Under the pieces are notes generated by a model. It was not told the origin of the DNA, ran no database searches, and worked only from the letters and a program-made list of their open reading frames with translations. From Clostridiales bacterium (GTDB lineage: Bacteria; Bacillota; Clostridia; Lachnospirales; Lachnospiraceae), in assembly GCA_021203365.1 (NCBI GenBank), contig JAJQBI010000079.1, forward strand, positions 1-64,000: a DNA stretch of 64,000 nucleotides. Direction: 5' to 3'. The translations under genes and the position numbers were made by a program. Position 1 is the first letter of the stretch. Every line of letters begins with the position of its first letter. Positions 1-64,000 of this stretch are shown here, piece after piece.

Positions 1-298
1 AAAAAATACTGATAACCGTTGCAAATAAACGAAATATGAATATCTCATAAAACTTACAGCTTCGTTTATACATATCCTGCTGGAAATAAGCAATTGTTCT
101 CTGTCCATAAGTAGCTGTTCCCATTACGGCCACAAGCAAAAAATAACTAACAATAGAATATGTATAGCTATAAATTCCTATTTGTTCAGCACCGAGAACA
201 CGTGATATATACGGCGTCGTAATTAAAGGTACAATTAAAATCAGCACTTGGTATGCTGTGTTAAAAATATAATTTACCTTTAAGCTCCTATGTTCCAT
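1..298 (-). CDS. Polysaccharide flippase (Wzx/MATE-like), partial
   Basis: N-terminal 99 codons of a membrane protein running off the left edge of the window. The protein opens MEHRSLKVNYIFNTAYQ and continues with hydrophobic stretches and PLITTPYISRVLGAEQIG, which is the typical start of RfbX/Wzx-type oligosaccharide flippases (PF01943/MVF fold). Members move lipid-linked repeat units across the cytoplasmic membrane. It starts 5 bases after the stop of the polymerase gene, so it is the next gene of the same leftward capsule operon. The family call rests on the N-terminal signature and context only; the remaining three quarters of the protein are outside the window. Confidence 0.8.
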   Translation of the reverse strand, partial: MEHRSLKVNYIFNTAYQVLILIVPLITTPYISRVLGAEQIGIYSYTYSIVSYFLLVAVMGTATYGQRTIAYFQQDMYKRSCKFYEIFIFRLFATVISIF

Positions 299-303
299 AT
301 TTA

Positions 304-1593
304 TTAATCCTTTATTATATTCGCTTGATTTTTGTTATGTACATGAATTTCGCTACTGCTTCCATAAATATGGCCAATCAAAATAGCCCAAATAACAAAG
401 GCTCCCTGTTCTACCGGCCCACGTACAACCCAGGTATTCAATATAGCTGCCACACTTAAAGAGACTACAATAACTAAAATATTCACAGTTTCAACCGATT
501 GCGTGTAACGCAGTTTTCTAATGCCAGTAACTATAGGCCCCAAAAACATCAATACACAAGACAGCACTGCAAACAATCCACCTTTTGACAACAGTGTGTA
601 GAAACCATTATGTAGAAGAGGAAGCTCATTATCCACAACCATACTACTCCACGAATTTGGAACATAATCTATTTTCGTTCCTTTTCCCATTCCATATCCA
701 AATAATTGAACGATCAAATTGCTGTTCTTCCATTGTTTTTGTGCCGCTTGAATTTCATATGCCCTCCAATTATTCGTTGCTTCTCCAATAGAAGAAATTG
801 TTTGACTAGTATCCACTTCAGAAAAAGAATTCAATACTTTCTCCATAAACGTACCTGTCAAACTATCAGGAAGAACATAGAAGAACAGCAACAAAGCCAC
901 TACCATAAATGCCGAAAATGCAAACAGCATTTTATATGTTCTCGTGTTATATTTACCATACACAATACAGATAAACAGTATTACAGCCAGCATTGATAAC
1001 GGCTGAATAATCCCTATGCGCCCAAAACAAAGCAAAATCTGTCCACTCATTAAGCAGATAATCAGTCGATCAGCGTTTTTTGAAAAGACGGTGTGTCCAC
1101 ATATGAATACCTGATAAATCATCATCGGTAAAATAAAACCAATCTGATATAAGTTACTGCCGAATATATTTTTTAGCGTACTGAAATCTAAACTAAAGGA
1201 TATAATAAATTTGCAAAAACAGCTCGCTGAGACTATCCCACCGTACAAATACAATGTTTTTAAAAGTGAGGTTCTTGTTTCATCACCCTCACTCATCTGT
1301 GTGCCAATGAAAATCCACACAACCGTCGGAAGGATATAATATAAATCTCTTAAAACATTTCTAAGGTTATACAACATAAGTCCTACAATTGATGCGTAGA
1401 CTATAAATAACAAATATCCGATAAAACCGGGAATGCGAGGGATAATGATTTTCCCAGAATGTGAAAAAAACAAAAAGCATAAATACACTGTGCTGAATAT
1501 GAAATATATTTGAGACCCCATAAAAAACGCACCGCATATTAACACGAAGAGCAGCAATATATCGCATTTTTTATATTCAATATCAGCATTCAT
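304..1593 (-). CDS. O-antigen/capsule polymerase (Wzy-like) membrane protein
   Basis: A 429-residue protein that is almost entirely hydrophobic with roughly ten or more predicted membrane spans and one larger extracytoplasmic loop in the C-terminal third (around residues 235-320). This is the shape of Wzy/O-antigen ligase-type polymerases, which join repeat units on the outer face of the membrane. There is no strong primary motif, as is usual for Wzy, so the call depends on topology, length and position directly upstream of the flippase and downstream of the glycosyltransferases. ATG start with GGAGG 11 bases upstream. AT-rich composition like the rest of 1..11 kb. Confidence 0.75.
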   Translation of the reverse strand: MNADIEYKKCDILLLFVLICGAFFMGSQIYFIFSTVYLCFLFFSHSGKIIIPRIPGFIGYLLFIVYASIVGLMLYNLRNVLRDLYYILPTVVWIFIGTQMSEGDETRTSLLKTLYLYGGIVSASCFCKFIISFSLDFSTLKNIFGSNLYQIGFILPMMIYQVFICGHTVFSKNADRLIICLMSGQILLCFGRIGIIQPLSMLAVILFICIVYGKYNTRTYKMLFAFSAFMVVALLLFFYVLPDSLTGTFMEKVLNSFSEVDTSQTISSIGEATNNWRAYEIQAAQKQWKNSNLIVQLFGYGMGKGTKIDYVPNSWSSMVVDNELPLLHNGFYTLLSKGGLFAVLSCVLMFLGPIVTGIRKLRYTQSVETVNILVIVVSLSVAAILNTWVVRGPVEQGAFVIWAILIGHIYGSSSEIHVHNKNQANIIKD

Positions 1594-1621
1594 TATTTAT
1601 ACGTCCTCCGAACTTTCATAT

Positions 1622-1861
1622 TTAATATATTAGCTTTGTTAGTCTACTCTTCACATGATATGCCACTTTCCTCATCAAAAGTGACCCAACTAAGCCAACA
1701 ATAACATAAAACACAGTCCACCAGTAATCAGATATTCTTGCTGTTGTTGTGCAGGAGATTTCGATAGTAACCATCTGGAAGAGCGTGAAAAAAAGAACAG
1801 TTATGATTCCCAACGCTTTCGCAATATCAATCCACTCTGTTCTTATTTTCGTTAATTCCAT
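1622..1861 (-). pseudogene. Acyltransferase-3 (OafA-like) remnant with internal deletion
   Basis: A 79-residue open frame whose first part (RTEWIDIAKALGIITV) matches the usual N-terminus of membrane acyltransferase-3 proteins, WIDxAKGIGI-type, and whose last part (WTVFYVIVGLVGSLLM) looks like the final membrane helix of the same family. The roughly 250 residues normally between, including the catalytic His, are missing. I read it as the two ends of a sugar O-acetyltransferase joined in frame by a deletion. It has a good GAGAGG site and overlaps the preceding gene by 10 bases, so it is probably still translated. Acetylation function is presumably lost. Confidence 0.6.
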
Positions 1862-2958
1862 CTTGATATCCTCTCTAAAACCCCTTTCCGCAACGAGGTA
1901 TTCTTTTGTTCATCCTGATCTTCTTCATCTGTCCTACTCAGATAAAGATTGATGATCTCTAAAAGGTAGCACATCATATAATGTCTCTTTTCTTTTTCAT
2001 TCAAAAATTTTGTCTGAAGCTTTCGAAAATCATCACATATTCGATCTTCATTATTATGCTTCACAAAAATCTCTGTTTGCATAAAGAAATGAATCATGTC
2101 AAGATATTTTGGATATGATTTCTTCGCATATTCAAAGTCGAAAGCCTTCAACCGCCCATTTTCAACTGCCATATTCCATGGCGTAAAATCCCCATGATAG
2201 AAGCAAAAATTTACGCATTTACCAGCATAGTGCGCCCTAACCTCATCAATTGCCTTCACAATAATGTCTCTGTCTTTCATCGGTAATTTTATTAGGTTTC
2301 TTTCTAAACTAGCAAGCATGGAAGCATAGTCGGTCTTTTCAAACTGCTCAAATATCGCCGTTTTGTTATATAAATCCTCTAAAAAAACATAATGGACTTC
2401 TGTCAGTTTTGTCGGACTTTGTGACCCAATTCCTTTCACGCTACTCTGACAAAACAATTTGAAATCACCGGTATTTTCTCGAAATAAAACCTCCGGCACA
2501 TTTTCAATTCCTTTGCGGCGCAAATATGATAGATTCTCACACTCTAAGTCAAAAATCTTTCCTATTTCCTCACTAACAGCTATTTTACAATAAGCAAGAA
2601 TACGTTTCTTTCTATAAACCTGAATCACTGTTTTCTGATGAACACATGGCGTTCCGCCAAACAACGACGTTTGATAATCGCTCCCAAAATATTCTTTCAG
2701 AACGCAAGCGATTCCTGGTACATAACGAATAGAACGGCTCCTTACATTTAGAATTTTCATCAAGAAATTGCTTCTAACAATGACAACAAAGAGCTTTTTG
2801 AAGATCCGTCCTTTGAACGCTGTTGGTTGATAAATCGATAAGCCGGTTTTATAGCCCTGTCTGGGGATTAACCATTCTTTCCCTTTGGCATTGTAAATGT
2901 CAAAATAAAGCTCTCCCTGCTGATCGTCCTTCACAATCTGATTTATAATATTCAACAC
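1852..2958 (-). CDS. Aminoglycoside-phosphotransferase-fold kinase
   Basis: 368 residues from a GTG at 2958, chosen because AAGAGG sits just upstream and the alternative start at 2988 lies inside the preceding glycosyltransferase gene. The motif CFYHGDFTPWNMAV is the catalytic loop of the APH/choline-kinase fold (HGDxxxxN) and LKAFDFEYA supplies the metal-binding Asp. Family members phosphorylate small alcohols or sugars. In a capsule operon a substrate such as a polymer substituent or a sugar is likely, but this is inference. The stop of the upstream gene is 1 base before the start, indicating translational coupling. Nothing suggests antibiotic resistance. Confidence 0.7.
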   Translation of the reverse strand: MLNIINQIVKDDQQGELYFDIYNAKGKEWLIPRQGYKTGLSIYQPTAFKGRIFKKLFVVIVRSNFLMKILNVRSRSIRYVPGIACVLKEYFGSDYQTSLFGGTPCVHQKTVIQVYRKKRILAYCKIAVSEEIGKIFDLECENLSYLRRKGIENVPEVLFRENTGDFKLFCQSSVKGIGSQSPTKLTEVHYVFLEDLYNKTAIFEQFEKTDYASMLASLERNLIKLPMKDRDIIVKAIDEVRAHYAGKCVNFCFYHGDFTPWNMAVENGRLKAFDFEYAKKSYPKYLDMIHFFMQTEIFVKHNNEDRICDDFRKLQTKFLNEKEKRHYMMCYLLEIINLYLSRTDEEDQDEQKNTSLRKGVLERISRWN

Positions 2959-2959
2959 G

Positions 2960-4192
2960 CTAACCTCTTCTCGCGTATGCCTCATCAATTACATCACGAA
3001 TTTGCTCTCCCTTTGTCTGCCATGAAACTTTATCTGCTTCTTTCACAATAGCGCTTGAAAGACGCCTTCTCTCTTGCGAATCAGCTGTCTGCAAAACTGC
3101 TTTTGTTAAATTGTGCACGGTTTCATTTCTCGAAGTTCGCGGCAAAACGATTGCATAGTCATTCATGAAATACCTGGTATATCCACCTGTATCCAAACAA
3201 ATAAAAGGTTTCCCGTAGCTCATCGCGTCAAACGAAACTGTAACTGCGCCTTCTTTTAAGCAGGGATTAACGATAACATCACTATTAATCATATACTGCC
3301 TATACTCGGACATAGACACCTCACCAATCATGCTCACATACGTTTTCATATTAAGAGTATGTATCAGTGTCTCAAGCCGTTTCTGATCGCTGCCCTTTCC
3401 CATGATAGTCAGGTGTATATTATCATTATGTTTTACAGCCTCTGAAAACGCTTCAATCAGTAAGTCAAACCCACGCCAGGCATCCAGTTTTCCAATTACC
3501 AAATATTCAACAATACCTGACGAAAAATTTTGCGAGTACTTTTCTAAAGTCAAGTCCGTTGCTACATCTGTAAATATACAAGCTTTATGACGATACCTTG
3601 GAGATATGGCCTGAATTGTCGAGGTTGCTTTGCACAAAATCAAATCCGCATTTTTGCATCTATTTTGAAAGCCAATGTTAATTGGCAGCATAGCAACTAC
3701 CGTCCTTCGCGCGAATTCCACCATCCGATTGCGAAAACTATATTTCCTGGAATATTCCGAGGGAATCGTATCCACCCCACCTGTTGGCCCCCAGACAAAA
3801 AAATGTTTTTGTCCATATTTTGAAACATGCCACAATGCATTTCCGTATGTGAGCAAATGATAAATTTGAATGTTATTTTGCTGCATGGTTCCCTTCACAA
3901 GTTGATTTGATCCATACTGCCATAAGGTATAATAAATACGGACGCCTCGCATTCCTTTTTTGAAGCGTTTCACCCAATCTGGTAAATCATAATAAACCCA
4001 GTGAATATTTCTGTTATCATCTGGATGTGTAAGTATATATGCTTCAATGGGTTCCTGATTGTTCGCTCTCGTCATGACCCAAAGCTCATAGTATTTGCTC
4101 ATTTCAAGAACCCAATGCCAGCCAACCCCAATCTCCGAACCTTTACCCGGTTCACACGCATACGCTGAAACAAATATTTTCTTTTTATCCAT
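2960..4192 (-). CDS. Glycosyltransferase family 4 (GT-B)
   Basis: 410 residues. The N-terminal Rossmann half begins IFVSAYACEPGKGSEIGVGW, the GSE..G pattern of GT4 enzymes. The C-terminal half contains EYLVIGKLDAWRGFDLLIEA and CLKEGAVTVSFDAMSYGKP, corresponding to the nucleotide-sugar binding region with the conserved Glu (E..xxSxxEAMAxGxP pattern). It transfers a sugar from an activated donor to the lipid-linked repeat unit on the cytoplasmic face. The sugar specificity cannot be read from sequence. Separated by 4 bases from the upstream glycosyltransferase gene. Confidence 0.85.
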   Translation of the reverse strand: MDKKKIFVSAYACEPGKGSEIGVGWHWVLEMSKYYELWVMTRANNQEPIEAYILTHPDDNRNIHWVYYDLPDWVKRFKKGMRGVRIYYTLWQYGSNQLVKGTMQQNNIQIYHLLTYGNALWHVSKYGQKHFFVWGPTGGVDTIPSEYSRKYSFRNRMVEFARRTVVAMLPINIGFQNRCKNADLILCKATSTIQAISPRYRHKACIFTDVATDLTLEKYSQNFSSGIVEYLVIGKLDAWRGFDLLIEAFSEAVKHNDNIHLTIMGKGSDQKRLETLIHTLNMKTYVSMIGEVSMSEYRQYMINSDVIVNPCLKEGAVTVSFDAMSYGKPFICLDTGGYTRYFMNDYAIVLPRTSRNETVHNLTKAVLQTADSQERRRLSSAIVKEADKVSWQTKGEQIRDVIDEAYARRG

Positions 4193-4196
4193 GTTC

Positions 4197-5042
4197 CTAC
4201 CTGTACTTTTTATGCATATAGCAGAAATTATTAAATGCTCTTGAAATCAAGGCAAGCCTTAATTTCCATCCCTTATACCCACTGTACTCTTTCAAATAAT
4301 AAGTCCGGCTCTTGTAAAATTCATTTAATCTTATCCTAGGGTCACCCTTCACAGATTCTTTATGCATGTGGTATGCAGTTAACTCAGCAGCATAATATTC
4401 TTTCATCCCGCTTCTTTTTACATTTGCTGCCAGAATAGGTTCCTCACAATATAAAAACACATTTTCGTCAAAATAGTCTATCCGCTTAACGAAGCTCATT
4501 CGAACAAAAAGACAACACCCAGAAACTTTTTCACAGTAACCACTCTTTGAAAAATCACCTATGTAAGGTATTTTATTTTTCTGAATCTTATTAGAAATTA
4601 TCTCCAGCGGCCAAAGTACCTCGTAAGCAAATGGAACCTCATACATAGGGTTTTGATGCTGTCCGTGCATATTTACAATATCCGTTCCCAATACAGCAAT
4701 CTTTTCGTCCTGTTCCATAATGGCAACTGCTTTTTCTACATAATCCGCATCACGAATCTCCATGTCTGGATTTATAATGATCGCGTACTCGCAACCTTCT
4801 TCGGCAGCATATCGAAGACCGATATTATTACCTGCAGAATAACCTCTGTTTTCAGTGTTTCGTATAAAAAAGATCGCCTGGCTGCCGCAGAAATCCTTTA
4901 GCTGTTCCCAATCTGTGGATGAGCGATTATCCACTACTACGATTTGAAGCTTCTCATAGGATTGTTTTTTAATCCATGCAATACATTTTTTTGTGTCTTC
5001 CGCGCTGTTATAGTTTAATATAACCGCCATAACCTTTTTCAA
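4197..5042 (-). CDS. Glycosyltransferase family 2 (GT-A)
   Basis: 281 residues, TTG start preceded by AGGAGGAG at 9 bases. Typical GT2 order: VMAVILNYNSAEDTKKCI nucleotide-binding start, QIVVVDNRSSTDW, NRGYSAGNNIGLRYA, and IINPDMEI in the place of the DXD metal site (NPD variant, common in rhamnosyltransferases). CSGCC/FVRRSF-like acceptor region follows with YFDENVFLYCEE. The NPD variant and the length fit rhamnosyl- or related transferases, but the sugar is a guess. Part of the tightly spaced leftward capsule gene string. Confidence 0.85.
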   Translation of the reverse strand: MKKVMAVILNYNSAEDTKKCIAWIKKQSYEKLQIVVVDNRSSTDWEQLKDFCGSQAIFFIRNTENRGYSAGNNIGLRYAAEEGCEYAIIINPDMEIRDADYVEKAVAIMEQDEKIAVLGTDIVNMHGQHQNPMYEVPFAYEVLWPLEIISNKIQKNKIPYIGDFSKSGYCEKVSGCCLFVRMSFVKRIDYFDENVFLYCEEPILAANVKRSGMKEYYAAELTAYHMHKESVKGDPRIRLNEFYKSRTYYLKEYSGYKGWKLRLALISRAFNNFCYMHKKYR

Positions 5043-5057
5043 AATATTTTTCTCCTC

Positions 5058-6434
5058 CTACAATTTTTCTGTATAGTGCTCCAGCAAAATCGCAGCTGCT
5101 TCCTCAGCCATCTCGTCCGGCGTTTTTTCGGCATCTATAATATAAAACCGTTTATTGCTGTCCGCCAGCTCCTTATAAGCAGCTATTTGACGCTTGATTT
5201 CGTCTAGTTCCAGTTCCTGCTTTCTGGCATAAACAGTTTCAGGCTTTGCCTGCAAGACAAAGACAATTTTTATTTGGGGCGTCAATGCCACAAAAAACTT
5301 TCTCACGCTCTTGGGCAGATTTAGTTTTGTTCTCAGTGGATCAACTATAAAATCATAGCTGTACCTGTCAAAAATCGTGTATTTGTCATAATGAACATCG
5401 TACCGCACGCACTTTTGCCAGCCAACAATGTAATCCAACGTATAATAGGCAATCCTTGCCAAACTACTTAATGGATTTGCCGGCTTGCCACGGTGAGGAT
5501 TGGTAAAATCGGTATCCTGCTTCATCACACCGGCTTTTTCTCCAACCTCGCCAAGGTTTGGCAAAACTGTCGGCCTGAAATGATAAACATGGAATCTGTG
5601 ATCTGCCTCTGTATTTACATAGTAAAAGTTCATTTTGCCGATTAAAGTATCGAGAAAAGTAGTTTTCCCCGTTCCATCCGGAGCAAGTACTGCAAAAACC
5701 TTTGCATATTTTTTATAGTGAAAAACAACTCTGAAAACTTTTTGAGTAAAAAACTCACATGTGTATTTCAGCGTCCAAATCGGGCGTTTCTTCCAAGTAT
5801 ATTTTTTTAGTTTCTTAGTGAACTCTGGCTCTAATTTCACAATTGACTGGAAATCTCTTATCTCAATCAGCTTACATATATTTTCGCATAGTTCGGTGCC
5901 CAAGAGATACTGCAACATTTCTGTGAATTCTGTTTTGTACTTTTTATAGGAATCAAAAATATCGTCCTGATATGCCTTCTTTAATTTAGCATTGTGGTAG
6001 CCAAATATCTTATATACCAACAACATAATGCCATTCATCAATTCATCCAACACACGCATATTATTATATAAAATAGTATGCTGGTATAATTCTTCAAAAG
6101 TAAACACCTCAAAACCTTTTGAAATATAACCTTCAATAAGGTCTATATGTATTGAAAACTTTCTGGTGGTATTTAATGCGATGTAGCAATGCACATGTCC
6201 AAACGAATCTGCATGAAAATACTCTAAATCACAATCCCTAAAAGTCTCTTTCAACAGGATTGCTGCTTTCTTCTCTTTTCCCACTTCAATCATCATATCC
6301 ACATCTTTAGATGGATTGTGTTCTGGAAGTCCGACAAAACCTCTGATTATAAACCACTTGATGTTCTTGCCGTTTAACTTATCTAGAAAGCTTGTCAATA
6401 TTTTTCCATGTTTCTCATCCCATGTTATCTGCAT
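5058..6434 (-). CDS. Nucleotidyltransferase-like / thymidylate-kinase-like P-loop fusion protein
   Basis: 458 residues from ATG 6434, which has AAGGTG 6 bases upstream (a GTG nine bases earlier lacks such spacing). The N-terminal ~200 residues include IKWFIIRGFVGLP and SKDVDMMIE, resembling the nucleotidyltransferase fold seen in proteins that act on sugars (inference). The C-terminal half starts with VLAPDGTGKTTFLD, a Walker A loop, followed by IFDRYSYDFIVDP and a lid region like thymidylate kinases. Such fusions occur in polysaccharide loci of Firmicutes and may phosphorylate a glycan or lipid intermediate; the actual substrate is unknown. Confidence 0.65.
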   Translation of the reverse strand: MQITWDEKHGKILTSFLDKLNGKNIKWFIIRGFVGLPEHNPSKDVDMMIEVGKEKKAAILLKETFRDCDLEYFHADSFGHVHCYIALNTTRKFSIHIDLIEGYISKGFEVFTFEELYQHTILYNNMRVLDELMNGIMLLVYKIFGYHNAKLKKAYQDDIFDSYKKYKTEFTEMLQYLLGTELCENICKLIEIRDFQSIVKLEPEFTKKLKKYTWKKRPIWTLKYTCEFFTQKVFRVVFHYKKYAKVFAVLAPDGTGKTTFLDTLIGKMNFYYVNTEADHRFHVYHFRPTVLPNLGEVGEKAGVMKQDTDFTNPHRGKPANPLSSLARIAYYTLDYIVGWQKCVRYDVHYDKYTIFDRYSYDFIVDPLRTKLNLPKSVRKFFVALTPQIKIVFVLQAKPETVYARKQELELDEIKRQIAAYKELADSNKRFYIIDAEKTPDEMAEEAAAILLEHYTEKL

Positions 6435-6444
6435 ATTTATCACC

Positions 6445-7218
6445 TTACTTTAGAAAGTTTCTCAGTTTAATCTCAATCTTTCTGATTCTCTCTTTTCCCA
6501 CTATTTTAATGCCAGCACTCCTGAATCCCCGCAACATCGGTCTGACAATTTCAATCCAAATTTTATTGTTCCCGCGTTTGCGTTCTCTTTCAGTTAGCCA
6601 ACTGTTTGAACACATATGTATCCCTACAGTCTGTTCCGTGATATTAAATTCCGTCTCTCCCATCTTTTTGGGATAAAAAACCTCACGGTTATAAACCTCA
6701 AACCCGGTGACTTTCTGCCTTTCTCCTCCTGTTTTTAATCCTGCTTCCTTCAAAATATCAGTCAAGATTGATACATTGGCTATGTTGTCAAAAGATCCAT
6801 CCTCCTGAACGAAGTTGTGTGTTTCATAATACCCTTTCAGCTTACAAATAATTTCATCTTTTGGCCTAGTAGCAAGCATCGCCGTACCTATAAAAGCTCT
6901 GCGTTCAAATCCGATTACACCATCCGATTTATTTAGCACATCTCTAAAATCTTTTAATACCTTAAAATCAGTATCTAAATAAACCCCTCCATATTCATAC
7001 AGCACCTTTGCTCTTGCATAATCGCTTACGAAAGCATATTTTTTCGCATCATATGCCTGCCTTGAAAACTTGCAATCCTTATAATTAAAATTATCCTCGT
7101 TCCATAATTTAATCTCATAATCCGGGAAAAACCTCTTCCAAGATGCCACGCATTCTTTTTCCTTTTGAGGCATTTCACCGTGTCCAAACCAACAATAGTG
7201 TATAATTTGGGGGATCAT
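6445..7218 (-). CDS. GT32-type glycosyltransferase with DXD motif
   Basis: 257 residues. Starts IPQIIHYCWFGHGEMP, the diagnostic opening of the Gly_transf_sug/GT32 family, followed by EIKLWNEDNF and AKVLYEYGGVYLDTDFKVLK, where YGGVYLDTD carries the DXD metal/nucleotide-sugar site. Enzymes of this family add hexoses, often galactose or mannose, in capsule assembly; exact sugar unknown. ATG start with GAGG 7 bases upstream. The C-terminus is basic and follows the usual pattern for these short capsule transferases. Confidence 0.85.
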   Translation of the reverse strand: MIPQIIHYCWFGHGEMPQKEKECVASWKRFFPDYEIKLWNEDNFNYKDCKFSRQAYDAKKYAFVSDYARAKVLYEYGGVYLDTDFKVLKDFRDVLNKSDGVIGFERRAFIGTAMLATRPKDEIICKLKGYYETHNFVQEDGSFDNIANVSILTDILKEAGLKTGGERQKVTGFEVYNREVFYPKKMGETEFNITEQTVGIHMCSNSWLTERERKRGNNKIWIEIVRPMLRGFRSAGIKIVGKERIRKIEIKLRNFLK

Positions 7219-7276
7219 TTCTTTACCTCTTTCCGTTAAATAACGGGAAATCCCAAAAGCGATACTCTATATTGAT

Positions 7277-8249
7277 TTATCGTATAAAACCTGCACTGAC
7301 CTTTTGCAGCACATACTTTGGCTCTGTCACAAAAGAACGCAGCAACAACGCACCGCCTTTTGCAAATCTATGCTGAATTAAATCGAATGCACCCTGTCTG
7401 TAATAATATCCCGCATCGGAATTTTTTTTGATTTTCCTATGCTCCTTTTCCGATAATCCTTCTTCAAATTCAATATATCTGTTATCTTTTAACCCTTGCC
7501 GCCTGCGCTTTAAATTGTGCTTGACGTAAGCCATTTTATAATTCATCACCAGCTGCTTTTCTCTGCCGGTGGACAATGAACTTTGAGTTTTTCTATAATA
7601 ATAAAGCACTTTGGGTATGGTAAGCATATAATAACCAGATACATATAAATCAGACATCCTTGACCACAAATCCAGATCTTCCGATAAATCCTGATATCGT
7701 ATCTTCCTATTTGGAAATCCCTCTAGTGTATATCCGCCGACTTCAATCGCTTTTTCTGCGTAAAACATTGTAATCGGCAACATAAAAATCAACTTACCAC
7801 TTTCCGCTTTTTGCAGAAATTCTTCTCTCGTAGTGGGGCCGATGTACTGCCCCCCCCCCGCAAAATTTTCCATTTTCATCTATATATTTTGAATAACAGC
7901 TCACCGCAATGCACTTCTCATCCTTCTCAATTTCTGAGTACAACTGCCCAATCAAACTATCTCCAGCAATATCATCCGAATCAAAAAACATTATAAGTTC
8001 TGTATTGACGTGATGTATTGCCCAGTTTCTACAATAGGCGGTTCCACGGTTTTCTTCCATTGTTTTTAATGTCACCTTATGTGACGATGCTCTTTTCAGC
8101 TTTTCCATAATTTGAACTGTATCGTCCGATGAACCGTCATCTATTAACAAATATTCAAAACTAAATTTCTGTTTTTCGATTGAAGATAGGGTCTCTTCCA
8201 AATATTTTGCTGCATTATATGCGCATACACAAACAGTCAATTGCTTCAT
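7277..8249 (-). pseudogene. GT2 glycosyltransferase, reading frame broken in a G10 tract (candidate phase-variable)
   Basis: The first 132 codons (from ATG 8249) give a standard GT2 start: LTVCVCAYNAAKYLEETL, YLLIDDGSSDDT, ENRGTAYCRNWAI and MFFDSDD (DXD). The frame then runs into ten consecutive G (minus strand, 7850..7859) and goes to a stop at 7794. The remainder, QYIGPTTREEFLQKAESGK onward, continues in another frame to 7277. With nine (or twelve) G the frame is continuous and yields a 323-residue protein, the usual length of capsular GT2 enzymes. The gene shares TAATG with the upstream stop. I take the present sequence as the OFF form or as a homopolymer error. Confidence 0.8.
7850..7859 (-). 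repeat. Homopolymeric G10 (C10 on plus strand) inside GT2 gene
   Basis: Ten G in the coding strand, located at about codon 132 between YIDENGKFC and QYIGPTT. Change by one unit switches the downstream frame. Length 9 or 12 is in frame; 10, as here, is out of frame. It is the longest G/C run I noticed in the window, and it lies in an AT-rich region, so it is unlikely to reflect base composition alone. Confidence 0.9.
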
Positions 8250-9580
8250 TATTCAATATTCTCCTCATAAATACCCATTACATCGTTCATACAAGGGAAA
8301 ATCATCTTCTCACAAATATTTCTGTTTATTATTTTCAGTCGCTCCCTGTCAAACATCTCATTAACAGCATCCAAAAAATCTTGTCCATTATTGCTATGAA
8401 TAACCGGCATTTTTGTTGGGAAAACATCTTTTGCCCCGACGTTTTCACTAACAATCACTGGCACTGCATAACTCAACGCCTCAAGCACTGTAAAACCAAA
8501 CGTTTCACACCAAACACTCGGAGCAACCAAAATATCTGTATTGTCAAATATCTCCTCTAATTCAGCATACTCATAGCCGTCTTGCATTATCATATAGGGG
8601 CTAGGATTTGACACAATATTATAAATCCGCAGTTCAAAGTCGGTTTTTCCACTCCTCCATAGCTTATCCAAAGTCCCTTTCAAAAGATTGTAGCCCTTAA
8701 ATGGCTTTGCCGGACCTAGATAAGTAATGCACAGCTTCTTATGATCAAAATTTTTTATTTTGCGATGGTCAGCAATGTCCCGATGTGTGATCGGAATCAC
8801 CTTGTATTTTTGGGGGGTGAAATATCTCAAATAAACATCTCTCGTCACCGTAGAATTAAAATGGATAATGTCTATGTCCAAAAGCATGTCTAAATAAAAA
8901 GTCCTCAATCTGCGATACTGATCTGCCTGTTCCAGTAAAATCCTTTCAGATGCTTTTTCCTCAATAGTCTCATCGAAAAATTGTGTTCTATGTCGCTTAC
9001 GAATTGCTTTTATCACAGCGGAATTATTCATTGCTCTATACGCCGCCGACTGCATAATTGCTATTTTCGTTATTGACAGTCCCGATTGATTGCAAGCAAC
9101 ACAATCCCAGCAATCATGATCCTCATCACAGGTATGGCCCGCACGAAACAGCGTCACTTTGGGGCAGATTCCGTAATAATCATGCGTTGTAAAAACCGTC
9201 CTAATTCCACTTTTTTTAGCTGCACTCAATACTTCCCTGTGCAAGCCCATCAGTGTATGAATATGTAATACATCTGGCCTTACATCTTGAAAAAACTGTT
9301 CATAAATCTCTTCGTTTCCCTTCTGCATATAAATCGAAGGATTTTGGATTCCCTCATCCAACGCAACCGGAAGCGGATTGATGATTTCATAACTATGAAC
9401 ACCTTCGTAATCTAATTGCTTTTTTATCTTTTGCTTTGCCCATGGAATCATCTCCCCTGGCCAGAGCAAACTGACGTTATGTCCTTGCTCCCTTTGCACT
9501 ATCATTAAATCAGTACAATACTTGACAAGACCTCCGGAACGATAAGGAGGAAAGCCTAAGCTATAGTGTAAAATATTCAA
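8249..9580 (-). CDS. Glycosyltransferase family 4 with cysteine-rich insert
   Basis: 443 residues, TTG start with AAGGAGG 9 bases upstream. GT-B layout: N-terminal LGFPPYRSGGLVKYCTDL and VLHIHTLMGLHREVL, C-terminal ITYLGPAKPFKGYNLL and VWCETFGFTVLEALSYAVP with the donor-binding Glu. An insert around residues 135-165 (HDYYGICPK, CDEDHDCWDC) is rich in Cys and follows the HDYxxxCP pattern found in many capsule GT4 enzymes, perhaps binding a metal or forming a structural loop. Its stop overlaps the start of the broken GT2 gene, so the two are translationally coupled. Confidence 0.85.
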   Translation of the reverse strand: MNILHYSLGFPPYRSGGLVKYCTDLMIVQREQGHNVSLLWPGEMIPWAKQKIKKQLDYEGVHSYEIINPLPVALDEGIQNPSIYMQKGNEEIYEQFFQDVRPDVLHIHTLMGLHREVLSAAKKSGIRTVFTTHDYYGICPKVTLFRAGHTCDEDHDCWDCVACNQSGLSITKIAIMQSAAYRAMNNSAVIKAIRKRHRTQFFDETIEEKASERILLEQADQYRRLRTFYLDMLLDIDIIHFNSTVTRDVYLRYFTPQKYKVIPITHRDIADHRKIKNFDHKKLCITYLGPAKPFKGYNLLKGTLDKLWRSGKTDFELRIYNIVSNPSPYMIMQDGYEYAELEEIFDNTDILVAPSVWCETFGFTVLEALSYAVPVIVSENVGAKDVFPTKMPVIHSNNGQDFLDAVNEMFDRERLKIINRNICEKMIFPCMNDVMGIYEENIE

Positions 9581-9732
9581 ATAACTGACCCTCCTTATTT
9601 TACGTAATTACCATATCCCCAAAATTAGCCTACTGGTCGGTTGATATCTTCTGACAACAAATTTGCTTGCTGCAAGTGGTAGTAAAATACCCAGCGTGAC
9701 GCTCAACCTCCCCCCAACGAAATTTATCATAA

Positions 9733-10962
9733 CTAATTATTTCTTTCATTCTCCAACCACACTCTCTTATACTCACCACATATATAAGACCAACTATAAT
9801 TCTGTTCTATTCTCTGATGAGCTTTGGATCCTATTTTCAAAATATCATCAATACTCATTTTGTCTGTTTCATCAATCAGCTTTGCAAGACTACCCGGCTG
9901 TTTGCTCCAATACAATGCACTGTCTTCAGCGACTTCTCTGTTAAATCCTACATCCAATAGTAAATTTAAATCAGTATTCCCCAGTGCTTCAAGCAAGCTT
10001 GGGTTTGTCCCACCAACTTCATGACCGTGAAAATAACCATATGCCTTTTCTCTAATCTTCATCAGAAGTTCTTGGTCATATACTGTGCCAACAAACTTAA
10101 TTCTCTTATCACTTCTGAAGTGTAACTTTTCTTCGAGTTGATGCAGAAATTTCTCATTCACATTCGTAATAAGAACGAAGTCCCGTTCTGTCTTACTCTT
10201 CATGAATTCACGTATCATAGTCTCATAATTATTTTCAGGCACGAATCTGCCGACCACCAAATAATACCCTTTCTCAGAAAGCCCCTTTTCTTTATACCAG
10301 TTCAACAGCTTTGAATCATCATCCGCCAACCTGCTCTTCCTTGTTTCTGCGCCATATGCAATATATGTTGTCTTTGGATTTTTACCGTCAATTCCTTTTC
10401 CGTCATAGCTCTCATGTATGTATTTCTCAATATTTTTACTGTCACAAATCATTAAATCACTATGTTTTACCATTAAACATTCCGATAGTTTCCAATATTT
10501 ACGAGCCGGAAACGGCCATTTTGCTCTTAAAAACTCATGCCCGTCTGGATTAACATACATCTTTCCGCCCAGCTTATGAATTTTCTTCTGAAAATGTCCT
10601 GCAAAAGGTCCAATCCTACATGCCAGAATATAAACAATGGGATGTTCTATCTGATGACTGATAATATAATCACAACACAGTTTCAGTGACGCTATGTCAT
10701 AATAAATTGCCTGAGCAGAACCAATTTGGGGAATTTTTACTTTAAAGCAGCGAGCATTATGATATATGAATTCAGTATCAGAAACACATTTGGCGCCTTC
10801 TGTCTTTTTTTCGTCCATGCTGCCCTCACCACATGCCTTGCACGCCACATGATATTTAATCTCAGTAAGGTTTTGATGATATTCAGTTAACTTATTTAAG
10901 AAAGTTTCATATCCTCCATATGTTCCTAAGTTTTTCGCTCCTATCACAAAGATATGCTGCAT
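9733..10962 (-). CDS. DUF1972-type GT4 glycosyltransferase (rhamnosyltransferase-like)
   Basis: 409 residues from ATG 10962, preceded by GGGGAG at 7 bases; a GTG at 10975-10977 is possible in frame but overlaps that ribosome site. Begins QHIFVIGAKNLGTYGGYETF, the hallmark of the DUF1972/Cps2T family, which often adds the second sugar (rhamnose) to the undecaprenyl-linked primer. The C-terminal half includes YYLVVGRFVPENNYE and YFHGHEVGGTNPSLLEAL, the nucleotide-sugar binding part. It is the first gene of the AT-rich block and so likely the first transferase after the initiating enzyme. A 152-base gap without a convincing gene follows. Confidence 0.85.
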   Translation of the reverse strand: MQHIFVIGAKNLGTYGGYETFLNKLTEYHQNLTEIKYHVACKACGEGSMDEKKTEGAKCVSDTEFIYHNARCFKVKIPQIGSAQAIYYDIASLKLCCDYIISHQIEHPIVYILACRIGPFAGHFQKKIHKLGGKMYVNPDGHEFLRAKWPFPARKYWKLSECLMVKHSDLMICDSKNIEKYIHESYDGKGIDGKNPKTTYIAYGAETRKSRLADDDSKLLNWYKEKGLSEKGYYLVVGRFVPENNYETMIREFMKSKTERDFVLITNVNEKFLHQLEEKLHFRSDKRIKFVGTVYDQELLMKIREKAYGYFHGHEVGGTNPSLLEALGNTDLNLLLDVGFNREVAEDSALYWSKQPGSLAKLIDETDKMSIDDILKIGSKAHQRIEQNYSWSYICGEYKRVWLENERNN

Positions 10963-11088
10963 AATTAAACTCCCCACGTGTTAAGTTGCATTATTACTAT
11001 GTCAAGCATAAATGTTCCTTTACCTTAAATTTCATCAACCTGCAACCAGAAGCAAACATCATTACACCTAGAACAAGAAAACCGCCAA

Positions 11089-12225
11089 TCATCCAAACCT
11101 CTGACGGGAACTGTTGATTTCCTCGCTGGCAATTTCAATCAGATCATACCGGCAGCAAAGCTCCCTGACTCTCGATTTCTGCTCCCTGGTATTTCGGGAG
11201 GGAATGCATGTAACGCCGTGTACTCCGTACTCTTTCAGTGTCCCAAACAATTCCTCCAGAAAATCATCCTCAAACTTCACCGTTCTCTTGTCTCCCACGA
11301 TGGAGAATGGCTCATCTCCCAGATAGGCATAGCACAGGGTCGCGCCGATCTCATCTGAAAGCCGCACCAGTTCCCCAAGTGGAAGACATTCGTCTGATGC
11401 AGGAATATAGATTTTCTCCATCAGCTCCGCCTTCATAACTCCGAGCAGGTCATAGAGAAAATGCACATTTCCAGGGTTGGAAAGACGGTGCATTTGCTGT
11501 TCCGACAACACAATTTTCAATTCCTTTTCAACAAACTCCCCACACGCTTCCCTCCCGGCATGTGCGGCCACTTTTCGGCTCAGTGCATAAAGAAGATGGC
11601 GTTCTGTGACGGTGCCTCCGTCTGCATATTGAGAAAGCGGCAATACATCCCGGTCATAATCCAGCCCAATCCCCCAGGGCTCCATCCGGACATTAATGTT
11701 GTCTGTCATCCCGCGGTTTCGCAGGTTCCGCTTTCCACGCAGCGGAGAAAATATTTCCGTCAAACGGCCAAATCCTGACGCCGGGATACGATACAACACC
11801 ATGTAGGCGATACCGACCTGATCGGGATTATTCAGGATCCTGCCCTCCAGACCTGTACCGGCAAAACTGACACGGCACTCCATCCCGCAGGTTGTTTTCA
11901 GACCCGCAAGCTTTCCTGCCCTGCAGAACTCATCGGCCCCGGCGACCGTGTCATGATCCACAATCCCCGCAATCTGCAGTCCTTCCTCCCTGGCACAGTA
12001 GATCGCGGCAGTGGGAGAATACGGGGAAAAAGAGTAGGTCGTATGGATATGCTGATTCGAAATTCCGGAAACCTTCTCCGATGCTGCGTTTCCTTTGAAA
12101 AAAATTCTTTCCGGACTGCCTGGACGATCCCCGGACAGGAGAATCTCCAGATTACCCAGCCGCTCCCCCGCCTCAGGCGCATTAAGCATTTGTAATATCT
12201 CCTGCCTCTGTGCAAACCTGTCCAT
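11089..12225 (-). CDS. PHP-domain phosphoesterase-like protein
   Basis: 378 residues from ATG 12225, chosen because GGGAGG lies 5 bases upstream. An N-terminal region of ~70 residues is followed by NQHIHTTYSFSPYSP (HxH metal pair), IAGIVDHDTVAG (Asp-His) and TTCGMECRVSF (Glu), all PHP-fold metal ligands. PHP proteins hydrolyse phosphoesters with bound Mn, Fe or Zn. The substrate is unknown. It is 10 bases behind the radical-SAM gene and has the higher GC of that block rather than of the capsule genes, so it appears to belong to the peptide cluster or to a conserved framework around the capsule region. Confidence 0.7.
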   Translation of the reverse strand: MDRFAQRQEILQMLNAPEAGERLGNLEILLSGDRPGSPERIFFKGNAASEKVSGISNQHIHTTYSFSPYSPTAAIYCAREEGLQIAGIVDHDTVAGADEFCRAGKLAGLKTTCGMECRVSFAGTGLEGRILNNPDQVGIAYMVLYRIPASGFGRLTEIFSPLRGKRNLRNRGMTDNINVRMEPWGIGLDYDRDVLPLSQYADGGTVTERHLLYALSRKVAAHAGREACGEFVEKELKIVLSEQQMHRLSNPGNVHFLYDLLGVMKAELMEKIYIPASDECLPLGELVRLSDEIGATLCYAYLGDEPFSIVGDKRTVKFEDDFLEELFGTLKEYGVHGVTCIPSRNTREQKSRVRELCCRYDLIEIASEEINSSRQRFG

Positions 12226-12235
12226 TTTTTCCTCC

Positions 12236-13372
12236 CTACCGGACCGCAGACGTATCATTTTCAAGGATTTTTTCCAGTTCCCTGACCTTATACTCTGTCA
12301 TCCTGCACACATAATCCGGACATCCGTCTGTGGTTCCGGTCTCTGTATAACAGACTGCGGGACATACGGTACAGATATCCTGCATATTACAGTCGATGCA
12401 TTTCTGACATTGCGGGAGCTTTTCGGTGGCCTCAACAATATATTTCCAGCACTCTTCAAAAGAATGCTCCAGCAGACAGATCTTCGGCTCCAGAAACATT
12501 CCGCAGGACAAAAGCTCCCCCTTCCAGTTCATCAAAAAACCGCTGTGTCCGGCATGACAGGGGAAACCCACCCGGTTTTTCAGCCGTGACGGATGCTCCA
12601 GTTTTGCCAGCACTGCCCGGGCCGCCTCCTGCTGCTCCTTTGTTGTATTTCCTGTCTGCAGAGAATCATATCCATACAGCTCCGCCCGGGCCGCCTCCTC
12701 CGCACAAAGCCTGTACTGTTCCTTCGCGTTTTTCCCCCGGCGAACGCCAGGAAACATATAGGACGCAGGGGAAAGCACCACTCCAAAGGATTCTGCTATT
12801 CTGTAAAAATCCGGCAGCTGATCCACATTGTCCGGCGTTAAAGTGCAGTTAAATCGAAACGGGACATTCCTCTCCTTCAACAGCGCAGCCGCCTCCATAA
12901 CCTGCGTAAAACCTTTGGGATTGCCGCAGAGCCGTCCGTAAGTTGCATCGTCCTTTCCATAGAGCGTAATATTCAGCCTCTGGGTTCCGTTTTCAGAGAA
13001 AAACTCCGCCCAATCCTCATTGATCAGTGTCCCGTTGGTATTGACGGACAGAATCACCCCCATCCTGGAAATTCCCGTATACAGACGCTTAAACTCCGGG
13101 TAAAGCAAAGGTTCTCCTCCTGTGAGCAATAGAAATAAAAGTCCTTTCTCCACAGCTTCTTTCACAATCGAGAGCCATTCATCACAGGTAAGCATCCGGC
13201 CCTGGGCCTCCATCTGTTCCCGGGTCTGATGAACATAGCACATTCTGCAGTCCATATTGCACAGAGGCAGCAGTTCAAGAGTACCGCCCAGAGGCGTATG
13301 TGTGACGTCCGCCTCCATTCTGAGCTTCTGCTCCTCCGATCTCGTAACCTCATATAATTCCATGGCTTCCAA
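12236..13372 (-). CDS. Radical SAM/SPASM peptide-modifying enzyme
   Basis: 378 residues. LPLCNMDCRMCYVHQT contains the CX3CX2C iron-sulfur motif (Cys38, 42, 45) that binds S-adenosylmethionine, followed by LLTGGEPLLYPEF. The C-terminal ~110 residues hold at least eleven Cys (GFPCHAGHSG, LLSCGMF, CQKCIDC, CTVCPAVC) as in SPASM domains that carry auxiliary clusters. These enzymes commonly crosslink or epimerise residues in RiPP precursors. It is the only tailoring enzyme of that kind in the cluster with the precursor at 17072..17245, so the two are probably partners (inference). Start may be TTG 13372 or ATG 13363; GAGGGG fits either. Confidence 0.85.
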   Translation of the reverse strand: MEAMELYEVTRSEEQKLRMEADVTHTPLGGTLELLPLCNMDCRMCYVHQTREQMEAQGRMLTCDEWLSIVKEAVEKGLLFLLLTGGEPLLYPEFKRLYTGISRMGVILSVNTNGTLINEDWAEFFSENGTQRLNITLYGKDDATYGRLCGNPKGFTQVMEAAALLKERNVPFRFNCTLTPDNVDQLPDFYRIAESFGVVLSPASYMFPGVRRGKNAKEQYRLCAEEAARAELYGYDSLQTGNTTKEQQEAARAVLAKLEHPSRLKNRVGFPCHAGHSGFLMNWKGELLSCGMFLEPKICLLEHSFEECWKYIVEATEKLPQCQKCIDCNMQDICTVCPAVCYTETGTTDGCPDYVCRMTEYKVRELEKILENDTSAVR

Positions 13373-13398
13373 TTCCCCCTCGTTGTTTTCGGTTTCCT

Positions 13399-14376
13399 CT
13401 ACTTCGTTCTTTCCCGATCGTACAGTTCATTGATCTTCTCTTTCAGCTCACGGATCTGATCTTCCAGCTCCGTGATTTCCTCTTCCCGGTCTTTCAGGCG
13501 CTGCGCTTCAATCTCATTGATCTGAGATAATTCCGCGACTACATCTGCCACAGAAGCATAGGTACATGCATCCAGCCCGGCGTAATACTGGGTAAGCTCC
13601 ATAACCTGTCCTATATATGTTTCTGTAATAGCACCGGTCTGCAGTGCCTCCATATCGAAGAGAACCAGCATGGAAGTCAGACCTTCATACACATCCGCCA
13701 GACGGCTGGAGGGAGAGTACTCCGAGGTCTGGATATTCGTATAATCAAAATACACAATTCCCTCATCTGTGGAGCCATCCACAGGCGAATCATTGTACTT
13801 CGTGTAACCGATAAAACCATCCTGAATCAGCGTCTCAATATTGGATATACTGTAATCATTCTCCCGCAAAAAGAAGACACCCGTATCTGTCCGCTCCGCC
13901 TCCGAAAAAGTCTCCCGCAATGCAAGAGCCGTCTCATTTGCCTCCTCAGAAAAGGACCTGGCGCCAAGCATAATCTCCCAGTTATAATCCTCCAGGAAAT
14001 CCACCCGTTCTTCCAGGGTATCTATATCTTCGCTGCAGTCCAACACCACCACAGGGGAAAAACCATACACCTCCTCCAGGGACGCAATATATTCATAATC
14101 ACGGCTTTCTGAAACGATAAAACCAATCATCAGTTTCGCCGTATCACTGGTGTAGGAAATCGAAGCCTGTACATCGGCCAGCTCTTTCTGCACATCCCGA
14201 AGTTCCTCTTCACTGGTCAGGATTTCTTCTGCGATCTCCTCCAGAACCGCCTCCCTTTCCTGCTCCTCCCGCTGATTCTGAAGCCAGAGATAAATCAGCC
14301 CGGCAGCCGCCAGAACCGAAAGTCCGATACACACAATATTTCTGATTTTGTGAGATCTTTTAAAATTCTCATTCAT
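13399..14376 (-). CDS. Membrane-anchored coiled-coil protein of peptide cluster, function unknown
   Basis: 325 residues. A single membrane span near the N-terminus (NIVCIGLSVLAAAGLIYLWL, about 13-32), a coiled-coil segment rich in Glu (about 35-75), a globular middle with SPVVVLDCSEDIDTLEERV and MLGARSFSEEAN, and a second coiled coil at the C-terminus. The middle has a distant look of a polysaccharide-deacetylase-like barrel, but without metal ligands I can identify. It overlaps the exporter gene by 4 bases (ATGA), so it probably works with it, perhaps as an exporter accessory protein outside the membrane. I do not recognise the family. Confidence 0.6.
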   Translation of the reverse strand: MNENFKRSHKIRNIVCIGLSVLAAAGLIYLWLQNQREEQEREAVLEEIAEEILTSEEELRDVQKELADVQASISYTSDTAKLMIGFIVSESRDYEYIASLEEVYGFSPVVVLDCSEDIDTLEERVDFLEDYNWEIMLGARSFSEEANETALALRETFSEAERTDTGVFFLRENDYSISNIETLIQDGFIGYTKYNDSPVDGSTDEGIVYFDYTNIQTSEYSPSSRLADVYEGLTSMLVLFDMEALQTGAITETYIGQVMELTQYYAGLDACTYASVADVVAELSQINEIEAQRLKDREEEITELEDQIRELKEKINELYDRERTK

Positions 14377-16568
14377 TTCGTTCTCTCCGTCCCGGTCACA
14401 CCGGCCTGTCCATGTTTATCCCCCGTCTCCTCCCGGATCCGGCTCTCCTCAAATACCAGACGCCTCTCACAGATCTCAAGGGCCGCCGGTCTGTGCGTGA
14501 CAATCAGCACCGTCTGACCGTCCAGGTTTTTTAAGTTGTTTAAAAGCCTGCGCTCCGTCTCTTCATCCAGGGCCGAGCTGGCTTCATCCAGCAGCAGAAT
14601 CGGGGCATCGCGGTAAATCGCCCGGGCGATTGCGATGCGCTGCATCTGCCCTTCCGAAAGCCCCGTGCCTTTCTCACCCAGAACTGTATTATAGCCATCC
14701 GGCAGCTCCCGGATAAATTCATCCGCGCAGGCAATACGGCAGGCCTGCTCCACGCGTTCCTTCTGCACCTTCGTATAAGGCGCTCCATGGAGGAAATCAA
14801 CGGCCTCATAGATGTTCCCGGACATCAGCATATTTCCCTGGGGGACATAGGAGAACCAGCCGCGTGTCCGCGCGTCTATGTCAAGCTCCTTCGTTCCTCC
14901 CAATTCCACTGTATTCTCCTCCGGAATCCCGGAGTCCGGTTCCACAGCCTCCCCGTACAGCCGCCCGGAAACAGGCGTATAAATCCCCAGTAAAAGCTTC
15001 AGAAGCGTGCTCTTGCCAATGCCGGAAATACCGGTCAGGGCGACGGTCTCTCCCCTTTGAATCTCGAAGGAAGCTCCGCAGATGACCGCTTCTTCTCCAT
15101 TGTCATAAATAAAAGTAAGATCCTGCGCGTGAAGCGACCGAAAGTCCGGCAAATTTCCCCATAAACGCTCTTCCTTTGGCAGCTTCTCCAACTCGATCAG
15201 CCTTTCCGCAGAGGCGATCATGGAATAATACTGCGGTACAAAACCGGAAATACCGGCAAAGGGACTGCGGATCTGATTGATCAGCTGCAATACCGCAGTC
15301 AGCGTGCCATAGGTCAGCGTCCCCCTCAGGATCCCAAAGCAGCACCACACCAGGCCAAAGAGAAAGCTTCCCTGCATGACACCTCCAAATCCCACACTGC
15401 ACAGATTGGAAAATGTCCGGCGCCGCATCCGGGCCTCCCGATGCCGGGCCGCCTGTTCTCCGGTTCGCTCACAGGCCATTTCTTCCGCCTGAAAACTCCT
15501 GACAATCAGAAGATTTTCTACGGACTCCTGCATCCAGGAGCGCAGCCTCCCATCTGATTCCTGTACCTCCCTGTGCAGGGTCTTCATCCTGCGGCGAAAC
15601 AGAAAGGTCACCCCCAGCATTCCCACGCCGCCCACCAGAAAGATACTTGCAAACCGCCAGTCCAGAAACATCAGAACCGTCATCGCACAAAGCAGCTGTA
15701 CTGCCATGGACACCACATCCGGAATCAGTTCCGTTGCATAATCCGCCACAATCCGCACATCACTGGTCAGACGATTCTGCAGTTCCCCGGTGTGAAACGC
15801 CTTCAGTCCACTGTATTTACTGCGCAAAATGATATGATATGTATGTACTTTCAGGCGGTTCTCCATCGACGCCCGCAGGCGCTCATCCAGCTGCCGCAGC
15901 ACCGCGCCCAGAAAAAGACTTGTGACAATCACAAGGAGAAACACCCCCGCCCAGCGCAGAAAAGCCTCCGGATCCAGCGCCACCGCAGAGTCAATCGCTT
16001 CCCGCATCACCAGAGCCGAGGAGACGGACAGCACCGCATCCACGCCGGTACAGAATGCCATCAGCCCAATCCCCCACAGAGAACGCCTGGCCATCCTCAT
16101 GATCCAGGCCAGCGCCGTATCCCCCAGGAGAAGCCGGCCGGCCTTTTTTATTCCCTGCTTTGCCTGCCATTTCAGCAGCCGCAGGGGATAAATCAGATTC
16201 CAGAACCAGACATAAAGGCGATAAGCGAAATCTGTGGTCCGGATTTCACGCTCTGCCTTGCGTTTTCCACGCCAGACCATCTCCATAACACCCTTTACAC
16301 AGGTAAGGGGCACACGCTCCAGTCCAAAAGTATTATCCCCGCGAATCAGGCAGGTGTCCCCGTCAAACGCGAGAATCCGGTGCAGGACCTGCGTCCCGTC
16401 CGGCCGGACATAAAGCACGACGTCATTTTTCTTCGGCCGGCCCTCCAGTCTTCGGATGAAGACGTGAGAGGTATCCGTATAAAGAAGCGGCTGCATACTG
16501 ACCCCCTTGACCGGAATCACAATGTAACCCTCCCGTTCCAGCTCAGAGAGCATTGTCGTCTGCTCCAC
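14373..16568 (-). CDS. S26 signal-peptidase domain fused to ABC exporter
   Basis: 731 residues, GTG start with AAGGAGG upstream. Residues 1-100 are an S26/S24-type serine peptidase: PVKGVSMQPLL carries the nucleophile Ser24, and VLHRILAFDGD plus IRGDN follow, as in SipW-like enzymes with a Ser-His arrangement. Next comes a six-span ABC permease, then an ATPase with GISGIGKSTLLK (Walker A), LSEGQMQRIAIARA (signature) and ILLLDEASSALDE (Walker B). One chain can therefore cleave and export a peptide, an arrangement analogous to the C39 peptidase exporters of bacteriocins but with another peptidase fold. Likely cargo is the 57-residue precursor (inference). Confidence 0.85.
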   Translation of the reverse strand: MEQTTMLSELEREGYIVIPVKGVSMQPLLYTDTSHVFIRRLEGRPKKNDVVLYVRPDGTQVLHRILAFDGDTCLIRGDNTFGLERVPLTCVKGVMEMVWRGKRKAEREIRTTDFAYRLYVWFWNLIYPLRLLKWQAKQGIKKAGRLLLGDTALAWIMRMARRSLWGIGLMAFCTGVDAVLSVSSALVMREAIDSAVALDPEAFLRWAGVFLLVIVTSLFLGAVLRQLDERLRASMENRLKVHTYHIILRSKYSGLKAFHTGELQNRLTSDVRIVADYATELIPDVVSMAVQLLCAMTVLMFLDWRFASIFLVGGVGMLGVTFLFRRRMKTLHREVQESDGRLRSWMQESVENLLIVRSFQAEEMACERTGEQAARHREARMRRRTFSNLCSVGFGGVMQGSFLFGLVWCCFGILRGTLTYGTLTAVLQLINQIRSPFAGISGFVPQYYSMIASAERLIELEKLPKEERLWGNLPDFRSLHAQDLTFIYDNGEEAVICGASFEIQRGETVALTGISGIGKSTLLKLLLGIYTPVSGRLYGEAVEPDSGIPEENTVELGGTKELDIDARTRGWFSYVPQGNMLMSGNIYEAVDFLHGAPYTKVQKERVEQACRIACADEFIRELPDGYNTVLGEKGTGLSEGQMQRIAIARAIYRDAPILLLDEASSALDEETERRLLNNLKNLDGQTVLIVTHRPAALEICERRLVFEESRIREETGDKHGQAGVTGTERTK

Positions 16569-16620
16569 GCCGCACCTCCTTAAAGCGTCTCATCCGTAAT
16601 TCCGTGTATTCCGCCACACT

Positions 16621-16890
16621 TTAATCTTCCTCCAGGCATCCCGCTTCCCGCAGCGTATCCAGAAACCCTTTCAAATCCTCCTCCGCCTGATCTTTGGAGA
16701 CGCTGTACTCCGACAACAGCGCTTCCAGCAGCTCCTCCTCCGAGGTTCCCTTTAAGAGGAAATCCCAACAGAACGCCCCCGTTTCATTCAACCGGATCAT
16801 CCCGTTCAGCTTCTTACTTGCCGGACCGATCGCAACCACCACATTTTTCCCCGCTACCTTTCGCAAGATAAAACCATCTCTAGTCTTCAA
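16621..16890 (-). CDS. PqqD-like RiPP recognition protein
   Basis: 89 residues, TTG start after AAGGGA. The sequence KTRDGFILRKVAGKNVVV and GMIRLNETGAFCWDFLL match PqqD (PF05402), a winged-helix fold that binds leader peptides and delivers them to tailoring enzymes; the LNETGAFxW core is the family hallmark. It lies between the precursor and the exporter in the same direction. In lasso-peptide systems the related B1 protein recognises a YxxP motif in the leader, and the precursor here has such a motif, so the pair is consistent. Confidence 0.85.
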   Translation of the reverse strand: MKTRDGFILRKVAGKNVVVAIGPASKKLNGMIRLNETGAFCWDFLLKGTSEEELLEALLSEYSVSKDQAEEDLKGFLDTLREAGCLEED

Positions 16891-16924
16891 ATTCTTTTTT
16901 CCCTTCCATTTTTATGATCTTATT

Positions 16925-16953
16925 TATATAATGCTTTCTGTCTGCTATGTGTA
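16925..16953 (-). promoter_or_regulatory. Possible promoter before PqqD gene
   Basis: On the minus strand TACACA and TATATA are separated by 17 bases, ending 35 bases before the PqqD start. The -10 is good and the -35 moderate. Just upstream (about 16985-17025) is a hairpin with the arms ACGGGGGA and TTCCCCCGT but no T-run. Together these could give separate, higher expression of the precursor and an independent start for the downstream genes; this is only suggestive. Confidence 0.3.
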
Positions 16954-17071
16954 CAGTACAGCTTGTATTCTCTATTCATTAGAAGCACGGGGGAAAACAC
17001 AGCATCATACTGGAAATCCCCCGTTCCTTCAGACTCAGATAAGCCTCAGGATGAGGGCTATAAGCAATTGC

Positions 17072-17245
17072 TTAGCCCCACCAGCCACAATACCACGTGT
17101 TTTGACCGCAATAATCAAAGTTTGAGCCACCACCCGTGCCCTGACTTCCACCGGGCTTGCCGCCTGTCCCGCCATCCGGCGCGGCAGCAACGTAGTCATT
17201 CTCAAAGTTGACTACCTTCGCCTGAGGAGCTGTATATTCTTTCAC
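17072..17245 (-). CDS. RiPP precursor peptide (57 aa, YxxP leader)
   Basis: GTG start at 17245, preceded by GGGAGGTG at 6 bases; longer starts upstream lack a site. The leader begins MKEYTAPQAKVVNFEND, with a YxxP motif like those read by PqqD-type recognition proteins. It is followed by a small-residue junction (VAAAPDGG), a Gly-rich linker (GGTGGKPGGSQGTGGG) and an aromatic, two-Cys C-terminus (FDYCGQNTWYCGWWG). Such a layout, short leader then low-complexity spacer then Cys/Trp-rich tail, is what rSAM-modified peptides look like. No other gene of the locus resembles it. The mature product is unknown; crosslinks at Trp/Tyr or Cys are plausible. Confidence 0.75.
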   Translation of the reverse strand: MKEYTAPQAKVVNFENDYVAAAPDGGTGGKPGGSQGTGGGSNFDYCGQNTWYCGWWG

Positions 17246-17341
17246 ACTTCTCACCTCCCTTTCCAGGTCATTTATATATACGCACATTTGAAAACAAAAT
17301 CAAAAACGTTTTCTTTCTCTGCGATTGACCTCTCATATCAG

Positions 17342-18100
17342 TCAAAATCGTGGGTATCCCTTCATATAAGGATTTCTTCCCTCATTCATTCCACGGTACG
17401 CCACTTCTACCGCTTCGAATGATCGATTACAATATAACTGCCAGATTGACACGTGCTCCACAATTCGCTCCCATATTTCCATAAGCGGTTTCAGATTTTC
17501 CGGATAGAACATTCTGTGATCATAATTTGACTGAATTATCTGACTGAAAGCCATTTCAGGTTCCATGCGGGTTATCCTGTTCCTCTCGCTGTGATTCAAA
17601 TAGCAGATTCCCACCAGGGGGATTTTCTTATTACACTGATAACCCTCAGAACCACCAAACGGCGTTCCGCAGATATAGCAGTCTCCATCCATAAAACGAA
17701 TTATCGGGTTATCCCCGTTAATAATCCTTGCACGTTTCCCAAAGTATTCCAGCCAGAGCTTAGACTGTGTTGTTTTTCCATATCCGCTGGGGGCGGTAAA
17801 AGCATATCCCTTTCCGTCCACCTCCACGGCACTCGCATGCATCCACGCGGCATCATACTGGGGCAGCCATGGATAAATTCGACCGTGCAGGGCATAAATC
17901 TCAAGGTCTTCCATTGATAAATGCTGGGGATCCTTCTCCTGCCACCACTGAACCAGCGGCTCAAGCATCTTATCCGTCGTTGCCACCCGAATATCCGGCT
18001 CCTGATCTGCCTCCACTATATAATCCTTACACTGTGTCTTTATCTTCTCATACCGATTGTCTATCTCAACCAGAAGACCGGCGATCTCAATACAAAACAT
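17342..18100 (-). CDS. HprK-related serine kinase-like protein
   Basis: 252 residues. FTAPSGYGKTTQSKLWL is a Walker A loop in the setting of HPr kinase, preceded by MHASAVEVDGKGYAF and followed by INGDNPIIRFMDGD and GTPFGGSEGYQ. Homologues of this shortened HprK type accompany RiPP clusters, and in lasso-peptide systems such as paeninodin one phosphorylates the precursor (established for that family member). Here the likely substrate is the peptide encoded 96 bases downstream, or a lipid/nucleotide intermediate; inference. Same strand and same GC as the neighbours. Confidence 0.75.
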   Translation of the reverse strand: MFCIEIAGLLVEIDNRYEKIKTQCKDYIVEADQEPDIRVATTDKMLEPLVQWWQEKDPQHLSMEDLEIYALHGRIYPWLPQYDAAWMHASAVEVDGKGYAFTAPSGYGKTTQSKLWLEYFGKRARIINGDNPIIRFMDGDCYICGTPFGGSEGYQCNKKIPLVGICYLNHSERNRITRMEPEMAFSQIIQSNYDHRMFYPENLKPLMEIWERIVEHVSIWQLYCNRSFEAVEVAYRGMNEGRNPYMKGYPRF

Positions 18101-18173
18101 AACCCTGTTTTCTTTCCTCTCCGCCTTTTAATCTGTCTCCGACAGTTTTAAGACAAAACATATTACCCGAAGC

Positions 18174-19420
18174 TTACTCATCTCTGAAAATTTGATACTT
18201 CTTCATCAGCTCCAGCCTCTGATTTGCCAGAGCATACCCGGCATTGATATCAGACAGGCTGCTCATCACAGATTCCCCTCTCAGAAAGCGTACAACCCGT
18301 TTTATCCATTCCACGGGCAGACACCAGGGCCTGTCTTCCAGATAAGGCCTCCAGGAGGTCCATGTCTTCCACAAGGGAAACAACACATGTGCATACGCTG
18401 ATATCTTCCCCCGCCCCGATTCTGTATGTTTTTTTTTCAGAATAGCCACAGCTACAAATTCTCCGGCTCCAACAGCCGCTTTCTGGGTCATTCCAAAAGT
18501 ACCCATGTGCAGCATATGTTCCAGAAGTTCATCCGGGCATATCTTTTTTTCTGATTCCGGCAGCGCAAAACCCAGATATTGATTTCCGACTACAATCAGA
18601 TCGGAGAAAAAACGATCCGCCCCTACAGCTTCCATACCTTTCCTTACATATTCCCAGTCAATCTTCTCCTGGTACTTTTCCATATACAGGAGCGCATCCA
18701 GCATCAGACGAATCCCAAAACCCTGCTGCATAAAATGTTTAAAAGCATGAAAGATCAGAAACAGCATATGATCTGTTGCAGACATGGTCCGAACCGGTAT
18801 CCCCTGGATGTCAATTGTCACATTGGTCTGAAACACATCCTCAAACCAGTCATTCATGCGTTCATAAGTCATATTGTTCGTTCCAAACGGGTTCAGATGA
18901 ACTTCGATTTCCAATCCTTCCTGCCTGTTAAAAAAGGTAACTTCCTGGACTGACTTCATCTCCGTATCAATTACATCCCCGGATATATATCCACATTGCC
19001 GAAGTATATCAACTATTGTAAAATAATCTTTTTTTCTATAAGAATGTCCACGTCCCCGGACGGCCTCAGATCCCCCTTTATTCCGTAAAGCTGTCTGCAT
19101 ATGATACCTTTCACAGCGATTGGCGCCACACCGGCCTTTAAAAACTCCTCATAAAGAGCCAGAAAAACCTGATCCTGATACATCTGGTCTTTCATACTGT
19201 TCATGGCAGAAACGAAATAATCCGGATTTTCCTCATCGAAAGCCGAAAAACCCTCATATCGCCCGCAGGCATCATAAATCAAGGGAAACAGATTCTGTCT
19301 GGAGGCTACAGTCAATACCTTCTCCCAGTCTGCGGACGCAGGCAGCTGTATCGGAGAATCCCCCGGATGAACAACCTCTTTCAAAATCGTCAGAAATATG
19401 CCTTCAGAATCTGTCATCAT
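18174..19420 (-). pseudogene. NTP_transf_5 (PF14907-like) nucleotidyltransferase, frameshifted in A7
   Basis: Two consecutive frames encode one protein. The first (from ATG 19417/19420, GGAGG upstream) ends with VAPIAVKGIICRQLYG and RPSGDVDILIEKK, the nucleotidyltransferase signature SGDVDILI. The continuation DYFTIVDILRQCGYI lies in the other frame and runs to 18174. One extra A in the run of seven (T7 at 19029..19035) restores a 414-residue protein. Proteins of this family often sit in RiPP clusters beside PqqD and HprK-like genes. The run reads A AAA AAG in frame, a classical -1 slippery heptamer, so recoding is possible; an indel or base-call error is at least as likely. Confidence 0.7.
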
Positions 19421-20138
19421 AGACCTCCAGAAACGCCTCCACATCCTCTGGCCGCCCAAGGCAGAATACCTCCCGGTCCACCCTTCCCACGTTATGAAAA
19501 ACAACCTTTTTTTGCTCTTCAATCATGAGATTGTATACCGGCGCCACATAATATTCACCGTTTACACGAAGTCCGCGGGCGATCATTTTGCGGGCATACC
19601 TGACATAATCTTTTCCGTGTCTGAAATTGTACACACCCACCGTCGCCTCACTGGAAATCGCTTCCTTCTCCCTGACGAGAGTGACGTATCCATCCTGGTC
19701 ACAGGCAATATAGGACCAACGGTTGTCATTGGCTGTCAGCGTCATAATCAGCCCGTCATTATCTCCCTGTGCGCGCAGATAAGCATTCACGTCGTAATCA
19801 ATATACTGATCCGAATTGACTATCATCAGACGGTCGTCATTGTTGATGTACTCCTCCGCAAGGAGAACCGTACAGGCCGCCCCTTCCGTCACTTTACGGA
19901 CCGGAATTACCACACAGCCGAGCGCAATTTCCTCCAGATACTCGCGGAGGTGAAATTGGGTTATATGCTCCTCAAGGCAGAGAAAAAGGAACCTGTGGGA
20001 ACAGTCCGGCGTCATATTTTTTACCACAAGCCTGATCATTCGCTGTCCTTTGATGTCTGTCAACGGCTTTGGCAGCCGGTATCCGGCGTCGGCAAAGTGG
20101 CTTCCCTTACCGGCCATGGGTATCACAATATTCAGCAT
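19404..20138 (-). CDS. Sugar-phosphate nucleotidyltransferase
   Basis: 244 residues from ATG 20138, with GGAAGGAAGA upstream; longer in-frame extensions lie inside the LicD gene. Starts LNIVIPMAGKGSHFADAGY, the GxGxRF-type nucleotide loop of NTP transferases (PF00483) with His in place of Arg, then PKPLTDIKGQRMI and IVNSDQYIDYDV with the metal Asp. It activates a sugar-1-phosphate, or a choline-like group, as an NDP/CDP donor. The neighbour is LicD, which uses activated phospho-substituents, so a CDP-linked donor is a reasonable guess. It overlaps LicD by 32 bases. Confidence 0.75.
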   Translation of the reverse strand: MLNIVIPMAGKGSHFADAGYRLPKPLTDIKGQRMIRLVVKNMTPDCSHRFLFLCLEEHITQFHLREYLEEIALGCVVIPVRKVTEGAACTVLLAEEYINNDDRLMIVNSDQYIDYDVNAYLRAQGDNDGLIMTLTANDNRWSYIACDQDGYVTLVREKEAISSEATVGVYNFRHGKDYVRYARKMIARGLRVNGEYYVAPVYNLMIEEQKKVVFHNVGRVDREVFCLGRPEDVEAFLEVYDDRF

Positions 20139-20979
20139 TTTCTTCCTTCCTGTATATCCTGTAATGGTGTGTTGAAACTCTCTTCTCCGGCGGCGGCAGT
20201 TCCATGTAGTTTCCATACTTTTGCTTCAGAATTTTTTTATAATGCTTTGGAACCCGGAACAGTTCTCCCTCGAATGTCAGAAAAACCGTCTCATCCACAA
20301 ATTCCTTTTTCATCACATCCCGCTTATAATCACTCTGCCAGGTCGTAGGCCCCACAAAAGCACAATTTTCATACCGGTAACGATCCTTCAGCCGCTCCAG
20401 CCTTCCCATGAAATATGAGACCCCCATGGTCTTCGCAATCAGATAGAGCGGAAATTTCACCGCAGTCTTGCCCGGCGACACCTTCGAAGAATATTCCACA
20501 TGATCTACAGGAAAGTGTTCCCTCGATGCCAGAAAACACATGGACGACAGAAAACGGAAATAATTTCCCTTCAGCCGCACTTCCGTCCAGGACCTTCCCG
20601 CGCCATCCATGGGATAAATATCCACAAAAATTCCCATGCCGCAGTTCTTTTCATTCTCGCCCAAATAGCGATACCGCGTATCACAAAACCGCGCGATCAT
20701 AAACGGATATCCGGGCGTGTGAAACGGGGAAAAGAGTCTGTAGGGCGCCAGCGTCTCTTCGTGCTCTGTCAGATATTCCAGCAGTCGGTCATAGTCCGCC
20801 CGCCGCATCATAATATCCAGGTCGTCATCCCAGGGAATGAATCCCCCATGGCGAACTGCCCCAAGCAGGGTCCCGTACATCAGAAAATATTCAAAATGCT
20901 GTTCTTCACAAATACCGGCCAGGACCCGAAGAATGTCCAGCTCCACAGCCTGTATTTCCCGATTCGTCATTTCACACAT
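20107..20979 (-). CDS. LicD family phosphotransferase
   Basis: 290 residues from ATG 20979, GGAAGG upstream at 5 bases. MYGTLLGAVRHGGFIPWDDD followed by DIMM is the LicD/fukutin-type nucleotidyltransferase motif, with the acidic residues that bind metal. LicD proteins add phosphocholine or other phospho-groups from CDP donors to teichoic acids or capsules. DIYPMDGAG follows as usual in this family. It is the upstream member of a two-gene unit with the nucleotidyltransferase. The group transferred cannot be told from sequence. Confidence 0.85.
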   Translation of the reverse strand: MCEMTNREIQAVELDILRVLAGICEEQHFEYFLMYGTLLGAVRHGGFIPWDDDLDIMMRRADYDRLLEYLTEHEETLAPYRLFSPFHTPGYPFMIARFCDTRYRYLGENEKNCGMGIFVDIYPMDGAGRSWTEVRLKGNYFRFLSSMCFLASREHFPVDHVEYSSKVSPGKTAVKFPLYLIAKTMGVSYFMGRLERLKDRYRYENCAFVGPTTWQSDYKRDVMKKEFVDETVFLTFEGELFRVPKHYKKILKQKYGNYMELPPPEKRVSTHHYRIYRKEENAEYCDTHGR

Positions 20980-21041
20980 TTTTTCCTTCCTTACCGGATT
21001 GCCGCCATCTGTCCTTTCTCTCGCCACAGCACCTGCAAACC

Positions 21042-21632
21042 CTACCTGTTCCAATGTTTCATCTTATGTCCGCACCAGTAAATCAGGCCTCCGATCAGGC
21101 CTCCAAGTGTGTTATAAAACAGATCACTCAGCTGAAAGGTTCCAAGGCACAGAATAAGCTGGAGGAGCTCGATCGTAAGGGAAAACGCGAACCCGTACTT
21201 CACAGCAGCCCCCATGGTTGCCCACAGTCCTTCACTCTTCAGCACCCGATCCTGAAGTGCCCAGAACAGCACTGCAATGTAAGGAATAAACAGGACCGTG
21301 TTTTTAACCGGATCCACGTTCCATGTGCCATCCCCATTCATTATTTTCCATGAATCAAAGACCTTAGAAAGCGGCTTTGACCAGTAAGACCGATTCAGCA
21401 ATGTACTGACAAGAATCAGCGACACACACAGGCTTAACATAAAAATCCTGCGGTACTGCGCCGACTCCCTGAATTCCTTCAGCCAGTCCCTCACAGTTTC
21501 CTTTAACCCGCCATGCTTTTCCGAATACATATAAAGAACCATGCACAGGACGGCAATAAGGACCGCCGGCCAAAAGGATTCATAAAATACTTCCAGGGTT
21601 TCCGTAATCAGATTTTTTATGGTCATAAACAA
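21042..21632 (-). CDS. VanZ family membrane protein
   Basis: 196 residues with about five hydrophobic spans. The C-terminal half has the VanZ-like pattern: NTVLFIPYIAVLFW, FSLTIELLQLILCLGTF and DLFYNTLGGLIGGLIYW. VanZ proteins are membrane proteins linked to glycopeptide tolerance and are frequent in Lachnospiraceae capsule loci, where their role is not known. Translation probably starts at TTG 21632 (AGGAG 8 bases upstream), or at ATG 21626. A truncated relative is found in the sigK element (50894..51273). Confidence 0.75.
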   Translation of the reverse strand: MFMTIKNLITETLEVFYESFWPAVLIAVLCMVLYMYSEKHGGLKETVRDWLKEFRESAQYRRIFMLSLCVSLILVSTLLNRSYWSKPLSKVFDSWKIMNGDGTWNVDPVKNTVLFIPYIAVLFWALQDRVLKSEGLWATMGAAVKYGFAFSLTIELLQLILCLGTFQLSDLFYNTLGGLIGGLIYWCGHKMKHWNR

Positions 21633-21643
21633 GGTTTATTCTC

Positions 21644-22348
21644 CTAAATCCATCCGTCTGCCAGCAGCCTTTCCGATTTTTCATTCATCTGACGGACGGT
21701 TTTCTCTCCGCATTTTTTTCTAATCCTCAAAACCGCCTCGTCCAGGTTTGGCTTTCGTTCTTTCATGTTGTGACAGTCTGAACCCAGTGCGGCGATTTTT
21801 CCCTCACGGAGAAGCCCAAAAGCCCTGCGGCGGGTCGTCCAGCCCTCCAGGAAGGCAGATGCGTTCACCTGAAAAAGGATCTCATTTTTCATCAACAGCT
21901 CCCATGTCTCCGGGGGCTGGAAACGAAAATAGCGGTCAATGTGCGCAAGGAGCACCGTGTATCTTAAATCTCCGGCAAGCTCAATCACTTCGTTTATCAT
22001 TCGCTCTGTCCATTTCTGAAAAGGCATCTCAAGGAGAAGAATGCCGCTTCGCCCAATGCACAGCTTCGACAGATTTTCAGTACCGGAGATTCCGGTATAG
22101 TAATAAACCTCCGCACCCAGGAAAATCTCCGGTATCTCCTCTTCTAAGGCCGGGGCAAGACGGCGGCAGGCTTTTTTTCGCCTTGCCAGGAAATGGTCGG
22201 GGGACTCCCTCTGCGCGTAAAAATGAGGGGTCGCCACCATCTTTTTCACGCCCTTCCGGAAGGACAGGCGAAGCATCTTTACACTTTCTTCCACAGATGC
22301 ACTTCCGTCATCCATTCCCGGTAGAATATGCGAATGAAAGTCAATCAT
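21644..22348 (-). CDS. CpsB/CapC-type tyrosine-protein phosphatase (PHP fold)
   Basis: 234 residues. MIDFHSHILPGMDDGSASVE is the signature start of the Gram-positive CpsB/Wzh phosphatases, with the HxH metal pair; MVATPHFY, VLLAHIDRY and ALGSDCHN supply the remaining metal ligands. It removes phosphate from the Tyr-rich tail of the CpsD kinase and so controls capsule chain length and amount. The gene follows the fused CpsC/CpsD gene by 9 bases, the usual pairing. Confidence 0.9.
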   Translation of the reverse strand: MIDFHSHILPGMDDGSASVEESVKMLRLSFRKGVKKMVATPHFYAQRESPDHFLARRKKACRRLAPALEEEIPEIFLGAEVYYYTGISGTENLSKLCIGRSGILLLEMPFQKWTERMINEVIELAGDLRYTVLLAHIDRYFRFQPPETWELLMKNEILFQVNASAFLEGWTTRRRAFGLLREGKIAALGSDCHNMKERKPNLDEAVLRIRKKCGEKTVRQMNEKSERLLADGWI

Positions 22349-22357
22349 TTCTCTGCC

Positions 22358-23893
22358 TCACGCTTCTGTTTTGCCGCTGTGTTTCAAAGAACTGTTTCTC
22401 ACCTCAGGCTCCCCGGTCTCCTGAAGCCCGTCTTTCCTTTCCTCACTGCCGTAATTGTCGCCGTAACCATACCCATACTGATAACCGTATTTACTTCCAT
22501 AACGCCTGTATTCCTTCTTCAGTGAAGTAGAATGGGTAACTACATACCCTAAAAGCCTGGTATTCACACCCTTCAGTGTGCGCATGGATTCGCGCATAAC
22601 TCTCCTGTCATAAAAATCCTCCCGCACCACAAAAATCATTCCGTCGATCACCTGGGCGACAGTCAGGGCATCGGATACGATTCCCACCGGGGGAAGGTCA
22701 AGGATCAGATAGTCAAAGCTCTCACTGAGAAGATCCAGGACCTCCCGCATCCGTTTCGAACCCAGCAGCTCCGACGGATTGGGCGGCGCATCGCCGGCCA
22801 GGATGACGGAAAAGCCCGCCTCACTGGTTTTATAGCTCTGCAGAAGGTTGGATTTCATCTGCTTTCCGGCCAGAAAGTTTGTCAGCCCTGATTTTCTGTG
22901 AAGATTCAGATGCTTTGCCACAGAGGAAAGCCGGAAATCGCAGTCGATCAAGCATACCTTTTTTTTGCTGAGAGCCAGTGTATACGCCAGATTGATGGCG
23001 GTCGTCGTTTTTCCCTCTGACTTCATGGAGGAGGTGACGCCGATGATTCTGCAGGAAGCATCCTCCGAAAAACAGAAGGAAATATTCTCGCGGAGAAGCT
23101 TATAGGATTCGGCGGATGCAAAACTCAGCTGCCCGCATAATTCCGCGTCCTCCTCCACGGCCTTTCCCTTTTTCCTCTTCTTCTTTTTTCCCATAAAAGG
23201 AATAACGGAAAGTACAGCCGTGTCTTTGAAATCTCTGCGGATTTTCTCTTCCACACTCATCCCGTTCCGGAGCAGGGAAAACAGGAGGATTCCCCCACAG
23301 CTGATCAGAAATCCGACCATCGCGCCTATAAGAGCATTTTTTGTGTTGTCCGGCGAGCTTTTTCGGGTTGCAACCGTGGCGTACTCCACAATTTTGACCG
23401 AGCTGCCTGAGACAACCTCCATAATTTCATCGGGAGCGATCTCGGCGATGGCATTCGCAATTTCCGCCGCCTCCACCGGGTCCGCGGAGGTCACGATCAC
23501 CTGAAAGACTTCCGTCTCATCAATGGAGGCAGTGGAAATCATTGACTGAAGCTGTTCATAGGTATAATCCACGCCCGACTGCTCAATCACAGCCTCCAGA
23601 GTCGGCCGGCTGGTAAGCACGACCGCATAGGTCTCCACAAGATTTTGAGATGCCGCTATGTCAGAGCTGGTAATACTGGTGGCGTCGCTGGTATTTGTGC
23701 TGTTATTTACATACATTTTGATAAAAGACTGGTACAGCGGGGTAATGCAGAAAGCGGAATATGTAAACGCAGCTCCACAGAACAGAACTGTGGAAAGAAT
23801 TATGATCCATATATTTCGAAGAAGAAGTTTGCAGAGTTCTCCCAGATGTATCACATATCTGTTTTCATCCATATACTCGATCCATTCATTCAT
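22358..23893 (-). CDS. Fused CpsC-CpsD: chain-length determinant and tyrosine autokinase
   Basis: 511 residues, ATG after AGGAG. Residues ~1-230 are a Wzz domain with two membrane helices (LLLRNIWIIILSTVLFC; ALIGAMVGFLISCGGILLF) bracketing an external part. Residues ~260-470 form a BY-kinase: SSMKSEGKTTTAINLAY (Walker A), VCLIDCDFR (Walker A') and LILDLPPVG (Walker B). The tail has repeated Tyr (YRRYGSKYGYQYGYGYG), the autophosphorylation cluster. In most Gram-positives the two parts are separate proteins; a single chain resembles Proteobacterial Wzc. It regulates polymer length and is the substrate of the phosphatase next to it. Confidence 0.9.
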   Translation of the reverse strand: MNEWIEYMDENRYVIHLGELCKLLLRNIWIIILSTVLFCGAAFTYSAFCITPLYQSFIKMYVNNSTNTSDATSITSSDIAASQNLVETYAVVLTSRPTLEAVIEQSGVDYTYEQLQSMISTASIDETEVFQVIVTSADPVEAAEIANAIAEIAPDEIMEVVSGSSVKIVEYATVATRKSSPDNTKNALIGAMVGFLISCGGILLFSLLRNGMSVEEKIRRDFKDTAVLSVIPFMGKKKKRKKGKAVEEDAELCGQLSFASAESYKLLRENISFCFSEDASCRIIGVTSSMKSEGKTTTAINLAYTLALSKKKVCLIDCDFRLSSVAKHLNLHRKSGLTNFLAGKQMKSNLLQSYKTSEAGFSVILAGDAPPNPSELLGSKRMREVLDLLSESFDYLILDLPPVGIVSDALTVAQVIDGMIFVVREDFYDRRVMRESMRTLKGVNTRLLGYVVTHSTSLKKEYRRYGSKYGYQYGYGYGDNYGSEERKDGLQETGEPEVRNSSLKHSGKTEA

Positions 23894-24007
23894 CTTTCTT
23901 TTCTCCTCGTATTGTAAATCCCGGAACCAAAAAGACCCTGGACTTTACGTTTTTATTCTATATACAGACATTGCTGCCTCTGTGGCTTCTCTTACAAAGC
24001 CCGGATT

Positions 24008-25497
24008 TTACGTACTCCCTTTTCTCCGCAGCACCACAAATATGGTTTTGAACAGAATCCGCAAATCCAGCCAGAGGCTCCACTCGCTGATATATTTCCG
24101 GTCCAGCTGCACGACTTCCTCAAAATCTGTAATCTCACTTCGCCCGCTGACCTGCCAGAGTCCCGTAATGCCCGGCTTAATGGAAAGCCTTGCCCGATGG
24201 TGAAGCTCATATTCAGAAACCTCCCCCACAAGAGGCGGGCGGGTTCCCACCAGGGACATATCTCCTTTCAGCACATTGAAAAACTGCGGAAACTCATCCA
24301 GACTTGTATCTCTTAAAAACTGCCCAAGCCCGGTTTTCCGGGTGCCATCCGGAAGGATCCGGTTGCCAATGACACGGGGATCGAATTCCAGCTTAAACAT
24401 TTTACTGTCCTGCATTTTATTCTCTTTCATAAGTTCCGCCCTGCGTTCCTCCGCATCCAGGCACATGCTTCGGAATTTATACATTCTGAACTTTTTTCCG
24501 TTTTTTCCTACACGCTCCTGTACGAAAAAAACCGGGCCCGGGGACTGGATGCAGATGGCCGGGGCCACAAACAGAAACAGGATGCCCGTGAAAATACATC
24601 CCACAATTCCTCCCACAATATCCATCATCCTCTTCAGAAAAAGCTGTTGGGGTGAAGCGGAATTAATACTGGTAGTCAACACGGTATAACCGCCGATATG
24701 CTCTACAAATCTTTTTCTTCCGGGCTCATCGAACACCTTCAGAAGATTCAGGTGAATGGTTACCCCGGTTTCCTGAATCCCGTCTAAAAGTTCCTGTGGA
24801 AAATCGGTTTTCTCAGAAGGCACAAGGATGACTTCATCAATCCATTCATGGCAGATATACTCTGCAGCCGTATCTCTGTCTGCAACAAGAGGAATCTCAT
24901 CAATGAATCTTTCCTCCTGTGAGGAAGTTCCCGCCGGACCCGCTTCCGCGTTTTTTTCTTCCTCATCGATAAGTACAATCCCGGCAATGGTGTATCCGGC
25001 ATAATTGTTTTCTTTTATATTTTCAATCACTGACCTGGCAATTTCTGAGGCTGTAATGATCAGAAGTGAACGCTCGCCTCCTGTTGCCTTTTTTTTCTCA
25101 GCCTGTGCTTCCACAATTCTCTGGTCACACAGGTAAGAAGTGCGTAAAAAATAAATACGAGAAACAGGGCACGGCGGGAATAGGATATTCCCTGCTGAAG
25201 CACAAAGAGATACAGAAGGGAGAGGGCAAATAACACGAACACATGCTGTGCGGTCACTTTTAACTCTCCGTGTTTCCCCCGTTTCAGCACTCCCTTCAGA
25301 GTATCCAGTGAGAAAATGACAATCACATCGGCCAGTGTCAGAAAAATATCCATGTTGCGGTATATAATCTGATGATAAGGATATATGCCCTGTCCGCTGA
25401 TTACATAAGCCAGTTCAAAGGCGATCTGAAGGCAGATGAGGTCAAGCAATATAAAGTCATAGTGTTTTAACCATCCTTCTTTTTCTTTTTTATACAT
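24008..25497 (-). pseudogene. Initiating polyprenyl sugar-phosphate transferase, frame broken in A8
   Basis: The first 145-codon frame (ATG 25497) gives four to five membrane spans and ends RELWKHRLRKK. The second frame continues ATGGERSLLIITASEIARSVI, a Rossmann-like domain, then a membrane hairpin and the catalytic sugar-transferase domain with SPGPVFFVQERVG, KFRMYKFRSMC and LRDTSLDEFPQFFNVLKG through KPGITGLWQVSGRS. Together this is one 496-residue WbaP/CpsE-type protein that puts the first sugar phosphate on undecaprenyl phosphate. One A added to the run of eight (T8, 25089..25096) rejoins the frames; the run also allows -1 slippage. If not recoded, the capsule would not be initiated. Confidence 0.8.
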
Positions 25498-25628
25498 AAC
25501 TTATTCTCTTTCACCGCATTCCCGTTTTCACACTTCCAGCAGACCATCCTTCCCTCCGGAACCGGTGTTCCACAGCAAACGCAGATATCCGGAAATATTT
25601 CCTTACGATTCAAAGCAGGTTCTCTCAT
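25467..25628 (-). CDS. Small zinc-ribbon protein
   Basis: About 53 residues (MREPALNRKEIFPDI onward). Contains CVCCGTPVPEGRMVCWKCE, two CxxC knuckles spaced for one zinc ion, followed by a Lys-rich tail. A longer start at 25667 or 25739 is possible; no clear ribosome site decides. It lies between the helicase and the sugar transferase and overlaps the latter by 31 bases. Short zinc ribbons of this kind occur in phage- and plasmid-like gene sets; function unknown. Confidence 0.5.
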   Translation of the reverse strand: MREPALNRKEIFPDICVCCGTPVPEGRMVCWKCENGNAVKENKLCIKKKKKDG

Positions 25629-25684
25629 TAACTCTGAAATTCTTCCTCCCTCCTGACCGCAGCTCATCCATTCTCTTTTCTGTT

Positions 25685-28600
25685 TCAGCGCGGCATTCCT
25701 GCCCCGGACCAGATCGTGGATTCCCCGGCACCCATCCATTCCATTCCGATGGCATCCAGCATTTCAATCTGTTTTCCGGACAGCTTCTCTTTCTTTCCGC
25801 GAATATTCTTAACCCAGCAGCCCACCCAGAAGCCCTTCTCATTCTGATAAGAAGAAGGAACCTTCAGGTTTCCATGTTCCTCATAATAATCTCTGGCAGC
25901 TTCAAAACCTTTCTCAAAGGAAGTTTTCTGAGGCCTGAGCCATTCCTCCGTGATGCCCAGGTCGGCCAGCCTGGAAACCTGTTTCTCATCCAGCCGCCCC
26001 TGTCTGTAGCTTTTGCGCTGGTTGGCAATCCAGCAGGCCATACTGCGAACCTCCTCGTCTTCTCCGGGGCGGGAAGGCAGTTTCCCGTGTTCCCGGTAAT
26101 AGCCCCGCACCTGGGAGTAGCGGACCTCCCACTCTCCGTCCGGGTACCAGTCCATCCCGATCTCCTCCAGCTTCCGGGACTGTTCCGGTGTGATCTGCAC
26201 CGGGGCCTTCAGACCGTTGTGGGCATTCCGGTAATTCCAGACCCACACCCCCAGGGAATAGCCGTCCTCACATTTGTAGGTTTTTTTCATGTTCAGGCTG
26301 CCGTTCTTCCTGTAAAACTCCTCCGCATGGAGGAATCCCTCATCCCAGGTCCGGTCAATCTCCCACACCATGCCGATGGCGTCCAGCTGCTCACACTGTA
26401 CTTCGCTTAATTTCCCTTCTCGTTTCGCCTTCCGCTGCAGGGTCAGCCAATGTCCAAGACGGCGGCCGCTTTTTCCCTGATAATCCGAGGGGATACCGCG
26501 AAGGCTTCCATGCTCTCCGGCAAAGTCCGCGGCGTCCTGATACATCAGAAGCCAGGCGGCCTCCTTCTGGGAAGTCTGGCTCCGGGGCAGCGTATCCAGA
26601 AGGGCTTCCTGCTCCCTGGTGAGCTTTCCAAGGGTGCGGGCTTTTTTCTGGGCGACATACCATTTACCGATCCAGACGCCGTCCACAACTGTATCCTGGG
26701 GAATCTCCAGAGTTTTGTTCTCCTCCTGCCAGGCTTTCACAAGGACAAATCGTTCCTCCCAGGAATCCGCCTGCCAGACCATGCCCGTTTGCTCCAGGCG
26801 TCTGCGCCGCTCCTCCGGGAGAGTTTCCTTTTTATACGCGGCGCGCTGCCGCTGAATCCAGCTTCCCAGGGAAAAGCCGGTCTCTGTCACATATTTTACC
26901 GGGACACGCAGGTTCCCGTGCTCCCGGGCGTACGCTTCCGCCTCTTTACAGCCATTTTCCCATTTGCTTTCCGCCCATGTGGACCAGTCCATTCCAATGG
27001 CATCCAGACGCCGGATCTGTTCCCGGGTGGGTGGAACTCCCTTCCCCCTTCCCTTCCGCAGGCCGCGGAGCCGGTACAGCCAACTGCCAAGCCGGATCCC
27101 GTCCTCTGTCACATAGGTGCGGGGGACGTTCAGATGGTGATGCTCCCCGTAATACCGGGCCGCCGCCGCGTAATTTCTCTCCCAGTAGTAATCCGACACA
27201 TCCCAGACCATCCCCAGATCATCCAGCATGCGGATTCTCTCCGGGGTCAGATATTTCTGCCGGGCCCCGGCTTTTTCCCAGGAGCGGAGGCTTCCGATCC
27301 AGCTTCCCAGACAGACGCCGTCTTCTGTTTCATATTCCGCCGGCACCAGCAGATGGCCATGGGTCTCTCTGTACCTCTTTGCCGCAGTATAGTTCTTCTC
27401 CCAGGCCAGGTCCGTCATGGATTCCCAGACCATCCCGATGGAGTCCAGCTTCCGGATCTGCTCCTGGGTCAGACTTCCGGAGATGATCCCCCTGCGGATG
27501 TATTTCTGAGTGTAAATCCACCGACCCAGGGGATATCCGTCCTCCGTCATATATCTTGAAGGCATGTTCAGGCTGCCGTTTTCCCTGTAATAGGCCTGGG
27601 CATATCCAAACATGCAGTCCCAGGAGGCGGTGAGGGTGTCATTTAATTTATGAAAAAGCTTCCGGCAGTCCCGCACCTCGTCCCAGATCTGAAAGTGTTC
27701 ATGGACAATGGACTCATTTTTTCCAAAACTGCGGTAGTAAGAGGTGACCAGCTGCATTTCCTCCTCCACCTCGCCGATGCTGTCCAGATTGTCCACGTTC
27801 ATTACCACATCAAAGATTACGGTATCCTTTTGGCTTCCCGCCGAAAGTGCCCGCCCGATCTGCTGTTTGTATACAATGGGGGATACTGTGGGGCGCAGAA
27901 GAATGACGCCGCTGATGCCCTCCATATGGATCCCCTCATTCAGGGCGTCGATGCAGTAGAGCAGCCTTAAGTGGGTGTCGTCCTCATCCCTCCGGAAATC
28001 GTCAAAGGCCTGACCGGCTCCCGGGTCTTCCGAAAAAAGGGAGTACACCTTCGGGTGGGGATCCACCTGGGCAAACCACTCCAGATGGCCCATCATCTCG
28101 TCCATATGTTCCTTGCTGGAGCAGAATACAATATATTTTCCCGTGCGGTCTGTCATGTGCCGGGCAAAAACCTTTTCCAGCCCCTCGGACATTTCCAGAG
28201 CCCGGCGCAGCTCCTCCAGAATCCGCTCGCACTCGTCCCGCACCGCCCGGTTCCGGGTGCCGCGGATGCGTTTCTCGTACTTTTTCAGGCCCTTCTCCAC
28301 AGAATAGACCGACAGCACGTACCTGGGCGGGTGCAGAATTCCCCGGACAATGGCCTCCCCCAGGGATATCTCCGAGGCGATGTTTCCGTCAAAAAGCTCG
28401 TCGGCCATGTCCCGGTTGTTGTCCAGGTACCGGATGTTGGTGGCAGACAAACCCAGGATTTTTGCATCCGGGAAAAGGGCCAGCAGCTTCTGCACCCCCT
28501 GCCCCCACATCCGGGCTCCGCAGCGGTGAAACTCGTCCAGGATGATACAGTCCGGGCCCAGTCCTGCCATCTCCGGCTCCCCCATATACAGAAGTTTCTG

Positions 28601-28858
28601 GTAGGTGCAGAAGGTGATATTTTCCGGAACCTCGCCGCCGGTGGCTGTGCGCAGGTTGTCCAGCTGGGTCCTAAAAATGTATTCCGAGGGAGACAGCCAG
28701 AGGAAATTCCATTCCGGTATATCCCCGCAGAGGCGGAATCCGATAAAGGATTTCCCGGTGCCTGTGGGATGGATCACCGCCGCCTTTCCGGTGCGGTCCA
28801 TCCGGTCCAGGGCCGCCAGATACGCGGTCCGGTTGTGATCATACAGCGCAATCTCCAC
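25685..28858 (-). CDS. DEAD/DEAH helicase with nine tandem HA (helicase-associated) repeats
   Basis: 1057 residues; start GTG 28858 chosen since GGAGG lies 8 bases upstream. Residues ~1-400 are an SF2 helicase: HPTGTGKSFIGFRL (Walker A), CIILDEFHRCG (DEFH box), LGLSATNIR, and a C-terminal lobe with QQIGRALSAG. From ~410 to the end come nine ~65-residue repeats of PF03457 type, each with a W..xY..A..(Y/F) start, HGxLxVP, G..LGxW and LxxIGMxW. HA repeats are thought to bind nucleic acid. The partner gene is the resolvase-like protein, with which it overlaps. Neither DNA repair, defence nor regulation can be decided from sequence. Confidence 0.8.
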   Translation of the reverse strand: MEIALYDHNRTAYLAALDRMDRTGKAAVIHPTGTGKSFIGFRLCGDIPEWNFLWLSPSEYIFRTQLDNLRTATGGEVPENITFCTYQKLLYMGEPEMAGLGPDCIILDEFHRCGARMWGQGVQKLLALFPDAKILGLSATNIRYLDNNRDMADELFDGNIASEISLGEAIVRGILHPPRYVLSVYSVEKGLKKYEKRIRGTRNRAVRDECERILEELRRALEMSEGLEKVFARHMTDRTGKYIVFCSSKEHMDEMMGHLEWFAQVDPHPKVYSLFSEDPGAGQAFDDFRRDEDDTHLRLLYCIDALNEGIHMEGISGVILLRPTVSPIVYKQQIGRALSAGSQKDTVIFDVVMNVDNLDSIGEVEEEMQLVTSYYRSFGKNESIVHEHFQIWDEVRDCRKLFHKLNDTLTASWDCMFGYAQAYYRENGSLNMPSRYMTEDGYPLGRWIYTQKYIRRGIISGSLTQEQIRKLDSIGMVWESMTDLAWEKNYTAAKRYRETHGHLLVPAEYETEDGVCLGSWIGSLRSWEKAGARQKYLTPERIRMLDDLGMVWDVSDYYWERNYAAAARYYGEHHHLNVPRTYVTEDGIRLGSWLYRLRGLRKGRGKGVPPTREQIRRLDAIGMDWSTWAESKWENGCKEAEAYAREHGNLRVPVKYVTETGFSLGSWIQRQRAAYKKETLPEERRRRLEQTGMVWQADSWEERFVLVKAWQEENKTLEIPQDTVVDGVWIGKWYVAQKKARTLGKLTREQEALLDTLPRSQTSQKEAAWLLMYQDAADFAGEHGSLRGIPSDYQGKSGRRLGHWLTLQRKAKREGKLSEVQCEQLDAIGMVWEIDRTWDEGFLHAEEFYRKNGSLNMKKTYKCEDGYSLGVWVWNYRNAHNGLKAPVQITPEQSRKLEEIGMDWYPDGEWEVRYSQVRGYYREHGKLPSRPGEDEEVRSMACWIANQRKSYRQGRLDEKQVSRLADLGITEEWLRPQKTSFEKGFEAARDYYEEHGNLKVPSSYQNEKGFWVGCWVKNIRGKKEKLSGKQIEMLDAIGMEWMGAGESTIWSGAGMPR

Positions 28859-29477
28859 GGTCCTCACCTCCCTCCTGCCGGGCCTGCCGCTGTTTCATTT
28901 TCCGCCAGAAGGAAGCCTGGGACATTCCGCTTTCTGACGCCGCCTGTGCACGGCTGATCTCCCCCGCTTCCCAGCGCTCACAGATCTGGTCAAAGTTCTC
29001 CGGCAGGGGAATGGGCGGCCGCCCGCACCGGACGCCCCGGGCCCGGGCCCTTGCGATCCCTGTGGCCTGGCGTTCCCTGGCGCGGATGCGGTCATTCTGC
29101 CACACATACTGGAGCATCTCCGTGACAAGGTCCGACACCAGGCTTCCGTTAAGCTCCCGGTCCCGGCGGGTATCCAGAAGCGGCATGTCCAGCACATCCA
29201 CATCCACCTTTTTGTCCTTTGTCAGAAGACGCCAGCACTCCATGATGTCCCGGTAATTAAAACCCAGCCAGGACAGGCTCTGTATGTAAAGCAGATCTCC
29301 CTTATCCAGCTTCCGGGTCAGCTTCTGAAGCATGGGCTGATCCGATTCTTCCCCTTCCGGAATTTCATCTACGAAAATATTCTTCGATGGGACCTTCAGT
29401 TTTTTCAGCGCATCCAGATATTCAGAACCATAGTCCTGCTTCCCGAAAGCCAGAATATAGCCGTATACTTTTCCCAT
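28839..29477 (-). CDS. Resolvase-fold protein lacking catalytic residues
   Basis: 212 residues from ATG 29477 (GAGGG upstream). The fold is that of small serine resolvases: VYGYILAFGKQDYGSEYL aligns with the usual YGYxRVSxxxQ start, LLYIQSLSWLGFNYRDI with the usual SLDRLGRN helix, and a C-terminal HTH (ISRAQAASESGMSQASFW). But the nucleophile Ser and the Arg residues around it are replaced (LAFG for RVSS; SWLGFN for DRLGRN). It is probably not a recombinase but a DNA-binding protein, perhaps a regulator. It overlaps the helicase by 20 bases. Confidence 0.7.
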   Translation of the reverse strand: MGKVYGYILAFGKQDYGSEYLDALKKLKVPSKNIFVDEIPEGEESDQPMLQKLTRKLDKGDLLYIQSLSWLGFNYRDIMECWRLLTKDKKVDVDVLDMPLLDTRRDRELNGSLVSDLVTEMLQYVWQNDRIRARERQATGIARARARGVRCGRPPIPLPENFDQICERWEAGEISRAQAASESGMSQASFWRKMKQRQARQEGGEDRGDCAV

Positions 29478-29543
29478 CCTCGTCCACCCTCTCTGTAAAA
29501 AAGACTTTCGCTTCCGCCTCACGGTTCCTGAGGTATCCTACAT

Positions 29544-29585
29544 AAAAAATCCAGGACAGTCTCTAAAGTTTCAAAACTGCCCTGG
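29544..29585 (-). terminator. Rho-independent terminator after AP2-protein gene
   Basis: On the minus strand CCAGGGCAGT pairs with ACTGTCCTGG (one mismatch) across a 15-base loop and is followed by ATTTTTT. It lies between the zinc-repeat/AP2 gene and the resolvase-like gene. Transcripts coming from the invertible promoter must pass it to reach the capsule genes, so read-through or antitermination would be needed. Confidence 0.75.
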
Positions 29586-29596
29586 ACCGACTCTGG

Positions 29597-30481
29597 TCAA
29601 TTCCTTTCAATCCGTTTTACTTTCCTTTCCGCATCTGTCAGAGGGCAGTATTCTTTATAGTACCAGTCCAGAAAATCACTGTACATTTCCTCCGCTCTCT
29701 CCCTGGCCTTGACGGCGTCCAGTTTATTTTCAAAGACACCCAGGTAATATTTTTTTCCCTTAAATATGATCTGTGAGCTCCAGCGTCCGGATTTTTTCAG
29801 ATAATAGACACCCACATGGCCGCTGGTATTGTTCCGATAGGGACGGTTGGGACTCAGGTTCCTCTCCAGCATAGTTACGGAAGTACCGTCCACCAGCTTC
29901 AGATTTTCCCTGTAAATGTTTGCCCGGATGCAGCCGCAGCTTTTGGTCCGGCCGTCCAGCAGAAGGGATTGGCCCGCAATGGTTTCCTTTCCGCAGTCAC
30001 ACACACATTTCCAGCGGTGCATCCCATTTTCCTTCCCCGCGTAAGCCATAACCGTCAGCTTTCCAAAGCGCTTCCCCACCATGTCCTTCAGGGGCGGGTG
30101 GAGAAGACAGCCGCAGCTTTTCTGGTATCCGGTGGTCAGATGTCCAAGGGATGCGTCCACCTCTCCTCCGCAGTCACAGGTACAGTGCCAGTAATAGGAA
30201 CCGCTGGCATCCCGTCTGTCTGTACAGTACCGTGCGGTGAGCCTGCCAAACTTCTGTCCGGTGATATCCCGCTGCCCGGGTCTCACCTTCGTAAGACAGC
30301 CGCAGTCTGTAACGGTTCCCCGAAGCAGGGTTCGCCTGTCCACTTTGATCTCGTTGCCGCAGTCACAGACGCAGTTCCATACAATATGTCCGTTTTTGCG
30401 TTCCCCGGTATCACGGTCTACGGTCAGATGACCCACCCGAAATCCCGGTGCAATTTTCTTTCTTTTTTCCTCCGGCTTCAT
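29597..30481 (-). CDS. Zinc-knuckle repeat protein with AP2 DNA-binding domain
   Basis: 294 residues. Three consecutive repeats of the form W.C.CDCG..........L..G...SCGC (WNCVCDCGNEIKV, WHCTCDCGGEVD, WKCVCDCGKETIA) each offer Cys ligands for zinc. The last ~65 residues, SGHVGVYYLKKSGRWSSQI and YYLGVFENKLDAVKARE, form an AP2/ERF-type beta-sheet DNA-binding domain, as in phage homing endonucleases, but there is no HNH nuclease motif. It is the first gene downstream of the invertible promoter, so it could be a regulator under phase control (inference). Confidence 0.7.
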   Translation of the reverse strand: MKPEEKRKKIAPGFRVGHLTVDRDTGERKNGHIVWNCVCDCGNEIKVDRRTLLRGTVTDCGCLTKVRPGQRDITGQKFGRLTARYCTDRRDASGSYYWHCTCDCGGEVDASLGHLTTGYQKSCGCLLHPPLKDMVGKRFGKLTVMAYAGKENGMHRWKCVCDCGKETIAGQSLLLDGRTKSCGCIRANIYRENLKLVDGTSVTMLERNLSPNRPYRNNTSGHVGVYYLKKSGRWSSQIIFKGKKYYLGVFENKLDAVKARERAEEMYSDFLDWYYKEYCPLTDAERKVKRIERN

Positions 30482-30684
30482 CCACAGACCGCCTTTTCTT
30501 CACAGTCAAAGCGTCGATACCGACGCCTTTCTCGTCGTCTCAGCGGTTTTCTCTTTTTGGGAACTGTCACAGGCCGCGACAGTTCCTGCCTCTCCCCAGA
30601 CACATCCGCGCGAAGGGAATCTCCTCCTTCACATGACGGTCTCAAAAAAGTGTTTTCATACCTGACGAACACCTGTTATAGTGC

Positions 30685-30718
30685 TCCTTAAGTAATCTAC
30701 TTACTTACGAGCTGTCCG
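30685..30718 (+). repeat. Left inverted repeat of invertible segment
   Basis: 34 bases beginning TCCTTAAGTAATCTAC; identical at 33 of 34 positions to the reverse complement of 32228..32261 (only difference A versus G at 30710). The match stops abruptly on both sides, as expected for a recombination site. Confidence 0.9.
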
Positions 30719-30769
30719 CTTCTATTCCTTAAAATACGCAAAACAAAAGCGCTCCCGCTGACAAAAAAT

Positions 30770-30798
30770 ATTTTACTACTGTTTTTGGTACGTGTCAA
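30770..30798 (-). promoter_or_regulatory. Strong outward sigma-A promoter inside invertible segment
   Basis: Minus-strand TTGACA (30798..30793), 17-base spacer, TAAAAT (30775..30770). It is 52 bases from the left repeat and reads out through it toward 30481 and below. There is no gene in between, so its natural targets lie outside the segment. Confidence 0.75.
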
Positions 30799-30847
30799 TC
30801 ACATTTTTTTTACATTGTTTTGGCTTATTGAAGGGCTTTTAAAAAAA

Positions 30848-30876
30848 ATGACAGTACAGAGAGATGCATTCATAAT
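30848..30876 (+). promoter_or_regulatory. Probable promoter of the recombinase gene
   Basis: ATGACA, 17-base spacer, CATAAT, each one mismatch from consensus, followed 54 bases later by a hairpin and then the recombinase ribosome site. It diverges from the outward promoter with about 50 bases between the -35 boxes. Confidence 0.5.
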
Positions 30877-30929
30877 TGAGTTTATGAAACGTCTGCTTTG
30901 TGTCAGGGGGGAGAAATCCGGTTTATTTC

Positions 30930-30960
30930 CATAAGTGGTCAGAGGATATGACCACTTATG
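30930..30960 (+). promoter_or_regulatory. Perfect 12-bp hairpin/operator before recombinase start
   Basis: CATAAGTGGTCA and its exact complement TGACCACTTATG are separated by 7 bases. The stem ends about 8 bases before the GGAGG of the recombinase gene. It may be a repressor operator or an RNA hairpin limiting translation. It has no T-run, so it is not a terminator. Confidence 0.6.
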
Positions 30961-30981
30961 CTTTAAGAAGGAGGAAAGAAT

Positions 30982-32199
30982 ATGGGAAGGTACGGAGAAA
31001 ACATACGGGAGCGCGCGGACGGCCGCTGGGAGGCACGAATTGTGCAGGGCGCTCCTGTGAACGGAAAGACAAATTTCAAATATTTGTATGGAAGGTCTTA
31101 TCAGGATGTCCGGCAGAAAAAAAACTGCTTTGTACTGGAGCTTATCTCCCGGGGAGAGTATGGAAAGGATCCGGCTGTGGCGGCCGGACTTCTGGGTCTG
31201 TCTGAAAAAAATCCTGAAAATAGGTCAAAAACAGAAGGCCTTTCCTTTCAGACGGTTTCAGAAGGCTGGCTGAACAGTAAAAAACCTACAGTCAAAGAGT
31301 CCACCTTTGCCTATTACACAGGAATGGTCAACACACATCTTCTCCCGGAGCTGGGAGATCTCTGTATAAGGGAAATCAATTCAGAGAAGCTCTGGGATTT
31401 TCTGCTCCGGAAGAAAGCAAAGGGACGGCTGAAGGATGGGAAACCCCTGGCGGAGAAAACAGTGGCGGATCTGAAGACGATCCTCAAGCAGATTTTCACC
31501 TATGCGCAGTCCCGCGGCCTGGTAGATTCGATTCCGGTCTGCCCTGCCTTCACAGTTCGAAAGCCCACCGTCAGTGTGCTGACAAAGGCGGAACAGAGCC
31601 GGATCGAGGAGGTGCTGCGGAAAGAGGATACCCCGTTTTCCCTGGGCATTCTTCTCTCCCTTTACGGTGGCCCGCGCATCGGAGAGGTCTGCGCGCTGAA
31701 GTGGGAGGATTTTGACTTTGAAAACGAAACGGTTCACATTCGAAGAACCGTGTCCCGCATCAAAAATGTGGACGATGTGTCCGGGAGAAAAACGAAGGTG
31801 GTCCTTACCTCTCCCAAGACAGAAAGCTCCATGCGGACCATTCCCCTCCCTTCCCCGGTTTTCCAGTATTTTCGGGAACGCCGGGGCGCGGACTCCTGGT
31901 ACATGATGACCGGATCTGAAAAATTCATGGAACCCCGGACCTGCCGGGCGCGGTATAAACGCCTTCTGCGCAGGGCCGGGGTGGCGGATCACACCTATCA
32001 CTGTCTGCGTCACACTTATGCCACTCACTGTGTGGAATGCGGAATGGATTTCAAATCTCTCAGCGAGATCCTGGGGCATTCGGATGTAAAAATCACCATG
32101 CAGCGCTATGTCCACCCTTCCATGGACTTCAAAAAGGAGCAGGTCAACCGCCTTCCCTGTTTTATGGAAAGTGGTCAGAAGAGGGTCGGAAAATCATGA
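30982..32199 (+). CDS. Tyrosine recombinase (integrase family), putative invertase
   Basis: 405 residues, ATG after GGAGG. N-terminal arm-binding region (YGENIRERADGRWEAR), SAM-like core-binding domain (TVKESTFAYYTGMVN) and catalytic domain with GGPRIGEVCALKWED (first Arg), HTYHCLRHTYATH-type HxLRH and GHSDVKITMQRYVHP (His and the nucleophile Tyr). This is the Tn916/ICE-Int architecture. Its position between inverted repeats, without excisionase, suggests DNA inversion rather than integration. After the gene, 28 bases separate the stop from the right repeat. Confidence 0.85.
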   Translation: MGRYGENIRERADGRWEARIVQGAPVNGKTNFKYLYGRSYQDVRQKKNCFVLELISRGEYGKDPAVAAGLLGLSEKNPENRSKTEGLSFQTVSEGWLNSKKPTVKESTFAYYTGMVNTHLLPELGDLCIREINSEKLWDFLLRKKAKGRLKDGKPLAEKTVADLKTILKQIFTYAQSRGLVDSIPVCPAFTVRKPTVSVLTKAEQSRIEEVLRKEDTPFSLGILLSLYGGPRIGEVCALKWEDFDFENETVHIRRTVSRIKNVDDVSGRKTKVVLTSPKTESSMRTIPLPSPVFQYFRERRGADSWYMMTGSEKFMEPRTCRARYKRLLRRAGVADHTYHCLRHTYATHCVECGMDFKSLSEILGHSDVKITMQRYVHPSMDFKKEQVNRLPCFMESGQKRVGKS

Positions 32200-32227
32200 G
32201 AAAAAAAGCCTGACAAAGGGATTTTCA

Positions 32228-32261
32228 CGGACAGCCCGTAAGTAAGTAGATTACTTAAGGA
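32228..32261 (-). repeat. Right inverted repeat of invertible segment
   Basis: 34 bases, the reverse complement of 30685..30718 except for one position. Contains GTAAGTAAGTAGATTACTTA, itself partly dyad. Lies immediately after the recombinase gene. Confidence 0.9.
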
Positions 32262-32364
32262 TTATTTTATATGGAAACAGACACCGGACATGAGGAGTTT
32301 ATCCGCAGCCAGGTGTATTTTTTTGCCGTTTTGTCATAAAACTCCCGATATGAAAGTCCCCCAC

Positions 32365-32393
32365 TTGCTTTTTCACCGGAAGACGCTTATACT
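32365..32393 (+). promoter_or_regulatory. Promoter of HAD phosphatase gene
   Basis: TTGCTT, 17-base spacer, TATACT. The start of transcription would be near 32400, placing the palindrome at 32405..32422 in the leader. It lies outside the invertible segment, so the phosphatase has its own promoter in either orientation. Confidence 0.55.
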
Positions 32394-32404
32394 ACGTTTG
32401 AAAT

Positions 32405-32441
32405 GACAAAAGGTATTTTGTCGCTGTAATACATGAATTGG
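32405..32441 (+). repeat. Partial copy of interspersed palindromic repeat (end segment)
   Basis: GACAAAAGGTATTTTGTC is a perfect palindrome-type hairpin followed by GCTGTAATACATGAATTGG. The reverse complement of 62125..62160 reads nearly the same (same hairpin, then GCTATGATACACGGATTTCC). Only this end of the longer repeat is present here. Confidence 0.5.
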
Positions 32442-32480
32442 AATAATTTCAGACAAAACGAAGGAGTTAAAAAGGACAGA

Positions 32481-33286
32481 ATGAACAGAAAAGCGGTTTT
32501 TTTGACGCGGACGGTACCGTATGTGATATAGAGAGGGGCGTTCCGGACAGCGCGGTACAGGCCATCGGAAGGCTTCGGGAAAAGGGGCATGAGGCCTGGC
32601 TTTGTACCGGCCGCAGCCGGGCTTTTGTGCCCTGGTATCTGGAGCAGGCGGGATTTACCGGAATCATCAGCGCCTGCGGTGCCACCATTGATAAAGATGG
32701 AAAACGGCTTTTTAACCGGGAGATGCCTCCGGAAGTTGCGGAGCTCTCCGTGAAAATTCTGCGGAAATACGGAATGGTTCCTGTGATGGAGGGCGCGGAT
32801 TTCATGTATTATGATCTGGATGAATATACCACGCAGGTAAACTGGTACACAGATCTGATCACCCGCACTCTCGGGAAAAAGCACCGTCCCATCGCCGGAA
32901 ACCAGTCTTCCATGCAAATCAATAAGATCAGTGCCAAAATGATGAGCGGCTGCGACGCGGAGGCAGCCTGTCGGGAGCTCTCCCGGTATTATGACATTAT
33001 CCGCCACGAAAGCCGGTCTCTGGCAGGAAATACCATTGAGATGGTTCCCAAAGGCTTCAGTAAAGCCGTTGGGATCGCCGCTGTGCTGAGGCTTGAGCAT
33101 ATTTCCAGGGAGGACACTATTGTTTTCGGGGACAGCAACAACGACCTGTCCATGTTTGAATTTGCCGCCACCAGAGTCGCCATGGAAAACGGATCTGCGA
33201 AAATCCGTGAGATGGCGGACTATGTCACCGCGGATATGTTCCACCAGGGAATCCAAAAGGGACTGGAGCATCTGGGGCTCATCTGA
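32481..33286 (+). pseudogene. Cof-type HAD-IIB sugar phosphatase, frame broken in T7
   Basis: ATG 32481 begins MNRKAVF, then a run of seven T (32497..32503) shifts the frame to an early stop. With eight T the sequence reads AVFFDADGTVCDIERG, the HAD motif I (DxDGT), and continues through WLCTGRSRAF (motif II), KAVGIAAVLRLE (motif III Lys) and VFGDSNNDLSMFEFA (motif IV) to 33286, a 268-residue protein of normal length. Such enzymes dephosphorylate sugar phosphates. Everything after the run is well conserved, so the break is recent, a recoding site or an error. TTTTTTG could support -1 slippage. Confidence 0.75.
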
Positions 33287-33304
33287 CACCTAATCTTTGC
33301 GCAT

Positions 33305-33342
33305 TGAAAAAGCCCGGGAACATAAGGGTGTTCCCGGGTTTT
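33305..33342. terminator. Bidirectional terminator
   Basis: CCCGGGAACA and TGTTCCCGGG form a 10-bp perfect stem with a 6-base loop, flanked by AAAAAG and GTTTTG. It separates the rightward phosphatase from the leftward SNF2 gene, which converge here. Confidence 0.9.
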
Positions 33343-33362
33343 GTGATGCTGTTTTTTGCCTT

Positions 33363-36300
33363 TCAGTTATTCTGCTCCAAAATCTCCAGCAAATCCTCCT
33401 TTGTCAGACTGGAGGCCGCTATGGCGTCTCCTCCCAGGATCTGATCCGCGATCTCCTGCTTTTTCTCCTGAAGTCCCAGGATTTTCTCCTCGATGGTGTC
33501 CCGGGCGATAATCTTAAAAACCACCACCTGCTCCGCCTGTCCGATGCGGTGGGCCCGGTCCGTGGCCTGGGTCTGGGCGGCCAGATTCCACCAGGGATCA
33601 AAGTGAATCACAATGCTGGCGCCGGTGAGATTCAGACCGGTTCCCCCGGCCTTCAGAGAGATCAGAAATACCGGTACCTGGTCCTGATTAAAGGACTCCG
33701 CCATCTCCATGCGTTTTCTCTTGGAGGTAGCCCCGGTAAGGGTATAATAAGCGATTTTCTCCCGGTCAAATTCCGCCTGCAGAGCCGGAAACATACTGGG
33801 AAACTGAGAAAAGATCAGCACCTTGTGATTTCCCTGAATGGCCTCGTGCACAAGCTCCAGACAGATATCCACCTTGCAGGCCCGGGCCGTATAATTCTCA
33901 TAGATCAGCGCCGGATCGCAGCAAAGCTGCCGAAGTCTTGTGAGCTCCGCCAGGATTTCCAGCTTTCCTCTCTTTACCTCCTCCTCGCTGCGGTTCTGAA
34001 GGCTTTCCACCATGCGCTCCACGTGGGAGAGATAAAGCTTCCGCTGCTCCGGCTCCATCTGGGCATATACCACCTGCTCCACCTTATCCGGAAGCTCTTT
34101 GAGCACATCCTTTTTGCAGCGGCGCAGTACAAAGGGAGAAATCATCCGGTTCAGGCGGCGCGCCCGGTCCTTATCCTGGTTCTGCATGATGGGAATCTCA
34201 TAATTCTTCCGGAAGGAGTCGCTGCTGCCCAGTATACCGGGCATGAGATAGTCAAAAATGCTCCAGAGCTCGCTCAGCCGGTTCTCGATGGGTGTGCCCG
34301 TAAGAGCAAAACGGACACGGGAGTGTATGGCTTTCACGGCTCTGGCCGCCTGGGTTCCCTGATTTTTGATATTCTGAGCCTCATCGATGAACTCCGTGGA
34401 AAACGAATATTTTCCGTACTCGTCAATGTCTCTTTTCAGCATGTCATAGGAGGTGATCCACACATGGGCGCCGGTGCTGTTTTCCATGGTCTGCACCCGG
34501 TTCGCAGCGCTCCCTGCGATCATCGCCACCTGAAGCTCCGGCGCAAAGCGCTGGAATTCCTTTTCCCAGTTATAGACCAGCGATGCCGGGCAAACCACCA
34601 GCGCCGGAAGCTCACTGTCCCGCAGAGACAGGATATAGGCGATGGCCTGCAGGGTTTTCCCAAGGCCCATGTCATCGGCGAGAATGCCCCCAAAGCCCAG
34701 CTCTCCCAGGGTGCGGAGCCAGCGGTAACCGGTTTTCTGATACCCCCGGAGAATGTCGCTCAGAGATTCCGGTACCGCATAATCGCTGTCCTCCACATTC
34801 TTCATGCTGCGGATCACCGCCCGGTAATCCGGATTGCGGTCCACCTGCAGACGGCCGGAATTCTTCCGGAGCACCTGGTCCACAAAACAGGCGCGGTACT
34901 TGGGCGCGTGAAGGGTCTCCTCCTCAAAATCCCGGCTCTTCATTCCCAGCCCGTCCAGCACCTCCGCTACGGCGGAAACGGAATTATCCTCCAGGTTCAG
35001 GAAATCGCCGTTTTTCATCCGGTAATACTTCTTTTTCTTGCGGTAGCTGTCCAGAATGCCGGACAGATCCTCCCGGGAAAATTCCTGAGATTCCACCTGA
35101 AATTCCAGAAGTCCGCTGTACAGGGAAATCCCGAACCTGACCTTCGGGGAGCGGATCAGCTTCCTCCTGCGAAGACTGTCCGAGACGTAAACCTCCCCCA
35201 GCTCATTCAGCTGTGTAATGCCCGTATCCAGAAGCTGGAACATCCGGTCCTCCTCCCCGGAGGGGAAATAAAGCTTTTCGTTTACCAGATCCTCCAGGGG
35301 AAAATAGGCCCGGGCAAGATCCAGAGCCTTCTGCTCCACCGCCCGGTCATGGTATTCCCCGTCCCTTCTGGGAGCCAGAAGATTATAACGGGGTTCCCCG
35401 TAGCTGCACCAGATCTGAGCAGTCACCCGTTCCTCATCCTCATCCAGATAACAGGAGATCTTCGCCTCCCTGGGCCGGTAGTTTTCCAGAGAGATCTCCG
35501 GCTCCCGAAGAAGCTTTGTCCTTTCCAGTTCCGGCAGCACCGTGCCGCAGAAGGCCGGCATATCCTCCCCGGAAATCTCCAGCTCCCATCCATGTCTGGA
35601 TTCCAGCAGGACCGAACGGACCTGGAGCAGCATGTCTCCGTACTCCCGGGTGCAGCGATAGGCCTTATTGTCTATGAGTGCAAAAAGACATTCCCCTGAA
35701 ATCAGATCCATCTCCGGAATCTTCAGCAGAAATCCCTTCCGGGCGTCCCCGGTGAGCTCCAGCTTCGCCGGGGGATTTGCGTCGATCACCTTCAGGGTTT
35801 TAAACCTCCGCCCCAGGCGCTCATAGGTGAGCTCCCGATTCAGATTAAAAAGGAGCATCTGCACAATTCCGCCGTCGGTGAGCTCCAGCTCCTTATGCAG
35901 GGAGTAAAACGGACTCTCCTCACAGGCCGCCAGAATAAGCTCCGCGTACTTCCACCCCTCTTCTGTAAAGGCGCTTTTGCTGTGAACAAAGGAGAGATTT
36001 TTCCCGTAGGTATATTTCTCCTCGTTATTTACCGCCTGGGCAAAATCCTCCAGGTTTTTGAGAACATACTTTTTTTCTGCACCGATCCGAAAGGTCAGAG
36101 TCCACTTCCGCCGACCGTAATAATCCTGTCCCCTGTCCACAATCGAAGGCACCAGCTCAATTTTTCCCTCCGGCTTCTGCTCCTCCAGACGCTTCCGGCT
36201 GGAAAACTCACGGATCATATTCAGAATCATTTCACTGCTGCGGACCGGGGTTCCCTCTTTTCCGTCAGGGTAATAACGGGGAAGACATCTCATCCATTCC

Positions 36301-36587
36301 AGCGCTAGGGCCACACAGTGGCTGCACATGCCTCCGCTGAAGAAAAAATCCATGCAGTCACAGTTATAATCCATCAGAGTATCCGTCTGACGATTGTACC
36401 AGATTACAGTCTCCCAGCGGCGGCCCTTTCCCGGTTTCTCCCGCACCTGCGCCTGAACCGCGACCTCATCCGTCTCCTCTGTCTGATCAAACCACAGGTT
36501 TTCCACACAGCCCTCCGCCGCTATCCGGTTTCCCTCCGAAAAGATATTATAATCGTCGCAGAACTCAAAAATGTCCTCTCTTGTCAT
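33363..36587 (-). CDS. SNF2-family helicase with SWIM zinc finger
   Basis: 1074 residues from ATG 36587 (GGAGG upstream; an earlier start is not supported). Residues ~60-120 contain CDCMDFFFSGGMCSHC, a SWIM-type zinc finger. A bacterial SNF2-associated domain follows, then the ATPase core: GILADDMGLGKTLQAIAY (motif I), IDEAQNIKNQ (II, DEAQ), ALTGTPIENRLSELWSIFD (III), VFLISLKAGGTGLNLTGA and DRAHRIGQ (V, VI). This is the common RapA/SNF2 protein of Firmicutes, a DNA translocase likely acting on protein-DNA complexes or in transcription recycling. It is a usual Lachnospiraceae chromosomal gene and I see no defence neighbours. Confidence 0.9.
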   Translation of the reverse strand: MTREDIFEFCDDYNIFSEGNRIAAEGCVENLWFDQTEETDEVAVQAQVREKPGKGRRWETVIWYNRQTDTLMDYNCDCMDFFFSGGMCSHCVALALEWMRCLPRYYPDGKEGTPVRSSEMILNMIREFSSRKRLEEQKPEGKIELVPSIVDRGQDYYGRRKWTLTFRIGAEKKYVLKNLEDFAQAVNNEEKYTYGKNLSFVHSKSAFTEEGWKYAELILAACEESPFYSLHKELELTDGGIVQMLLFNLNRELTYERLGRRFKTLKVIDANPPAKLELTGDARKGFLLKIPEMDLISGECLFALIDNKAYRCTREYGDMLLQVRSVLLESRHGWELEISGEDMPAFCGTVLPELERTKLLREPEISLENYRPREAKISCYLDEDEERVTAQIWCSYGEPRYNLLAPRRDGEYHDRAVEQKALDLARAYFPLEDLVNEKLYFPSGEEDRMFQLLDTGITQLNELGEVYVSDSLRRRKLIRSPKVRFGISLYSGLLEFQVESQEFSREDLSGILDSYRKKKKYYRMKNGDFLNLEDNSVSAVAEVLDGLGMKSRDFEEETLHAPKYRACFVDQVLRKNSGRLQVDRNPDYRAVIRSMKNVEDSDYAVPESLSDILRGYQKTGYRWLRTLGELGFGGILADDMGLGKTLQAIAYILSLRDSELPALVVCPASLVYNWEKEFQRFAPELQVAMIAGSAANRVQTMENSTGAHVWITSYDMLKRDIDEYGKYSFSTEFIDEAQNIKNQGTQAARAVKAIHSRVRFALTGTPIENRLSELWSIFDYLMPGILGSSDSFRKNYEIPIMQNQDKDRARRLNRMISPFVLRRCKKDVLKELPDKVEQVVYAQMEPEQRKLYLSHVERMVESLQNRSEEEVKRGKLEILAELTRLRQLCCDPALIYENYTARACKVDICLELVHEAIQGNHKVLIFSQFPSMFPALQAEFDREKIAYYTLTGATSKRKRMEMAESFNQDQVPVFLISLKAGGTGLNLTGASIVIHFDPWWNLAAQTQATDRAHRIGQAEQVVVFKIIARDTIEEKILGLQEKKQEIADQILGGDAIAASSLTKEDLLEILEQNN

Positions 36588-36687
36588 TTCCTTCCTCCAG
36601 TATCCCCAGAACAAAAAACGTTTCCCCTGCCCCGGCGCGACATCACATCCATGCCGCCGACAGGCAGAGGAAACGAAGTTTCTCTTA

Positions 36688-38082
36688 TCAGAAAGTAAAT
36701 TTATCCGCGAAGTAGGAATCCAGCTCGTCGATCTTTACGCGAACCTGCTCCATGGTATCCCGGTCACGGATGGTCACGGCGCCGTCGGTCTCCGACTCAA
36801 AATCATAGGTCACACAGAAGGGAGTTCCGATCTCATCCTGTCTGCGATAGCGCTTGCCGATATTTCCCCGGTCGTCATACTCACAGTTGTACTTCCTGGA
36901 CAGGCGGGTATAGATCTCCTGGGCGCCCGCGGCCAGCTTCTTGGAAAGAGGAAGCACCCCGATTTTCACCGGAGCCAGGGCCGGATGGAAATGAAGCACG
37001 GTGCGGACATCGTTTTTCTCCGCGTCCAGAACCTCCTCGTCATAGGCGCTGCACAGGAAAGCAAGAACCATACGGTCCGCGCCCAGAGAGGGTTCGATCA
37101 CGTAGGGAATGTACTTGGCCTTCTTCTCATCGTCAAAATAGGTCATATCCTGACCGGAAACATTCTGGTGCTGGGTCAGGTCATAGTCGGTGCGGTCCGC
37201 GATTCCCCACAGCTCACCCCACCCAAAGGGGAAGAGGAATTCCACGTCCGTGGTGGCCTTGCTGTAGAAGGCAAGCTCCTCCTTCTCATGGTCACGGTAG
37301 CGAACCTCATCCTCCTTAAGGCCCAGAGAGGAAAGCCAGTCCAGACAGAACTGCTTCCAGTAGGCGAACCATTCCAGGTCCGTATCCGGCTCGCAGAAGA
37401 ACTCCAGCTCCATCTGCTCAAACTCCCGGGTGCGGAAGGTAAAGTTTCCGGGGGTGATTTCATTTCGGAAGGATTTGCCGATCTGGGCAATGCCAAAGGG
37501 AAGCTTCTTTCTGGAGGTCCGCTGTACGTTCTTAAAGTTTACGAAAATTCCCTGGGCCGTCTCCGGTCTTAAATATACGGTGTTTTTTGCGTCCTCAGTG
37601 ACGCCCTGGAAGGTCTTGAACATCAGGTTAAACTGGCGGATGTCCGTAAAATTATGCTTTCCGCAGGTGGGACAGGGAACGCTGTGCTCCCGGATAAAGC
37701 CGGTCATCTGCTCCTGGGTCCAGGCGTCCACCGTGCCCTCCAGGGGAATCTCATGCTCCTGGCAGTAATCCTCGATCAGCTTGTCCGCGCGGAATCTCTC
37801 GTGGCATTCCTTACAGTCCATCAGGGGATCGGAAAACCCTCCCAGATGTCCGGAGGCCACCCAGGTCTGCGGATTCATGAGAATGGCGCAGTCCACACCC
37901 ACATTATAGGGAGATTCCTGCACAAACTTCTGCCACCAGGCCTTCTTCACATTATTCTTCAGCTCCACACCCAGGTTTCCGTAATCCCAGGTATTGGCCA
38001 GACCGCCGTAGATCTCAGAGCCCGGGTACACAAACCCTCTCGCCTTACACAGAGTCACAATCTTTTCCATCGTTTTTTCCAT
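36688..38082 (-). CDS. glyQS: Glycyl-tRNA synthetase, single-chain dimeric type
   Basis: 464 residues. Class II synthetase: motif 1 region with [23 protein letters not shown]-like zinc region (CKECH, CPTCGKH), motif 2 with [15 protein letters not shown], and motif 3 with [17 protein letters not shown]. The C-terminal anticodon-binding domain follows ([14 protein letters not shown]). Charges tRNA-Gly in the cytoplasm. It is the alpha-2 type of most Gram-positives. The gap to the upstream gene is only 44 bases, so there is no room for a T-box leader and it may be expressed as the last gene of the DUF5717 operon. Confidence 0.97.
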
Positions 38083-38126
38083 AATAATTCTCTCTCCTTG
38101 TCTGATATTTTCTTCGCCGCCCTGCC

Positions 38127-38906
38127 TCAGGCGCCGGTGCTGCGATGGTATTCCCCTGTAAACCGTTCCAGAAGATCGTCCACATCCCTGGCGTAGACCT
38201 CCCGCTCCGGCTCCCTGTCAAATTTCTCCCGCTTTTCCCTTACCAGGATCCGGGTCTCTTCCGAAACCCTCAGCTCATTCATCCGGCTCTCAAACTCAAT
38301 GGGCGTGCGCACCGTGCAGTAGGAAAGCAGATAGGCAGTCAGCTCCTCCTGACTCTCCCGAACCTGATAAGCCTGATAAAAACAGTCCTGTGCCTTCTCC
38401 ATCTGGAACAGATAGCTGTAGGCACAGCCCAGGTTGTGCCAGATCCTCTCGGTGAGCTCCCCGGGCGCCCGGGCCGTCTCCTCCTCAAGAAGGCCCTCAT
38501 AGACGTGAATGGCATCCACCAGCATACCATTCTCCATCAGGGAATCTCCCCTGTGCTTTCCAATCACCGGAGGAGATTCCCCCTTCATCCGCAGGATCTC
38601 CCCGTTCAGGGCGCGCATCTCCTCATAGGTCAGATAATTGATTTCCTTAAATACCGGGTAAAGCAGATCCTCCATATTGGTGAATCTCCCGATTGCCGGG
38701 CGCAGCTTCGCGGCCAGAGACTTCAGCTCCAGCTCCTCCTCCAGCCACGCGCACAGCTCCTCGTTCATAATCGTATCATCCACCAGATACAGGTTCCCGC
38801 GCAGATAGTAGCACAGCTCCTCCATGGAATATATATTCGTCCGGATGTTCTGTATATAATATGGCTTTTCCGCCCTCTTTGTCTGACATAAAATATAACC
38901 GCTCAT
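38127..38906 (-). CDS. Conserved Lachnospiraceae TPR-like protein
   Basis: 259 residues; the ATG directly follows the TAA of the DUF5716 gene, indicating coupling. After a region of unknown fold ([18 protein letters not shown]), a helical part has TPR-like pairs ([40 protein letters not shown]). The acidic C-terminus follows. It regularly travels with the DUF5716/DUF5717 genes to my knowledge; role unknown. No signal peptide or membrane span. Confidence 0.65.
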
Positions 38907-40199
38907 TTAAGAATCCTTTCCCACGGCCGCAGATCCCGGTGCGCTTCCGCCCGGCCACTGTATCGAATCCCTCCACACCTTCCCGCTGGAGGGGTACATC
39001 TCTCCAAAGCCCAGATCCCGCACGGTAATCTGACACTGAGTCGCCGAAGTGCAGGCCAGCTCAAGAGAAAGCCTGGTAGTTCGGTTGGGGCGGACCGGAA
39101 GCCCCACAAGGGGCATGGAAACCCGTTTCTTCTTCGAATCCTCCGGGGTATTGACCACAAAGACCAGTTCACTGGTATCGTCCAGAATCAGTTCACAGGA
39201 GGCGCTGCACTCATACCAGTTGCTTCCGGCCTCGATCAGCGGATAATAGGTGGGAGAGCCCATGACCCGCATATCCATTCCCACATCGGTGAGTACCAGG
39301 GAATCACTCATATAGCGGTATCCCTTCAGCTTCTTGTCCTCCATACGGTCCTTGCCCGCCATACAGGCGCCCCTGGCAAAAAGATTGTTTCCATAAAAAA
39401 CCTTCCGCTTCTGATAGCACAGGATGGGAATGGCCTGCTTCGCCCACTGGGGATCAAAGCCGGTTCCCGTGATCTGAATGCTGGAAAAAAGCTCCTTCCC
39501 CAGAGTCCGGTGGATAAACTGGCAGAACTCCACATCCCGCAGCTCCTCTTCCGCCGGCAGCCGGGTCTCCTGAGGCTCCTCAAACCGCACCAGGATGGGC
39601 CGGGTATTTCCGTTTATGGTGAGACGGCGGAAGGTCACCTGTTCCTGAGAAAAGGCATACCAGGCCACACTGCGGTTCCAGGTCTCCCTTTTCCCTCCCA
39701 GGGCATAGTAATAAAAGCTCTCCCCGTAATCCAGGAACATGAATTTCGACCTGGGAAAGCCCATCCACTCACAGGCCCTGGTAAGATTCTCTACCTGCAC
39801 CCTGTGGAGACTCTCCAGAGTGATCGCCAGACATTTCGTGTTCTTCACAATCTCCAGGATGCCCATAAGTTTCAGCATTCCCTTAAGAAAATGCCCCAGC
39901 AGCTCCCAGGGTTCCTTCTCCTCCCCAGCCACCAGGATTTTCTCCCGGGACTGACAGGCCTGGTAAAGATTCTCGATGAGAACACCGCCCTTTTCCCGGG
40001 CGAAGTATTCCGCCTCCAGGCCCACAAAGTAGTCCCCCTTGGGCAGACGCCGGCACAGAACCGTGGGGGCCTCATACTGGCTGGTCCCCACTCGGATGGG
40101 CAGGGAACGGGGCTCCTCCGCCCGGCGGTCGTAATAACACAGCTGTGTGGTTTTCTCTCCAAAATCAATTCCTACAATCAGGTCTCGAATTTCGTTCAT
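38907..40199 (-). CDS. DUF5716 family protein (actin/Hsp70-like ATPase fold suspected)
   Basis: 430 residues. The start DLIVGIDFGEKTTQLCYYD has the phosphate-1 loop pattern of the actin/Hsp70/sugar-kinase fold (GIDFGxxxT), and YFVGLEAEYFAR and a second glycine-rich stretch (IQITGTGFDPQWAKQA) may be the other nucleotide-binding loops. Family members are found together with DUF5717 in Lachnospiraceae. Function unknown; a chaperone- or cytoskeletal-like partner of the large DUF5717 protein is a guess. 16 bases downstream of DUF5717. Confidence 0.7.
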   Translation of the reverse strand: MNEIRDLIVGIDFGEKTTQLCYYDRRAEEPRSLPIRVGTSQYEAPTVLCRRLPKGDYFVGLEAEYFAREKGGVLIENLYQACQSREKILVAGEEKEPWELLGHFLKGMLKLMGILEIVKNTKCLAITLESLHRVQVENLTRACEWMGFPRSKFMFLDYGESFYYYALGGKRETWNRSVAWYAFSQEQVTFRRLTINGNTRPILVRFEEPQETRLPAEEELRDVEFCQFIHRTLGKELFSSIQITGTGFDPQWAKQAIPILCYQKRKVFYGNNLFARGACMAGKDRMEDKKLKGYRYMSDSLVLTDVGMDMRVMGSPTYYPLIEAGSNWYECSASCELILDDTSELVFVVNTPEDSKKKRVSMPLVGLPVRPNRTTRLSLELACTSATQCQITVRDLGFGEMYPSSGKVWRDSIQWPGGSAPGSAAVGKDS

Positions 40200-40215
40200 G
40201 ATTTTTTCCTTCGTG

Positions 40216-43200
40216 CTATCCTTCTTTTTCTATGACAAACATTTTCCGCACGTATTGCTCCCTGCGCAGATACTCCTTCATCCTGGCCGTCACCTCCGGC
40301 CCCTTCTCCAGCTTCCGGGCGGAAAGGATCTGATTAAGGAGCTGATACCGGCTGGCGGGACTTCCCTCCACATGACTCATGGAAAGGGTGTGCTCCGAGG
40401 TCCTGGCAGAGCTTCCGTCCTCCTCCACCACAAAGTAGTACCGCAGGGTCTCCCCGTAAAACAGGGTAAAGCTCTTTACAAAAATCCCCTCATATACATT
40501 GGGAAGAGGCTCACTGTGTACCTGAGGCTCCGTCCCAAGTCCGGTGTCCAGCGTATAGACCAGCGTCACCCTGGACCTGGGGGAGGTGTGATATTCCACA
40601 AAGGTCTTGTCATCCAGCTGATAAGGACTTAAAAGCTCCGTGGGAAGCCTTCGGAAAAAGGAAAAATTCATGTTCTCCTCCAGGCACTCCCGCAAAAATT
40701 CCTTCTGCGCATCCAGCATCCACCCTTTGGGCTTTTTCTCTCTGGAGAGATCCTTGAACAAAGCCAGACGGCAGACCCGGTTTACAGGCCATTTGTGCAG
40801 ATAGGCGTTCTCCAGGCAGTCCCGGATAAAGGGTGTCATGGGGTTTTCCTTCACAAAAATCCCATAAGCGATCTGCGTGAGATAGGCGCCGATGATGCGC
40901 TCCTTCCCCGCATGCCGGATATATGCGGCCAGAATCTGCTCCCCTTCCCGGCGGTCGTCGGAGGTAAAAATCAGAAGGCTCAGAATCCGCTCCTCCAGGC
41001 TGTAGGTGTCCATCTCAAAGCCCACGGCGCTTTTCCAGATGGAAAGGAGCTCTTCCATGGGGCCGCTCCGGAATTCCATCAGATAATGAAGGATCACCTC
41101 GTCAAAAAGTCCGCACCGATACACATGGGAGGCCAGGGCCAGAAGCTCCTCGTCCTCCGCGAAATCACTTTTCACAATCATGCGGCTGGTCAGTCTTAAA
41201 AGTTCCCTGTTTCCCACGCCCTCAAAACCAAACTCCTCCACAATGCCAAGGGCCTGGGAAAACATTCCCCGGTCAATGAGGATCTCCAGGAGGGTCTTTT
41301 TGTCCACAGCGGCGTAGTCCCGGTAATTCATCTCCCGCAGCCGGCTGGTCAGCTCCTCGTCATGCATATGCGCCGCGTAGAAATCCAGCAGTCTCTGGCG
41401 CACCTGCCGTTTATATTCGGAGGTAAAGGCATCGGATCTCAAAAGGCGCAGAAAAATATGCAGATTCTCTGCCTCCGGCTCCGCATTCTCACAGAAGTGA
41501 AGCAGCACGCCCGGATCATCGGCGCCCAGCTCCAGCACACGGGGAAGCATCTCTCTCTCATTCAGGAGCTTTCCGCGGTTGTAGTCCACGGTGGATGCAT
41601 AGCGGCGCTGCTTTTCATCCTGGAAAAGGATCACGCCGTCCTCCGTATAAATCCTTGGATAGGCCACCCCCTGCACAAAGGGACAGATCTCCTCCTTCTT
41701 CATCTGGCGGTGGCGCACCACCACGAAGCGCGCCCTGGGATCGTCGGTGTAGATCCGGCTGGTAAACATTTTCCCCGCCAGAAGCCGGGCGGTGTCCCCA
41801 TCCTTAGGCCGGCTGAGAAATTCCTGATAAATGGCGGCGTAATCCTCGCCGATCCGGCCTTCCCGCAGCTTTTTCGCCGCAAAATCCTCCATGGCTTCCC
41901 GATAGCTCTCATAGGTGGCCGGATCGCTCTCCTTCCCGGCAATCACCCCAGCGTAAATATGGGCCTTCCTGGAATCTCCCAGATTGTTGTTGTTATAAGC
42001 AAAATACATCAGGACCGACCGGGGCAGCGCCCTCTGGTAGGTGATGTCCATGGTCTCCACATAATATTCATAAAGCCTTGTGAGCTTAAGGCCCCGCTCC
42101 ACAGCCATGGAAAACCATCGGAAATACTCCGGCTTCCGGGGATTTCCCTTCATCACATAGCGGCAGACGGCCTCCACACTGTCATCCGTCGGAAAGGCTT
42201 CACAGCCCATAACCAGAGCCTGGTACAGGCTTTCACTGAAGGTCTTCTCATAGCCGGACAGATAGGAAAGGCGCATGACCAGCTCTCCGGTGAGCATTTC
42301 CTGTCTTCCGGCAAACAGAAATACCTGCGCCCAGAACCGGTTCAGCCGGTGAAGAAGAGTCATATCCCCGGAAATCTCCTTCCAGGCGCCCAGGTACAGG
42401 AAGGGACTGGTACACCCTCTGTCAAAAAGCTCCTCCAGCATAAAGACTCTCTGAGAGGCAGGGATGGAGGGATCCAGCTCCAGAAGGATTCCCAGAAGAA
42501 TCAGGCTGTCCCCTCTCTGGGCATAGAAGGTCTGTTCCGCGCGCAGCACCTCTCCCCGGTTGGCGTACAGTCCGGTCCGGTAGCGCAGATACAGATATAC
42601 CCCCGCCTCCTGGGCCTCCTCCCGGGAAAACGAACGATTCTTAAATCCCTTCAGGATCTCCCTAGCCGCCAGATCATTTCCCTGCCGGTGAAGAAGATAA
42701 GCCTCATACAGCCGGTACCCCGCATAGTCCGGCTCCAGGGTCCCAAGACTCTTCGTAATCCGCAGACTCTCCGTGAGCCAGGGCGAAAGTTCCATGCGGT
42801 TCATGGCATGAGCAAGGAAAAGCCTTAGAATGGCCAGCTGATCTTTTTTCTCCCGGAGTGCGTTCCCTGCCTTCTCATATCTGGCCCGGGAGGCCTGAAC
42901 CTCAAAGCAGAGCTCCTCATAGGGCGTGCAGATCCGGATTTCCCCATACTGACGGCCCCTTCCCAGACATTCCCCGTGGATCACATAGGACAGGCGGCAG
43001 GTGCTTCCGATAAAGTCGTCGTTGGTGAGAACGTGTTTTCCAGGCTCCAGAAAATCTCCCCGTACCTCCACCTCCGCCCGCAGATGCCCCCAGCCGCTGC
43101 GGTGAAGGACCAGGGATTCCTGGACGGCTTCCTTCATATCAGAGAAGGATGCACTGTGACTGTCCAGGGAAAGCCGTACCGGTTCCTTCTTTCCCGCGGC

Positions 43201-43749
43201 GATGAGGAACTCCTCCAGATGCTGATAGGTCACAGGCTGGGAGGACATGCCCGCATACAGGGACTGCAGCTTCCGGCTCTCCCCCTTCAGCAGCGTCCCA
43301 AAGCTCCGGTCCACAAAGAGACGGTAGGCCTCACGGAAATCCTCCCTGGCCACGTCACAGAAGGCATCCAGAGAGCGCACTTCACCCAGGGAGCTTGTCA
43401 TCGACTCCTCCCGGGTACAGATCTCAAAGGGAAGCTTATACTCACCGATGTCTGTGGTGAAGCAAAGCCAGCCTTCCAGGCGCTCTCCCGGATTCATTCC
43501 CACTCCGTCGACCCCATAGGGCAGACAGATTGTGGTGCCTGAAATGGTCTCAAGGCCGGGAACCACCCTGCGGCTGGAGGATGTGACATACCCCCGGATC
43601 TTCCGGTTATCGTCCGTGCCCACATAAAGCTCCCCCCGCACGGTCTCTCCGCTTTTCAGGGTGACGGAAATCTTCTCCTGGGAAAACAGAAGGGGAGGCT
43701 GCTTATATATAAATTTTCCGCTTAACAGCTGGTCAGTTTTTTTCCTCAA
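40216..43749 (-). CDS. DUF5717 family large helical-repeat protein
   Basis: 1177 residues from TTG 43749, which has AAGGAG 7 bases upstream. An upstream in-frame TTG at 43809 is rejected since a promoter lies between. The N-terminal ~350 residues are beta-rich and include two similar parts (KSGETVRGELYVGTDDN), like a cell-surface-type or immunoglobulin-like region but with no signal peptide. The rest is alpha-helical, TPR-like, with many Leu-rich helices. It is a Lachnospiraceae-typical protein of unknown role, encoded with DUF5716. Confidence 0.75.
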   Translation of the reverse strand: MRKKTDQLLSGKFIYKQPPLLFSQEKISVTLKSGETVRGELYVGTDDNRKIRGYVTSSSRRVVPGLETISGTTICLPYGVDGVGMNPGERLEGWLCFTTDIGEYKLPFEICTREESMTSSLGEVRSLDAFCDVAREDFREAYRLFVDRSFGTLLKGESRKLQSLYAGMSSQPVTYQHLEEFLIAAGKKEPVRLSLDSHSASFSDMKEAVQESLVLHRSGWGHLRAEVEVRGDFLEPGKHVLTNDDFIGSTCRLSYVIHGECLGRGRQYGEIRICTPYEELCFEVQASRARYEKAGNALREKKDQLAILRLFLAHAMNRMELSPWLTESLRITKSLGTLEPDYAGYRLYEAYLLHRQGNDLAAREILKGFKNRSFSREEAQEAGVYLYLRYRTGLYANRGEVLRAEQTFYAQRGDSLILLGILLELDPSIPASQRVFMLEELFDRGCTSPFLYLGAWKEISGDMTLLHRLNRFWAQVFLFAGRQEMLTGELVMRLSYLSGYEKTFSESLYQALVMGCEAFPTDDSVEAVCRYVMKGNPRKPEYFRWFSMAVERGLKLTRLYEYYVETMDITYQRALPRSVLMYFAYNNNNLGDSRKAHIYAGVIAGKESDPATYESYREAMEDFAAKKLREGRIGEDYAAIYQEFLSRPKDGDTARLLAGKMFTSRIYTDDPRARFVVVRHRQMKKEEICPFVQGVAYPRIYTEDGVILFQDEKQRRYASTVDYNRGKLLNEREMLPRVLELGADDPGVLLHFCENAEPEAENLHIFLRLLRSDAFTSEYKRQVRQRLLDFYAAHMHDEELTSRLREMNYRDYAAVDKKTLLEILIDRGMFSQALGIVEEFGFEGVGNRELLRLTSRMIVKSDFAEDEELLALASHVYRCGLFDEVILHYLMEFRSGPMEELLSIWKSAVGFEMDTYSLEERILSLLIFTSDDRREGEQILAAYIRHAGKERIIGAYLTQIAYGIFVKENPMTPFIRDCLENAYLHKWPVNRVCRLALFKDLSREKKPKGWMLDAQKEFLRECLEENMNFSFFRRLPTELLSPYQLDDKTFVEYHTSPRSRVTLVYTLDTGLGTEPQVHSEPLPNVYEGIFVKSFTLFYGETLRYYFVVEEDGSSARTSEHTLSMSHVEGSPASRYQLLNQILSARKLEKGPEVTARMKEYLRREQYVRKMFVIEKEG

Positions 43750-43773
43750 AGTCTTTCTCCTTTTCTGCTCTCT

Positions 43774-43802
43774 AGTATAATGCCGTATTTCTTTTCCGTC
43801 AA
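43774..43802 (-). promoter_or_regulatory. Promoter of DUF5717 operon
   Basis: Minus-strand TTGACG, 17-base spacer, TATACT, about 25 bases before the TTG start chosen for DUF5717. Its position decides the start, because transcripts would begin downstream of the alternative upstream codon. It diverges from the sigK gene, about 100 bases away. Confidence 0.75.
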
Positions 43803-43902
43803 GCTTCAAAACGCCCGCAAATATTCAATTGAAGGTGGAAAAGCACCGAAGGCCCGTCCCTCACATAGACTGTAAGGAAACCCTCTTTTCTGAGGTGCGT
43901 CC

Positions 43903-44292
43903 TTGAAAACTTTTGAGAAACCGCTGTCTCCCACGGAGGAGCGGATGTATCTGGAGCGCTGCAAAAAGGGTGACTCCGAGGCCAGGGATATTCTGATTGA
44001 AAGAAATCTTCGGCTGGTCGCCCATGTGGCAAAAAAATATCACAATGCGGATGAAGATCCGGATGACCTGATCTCCGTCGGCACGATAGGCCTGATTAAG
44101 GCCGTTTCCACCTTTGACTCCTCCAGGGCATCCAGACTCTCCACCTACGCGGCCCGCTGTATAGATAAACCTATCCGCTCACCAACGCGTTTTCAGGTGA
44201 GAAAGAAGCAGTCAGAGAAGACAGAGGGCAGATTTTTGCTCTGTTTTCAGATGATGTTGGGGTCAAAAGTATTTGACCCCTATGATACCTGA
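43903..44292 (+). CDS. sigK: Sporulation sigma factor SigK, 5' part (interrupted)
   Basis: TTG start with GAGGTG 5 bases upstream; a TGA at 43891 blocks a longer reading. Codons 1-88 encode EKPLSPTEERMYLERCKKGD, NLRLVAHVAKKYHNADED and DPDDLISVGTIGLIKAVSTF, regions 1.2 to 2.2 of SigK/SigE-type factors, up to YAARCID. From 44169 on, the sequence belongs to the inserted element and the frame ends at 44292 with an unrelated 40-residue tail. There is no room for the membrane-binding pro-sequence that B. subtilis SigK has, similar to C. difficile SigK. The other half is at 58646..59018. Confidence 0.95.
   Translation: MKTFEKPLSPTEERMYLERCKKGDSEARDILIERNLRLVAHVAKKYHNADEDPDDLISVGTIGLIKAVSTFDSSRASRLSTYAARCIDKPIRSPTRFQVRKKQSEKTEGRFLLCFQMMLGSKVFDPYDT
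44142..44193 (+). other. attL of sigK element (crossover AA at 44167-44168)
   Basis: sigK sequence TGTATAGAT, then AA, then element arm ACCTATCCGC to AACGCGTTTT. The element arm is the mirror of the arm at attR: CTATC and AACGCGTTTT match GATAG and AAAACGCG there. The AA is the exact centre of the reconstructed 52-bp attP dyad. Confidence 0.8.
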
Positions 44293-44458
44293 GAATTCCT
44301 CCGTGCTTCGCACTCCCGGAATTCTCAAAAACATTCGGAATCCGCTCATTTTGGCTAATATATTAGCCAAAATGGCTACTTCCTCATGTTTTGGGCGGGT
44401 CAAGATGTCATGAATTGGAACATAAATGTTCCATTCATGACCTTTTGACCCTGGTATC
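44259..44458 (-). repeat. Interspersed palindromic repeat, copy A (~200 bp)
   Basis: Four consecutive hairpins fill the gap between the sigK fragment and the next gene: GGGGTCAAA/TTTGACCCC; GAGAATTCC/GGAATTCTC enclosing CGTGCTTCGCAC; a 26-bp perfect palindrome centred in GGCTAATATATTAGCC; and a long arm pair around TGTCATGAATTGGAACA. Read on the minus strand it shares GATACCAGGG, CAAAAGGTCATGAAT, GAAGTAGCCATTTT, AAAATGAGCGGATT and CGAATGTT with the copy at 61930..62160. No coding potential. A structured mobile repeat or RNA element is likely. Confidence 0.75.
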
Positions 44459-44612
44459 TTCAGATAATAATTCCCTGATGTGCAGGACAAAACTTTATAG
44501 TACACAAGGCCTGGAAAATCTGCTACAATATAACCTGAAGAAATTTCCACCTTTTGCGGGTGGAAATAGACAAATGTAAAAGCATACGGACGAACAAGAA
44601 GGAGGTGGCCGT

Positions 44613-46328
44613 GTGAATACAAAGATGCTTCCGATAGGAGTCGATGACTTTCGAAAAATCCGGACGGAAGGTTATTATTACGTAGATAAAACCAGTTTTA
44701 TCAGGGATTTGCTGCAAAACCGGGGAGAAGTAAACCTGTTCACACGTCCGCGACGCTTTGGCAAAAGCCTGAATATGAGTATGTTAAAACATTTTTTTGA
44801 AATAGGCACAGACAAAAAACTGTTTGAAGGTCTGGCCATTTCTAAAGAAACGGAGCTGTATGAAACATATATGGGGCAGTTCCCTGTGATTTTCATCAGT
44901 TTAAAAACTGCCCACGGAAACAGTTATGAGTTCGCCAAGAATGAGCTCTGTACTATTATTGCAAATGAAGCGTTAAGATTTCGTTTTCTTCTTGACAGTG
45001 ATAAGCTTTATGAGGAAGAAAAAAGCCTGTATCGTCAGCTTATTCATGTTGATACGTCTTTAAAAAGTGCTTTCGCCATGTCTGAAGCTACTATCACCAG
45101 CAGCCTGAAAACGTTGTCCCGTCTTCTGGAAAAGCACTATGGGCGAAAGGTTATCATTCTGATTGATGAATACGATGTTCCTCTGGCGAAAGCGAATTCA
45201 GCCGGATACTATGATGAAATGATTGTCCTGATCCGAAACATGCTGGACGCCGCGTTAAAAACAAACGAAAGTCTCTATTTTGCAGTGATGACGGGATGCC
45301 TGAGAGTTTCAAAGGAAAGTATTTTTACCGGCCTGAATAATCTGAAAATATATTCACTTTTAGACGCAGAATGTGATGAACGTTTTGGATTTACCGATGC
45401 CGAGGTTCGACAGATTTTGGACTTTTATGGGCTTTCCGAATACTATAATACTACGAAAGAATGGTATGATGGATACAGGATTTCCAATGCATATGTCTAT
45501 AATCCCTGGGATGTCATCAATTGGTGCAGCCAATTACTGAGTAATCCAGACAAAAAGCCAAAAAGCTATTGGAAAAACTCCAGCAGTAATGAAGAAGTCA
45601 AAAAATTCATCCGCCGGATGGGAAACGGTGTGACGAAAGCTCAGATTGAACGGTTGATTTCCGGAGAGACTGTCCAGAAGACAATCGAAGAACAGCTGAC
45701 CTACAATACCATGTACGACAGCGTAGAGAATATGTGGAGCCTGCTCTTTGCAACCGGCTACCTGACTCCTGCTGAGATACCGGATGGAAATCTGGTTCGC
45801 CTGAAAATCCCGAATAACGAAGTCCGTGATATTTTCAGCGGCTTTATCCTGGAACTGTTTGAGGAAAAAGTGGCGGAGGATGGAACTCTGGTGACAGAAT
45901 TCTGTACTGCATTGAAAAACGGCGATACGGCTGATGTTGAGTGCGTGTTCATGAAAGCTATGGGAAAAACCATCAGCATCCGCGATACGGCTGTAAGAAA
46001 AGAATTCAAAGAAAATTTCTACCATGGCCTGATCCTCGGAATCCTGCTCTTTAAAAGCGATTGGGGCGTTACCTCAAACCGGGAATCCGGAAATGGCTAT
46101 TACGATCTTCAGATAGAGATTGAAGAGGAAGAAATCGGCATTATCATCGAGATAAAATATGCAGAGGGCGGAGATCTTGATGCGGCATGTACAGAGGCCC
46201 TGGATCAGATCAATAAAAATAACTATACCGCCGAATTGAAAGAAGATGATATGCACATTATTCTCAAATATGGCATCGCCTGCTTCAAAAAGCAGTGCAA
46301 GGCAGTTTTAGAACGGGAATCCTTTTAA
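44613..46328 (+). CDS. AAA-ATPase-like / PD-(D/E)XK nuclease-fold protein (DUF1703 type), copy 1
   Basis: 571 residues, GTG start with AGGAGG 7 bases upstream. N-terminal PF09820-type ATPase: IGVDDFRKIRTEGYYYVDKT, NLFTRPRRFGKSLNMSML (Walker A-like RRFGKS), VIILIDEYDVPLAKA (Walker B). The C-terminal ~100 residues form a PD-(D/E)XK_9 nuclease fold, with GNGYYDLQIEIEEEEIGI and IIEIKYAEGG giving the D...ExK catalytic residues. The family is very abundant in gut Firmicutes and Bacteroidetes, often many copies per genome, function unproven. A close paralogue lies at 52679..54379 in the same element. Confidence 0.9.
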   Translation: MNTKMLPIGVDDFRKIRTEGYYYVDKTSFIRDLLQNRGEVNLFTRPRRFGKSLNMSMLKHFFEIGTDKKLFEGLAISKETELYETYMGQFPVIFISLKTAHGNSYEFAKNELCTIIANEALRFRFLLDSDKLYEEEKSLYRQLIHVDTSLKSAFAMSEATITSSLKTLSRLLEKHYGRKVIILIDEYDVPLAKANSAGYYDEMIVLIRNMLDAALKTNESLYFAVMTGCLRVSKESIFTGLNNLKIYSLLDAECDERFGFTDAEVRQILDFYGLSEYYNTTKEWYDGYRISNAYVYNPWDVINWCSQLLSNPDKKPKSYWKNSSSNEEVKKFIRRMGNGVTKAQIERLISGETVQKTIEEQLTYNTMYDSVENMWSLLFATGYLTPAEIPDGNLVRLKIPNNEVRDIFSGFILELFEEKVAEDGTLVTEFCTALKNGDTADVECVFMKAMGKTISIRDTAVRKEFKENFYHGLILGILLFKSDWGVTSNRESGNGYYDLQIEIEEEEIGIIIEIKYAEGGDLDAACTEALDQINKNNYTAELKEDDMHIILKYGIACFKKQCKAVLERESF

Positions 46329-46381
46329 TTCCCTTTAAATATAGTGCAGACAATAGAAATGTCCTTCGCTCCGCTGACACT

Positions 46382-46420
46382 GGCGAACAGGTTGTTTTAA
46401 TCGGCTTGTTCGCCTGTTTT
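46382..46420 (+). terminator. Terminator after first DUF1703-type gene
   Basis: GGCGAACA and TGTTCGCC form an 8-bp stem, followed by TGTTTTTCTATT. Lies 54 bases after the stop codon and overlaps the 3' end of the converging small gene. Confidence 0.7.
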
Positions 46421-46612
46421 TCTATTCGAGACAGTTTCAATAACCGCGTCGAGCAGATACTCTTTCTGAGCGGAAGGACAATTCAGCTTCTTTATGTGCA
46501 GGCTGACAGTTTCTGCATGGATACCGGCAACACGCTTTGCCAGTTCTTTTTTCCCCGCTTCTGTTCCTGGATAATGAACAATCACATGGATTTCAGCTCT
46601 TTTTCTTGCCAT
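46397..46612 (-). CDS. Small conserved protein, function unknown
   Basis: 71 residues from ATG 46612, with AGGGGGTG upstream. MARKRAEIHVIVHYPGTEAG, KKELAKRVAGIHAETV and KKLNCPSAQKEYLLDAV. I recall similar short proteins near conjugative or recombinase-bearing elements in Firmicutes, but cannot name a family. The even charge pattern and good ribosome site support a real gene. It converges with the DUF1703-type gene. Confidence 0.5.
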   Translation of the reverse strand: MARKRAEIHVIVHYPGTEAGKKELAKRVAGIHAETVSLHIKKLNCPSAQKEYLLDAVIETVSNRKTGEQAD

Positions 46613-46752
46613 AACAGGCACCCCCTGGTATTTCAGTTTATGTAAGAAAAGTTGTCCGCTATTCCCTCGGAACATGGTGGGGTTTGTGTTTCAGATCTGC
46701 ACTTAGTGCTGATTGACTGAGGTGACGAATCAGGGACACTTTTAAAAAAAGT

Positions 46753-46790
46753 AAAAAAGAACCTCCCCGGAAAGACTCCGAAAAGGTTCC
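46753..46790 (-). terminator. Terminator after fucokinase fusion gene
   Basis: Minus strand GAACCT and AGGTTC close a stem with inner pairing CGGAGTCTTTCCG, followed by TTTTTTAC. Placed 33 bases after the stop of the fucokinase gene. Confidence 0.8.
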
Positions 46791-46822
46791 TGAAATACAG
46801 TTTCCCATAAAGGATTCTACAT

Positions 46823-49765
46823 TTACACAAATTTACAATCCCATACATCAACGCCGCTGTCCTGAAAAACTTCATTCAGACGTTTGCGCAAATCATCCTT
46901 TGAGACTCCTTTTTTAAGGATTACCTGCAGGAATCCGCCGCCGCCGGCTCCGCAGATCATTTTTCCATCTATCAGATCATCCATCACGGAAAAGATCTGA
47001 TCAATACAGGTGTTTGTGCTGCCCGCATCAATATGCTGGCTTTCAACCCAGTGTTCCGTTAAAAGGTCCGCAAAGCCATCCACATTTCCTTTTTCAAGCT
47101 CAAACCGCATTAACACTGCAAGCTGCTGGATCTTATAATGAGCCATTATGGAAGTTTTATCGTTGCATATATATTTGCCAACTACATCACGGAGGAGATT
47201 CCTTGCCAGACGTCTCTGTCCGGTATAGATGAGTGCAAATCTGTCGTTTAGTTCCGCAATGGTTTCTTCACTGACTGCAAGCGGAGTGCAGACGATTTTC
47301 TGCGCAAGCCCCGGTCTTGCTGTAACCATTTTCAGTCCAGGCACTATACCTCCAACCTGATCCTGCCATCCTCCGCCTGTGGACATAAGCTGTTCCATAC
47401 AAAGAACCCGCTCAAACACTTCATCATCGGAAGGCTCCTGTCCCATAGCTTTCAGCAGAGCTTTCACACAGGCCCCTGCCAGAATAGAGCTTGTGCCAAG
47501 ACCGCTTCCTTTAGGGATATCAATCACCCGGGTGTTCATATACATACCACAGCCAAGACGTAAACATATATCCGAAAGAGAAATCATAACTCCATTTTCA
47601 GCGGAATCCTTCGCCGGTATTACTCCGCAGGCAATCAGGGCCGCCTTGTGCAAAGCAAAGGGATCGGATGGGCTGCGGCAGTCCTGAAGCTGGGACAAAA
47701 CGTCAAATTCCTTATAACTGCCTATATCTGTGCTTGCCAGAGCAATGACAGGTTTATCCAGACGTTTCACCGTAACCTCTATCGGAAGCCGCCCGTGGAT
47801 AGAAATTGCAGCATTGAGCACCGTCCCGCCATTTTCCATGCAATATGGAGGTGTATCACTCCATCCCCCGCCCCAGTTCACCCGAACCGGCAGATTTACA
47901 ATCACATCCTGTTTCAGCTGATATTCGGTAAAATGAACACTTTCCATTGCGGCGGAAAGAGTCGCATCACAGATCGCAGAAAAGCACTTATCAATGTACT
48001 GCTCTTCATCTGTAATTTTCCATAAATAGCTGTAAATACGGATCAGCCGGCTGAATTCCTCCAGATTTTCAATGTTTTGTTTCCTGGCTTTATTCAACAG
48101 ATACTCCACCGTATGGTGGTCGATTTCAGGATAGGCCTTTTTCACTTCCTCTGCCGGAATACCGTTTTCAATTTTCTCAAGTATGGCCTCAGCCACTACC
48201 TGCTCATATAAATTTTCCTGCCATGGAAGAATTGCAGTTACATCCGCCTGGTTAAAACTATCTTTAAGACTTATGAGTTCTGTGCTGGCATCTTTTGATT
48301 TTTCACCGGTAAATTTTTCCAGGGTCGCTTTTACTGCATCCTCGATTGTAAAGCATACAGGGTACAGATCTGCAGTCCAGAGCGTTTCACTGATTTCTTT
48401 TCCAAATAATCTGCTTTCTTTGGGATTGTCATCCACACCGTACATCCGGCAGACAAACCGTCCGCCCTTTAATTTTAAGCCATGCAGAACAACTCCATCG
48501 GGTACCGTTTCTCCGGTCAGGGTTACACCGGAAATTATACACTTCTTCCCAATCCTGCTGTAACGGTGAATACGGCTGTCTTCAATGTAACTGCCGGCTC
48601 CCACGGCTGCTCTTCGGCTGACATAGCTGTTGCTGACCGCAAAGCTCTGTGGAGCCAGATTGCTGTTCACTGTCCCTGACCAGTCCAGGAATCGGTATTC
48701 ATCCATCCCGTCTGTCATTAAATGAAGCAGCTCTTTAGTCGTACCAAAATGGATAAATGATGCCGGAGAGAGACGGATCAGTTTCATCGTATAAGGAGAA
48801 AGGACTCTCCATAATTCTGACCTGCAGTCATGAAGTTCCCCGGTAAAGGTTCCCTCAGGCTTTTCTTTATAGAATTGCTCCAGTGTGGATGCAGAGGCCA
48901 GCGGATATAAAAAGTCAGCATAAAAAGACAGACAGGCGTCTGCATTGACAAATCTGTGATAGTTTTCCTCCGTCTCTACTAAGGAATACAGATCTGAAAG
49001 AAGATCTGGCCGCAGGATCACAGCTCCTGTATCAATATCTACCTTCCCCCGATTATCGACTGCACCACAGGCGGAAAGCGTTTCAACCGTCTGTTTATGA
49101 AGAAAGTGACCGACATTCCCATCCTCATCCCGCAGATATACGCCATGATTTTTTCCGGTTTCCACCTTTTCCTTTATAGACAGCGCCGCCGCGCCTGCAC
49201 CATAGAAATCAATCTGCAGGGCATTGAACAACAGCAGCACATCCCCTGAGCATACCAGCATACCGTCACTGATCCGGCTGGTAACCGTACTCATTCCGAT
49301 CAGGAACTCATCAAACAGTGTTGAACGACGCCCATCCGGCAATAGCCGCGGCACGGGGGAGAACAGTTTGCCACAGGCAGAATACTGGGGAACCCGTTTG
49401 CTGTCTCCTCCGGAATGGATAACAAGAATTCGTTTTCCATCAAAAGGATTTTTCCCATCTCTGCATGCCAGATGCTTCTTCTCTTCCTCTGCTGCAAACC
49501 GGATCGCAGAGAAGGTTGCTCCGCCGCTGCCCACACGCTGACCGTCCAGATCCGGGAGAATTGCATAGTGGGTTCTGTCAGGGATCTGTTTGTTTTTAAG
49601 GCGATGGAAAATCTGTGTTTCGTAGGACTTCGCCTGTTCCATATTGCTGGCTGTTAAAATAACATAATCCCAGACAGGAAGCTTTTCATTATGCAGCGTT
49701 TCAATAAAATAATCAAGAGCATCCCGATAGGACTGCTGTTCAAAAAGTGTTGTGTACTGGTTCAT
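46823..49765 (-). CDS. fkp: Bifunctional fucokinase / fucose-1-phosphate guanylyltransferase-like enzyme
   Basis: 980 residues. Residues ~60-480 match the PF07959 pyrophosphorylase: LPDLDGQRVGSGGATFSAI and HSGGDSKRVPQYSACGKLF, then left-handed beta-helix turns (GAGSYIEDSRIHRYSRIG). The last ~360 residues are a GHMP kinase: VNWGGGWSDTPPYCMENGG, PKGSGLGTSSILAGACVKAL (ATP loop), GGGWQDQVGGIVPG and ICGAGGGGFLQ. This is the order of Bacteroides Fkp, which makes GDP-L-fucose from free fucose for glycoprotein and capsule. Related enzymes act on other sugars (e.g. heptoses), so the substrate is not certain. Terminator downstream; a partial repeat copy is just upstream. Confidence 0.85.
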   Translation of the reverse strand: MNQYTTLFEQQSYRDALDYFIETLHNEKLPVWDYVILTASNMEQAKSYETQIFHRLKNKQIPDRTHYAILPDLDGQRVGSGGATFSAIRFAAEEEKKHLACRDGKNPFDGKRILVIHSGGDSKRVPQYSACGKLFSPVPRLLPDGRRSTLFDEFLIGMSTVTSRISDGMLVCSGDVLLLFNALQIDFYGAGAAALSIKEKVETGKNHGVYLRDEDGNVGHFLHKQTVETLSACGAVDNRGKVDIDTGAVILRPDLLSDLYSLVETEENYHRFVNADACLSFYADFLYPLASASTLEQFYKEKPEGTFTGELHDCRSELWRVLSPYTMKLIRLSPASFIHFGTTKELLHLMTDGMDEYRFLDWSGTVNSNLAPQSFAVSNSYVSRRAAVGAGSYIEDSRIHRYSRIGKKCIISGVTLTGETVPDGVVLHGLKLKGGRFVCRMYGVDDNPKESRLFGKEISETLWTADLYPVCFTIEDAVKATLEKFTGEKSKDASTELISLKDSFNQADVTAILPWQENLYEQVVAEAILEKIENGIPAEEVKKAYPEIDHHTVEYLLNKARKQNIENLEEFSRLIRIYSYLWKITDEEQYIDKCFSAICDATLSAAMESVHFTEYQLKQDVIVNLPVRVNWGGGWSDTPPYCMENGGTVLNAAISIHGRLPIEVTVKRLDKPVIALASTDIGSYKEFDVLSQLQDCRSPSDPFALHKAALIACGVIPAKDSAENGVMISLSDICLRLGCGMYMNTRVIDIPKGSGLGTSSILAGACVKALLKAMGQEPSDDEVFERVLCMEQLMSTGGGWQDQVGGIVPGLKMVTARPGLAQKIVCTPLAVSEETIAELNDRFALIYTGQRRLARNLLRDVVGKYICNDKTSIMAHYKIQQLAVLMRFELEKGNVDGFADLLTEHWVESQHIDAGSTNTCIDQIFSVMDDLIDGKMICGAGGGGFLQVILKKGVSKDDLRKRLNEVFQDSGVDVWDCKFV

Positions 49766-49776
49766 GGTTTATGCAC

Positions 49777-49857
49777 CTTCCTCATGTTTTGGGCAGACCA
49801 GATGTCATAAATTGGAAAATAAATGTTCCATTCATGACCTTCTGGCCCTGATATCTT
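49777..49857 (-). repeat. Interspersed palindromic repeat, partial copy B
   Basis: Minus strand: GGCCAGAAGGTCATGAATGG, a short spacer, then CCAATTTATGACATCTGG and GCCCAAAACATGAGGAAGG. It equals the first hairpin of copy A (44383..44458) with a few changes that keep pairing in part. The GAGGAAGG at its end serves as ribosome site of the fucokinase gene, so the repeat forms the leader of that gene. Confidence 0.65.
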
Positions 49858-49940
49858 CGCATTGTAATCACACAGTAAACAATTGTAAGCTTCCCTTAAC
49901 TTTGAGTGCTAGAATCATATTAACCACTTTTAGCACAATA

Positions 49941-50822
49941 TTATCTTTTTTCAGTTTTATTGTTTCGCCACATTCTGCGGTATTCCCTGGGGGAAACTCC
50001 CTCTACCTTTTTGAAAATCCGGGCAAAATAATTCTGATCATCAATTCCGCAGTCAAAAGCAATCCCTTCAATTGATTTATCGGTAAACCGCAGCTGTTCT
50101 TTTGCCTTCGTTATGCGCACAGAATTAATATACACAGTCACCGTTACGCCAAACTGTTCTTTAAAGCATCTGGCAAGGTAGGATTTATGAATGTAAAACA
50201 TCTCAGACAACCCCTCCAGAGTCAGCTTTTCCCTGTAATGCCCGTCTATATAATCTTTGATTTCCAGTACATTTCGCTTTTGGGTTGGAGAAGGCAGCGG
50301 ATCCGGGTGCCAGGATTCGTCCATAATAAGCGTTATGAGAGAGGACAGTTTATCGTAAATGTGAATATCCCTAGTGTATTTATCAGAAGAGGCCAAGTGC
50401 ATAATCTCATTGAGCTGACACTCGTATGCGGTTATATCGTCAGGGTGAAAGACATCATACCCTCCGCGTTCTTTGTACTTATTGTATATTCCGTGAAGGT
50501 TAGAGCCAGAAAAATGGCACCATTTTAAGGACCAGAGACTTTCACTGCTTCCCTGGCTGTAAGGCTTGCGGCAGTCAATAAAAACGCAGTCCCCCTTATT
50601 CAGATCATACGAAGAACCTTCATATGTTAAATGACCAGAACCGTCTGTTACCAGAAAAAATAAATAGGATGCCAGATTGGTTCTTGAACTCATATGGGGA
50701 GATACCGCTTTCAGAGTACCGATTTCCTGAAGATATAAAAGATTTGTTCTTGCAAATTCCGATGGAGTATAAATAATCCGATTCGAGGAGACCAGTTCAT
50801 TTGTAAAAAAATTCGTACTCAA
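49941..50822 (-). CDS. AraC-family transcriptional regulator
   Basis: 293 residues. N-terminal cupin-like sensor (VTDGSGHLTYEGSSYDLNKG, FIDCRKPYSQGSS) and C-terminal double HTH: YIHKSYLARCFKEQFGVTV and FDCGIDDQNYFARIFKKVEG with SPREYRR. AraC regulators with this cupin usually sense sugars. It is upstream of, and in the same direction as, the fucokinase gene, so control of that gene is likely (inference). Confidence 0.9.
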   Translation of the reverse strand: MSTNFFTNELVSSNRIIYTPSEFARTNLLYLQEIGTLKAVSPHMSSRTNLASYLFFLVTDGSGHLTYEGSSYDLNKGDCVFIDCRKPYSQGSSESLWSLKWCHFSGSNLHGIYNKYKERGGYDVFHPDDITAYECQLNEIMHLASSDKYTRDIHIYDKLSSLITLIMDESWHPDPLPSPTQKRNVLEIKDYIDGHYREKLTLEGLSEMFYIHKSYLARCFKEQFGVTVTVYINSVRITKAKEQLRFTDKSIEGIAFDCGIDDQNYFARIFKKVEGVSPREYRRMWRNNKTEKR

Positions 50823-50893
50823 TTTTAAGCCTCAGTTCCTTTTTTCAATCCCAAGCTGATATATTCTGTGGATTAGCACATTATTGATTTTCC

Positions 50894-51273
50894 TCATTTG
50901 CCAATGGTTCCGCGGCTTTGGCCTCTGTGTTTAATCCTGTAGCAGATCCAGTAAATCAGACCGTAGTCAGCTCTCCATTTTTCCAGAGCCACCAGTTGCC
51001 CAACACATCGGATAAAGGATTCATCCACATATCTCTGTTAAGCAGGGTCCGGAAAAGAATCAATGTTGTATAGAACACAAGCAGAAATAAACGCCGGAAA
51101 CAGGACGATGTTTTAAAATTCTGTATCCATCTTCTCACTGAATCCTTCCAGTCATGTTCTTTTGCATACATCCAGAAGAACATGAAAAAAACTGATAAGA
51201 TGACTGCAAACCAGAATGGCTGGTAAAGTGCTGTGAGCACATTGGTAATAATATTTGAAATTATTTTAAGCAT
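50894..51273 (-). pseudogene. VanZ-like protein remnant with internal deletion
   Basis: The 105-codon frame matches the first ~105 residues of the VanZ protein at 21042..21632 (ALYQPFWFAVILSVFFMFFW; TLLNRDMWMNPLSDVLGNWW) and stops at 50956. In another frame directly after it, YGLIYWICYRIKH corresponds to the last residues of that protein (GGLIYWCGHKMKH). So some 65 codons are deleted with a frame change. Probably not functional. The copy shows that the element once held a capsule-type gene set. Confidence 0.75.
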
Positions 51274-51380
51274 TCACAGCACCACCTTTTCCAATTCTAT
51301 AAAACCAGATAAACACTTTTGGCAACGATTCGGCATTTTACATTCGGTCTCATGTATATTCTGATATTCATTTTTTATTT

Positions 51381-52313
51381 TCAAAGGTCACTGTACAAGT
51401 CCTCTGCATATTCGCCATTCTCAATTAACCTGCGAATACTGTCAACCACGGCCGGCTTATCTGCCTGGTAGGTTACTCCAAACCATTTATCATTTGTTTC
51501 CAGGACTTTTACCGTAACTTTTCCTTCCCGCAGCAGACCTCCTATGTGTGTAGGAAGAAGGTACTCTGCTTTTAGCGGGTTTGACGGAACGTCGTTCTGG
51601 AAGAAACCGATGAAGTCCTTTTCCAGTACATCCATGTACCAGGGAGTTTTCCCTTCCCTGGCCGGAAATCCCCAGAAGTTCATGGACACATAGCTTTCCG
51701 GATCAAGAGGAGATCCGTTTGCCTCGGCACCATTCTCCGTCTTTACAATATTACTGGTTTCTGCCACATCAATAACGTGGCTGTGTCCTTCGGCAACCTT
51801 GCACACACCCCTGGTAACGCCGCCATGTTCAGATAGTGTATTTTTCAAAATAAATCCGGCCATGGCGATCGCATTATCTGCGTGTGACAGTACAAGCCAG
51901 TCATGCATTTCCTTAAATCCGGCCTTCCCATAATAGTCATCCGCGTTGATTACAGCAAAGGGCTCATGGATAAGCGGCTTTGCTGCCAGGACAGCATGGC
52001 CGGTTCCCCATGGCTTTGTTCTGTCAGCCGGAAGCGGCGCAGGTATGTTTTCAAGTATCTGAAAAGTGTACTCCACCTCCACATCCAGTTTTTTGCATAC
52101 CTCCTCAACCCGGTCTCCAATGCGTTCCTTAAAGTCCTTTTCGATATCAGGCCGGATCACGAATATTATTTTATTAAAGCCGGCCTTAATCGCATCATGG
52201 ATTGAAAAGTCCATGATAATCTCGTTGTGCAGGCCTACGGGTTCCAGCTGCTTAATCCCGGCACCAAAACGAGAGCCAATGCCGGCAGCCATAATAAGTA
52301 ATGTTGTTTTCAT
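51381..52313 (-). CDS. Sugar-1-phosphate nucleotidyltransferase-like protein
   Basis: 310 residues, ATG after AAGAGGAG. TTLLIMAAGIGSRFGAGIKQ is the GxGxRF nucleotide-binding loop; KPWGTGHAVLAAKP and AVINADDYYGKAG carry the substrate and metal residues. The Rossmann part is followed by a short C-terminal region. Family PF00483; activates a sugar phosphate, identity unknown. With the fucokinase fusion it makes a second sugar-nucleotide gene in the element. Not closely similar to 19404..20138. Confidence 0.8.
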   Translation of the reverse strand: MKTTLLIMAAGIGSRFGAGIKQLEPVGLHNEIIMDFSIHDAIKAGFNKIIFVIRPDIEKDFKERIGDRVEEVCKKLDVEVEYTFQILENIPAPLPADRTKPWGTGHAVLAAKPLIHEPFAVINADDYYGKAGFKEMHDWLVLSHADNAIAMAGFILKNTLSEHGGVTRGVCKVAEGHSHVIDVAETSNIVKTENGAEANGSPLDPESYVSMNFWGFPAREGKTPWYMDVLEKDFIGFFQNDVPSNPLKAEYLLPTHIGGLLREGKVTVKVLETNDKWFGVTYQADKPAVVDSIRRLIENGEYAEDLYSDL

Positions 52314-52678
52314 CCGTATCTCCTCTTAGCTATCCCTTTATGGTTTCAATGTTTCCTGAGACTCTGTTATATCTCCATTTTGCCATGAAAATGCTTTTCA
52401 ATCAACCGTTATTTTGTTAATATCCAGTATAAAATATAAAAATGTATACCTTTTCGTTCATTTTAAGCGGTAACCTTTACCAATTTATCGATTTTACAAA
52501 AACAAAGGATTCCTGCCGAACGCAAACAAAAGATATATCCACGGAAATGTAATAAATAGGAGAAAGACCGGTTAAAATGTAAAAGCGAATGCGGAATGAA
52601 ACACACTTTCTGCCAATAGGAAGGATATTGTAAATCGAAATCCGTCTTTTTATTCTGTTTTTTGTCTTGCATTTCAGT
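52314..52678. other. AT-rich intergenic region, no feature recognised
   Basis: 365 bases between two leftward genes. A 69-codon minus-strand frame (52463..52672) has no ribosome site and an unconvincing composition. No clear promoter with consensus boxes, terminator or repeat was found. Confidence 0.5.
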
Positions 52679-54379
52679 TCATTCCGGATCGTTTACTTCA
52701 AGCTCCACAACAACCTTACACTGACTTTTATAGCAGGCAACACCATACTTCAATAGAGTTCGCATACCATCATCTTTAAGCTCTGCAGTATAATCATTGT
52801 CGTTGATTTGCTTTAACGCTCTTTCGCATTCCTGTTCAAACTGTGCATTTTCTGCATACTTTACTTCAATGACAATACCAATCTCTTCATCCTCAATCTC
52901 GATTGCAATGTCATAATATCCATCACCGGATTCTCTGTTCGAGTCAACGCTCCAGCCATCCTTAAAACCAAGGATGCCAAGAAGAAGCCCGTGGTAGAAG
53001 CTTTCTTTGAACTCTTTCCTGACGGCCGTATCTCTGACGCTGATCGTGTTCTTCATCAGGGCTGCGAATAGTCTTTCGACTTCAGCCGCGTTTCCGTTCT
53101 TTAGAGATTCACAAAATGCGGATACTGTCGTACCATCCTTTGCGATTTTCTTTTCAAACAGCTTTAACACATAATCTCTGAAGATGCTGCGGACTTCTGT
53201 GTTCGGTACAGTAAGGCGCACCAGATTTCCCGATGGCATTTCACTCTGTGTCAGATATCCCGCAGCATACAGCAGGCTCCACAAATTTTCCACGCTGTCG
53301 TACATTGTATCGTAAGTGAGCTGTTCTTCTATCTTTTTCTGTACGGTTTCTCCCGATATCAGCCTCTCTATCTGGGTCTTTGTTACCCCATTGCCCATCT
53401 TCTGTATAAATCTCTTTACTTCCTCATTACCGCTTGAATTTGTCCAGTAGCTCCTGGGCACTTTGTTTGAGTTCGTCAACAGCTGATCACACCAGTTAAT
53501 CACATCCCAGGGATTATACACGTTGGCACGCCCGATTCTATATCCGTCATACCACTCTTTTGTTATATCGTAATATTCGCGCAGATCATAATAGGCAAGC
53601 ATTTCCCGAACTTCATCATCCGTAAATCCAAACTGCTCATCACACCTCGCATCAAGTAGTGTGTACATTTTCGGATTATTAAGTCCCGTGAAAATACTCT
53701 CTTTAGATACCCGCAGACAACCCGTCAAAACCGCAAATTCCAGGTTTGGGTTGGTTTTAAGCGCCTGATGAAACATACCGCGAATAAGCTTAATCATTTC
53801 ATCATAATAACCACATTCATTTGCCTTCGCCAATGGAACATCGTACTCATCAATCAGCACGATTGCTTTTTTGCCATAATGTTTTTCAAGCAGTTCTGTA
53901 AAATTTCTCAGGCTTGAAACCAACACCCCATCTTCCATTCCCCTGTCCATCAGCCGGGACAAAAGCTCTTTTTCGTTTGGAATCAGGTTCGTACTTTCCA
54001 AAAGGAAGCTGAACCTTCTTGCTTCCTCGTTTATAACATCAACCGCCATACTGCGCGCTGCGCTATAGTTTGCACCCTCAATCCCCTTTAAACTGATTGA
54101 AACTACGGGATACTGTCCCATATATTTTTCACAAAGTTCAGTTTCCTTTGAAATTGCCAGCCCATCAAACAGACTTTTTTCTGTACCGATCTCAAAGAAA
54201 TATTTGAGCATACTCATGTTTATGCTTTTTCCAAACCGGCGCGGTCTTGTGAAAAGATTCACCTTACCCCAATCGCTCAGGAGTTCTTTTATCATGCCGG
54301 TCTTATCGACATAATAAAAACCTTGTGTAATAATTTCCGCAAAGTCCTCTATGCCAATCGGCATTTTCTTCTTTCCCAT
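52679..54379 (-). CDS. AAA-ATPase-like / PD-(D/E)XK nuclease-fold protein (DUF1703 type), copy 2
   Basis: 566 residues from ATG 54379 (GAGGAAG 8 bases upstream; the GTG at 54388 is too near the site). Same layout as copy 1: IGIEDFAEIITQGFYYVDKT, NLFTRPRRFGKSINMSML, AIVLIDEYDVPLAKA, and nuclease part GDGYYDIAIEIEDEEIGI with VIEVKYAEN. The two proteins appear to share well over half their residues along the whole length. Opposite orientation to copy 1, so homologous recombination between them would invert the DNA between. Confidence 0.9.
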   Translation of the reverse strand: MGKKKMPIGIEDFAEIITQGFYYVDKTGMIKELLSDWGKVNLFTRPRRFGKSINMSMLKYFFEIGTEKSLFDGLAISKETELCEKYMGQYPVVSISLKGIEGANYSAARSMAVDVINEEARRFSFLLESTNLIPNEKELLSRLMDRGMEDGVLVSSLRNFTELLEKHYGKKAIVLIDEYDVPLAKANECGYYDEMIKLIRGMFHQALKTNPNLEFAVLTGCLRVSKESIFTGLNNPKMYTLLDARCDEQFGFTDDEVREMLAYYDLREYYDITKEWYDGYRIGRANVYNPWDVINWCDQLLTNSNKVPRSYWTNSSGNEEVKRFIQKMGNGVTKTQIERLISGETVQKKIEEQLTYDTMYDSVENLWSLLYAAGYLTQSEMPSGNLVRLTVPNTEVRSIFRDYVLKLFEKKIAKDGTTVSAFCESLKNGNAAEVERLFAALMKNTISVRDTAVRKEFKESFYHGLLLGILGFKDGWSVDSNRESGDGYYDIAIEIEDEEIGIVIEVKYAENAQFEQECERALKQINDNDYTAELKDDGMRTLLKYGVACYKSQCKVVVELEVNDPE

Positions 54380-54648
54380 ATCGCTCACTTCCTCTCAGAC
54401 TGCAAAGCACAATAAAACCGTCGTGTCTATAGCTTACCACAGAGCCAACTCTCAAATCAAGGTCTGTTTCAAGAATGCTTTATTAACAATCAGCATCTTT
54501 TCCTCAATTGCAGACAGGTTCAACAGCATCCGGTTCCTCATTGCCAATTACTGACAGGAGTTTATCTGTTGGTGTTTGAGGTTCTATATTCCGAGCCGGA
54601 TCACTGTTCCAGACAATGTAAATTCTTTTTTAACTCACACTTTTGCCT

Positions 54649-54677
54649 TTGACCATCTAAAAAAATTCGGATATAAT
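54649..54677 (+). promoter_or_regulatory. Strong sigma-A promoter
   Basis: TTGACC, 17-base spacer, TATAAT. It leads into the short TIGR04076-like frame and the MBL-fold gene. About 75 bases of untranslated leader with GC-rich pairs (AAGGTCCGCC, GCTCCGCGATAT) follow; no known riboswitch recognised. Confidence 0.8.
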
Positions 54678-54754
54678 TTTTTATCAGGGGGAAGGTCCGC
54701 CTGAAGCTCCGCGATATGGTGCAGGCTGCGAATTAAATGAGGAGGTTAACCCAG

Positions 54755-54880
54755 ATGAAGAAATATAAAATCACTGTGCTGAAAAGGGAATTCTATTCGA
54801 ATTTAGCCAAAGAATATATACCTTTTCCTGATGGGAACCTTTGCGAAAGGAAAAAGAAGGGAGCAAACAATGAACTATAA
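54755..54880 (+). pseudogene. TIGR04076-like protein, truncated after ~25 residues
   Basis: ATG preceded by GAGGAGG. The 41-codon frame begins MKKYKITVLKREFYSNLAKE, a close fit to the start of TIGR04076 proteins (MKKVKITVLKxxFxxxLAxEY), which are normally near 90-110 residues with Cys pairs. After PFPDG the family similarity ends and the frame overlaps the next gene by 11 bases. It now looks like a leader peptide coupled to the MBL gene; origin by deletion is likely. Confidence 0.55.
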
Positions 54881-55559
54881 AATTAACAGAATAGATAAGC
54901 AAACATGGTCTGTTGAAGATGAAGGCGTGCGCTTCTTCCTTTTAACCGGCACGGAAAAGGGATTGGTCATTGACAGCGGCATGACAGCCAAAAATGCCAG
55001 AGAGATTGCCGAGGCCCTCACCAATCTTCCTTTGCAACTATTAAATACACATGCTGATATGGATCACATTGCCGGAAATGACGCCTTTGATACGGTGCTT
55101 ATGAATCCCGCTGAGTACATCAACTATTTTCATTCGAGTGCTTCCCATACGACGCCGACCCCGGTGTGGGATGGAGATATTATTGACCTGGGAGACCGGC
55201 CATTGCGGGTAATCACACAGCCTGGTCATACTCCCGGAAGCATTGCTCTTCTGGATATAAACCGGCGTATACTATTCAGTGCAGACTCTGTCCAGAACGG
55301 GGAAATCTTTCTGTTTGGCCCCATGCGAAATCTTATCGGCTATCGGCAAAGTCTGGATAAAGTGTGGGCGCACCGGTCAGAGTATGACCTGATTTTTCCA
55401 TCCCACGCAGAACTGCCGTTGAAACCGGAAATCATTCCTGAACTCATGGCTGGCATGGACCAAATTCTGGCCGGAAAAGCGCCCTGCCAATCCGGCGAGA
55501 AGTTCGGTGTGCCAATTAAAATCTACGACATGGGAACAGCCGTGTTCCTGTGCGATTAA
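54870..55559 (+). CDS. Metallo-beta-lactamase-fold hydrolase
   Basis: 229 residues from ATG 54870 (GAAGGGAG upstream; earlier starts fall within the truncated frame). LLNTHADMDHIAGN is the HxHxDH zinc motif; TQPGHTPGSIALLD, ILFSADSVQNG and IFPSHAELPL supply the remaining His/Asp ligands. This is the broad MBL superfamily of thioesterases, lactonases and glyoxalase II-like enzymes; nothing points to a beta-lactamase. Transcribed from the promoter at 54649. Confidence 0.85.
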   Translation: MNYKINRIDKQTWSVEDEGVRFFLLTGTEKGLVIDSGMTAKNAREIAEALTNLPLQLLNTHADMDHIAGNDAFDTVLMNPAEYINYFHSSASHTTPTPVWDGDIIDLGDRPLRVITQPGHTPGSIALLDINRRILFSADSVQNGEIFLFGPMRNLIGYRQSLDKVWAHRSEYDLIFPSHAELPLKPEIIPELMAGMDQILAGKAPCQSGEKFGVPIKIYDMGTAVFLCD

Positions 55560-55583
55560 GCAGAATATTATCATCTTACTCCG

Positions 55584-55612
55584 TTGCTTTCCGCCGGAAA
55601 ATGCCATATAAT
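55584..55612 (+). promoter_or_regulatory. Promoter of P1 peptidase gene
   Basis: TTGCTT, 17-base spacer, TATAAT, 40 bases before the ATG, which has GGGAGGG as ribosome site. It lies 25 bases after the MBL gene, so the peptidase is transcribed separately at least in part. Confidence 0.7.
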
Positions 55613-55651
55613 GGGGCTATATCCAACTGGAAAAAATCGGGAGGGATTCTC

Positions 55652-56626
55652 ATGAAAGAACTCAGCATTTTAGACATTTGCGGCGTCCGGGTAGGCCATG
55701 CCCAGGATGAACAGGCAGCCACCGGCTGCACCGTCCTTCTGTTTCCCGGCCTCTGCCCCACAGGGTGTGACATCCGAGGCGGAGGCCCCGCCTCCCGGGA
55801 GACGCCGCTGACCGATCCACGCATGGCGTCACAGGGGCTGAATGGCGTCCTTCTGTCCGGCGGCAGTGCCTTCGGTCTGGATGCGGCTGGAGGCGTACTG
55901 CGCTACCTGGAGGAACGAGGTATCGGCTTTGACGTGGGAGTGACAAAGGTTCCCCTTCTCTGTGAAAGCTGTGTCTTTGACCTGGCGGTAGGGAATGCCC
56001 ACGTCCGCCCGACACAGGAAATGGCCTATGCCGCCTGCCTGGACGCAGAGCGGGGTGTCTTACGGGAAGGCAATGTAGGCGTCGGCACAGGCTGTACCGT
56101 TGGCAAGCTGTTGGGGGCGTCGTATGCCATGAAAAGCGGTGTGGGAAGCTACGCCGTTCAGGCAGGCAACATTCAGGTAGGAGCTGTGGTGGCCGTCAAC
56201 GCCCTGGGAGACGTGTACGACATCGACACCGGCGTTCCACTGGCAGGGCTGTTGGAAGAAGACAGGAACAGCCTCCGCTCCTCTGAACTGACCTGCTACG
56301 CTGCCATCGACCACCCCGTGGAGAATGCCTTCGTAGGCAACACCACCATTGGCTGTGTAGTTACCAACGGCAAATTCTCAAAGGCAGAGATGAATAAGCT
56401 GGCGGCCATGGCCTCCAACGGTTACGTCCGCACGATCCGTCCGGTGAATACCACCGCCGACGGAGACAGCCTTTACGCCGCCTCCGTTGGGCAGGAACCG
56501 GCTGCCCTGGACGTGGTCGGCACTCTGGCAGCCTATGTGACGGGAAAAGCAGTAAACCGGGCGGTGCTGGCTGCGCAGGGGGCTTACGGCCTGAAGGCGG
56601 CCTGTGACCTGGCCGACCGTCAGTAA
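55652..56626 (+). CDS. P1 family (DmpA/S58-type) peptidase
   Basis: 324 residues from ATG 55652. Conserved parts: CGVRVGHAQDEQAATGCTV, GVLLSGGSAFGLDAAGGV, GNVGVGTGCTVGKLLG and VGNTTIGCVVTNGKFSKAE. Members of this Ntn-hydrolase-like family cleave themselves to expose an N-terminal Ser or Thr and act as aminopeptidases on D- or beta-amino acids or as amidases; the Thr in NTTIG is a candidate nucleophile but I am not certain. GC is higher than in neighbouring cargo, suggesting a separate origin. Substrate unknown. Confidence 0.85.
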   Translation: MKELSILDICGVRVGHAQDEQAATGCTVLLFPGLCPTGCDIRGGGPASRETPLTDPRMASQGLNGVLLSGGSAFGLDAAGGVLRYLEERGIGFDVGVTKVPLLCESCVFDLAVGNAHVRPTQEMAYAACLDAERGVLREGNVGVGTGCTVGKLLGASYAMKSGVGSYAVQAGNIQVGAVVAVNALGDVYDIDTGVPLAGLLEEDRNSLRSSELTCYAAIDHPVENAFVGNTTIGCVVTNGKFSKAEMNKLAAMASNGYVRTIRPVNTTADGDSLYAASVGQEPAALDVVGTLAAYVTGKAVNRAVLAAQGAYGLKAACDLADRQ

Positions 56627-56649
56627 ACAGCGTAAAAAGACATAAAAGC

Positions 56650-56709
56650 AGCCCGGCAGGTCACTGTACGCTGTGGGATTTACACAGTGTAAAAACAAAC
56701 TGCCGGGCT
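56650..56709 (+). terminator. Large hairpin after P1 peptidase gene
   Basis: AGCCCGGCAG and CTGCCGGGCT form a 10-bp stem, with a second stem inside (CACTGT/ACAGTG). Located 24 bases after the stop. The T-run is weak (GGCATTTATGTTTATT), so efficiency is uncertain. Confidence 0.5.
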
Positions 56710-56911
56710 GGCATTTATGTTTATTCGGTTTTGTCAGGTACTCTTCCCTGTTCTCTCCCTTGCTCAATTCCTTGCTCAAAGATCCCCTGGCTCAAATTAC
56801 ACATTAAATTCAACTCCTTTCTGAAATTTTCTTTTAGAACTTTCCGCTGACATAATTCTATGTTATCGACCTGGTGCATATATCATAGAGATATCGCAAG
56901 GAGCGTCCAAA

Positions 56912-58648
56912 ATGCAATTGAATGAGGACTGCATTGCCATCTATTCCCGCAAATCCAGATTTACGGAAAAAGGCGAGAGCATCGGCAATCAGGCAGAGCT
57001 TTGCAGGGAATATATTCAGGTACACTACGGGACAGAAGCTCTGGAACACGTAGTGGTTTATGAAGATGAAGGATTTTCAGGCGGAAACCTGAATCGTCCG
57101 GATTACAGGAAAATGATGGCGGCGGCGAAAAAGCGTAAGTTCAAAGCAATCGTTGTCTATCGTCTTGACCGAATCAGCCGTAACATCGGTGACTTTGCCG
57201 GATTGATTGAGGAGCTGGCACGTCTGGATATTGCGTTTATCTCCATTAAAGAGCAGTTTGACACCAGTACACCTATGGGACGGGCCATGATGTATATTGC
57301 TTCCGTTTTTTCACAGCTGGAGCGGGAGACAATTGCAGAGCGGATTCGGGATAATATGCACGAGCTTGCGAAGACAGGCCGCTGGCTGGGCGGAACAACA
57401 CCGACCGGTTATTCCTCAGAATCTGTAAAGAGTATTAATATTGATGGAAAGACAAAAAAGGCCTGCAGGCTGAAACTGATTCCGGAGGAAGCAAAGGTGG
57501 TCAGACTGATCTTTGATAAATATGTGGAGACGGATTCACTGACACTCACGGAAACGGAGCTGCTGAATCAGGGATACAAAACAAAAAATAATAAAACCTT
57601 TACCCGTTTTTCCATTAAGTCGATTTTGCAGAATCCTGTCTATGCAATCGCAGATCAGGAGATGTATGATTACTTTGTGAATGCGAAGTCGGAGCTGTTT
57701 TCCGGAAAAGAAAACTTTGATGGTGTTCACGGGATCATGGCTTATAACCGTACCGATCAGGAAAAGGGAAAAACTACAATTTTGCGTCCGTTAAATGAAT
57801 GGATCATATCAGTTGGCCTGCATCCCGGCATCATCCCCGGAAAGGTATGGGTACGGGTACAGGAGTCGCTTAAGAGAAACAAATCGAAATCCTACCGCAA
57901 GCCACGCAGCAATGAGGCTTTGCTGACCGGATTACTGTACTGCGGCTGCGGCAGCCGCATGTATCCCAAGCTTGACCGGCGCAGAAGCCTGGACGGAAAG
58001 CCGGTTTACACCTACACCTGCAAAATGAAAGAACGAAGCGGCAGCAGCATTTGTAATCAGAGGAATGCGAATGGAAATGCACTGGATGCTGCAGTCACCG
58101 CGCAGATCAGGCTGCTGGAGGACGACCAGGGAATCTTTCTGAAACAGCTTGAGCAGAGCCGCAGCTCCTACATGGGTAACCGCACAGATTATGAGGAACG
58201 ACTTGCAACCCTGCAGCAGAACAGAAACACCTCTGAAGGGAAGATGGAAACACTCATGGATTCGCTGGCGGAAGTGAGCGATGCAACGGCCAGAAGCGCT
58301 GTGGTGAAGCGGATTGAGCAGCTGAGCCGCGAATGTAAGGAGCTGGATTCCCGCATTCATGAGCTGAAAGCTCTGACCGCCGGACATGCACTCAGTGATA
58401 TTGAGTTTGATGTATTGCGTCAGCTCTTATCTTCTTTTAAATCGGGCATTGATGAAATGCCGGTGGAACAGAAACGGGCGGCAATCCGTGCTCTTGTGCG
58501 GCGCGTGATCTGGGATGGCACAGACGCCCATATGATTTTATTCGGCGCTTCTGAGGAGGAGATTGGGTATCCGGAAATCAAGGGTCTGGATCAGGCAGCG
58601 TCAGCCAGTCTGTCTCCAAAAACGCGTCGGGGTGACGATAGCAAATGA
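56912..58648 (+). CDS. Large serine recombinase, SpoIVCA-like sigK-element excisionase
   Basis: 578 residues, ATG with AAGGAG 8 bases upstream. N-terminal resolvase domain: CIAIYSRKSRFTEKGESIG (catalytic Ser15), VVYRLDRISRNIGDF, and FSQLERETIAERIRDNM. A recombinase domain follows (GGTTPTGYSSESV), then a zinc ribbon (GLLYCGCGSRM; YTYTCKMKERSG) and a coiled coil (~400-480). The stop codon TGA (58646) is in attR, directly after the crossover AA, so excision replaces the end of the gene. No good sigma-A promoter is visible; CATATATC at ~56876 resembles a SigE -10, which would fit mother-cell expression (weak). Confidence 0.92.
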   Translation: MQLNEDCIAIYSRKSRFTEKGESIGNQAELCREYIQVHYGTEALEHVVVYEDEGFSGGNLNRPDYRKMMAAAKKRKFKAIVVYRLDRISRNIGDFAGLIEELARLDIAFISIKEQFDTSTPMGRAMMYIASVFSQLERETIAERIRDNMHELAKTGRWLGGTTPTGYSSESVKSINIDGKTKKACRLKLIPEEAKVVRLIFDKYVETDSLTLTETELLNQGYKTKNNKTFTRFSIKSILQNPVYAIADQEMYDYFVNAKSELFSGKENFDGVHGIMAYNRTDQEKGKTTILRPLNEWIISVGLHPGIIPGKVWVRVQESLKRNKSKSYRKPRSNEALLTGLLYCGCGSRMYPKLDRRRSLDGKPVYTYTCKMKERSGSSICNQRNANGNALDAAVTAQIRLLEDDQGIFLKQLEQSRSSYMGNRTDYEERLATLQQNRNTSEGKMETLMDSLAEVSDATARSAVVKRIEQLSRECKELDSRIHELKALTAGHALSDIEFDVLRQLLSSFKSGIDEMPVEQKRAAIRALVRRVIWDGTDAHMILFGASEEEIGYPEIKGLDQAASASLSPKTRRGDDSK

Positions 58649-58670
58649 GCTTCTTATGATGTTTCGCGCC
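58619..58670 (+). other. attR of sigK element (crossover AA at 58644-58645)
   Basis: Element arm AAAACGCGTCGGGG through GATAGCA, then AA, then sigK TGAGCTTCTTATG. In attP (58619..58645 joined to 44169..44193) the arms are 25 + 2 + 25 bases and 18 of 25 positions pair as an inverted repeat. Confidence 0.8.
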
Positions 58671-59018
58671 CGGAAAAAATACGCAAGAGAGGTCTCTCTC
58701 TATGAGCCCATCGGCACAGACCGGGATGGAAATGAAATCAGTCTTCTGGAAGTAATTGAAAGTCCCCCGGTGGACATTGTGGAGGATTGCTGTACCAGGG
58801 AAAATATCTCCCGGCTGCTTTCCCGGATGACGGAAGTCCTCACCTCCAGGGAATACCAGGTTCTCTGCAGTCGCTACGGTCTTTTCGGAGAGAGAGAGCA
58901 GACCCAGCGGGAAATCTCCCGCCGTCTCTCCATCAGCCGCTCTTATGTCTCCCGCATCGAAAAAACCGCGCTTGCCAAGCTGCGGACGCTTTTCCCGGAA
59001 GCCAATCTGCGGTCATGA
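58646..59018 (+). CDS. sigK: Sporulation sigma factor SigK, 3' part (interrupted)
   Basis: No start of its own. From the crossover it reads N-ELLMMFRARKKYAREVSLYE, then PIGTDRDGNEISLLEVIE, the highly conserved SigK/SigE segment after region 2.4, and ends with region 4: LTSREYQVLCSRYGLFG and QREISRRLSISRSYVSRIEK, the -35 recognition helix. Joined to 43903..44168 it completes a 212-residue factor; stop at 59016..59018. As it stands in this orientation the gene is inactive, and late mother-cell transcription requires excision of the element. Confidence 0.95.
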
Positions 59019-59062
59019 ACAAAGCCAGGACATTTTCCATTTCCATGCTGCCCTGGCTTTGT
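59019..59062. terminator. Hairpin between sigK and converging U32 gene
   Basis: ACAAAGCCAGG and CCTGGCTTTGT form an 11-bp perfect stem directly after the sigK stop. T-run poor on both sides, so it may act as a weak bidirectional terminator. Confidence 0.5.
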
Positions 59063-59079
59063 CCTGGCTGCAGGCTATA

Positions 59080-60318
59080 TCAAAGATCCGCCGCAGCCTC
59101 CCTGCGCCGAAGAATATCGTAAACGGAAACCGGCACTCCGGCGTCCACATAAATCCTCTGTTTCGGATGAGGCGCACTCTCCACAGGATTCATTTCCTCA
59201 TCATAAAGGGCGTGCACCTCTGTGATCACATTTTCCCCTCCGGGTTTCATCACCTCAATGGTCTCGCCCACAGAGAACTTGTTCCTCTGGGTAATCCGGG
59301 CCAGGCCGGAGGGATGCACTTCCTCCACAAAGCCCAGATAGGTATATTCCTTTATATAGGTATTACTGTCATAAATCTGAGCCTCCGAATCCGGCTTCCC
59401 ATAGAAAAACCCTGTGGTAAACTGCCGGTAGGTACAGTTGGAAATCTGATCCAGGTATTCATTCAGATTCGCCCGGTATTTCTCCGGAGATTCCGTATAA
59501 TCATCTATAGCCTTCCGATAGGTTCGGGTCACCGTGGCCACATAGAGAGCCGTCTTCATCCGTCCCTCGATCTTCAGGCTGTCAATCCCCGCGGCAAAAA
59601 TATCATCCAGATGATCAATCATGCATAGATCCCTGGAATTGAAAATGTAGGTGCCCCGCTCATTTTCATACACCGGCATGTACTCTCCGGGCCGGGTCTC
59701 CTCCACAATGGAGTATTTCCAGCGGCAGGGATGGGTGCAGGCGCCCCGGTTGGCGTCCCGCCCGGCCAGATAGCTGCTCAGAAGGCAGCGCCCGGAATAG
59801 GAAATGCACATGGCACCGTGAACGAAAGTCTCCAGCTCCAGCTCCCCGGGAATCTTTTCCCGCAGGGTCCGGATCTCCTCCATGGACAGTTCCCTGGCCG
59901 TGACAATCCGCTTCGCTCCCAGCCGGTGCCAGAACCGGCAGGTCTCGTAGTTGGTGTTGTTGGCCTGGGTACTGATATGACAGTCAATCTGAGGACAGAT
60001 CTCCCGGGCAAGAACAAAAACCCCCGGATCCGCGATAATCAGAGCATCCGGGGCAAGCTTTTCAAGCTCCCGGAAGTACTCCCGCACCCCGGGAAGGTCA
60101 TCGTTGTGCGCCAGTATGTTGGCGGTCACATACACCTTCACTCCGTGGGTATGGGCAAAAGCGATCCCCTGTGCCATTTCTTCCATGGAAAAATTCCGGG
60201 CTTTGGCCCGCAGACCGAAGGCTTCCCCTCCGATATACACCGCGTCCGCACCGAAAGCCACGGCTATTTTCAAAACCTCCAGGCTCCCGGCGGGAACCAG
60301 CAGTTCCGGTTTTTTCAT
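59080..60318 (-). CDS. U32 family peptidase-like protein
   Basis: 412 residues. Start KPELLVPAGSLEVLKIAVAF with ADAVYIGGEAFGLRA is the family opening; CISYSGRCLLSSYLAGRDAN and GACTHPCRWKYSI give the conserved Cys set, and SLKIEGRMKTALYVATVTRTY the later motif. U32 proteins are collagenase-like by name; several are now known as tRNA-modifying (5-hydroxyuridine) enzymes with an iron-sulfur site. Conserved Firmicutes gene order with the methyltransferase and MltG-like gene upstream (ATGA overlap). Confidence 0.9.
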   Translation of the reverse strand: MKKPELLVPAGSLEVLKIAVAFGADAVYIGGEAFGLRAKARNFSMEEMAQGIAFAHTHGVKVYVTANILAHNDDLPGVREYFRELEKLAPDALIIADPGVFVLAREICPQIDCHISTQANNTNYETCRFWHRLGAKRIVTARELSMEEIRTLREKIPGELELETFVHGAMCISYSGRCLLSSYLAGRDANRGACTHPCRWKYSIVEETRPGEYMPVYENERGTYIFNSRDLCMIDHLDDIFAAGIDSLKIEGRMKTALYVATVTRTYRKAIDDYTESPEKYRANLNEYLDQISNCTYRQFTTGFFYGKPDSEAQIYDSNTYIKEYTYLGFVEEVHPSGLARITQRNKFSVGETIEVMKPGGENVITEVHALYDEEMNPVESAPHPKQRIYVDAGVPVSVYDILRRREAAADL

Positions 60319-60980
60319 TGTTCTCTCCCTGTTGTATTTTTAAGCTTCACACTCAGCGCCGCGCCGTCCCCCAATGGCAGAACGGAGGTCTGAAGCCCGG
60401 CTGTGTGGGTCAATGTGTAAAGATATTCCCGCATCCGTTTATAAATCGTTCGATTCCTCCGTTCCACAAGATAATGGGACTGAAGAAGATCCCCCTCCTG
60501 AAGCACATTGTCCGAGAGCAGAATCCCTCCGGGCTTCAGAAGGCGCAGCACATGGGGAAGCCAGTGAATATACTGTCCCTTGGCCCCATCCATAAAAATC
60601 AGGTCACAGGGTTCCGTAAGGGTGGGAAGGATTTCCCCCGCGTCCCCTTCCAGAAGCGTAATCTGTCCCTCCCGGCCCGCTCTTTGGAAATTTTCCCGGG
60701 CCAGAGGAATCCGTTTTTCATAATTTTCTATGGTGGTGATCTGAAGATCCGGCGGACCATATTCACATATAAGAAGAGTGGAGAAGCCCACGGCTGTCCC
60801 CACTTCAAGAACCCGCCGCGGCTGTGCCGCGGCCAGCAGCGTTTTTAAAAAGCTTTGCATTTCCCGGCGGATCACCGGCACCCTGTCTTCCAGAGCCTGC
60901 CGCTCCAGTTCTTCCAGGAAAGGCGTATTCCCTGTATCCAGGGAATTGATATAGGTACGCATCCGCTCCTCAACAATCAT
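60315..60980 (-). CDS. O-methyltransferase (catechol OMT-like)
   Basis: 221 residues. VLEVGTAVGFSTLLICEYG is the SAM-binding motif I; ITTIENYEKRI, DLIFMDGAKGQYIHWL and GGILLSDNVLQEGDL (metal-binding Asp-Asn) follow, all typical of PF01596 and of TrmR, the tRNA methyltransferase that makes 5-methoxyuridine from the hydroxyuridine produced by U32 enzymes. The overlap with the U32 gene (4 bases) fits such a pathway (inference). Confidence 0.88.
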   Translation of the reverse strand: MIVEERMRTYINSLDTGNTPFLEELERQALEDRVPVIRREMQSFLKTLLAAAQPRRVLEVGTAVGFSTLLICEYGPPDLQITTIENYEKRIPLARENFQRAGREGQITLLEGDAGEILPTLTEPCDLIFMDGAKGQYIHWLPHVLRLLKPGGILLSDNVLQEGDLLQSHYLVERRNRTIYKRMREYLYTLTHTAGLQTSVLPLGDGAALSVKLKNTTGREQ

Positions 60981-61378
60981 GAATCTGTAGTTCCTTCCTC
61001 ATCCTCCCCGGCCAGAATGCTCATAATCCGGTTAGGGGTGTAAGCGGTACTCAGAAGATAGGTTCCGGACTCAAGCTTCCCGTGATAGCTGGAGAGCAGC
61101 TCCTGCACCCAGAATACCTTCGCATCCTCGATCAGTCCCTTCTGCTTCAGGGTACGCCCGATCTGCCACACGGAGGAACCTTCCTGGATGACGACCGTTA
61201 CCTCCTGCCCGTCTCCGGGACTCATGGCCTCCTGATTAAAAACATTATATCCAAACTCATAGGATGACTTTCCCAGCCAGAGAATCAGCAGAACCAGACA
61301 GATGTATAAAGTCGTCCTGAAAATTCCGCTGGCCAGAAATACACCCACCTTCTCCATCCTGTCCTTCGTACCTGCCAT
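60977..61378 (-). CDS. MltG/YceG-like short membrane protein
   Basis: 133 residues. One membrane span (TLYICLVLLILWLG, ~24-38) and an outer part with VVIQEGSSVWQIGRTLKQKG and LIEDAKVFWVQELLSSYHG, then LESGTYLLSTAYTPNRIMSIL. These correspond to the LysM-like N-terminal portion of the endolytic transglycosylase MltG, but the catalytic domain with its Glu is absent. Short forms of this kind are usual in Lachnospiraceae. Start codon at 61378 follows AGGAGG; overlaps the methyltransferase by 4 bases. Confidence 0.75.
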   Translation of the reverse strand: MAGTKDRMEKVGVFLASGIFRTTLYICLVLLILWLGKSSYEFGYNVFNQEAMSPGDGQEVTVVIQEGSSVWQIGRTLKQKGLIEDAKVFWVQELLSSYHGKLESGTYLLSTAYTPNRIMSILAGEDEEGTTDS

Positions 61379-61390
61379 ATTTCCTCCTCA

Positions 61391-61510
61391 CTGGCCGCCC
61401 TTGCGGCTGGCCATCCTGGTATGCCCTTCGGGCATTTCCTCCTTATTGGCCGCCCCTGCGGCTGGCCATCCTGGTATGCCCTTCGGGCGCCCTCCTCACT
61501 GGCCGCCGTA
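61391..61510. repeat. Tandem 53-55-bp repeat with hairpins, 2.2 copies
   Basis: Units start at 61391, 61446 and (partial) 61499. Each has GGCCGCCC.TGCGGCTGGCC and TGCCCTTCGGGCA-type hairpins joined by ATCCTGGTA. It sits between the MltG-like and YlbF genes and has no coding sense on either strand. Could act as transcription attenuator or be a slippage product. Confidence 0.7.
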
Positions 61511-61517
61511 ACCTTTT

Positions 61518-61856
61518 CTAAAGGTCGGGGACCTGTATTTCAATTCCGTCTGTCAGCCGGTAGCAGATTTTCTGCATCAGCTTACACAGTGCCAGCTCCG
61601 CGTCCAGGTAGGCGTTTACCACAGGATCCGCCCGAAGCTCTGCGGATTCCGCGGTCAGTCTCTCTGCCACGTCAAAAAGCTCCTCATTGTGCGCCTCATT
61701 CTGAAGCCTGAAATTCTCTCCCCGAAACCGAAGCACCCGGTCGCGAAGCTCCGGGTTCCGGTTCAGGCGCGCCTCCTGCTCCTTATAGGTGACGTACACC
61801 TCGCTGCGGCGGATCGCCTCCACCAGCGCGTCCACATTTCTGCCGATCTCCTCCAT
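61518..61856 (-). CDS. YlbF/YmcA family protein
   Basis: 112 residues, all-helical. DALVEAIRRSEVYVTYKEQE and RLNRNPELRDRVLRFRGEN match the YlbF/YmcA (PF06133) family. In B. subtilis YlbF, YmcA and YaaT form a complex that controls RNase Y and sporulation phosphorelay output (established). Lachnospiraceae versions usually sit beside RNase J or related RNA genes, as here. Confidence 0.85.
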   Translation of the reverse strand: MEEIGRNVDALVEAIRRSEVYVTYKEQEARLNRNPELRDRVLRFRGENFRLQNEAHNEELFDVAERLTAESAELRADPVVNAYLDAELALCKLMQKICYRLTDGIEIQVPDL

Positions 61857-61929
61857 TGTAACTCCGGACCTCCCTGTCCCGGGAACCTGTCACAGAACAG
61901 CCCCTGCCTGCCGCAGGCAAAATCTGTAT

Positions 61930-62160
61930 GATACAAGGGACAAAAGGTCATGAATGCAGAGGCTTGCATCTGCATTCATGAGATTGGGTCCCGAACAACA
62001 TGACACCGCAGGCGCCCTGTGGGGAAAGTAGCCATTTTTCGTAGAAAAATGAGCGGATTTCGAATGTTGTCAGGATTTCGGGAGCACGAAGTGCGGACAC
62101 CCGCAGGGCGCTCTGTGAGGAAATCCGTGTATCATAGCGACAAAATACCTTTTGTCGCTT
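61930..62160 (+). repeat. Interspersed palindromic repeat, copy C (~230 bp)
   Basis: Starts GATACAAGGGACAAAAGGTC, followed by a 16-bp hairpin around CATGAATGCAGA, then GGGGAAAGTAGCCATTTT, AAAAATGAGCGGATTTCGAA, GGGAGCACGAAGTGCGGA, and ends with AGCGACAAAA/TTTTGTCGCT. The same blocks occur in the same order in copy A (minus strand). Both ends carry ACAAAAGGT in inverted orientation, like short terminal repeats. It fills the 414-base gap between YlbF and RNase J; no gene is visible in it. Confidence 0.75.
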
Positions 62161-62270
62161 CAATCATCTGTCTGTTCTTTCAAAAATTCTGAAATGTTAC
62201 TTTCAAAACGTTATTCTAAACCTTCCAGGCTTATTTTCTGTATTTTAGATTATTCCCTGAAGCCGGCCTC

Positions 62271-64000
62271 TCAGGCTTCCATGATAATCGGAAGTATCAT
62301 CGGGCTGCGCTTCACTTTCTTCCAGAGATAACCGCTGAGCGCGTCCTTTACCTCGGTTTTGATCTTTCCCCAGTCGGTAATCCTGTGATCCAGGCAGGAA
62401 TCCAGAGCCTGGTTCACCACCTCCCTGGCGTGCTCCATCAGATCCTCCGATTCCCGCACATAGACAAATCCCCGGGAAACAATATCCGGTCCAGCCAGCA
62501 CCACATTGGTGTGGCGCTCCAGAGTCATAACTACAATCATAATACCATCTTCCGCCAGATGCTGACGGTCACGGAGAACAATATTCCCCACATCGCCCAC
62601 GCCCAGGCCGTCCACCAGGATCGCGCCGGTCTGCACGCTTCCGGTTATCTCCGCCCCGTTCTCATCCAGCTCCAGAACATTTCCGGAGGACATAATGATA
62701 ATATTCTCCTTGGGAAATCCCAGTTCCTCCACAATATGGCGGTGGGCCGTCAGATGGCGGTATTCCCCGTGAACAGGAATGGCATATCTGGGTTTTACCA
62801 GAGAATAAATCAGCTTGATCTCCTCCTGGCAGGCATGTCCTGACACATGCACATCCTGAAAAATCACCTTGGCCCCCATCATGGAAAGTTCGTTGATGAC
62901 CTTGGACACCGCCTTTTCATTGCCCGGAATGGGATTTGAGCTGAAAATAATGGTATCGTTGGGCTTAATCGTAATTTTCTTATGAATGTTGGCCGCCATG
63001 CGGGAAAGAGCCGCCATGGACTCTCCCTGGCTTCCCGTAGTGATCAGCACCACCTTCTCATCCGGATAATCCTTCACCTGATCAATATCAATCAGTGTGT
63101 TGTCCGGAATGCGCAGGTATCCAAGCTCTGCGGCTGTCGTGATCACATTGACCATGCTGCGGCCTTCCACCGCCACCTTGCGGCCGTACCCGTAGGCTGT
63201 GTTAATGATCTGCTGCACACGGTCCACATTGGAGGCAAAGGTAGCGATAATAATCCGGGAGGAGCGGTTTTCATTAAAAAGATTGTCAAATACCCTTCCA
63301 ACCGTTCGCTCCGACATGGTAAAGCCCTGCCGCTCCGCGTTGGTGCTGTCACACATCAGGGCCAGCACGCCCTTTTTCCCGATTTCCGCAAAACGCTGAA
63401 GATCAATGGCATCCCCGAACACCGGTGTATAATCCACCTTAAAATCTCCGGTGTGCATCACAATCCCTACCGGGGAATAGATGGCAAGAGCCGCAGCATC
63501 CTGGATGCTGTGGTTGGTTTTAATAAATTCTATGGCAAAATCTCCCAGGTTGATTACCTGCCCGTGTTTGACCTCCTTCAGCTTTGTGGAGCGGGTAAGT
63601 CCATGCTCATTCAGCTTGTTTGTGATCAGCCCGATGGTAAGCTTTGTGGCGTAAATGGGTACATTCACCTCGCGGAGCACATAGGGCAGCGCTCCGATGT
63701 GATCCTCATGTCCATGGGTGATCACAAAGCCCTTTACCTTGCGGATGTTCTCCTTCAGATAGGTCACGTCCGGAATGACAAGGTCGATTCCCAGCATGTC
63801 ATCCTCCGGAAAGGAGAGGCCGCAGTCTATAACCACAATGCTCTCCTCATATTCGATGGCGGTGATGTTCATCCCGATCTGCTCCAGACCGCCCAACGGT
63901 ATGATCTTCAGTTTGGAGCCTCCCTTCCGGCTCCGATTCCCGGAAGGCTTCGGCTGGCTCTTGGCCGGAAGCGCCCTGGACTGGGGATTCTTCTGTGTGG
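62271..64000 (-). CDS. rnj: Ribonuclease J (5' end outside window)
   Basis: 576 codons visible; the frame remains open to the right edge. Upstream of the conserved start (KLKIIPLGGLEQIGMN) is a basic Pro/Ser-rich extension without a start codon in the window. Metallo-beta-lactamase core: VITHGHEDHIGALPYV (HxHxDH), VMHTGDFKVDYTP; beta-CASP: DSTNAERQGFTMSE, VHVSGHACQEEIKL and PVHGEYRHL. RNase J has both endonuclease and 5'-3' exonuclease activity and is central to mRNA decay in Firmicutes. The C-terminal domain is complete. Confidence 0.95.
   Translation of the reverse strand, partial: TQKNPQSRALPAKSQPKPSGNRSRKGGSKLKIIPLGGLEQIGMNITAIEYEESIVVIDCGLSFPEDDMLGIDLVIPDVTYLKENIRKVKGFVITHGHEDHIGALPYVLREVNVPIYATKLTIGLITNKLNEHGLTRSTKLKEVKHGQVINLGDFAIEFIKTNHSIQDAAALAIYSPVGIVMHTGDFKVDYTPVFGDAIDLQRFAEIGKKGVLALMCDSTNAERQGFTMSERTVGRVFDNLFNENRSSRIIIATFASNVDRVQQIINTAYGYGRKVAVEGRSMVNVITTAAELGYLRIPDNTLIDIDQVKDYPDEKVVLITTGSQGESMAALSRMAANIHKKITIKPNDTIIFSSNPIPGNEKAVSKVINELSMMGAKVIFQDVHVSGHACQEEIKLIYSLVKPRYAIPVHGEYRHLTAHRHIVEELGFPKENIIIMSSGNVLELDENGAEITGSVQTGAILVDGLGVGDVGNIVLRDRQHLAEDGIMIVVMTLERHTNVVLAGPDIVSRGFVYVRESEDLMEHAREVVNQALDSCLDHRITDWGKIKTEVKDALSGYLWKKVKRSPMILPIIMEA

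What the first reader, a model, noticed from the sequence alone, without database searches (positions are those of the whole stretch)
43903..59018. sigK is split by a 14.5-kb 'skin'-type element
Seen: two fragments that together make one SigK (RCID at the left, NELLMMF at the right), same strand, with a large serine recombinase at the right end. Joining 44168 to 58646 restores the frame and the expected residues. Known: B. subtilis and C. difficile excise such elements in the mother cell to make SigK. Inference: late sporulation here depends on excision. The cargo does not resemble the phage-like content of the Bacillus element.
Basis: partly seen in the sequence, partly recalled or inferred. 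Interest (0 to 1): 0.92.

Follow-up and report, generated by a model that had tools for sequence, protein, structure and literature searches.

The report
Sporulation-gated cassette splitting sigK
A 14.5-kb mobile DNA cassette sits inside this bacterium's late-sporulation gene sigK and carries its own cutting enzyme, matching ends and a probable removal factor; relatives with the same module but other cargo split sigK in other bacteria, which hints at a spore-linked route for exchanging genes.

Summary
sigK is split into an N half (43903-44168) and a C half (58646-59018) that join into an open 212-aa frame. The ends joined the other way (the circle) form a long dyad centred on the crossover AA, the expected attP of a serine integrase. 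No second sigK was found in the 83.7%-complete assembly; the best other hit is SigE beside a SpoIIGA-like gene.

New here: (1) the integrase belongs to a clade dedicated to sigK: of the 80 best relatives, 70 lie directly 5' of the SigK C half and 76 have a SigK half on the locus. (3) Cargo varies between elements (fucose, shikimate, PTS, ABC, adhesin); no phage structural gene was seen among the proteins scanned. (4) The integrase moved between hosts more recently than their sigK genes diverged.

Best reading: a skin-type element excised in the mother cell. Excision is inferred, not shown; a spoIVA frameshift in this assembly leaves sporulation of this strain uncertain. New variant of a known kind.

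The parts
43837..43874 (+). sigK promoter block, GGAAAAGCAC...CATAGACTGTA
   Evidence: Block shared with the 6 intact-sigK genus relatives printed. Assignment to a mother-cell sigma factor rests on a recalled consensus; the ATA-N14-18-CATA pattern used for sigma-E does not match here.
43903..44168 (+). sigK N-terminal half (TTG start, no pro-sequence; stop codons in frame upstream)
   Evidence: SigK model 136 bits; upstream frame closed by stops
44145..44195 (+). attL (half sigK, half element); crossover AA at 44167-44168
44340..44463 (.). copy of a ~120-bp host-wide repeat inside the element
   Evidence: 64 matches in own genome; 17 rows, this copy included, cover at least 119 of the 141 query bases
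44613..46328 (+). cargo: AAA-ATPase_like + PDDEXK_9 protein, 571 aa
46397..46612 (-). recombination directionality factor candidate, 71 aa (ORF open to 46675)
   Evidence: family A1; in 15 of 15 two-ended elements; in all 3 split-sigK genus genomes and 1 of 57 others
46635..46665 (-). sigma-E-like promoter of the RDF candidate with SpoIIID-like box GGACAACT in the spacer
46823..49765 (-). cargo: fucokinase / fucose-1-phosphate guanylyltransferase-like, 980 aa
   Evidence: PF07959 2.7e-86; PRK13412 464 bits, below its cut-off of 721
49941..50822 (-). cargo: AraC-family regulator
50956..51273 (-). cargo: hypothetical, 105 aa
   Evidence: no Pfam or PHROG match; a 48%-identical stretch in L082
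51381..52313 (-). cargo: sugar nucleotidyltransferase-like
   Evidence: PF00483 4.2e-6
52679..54388 (-). cargo: second AAA-ATPase_like + PDDEXK_9 protein
54831..55559 (+). cargo: metallo-beta-lactamase-fold hydrolase
55550..56626 (+). cargo: S58-family peptidase
56912..58648 (+). sigK-specific large serine integrase, 578 aa; its stop codon is made by the sigK side of attR
58619..58670 (+). attR; crossover AA at 58644-58645
58646..59018 (+). sigK C-terminal half
   Evidence: SigK model 132 bits

Best explanation
A skin-type intervening element: an integrative cassette whose large serine integrase recognises a codon stretch of sigK as attB. Integration splits sigK. By analogy with C. difficile, the integrase is probably made in all cells and alone only integrates. 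The 71-aa protein at 46397-46612 is the directionality factor. Sigma-E with SpoIIID switches it on in the mother cell, attL and attR recombine at the central AA, the 14,477-bp circle leaves, and sigK is rejoined there. The forespore keeps the element, so it is inherited. Shown: the split, the exact junction, attP symmetry, the sigK-dedicated integrase family, linkage of the small protein to the elements, promoter-like motifs, horizontal movement. Inferred: excision, its timing and cell type, the RDF role, constitutive integrase expression.
For: Junction and 212-aa frame. attP dyad centred on AA here, and 13-21 of 26 pairs in each of 15 two-ended elements (6.5 expected if each base pairs one time in four). 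Integrase relatives: of the best 80 of 409, 70 directly 5' of the SigK C half and 76 with a SigK half on the locus; 11 of 11 relatives from the class sample near a SigK half. Small-protein family in 15 of 15 two-ended elements, on the strand opposite sigK in each; in the genus, in 3 of 3 split genomes and 1 of 57 others, Fisher p 1.2e-4. Sigma-E-like pattern upstream of it in 16 of 30, shuffles mean 0.35, max 3; SpoIIID-like RRACARNY in 16 of 30, shuffles mean 3.3, max 9; the genome's own spoIIID carries the same kind of promoter. SigK C halves in split genomes stay constrained: median dN/dS 0.066 (max 0.238) over 13 disjoint pairs against 0.080 over 9 intact pairs. Precedent: the C. difficile integrase lies immediately upstream of the sigK 3' part, and its 72-aa RDF CD1234 is under sigma-E and SpoIIID (PMC5025042, passages).
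Against: No excision product was seen. spoIVA is frameshifted in this assembly beside a G run. The dN/dS result is weakened because sigK divergence may predate insertion: integrase dS was lower than sigK dS in all 11 pairs (of 13) where it could be computed. The RDF candidate is basic (pI 9.2) while CD1234 is reported acidic (pI 5.5), so kinship is unproven. 19 of the 80 loci hold 10 kb upstream of the integrase without a match to the small protein; none of these holds both ends, so whether those elements carry it is open. The sigma-E pattern misses the own genome's spoIVA and sigK upstream regions. No sigma-70-type promoter was found on the integrase strand. Promoter counts come from related sequences and are not independent.
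Confidence: 0.82

Rival explanations
1. An integrative element that simply uses sigK as attB and is not developmentally excised; the carrier loses or reduces late sporulation until the element happens to leave.
For: Integrase exchanged between hosts recently: 91% identical with L046 while the sigK C halves are 55%; spoIVA frameshift in this assembly; relatives in Gemmiger and Faecalibacterium, which I recall as not known to form spores; only 3 of 44 genus genomes with a readable sigK are split; 4 of 75 C halves read are short, 99-105 aa.
Against: 71 of 75 SigK C halves from split loci run 114-131 aa to their stop, against 118-133 in 20 intact ones, with low dN/dS; conserved sigma-E/SpoIIID-like motifs on the RDF candidate; conserved sigK promoter block.
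Confidence: 0.13
2. A decayed, immobile remnant: sigK is a pseudogene here.
For: spoIVA frameshift; this SigK is the least similar to its genus among the 22 compared.
Against: Both halves, integrase, att sites and RDF candidate are intact; its similarity to outgroups lies within the range of the others, rank 20 of 22.
Confidence: 0.04
3. Assembly artefact or chimaera.
For: Draft of 84 contigs, 83.7% complete.
Against: 139-kb contig; exact junction; matching attP dyad; the same arrangement in independent assemblies.
Confidence: 0.01

Closest known systems
skinCd of Clostridioides difficile (CD1231 integrase, CD1234 RDF)
   Same: sigK split; large serine integrase immediately upstream of the sigK 3' part; no pro-sequence; small gene (72 aa there, 71 aa here) with sigma-E and SpoIIID motifs (PMC5025042, passages).
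skinBs of Bacillus subtilis (SpoIVCA)
   Same: sigK split by an element with a serine recombinase.
   Different: skinBs is prophage-like, differs from skinCd in site and orientation, has a sigma-E/SpoIIID-controlled recombinase, and its SigK has a pro-sequence (PMC5025042, passages).
gin element in gerE of Bacillus cereus (GirC/GirX)
   Same: Non-phage gene-intervening element with serine recombinase and RDF; predicted AA crossover at the centre of an inverted repeat (PMC5595907, abstract and Discussion).
   Different: Different gene and host; protein kinship not compared.
Staphylococcal cassette chromosome (CcrA/B/C)
   Same: Serine recombinase with swappable non-phage cargo at one site; CcrB and CcrC are the best NCBIfam matches of the integrase (150 and 135 bits, cut-offs 900).
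   Different: Ccr recombinases excise without an RDF (PMC5595907 Discussion). That SCC does not split a developmental gene is recalled. The integrase is far below the Ccr cut-offs.

Membership tests
skin-type (sigK-intervening) element | sigK interrupted inside its coding frame, rejoined in frame by precise removal | tested here: met
skin-type (sigK-intervening) element | encodes a site-specific (large serine) recombinase at its end | tested here: met
   dedicated to sigK
skin-type (sigK-intervening) element | att sites: symmetric attP around a central dinucleotide | tested here: met
skin-type (sigK-intervening) element | no uninterrupted sigK elsewhere in the genome | tested here: inconclusive
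   none found, but the assembly is 83.7% complete
skin-type (sigK-intervening) element | element-borne RDF | tested here: inconclusive
   conserved 71-aa candidate; activity not testable here
skin-type (sigK-intervening) element | mother-cell-specific excision under sigma-E/SpoIIID | not testable with these tools
   promoter-like motifs only
skinBs/skinCd in the narrow sense | prophage-like gene content | tested here: not met
   Pfam on the eight cargo proteins and PHROGs on the same eight: no phage structural, packaging or lysis family. The PHROG hits of the cargo are one family of unknown function (fucokinase part), six families matching the AraC regulator and one hydrolase
skinCd in the narrow sense | integrase and RDF homologous to CD1231 and CD1234, same insertion codon | not tested
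SCC / Ccr recombinases | CcrA, CcrB or CcrC recombinase over the curated cut-off | tested here: not met
   CcrB 150, CcrC 135 and CcrA 59 bits against cut-offs of 900, 900 and 700

The most novel reading that the evidence does not exclude
Gut Clostridia share a scattered, recurrent, horizontally moving family of sporulation-gated cassettes. A sigK-dedicated integrase and a new family of small directionality factors under sigma-E/SpoIIID control form the constant module. Varied cargo rides in between: fucose activation, shikimate pathway, PTS, ABC transport, giant adhesin. The host pays little sporulation cost because the cassette leaves only the doomed mother cell. sigK is thus a recurring docking site, like the attB of SCC, whose occupancy is policed by development.
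Probability: 0.6. Interest if true: 0.8.

Novelty: new variant of a known kind. Interest (0 to 1): 0.68.

Why it matters
[quoted passage not shown] Here carriers are still a minority (11 of 299 genomes sampled from the family, 12 of 391 from the class, 3 of 44 readable sigK genes in the genus), but they recur across distant lineages: 76 of the 80 best relatives have a SigK half on the locus, in records named Lachnospiraceae, Oscillospiraceae, Christensenellaceae, Holdemania, Gemmiger and Faecalibacterium. If excision is confirmed, sporulation in these species runs through programmed DNA removal, and sigK is a docking site for exchange of metabolic genes. The conserved small protein would be a ready RDF family for serine-integrase tools. 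Named strains with both ends on one contig make the question directly testable.

Tried and rejected
Second sigK: the C45 hit was followed and is SigE directly after a SpoIIGA-like gene (the SpoIIGA name is my reading of the translation). G056, which looks split in the hit list, is a contig break (N half to residue 101 at a contig end, C half from base 3 of another contig), so it was not counted as split.

A first dN/dS run over all pairs gave a median of 0.48 for 347 split pairs, including dN near 0.7, against 0.10 for 24 intact pairs. I rejected it as saturated and repeated it with pairs of at least 75% protein identity; both are reported.

Free attP in viral contigs: one degenerate 24-mer found 0; a 16-mer of the window's own attP found 26 contigs, and none of the 26 held stretches matched the integrase, SigK or the small protein, so these look like chance. 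In phage records the integrase has 587 matches, all under 60% identity, and the small protein one weak match (37%, E 0.04, an Oscillospirales phage). In IMG/VR 3 of 41 loci have a SigK half (L125, L126, L127) and 2 (L127, L128) a match to the small protein.

The RDF model is a two-helix hairpin after an extended N-terminus (mean pLDDT 85.5, pTM 0.57). The fold search could not be run. A profile search of solved structures gave nothing below E 0.05.

yabG as a marker of the sigma-K regulon: absent here, but also without a match in all 60 genus genomes, so uninformative.
Full report
Observation. The left fragment (ORF 43903-44292) matches SigK model positions 25-123 and the right fragment positions 108-224, each scoring SigK above SigE. 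Joining base 44168 to base 58646 gives one 212-aa frame through RCID/NELLMMF. The insert is 14,477 bp. It carries, in order, an AAA-ATPase_like/PDDEXK_9 protein, a 71-aa small protein, a fucokinase/GDP-fucose pyrophosphorylase-like protein, an AraC regulator, a 105-aa protein, a sugar nucleotidyltransferase-like protein, a second AAA-ATPase_like/PDDEXK_9 protein, an MBL-fold hydrolase, an S58 peptidase and a large serine recombinase. By 1-kb windows, GC is 0.40-0.48 in most of it against 0.54-0.56 in the flanks; the MBL/S58 stretch and the window holding the integrase 3' end are 0.53-0.55.

Exact ends. The repeat finder listed an inverted pair at 44171-44193 / 58619-58641: 18 of 23 pairs, reached by 1 of 2,000,000 random pairs. 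Circularised, the arms flank CAAAAC, so the centre of symmetry is AA, the two bases shared at the rejoined gene. A symmetric attP around a central dinucleotide is the general pattern for phage-encoded serine recombinases (PMC5595907 Discussion). In 15 elements whose two ends are both held (the window, L039 and 13 of the 80 loci), the same construction gives 13-21 of 26 pairs.

Only copy. In the window's assembly (84 contigs, 83.7% complete) the best other hit of the SigK model is C45 (247 bits, under the cut-off of 299). It follows a SpoIIGA-like gene (my reading of the translation) and is SigE. In 60 genus genomes, counted by hand from the hit list: 41 have an uninterrupted sigK (7 of these rows report one stop in the matched stretch, not examined), 3 are split (G000, G030, G059), 1 (G056) is broken by contig ends, and 15 show no SigK match of that kind. 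The gene downstream of sigK here (a U32-type peptidase by recall) is downstream in 17 of 20 intact loci read, and the upstream gene is seen in 10 of 20 with 1.5-kb flanks.

A sigK-dedicated integrase clade. The scan of genome contigs kept the best 80 of 409 relatives, 59-91% identical. In 70 of 80 the SigK C half starts at the same residue directly 3' of the integrase on the same strand; 3 have it 1.4-4.5 kb off; 3 have only the N half; 4 have none, of which 2 hold under 250 bases 3' of the integrase and 2 (L074, L122) hold 10 kb without it. None of nine loci fetched for other recombinase matches of the own genome (L030-L038, some of them two pieces of one gene) has a SigK half. In the family sample 11 of 299 genomes, and in the class sample 12 of 391, pass E 1e-150; each count includes the window's own genome. 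Without it, 7 of 10 family loci and 11 of 11 class loci have a SigK half. L169, L172 and L174 do not within the 1.25-1.5 kb held; L195 has it 1.1 kb off, and L196 has the N half on the other strand.

The directionality-factor candidate. The four smallest elements (3.56-4.86 kb) share, besides the integrase, one 68-74 aa ORF on the opposite strand near attL; three of the four also share an AAA-type ATPase that L084 lacks. The small-protein family is in 15 of 15 two-ended elements and in 28 of all 80 loci. Of the other 52 loci, 33 hold less than 10 kb upstream of the integrase and 19 hold 10 kb without a match; none of the 52 holds both ends. Here it is 46397-46612. A profile of 30 members found it in 4 of 60 genus genomes: the 3 split ones and G007. 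The 2.4 kb held of the G007 contig shows it beside a gene like the helix-turn-helix one of L055 and a MobC-like ORF (my reading of the translations), with no integrase match. It has no Pfam match above cut-off (best E 0.11) and no PHROG or PADLOC match. It is modelled as a two-helix hairpin.

Promoters. Upstream of this gene 16 of 30 sequences hold ATA-N14-18-CATA..., against a shuffle mean of 0.35, and 16 of 30 hold RRACARNY, against 3.3. The motif definitions are recalled. As a positive control, the genome's own spoIIID gene has TGTATAAAATAAAAATACGCCACATACATT; its spoIVA, sigK and integrase upstream regions show no match. The strict form occurs at two other, overlapping places in the 64-kb window. 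The sigK promoter block is shared with the intact relatives printed. A sigma-A-like promoter is visible by eye in front of some related integrases (L050, L054, L055), but the scan found none on the integrase strand here.

Selection and transfer. Of 75 C halves read from split loci, 71 run 114-131 aa to their stop and 4 are 99-105; 20 intact ones run 118-133. For pairs of at least 75% identity, median dN/dS is 0.066 (13 disjoint split pairs, max 0.238) and 0.080 (9 intact pairs). But integrase dS is below sigK dS in all 11 computable of 13 pairs. The window's integrase is 90-92% identical to those of L044 and L046-L048 while the sigK C halves are only 54-56%, and it is only 54% identical to that of the other split genus member read, L039, whose sigK C half is 65% identical. 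So elements move between hosts, insertions in the genus are probably separate, and part of the sigK constraint predates insertion.

Cargo. At E 1e-20 in loci L001-L123, the window's cargo recurs elsewhere only as an S58 relative in L053, which lies downstream of sigK and so outside that element, and as the 105-aa protein in L082. Of 20 proteins sampled from ten other two-ended elements, those with a Pfam name include shikimate-pathway enzymes (L091), a PTS permease (L067), an ABC transporter (L039), a giant FctA-type surface protein (L092), a helix-turn-helix regulator (L055, L110), and a D5_N match in L110, the only phage- or plasmid-replication hint. Two genes of the window's cargo suggest sugar-nucleotide metabolism; PADLOC found no defence family among nine proteins given.

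Host. Contig C11 of the genus member G030 (63,250 bases) has the length, and the same integrase and SigK positions, as the record JAUNOP010000010 (L100), titled 'Eubacteriales bacterium'. So the host is a Clostridia-class bacterium; a Lachnospiraceae placement is my inference. SpoIIID and Spo0A pass their cut-offs. SpoIVA is in two frames.

Print. Ten searches (open-licence PMC only) listed no paper that, by title and start of abstract, describes this family. Papers seen: PMC5025042, PMC10747680, PMC11913394, PMC7438776 (passages); PMC5595907 (abstract, section list and Discussion); others only in listings. [quoted passage not shown] tetani, some C. botulinum strains and a C. perfringens strain.

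Verdict. The anatomy is settled; excision is inferred from anatomy and from C. difficile. It is a new, non-phage variant of the skin kind, belonging to a family that appears wider than the papers I could see describe.

Noticed in passing
window 44340-44463 and 49777-49858: Two copies of a ~120-bp repeat found across the host genome (64 matches, 17 of them near full length, up to 100% identical) lie inside the otherwise foreign element, so it has probably been resident long enough to be hit by a host repeat family.
   Followed up: partly
window 58630-58648 and relatives L039, L054, L055, L067, L091, L092, L110, L112: In 9 of 15 elements the integrase stop codon is made by sigK bases across attR; in the circle the frame stays open and the integrase gains a C-terminal tail (35 aa here). 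In L055 and L110 the tail holds a helix-turn-helix regulator.
   Followed up: partly
G000 contig C64:59715-61182 (L176, L177): spoIVA is frameshifted beside a G run; assembly error or real loss cannot be told apart.
   Followed up: partly
L065, L082, L097, L107, L116: Gemmiger and Faecalibacterium records, recalled as genera not known to sporulate, carry the sigK integrase and a SigK C half.
   Followed up: no
L226 (G007 contig C152): The RDF-candidate family beside a helix-turn-helix-like gene and a MobC-like ORF in a genome with intact sigK: a possible mobilisable relative.
   Followed up: partly
L127 and L128 (IMG/VR contigs of 38.8 and 75.3 kb): Phage-sized contigs with 44-47% related integrases and weak RDF-family matches; L127 has the SigK N half beside the integrase on the opposite strand.
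   Followed up: no
genus of the window: yabG, reported as the conserved sigma-K regulon gene (PMC10747680, passage), has no match in any of 60 genus genomes searched.
   Followed up: no
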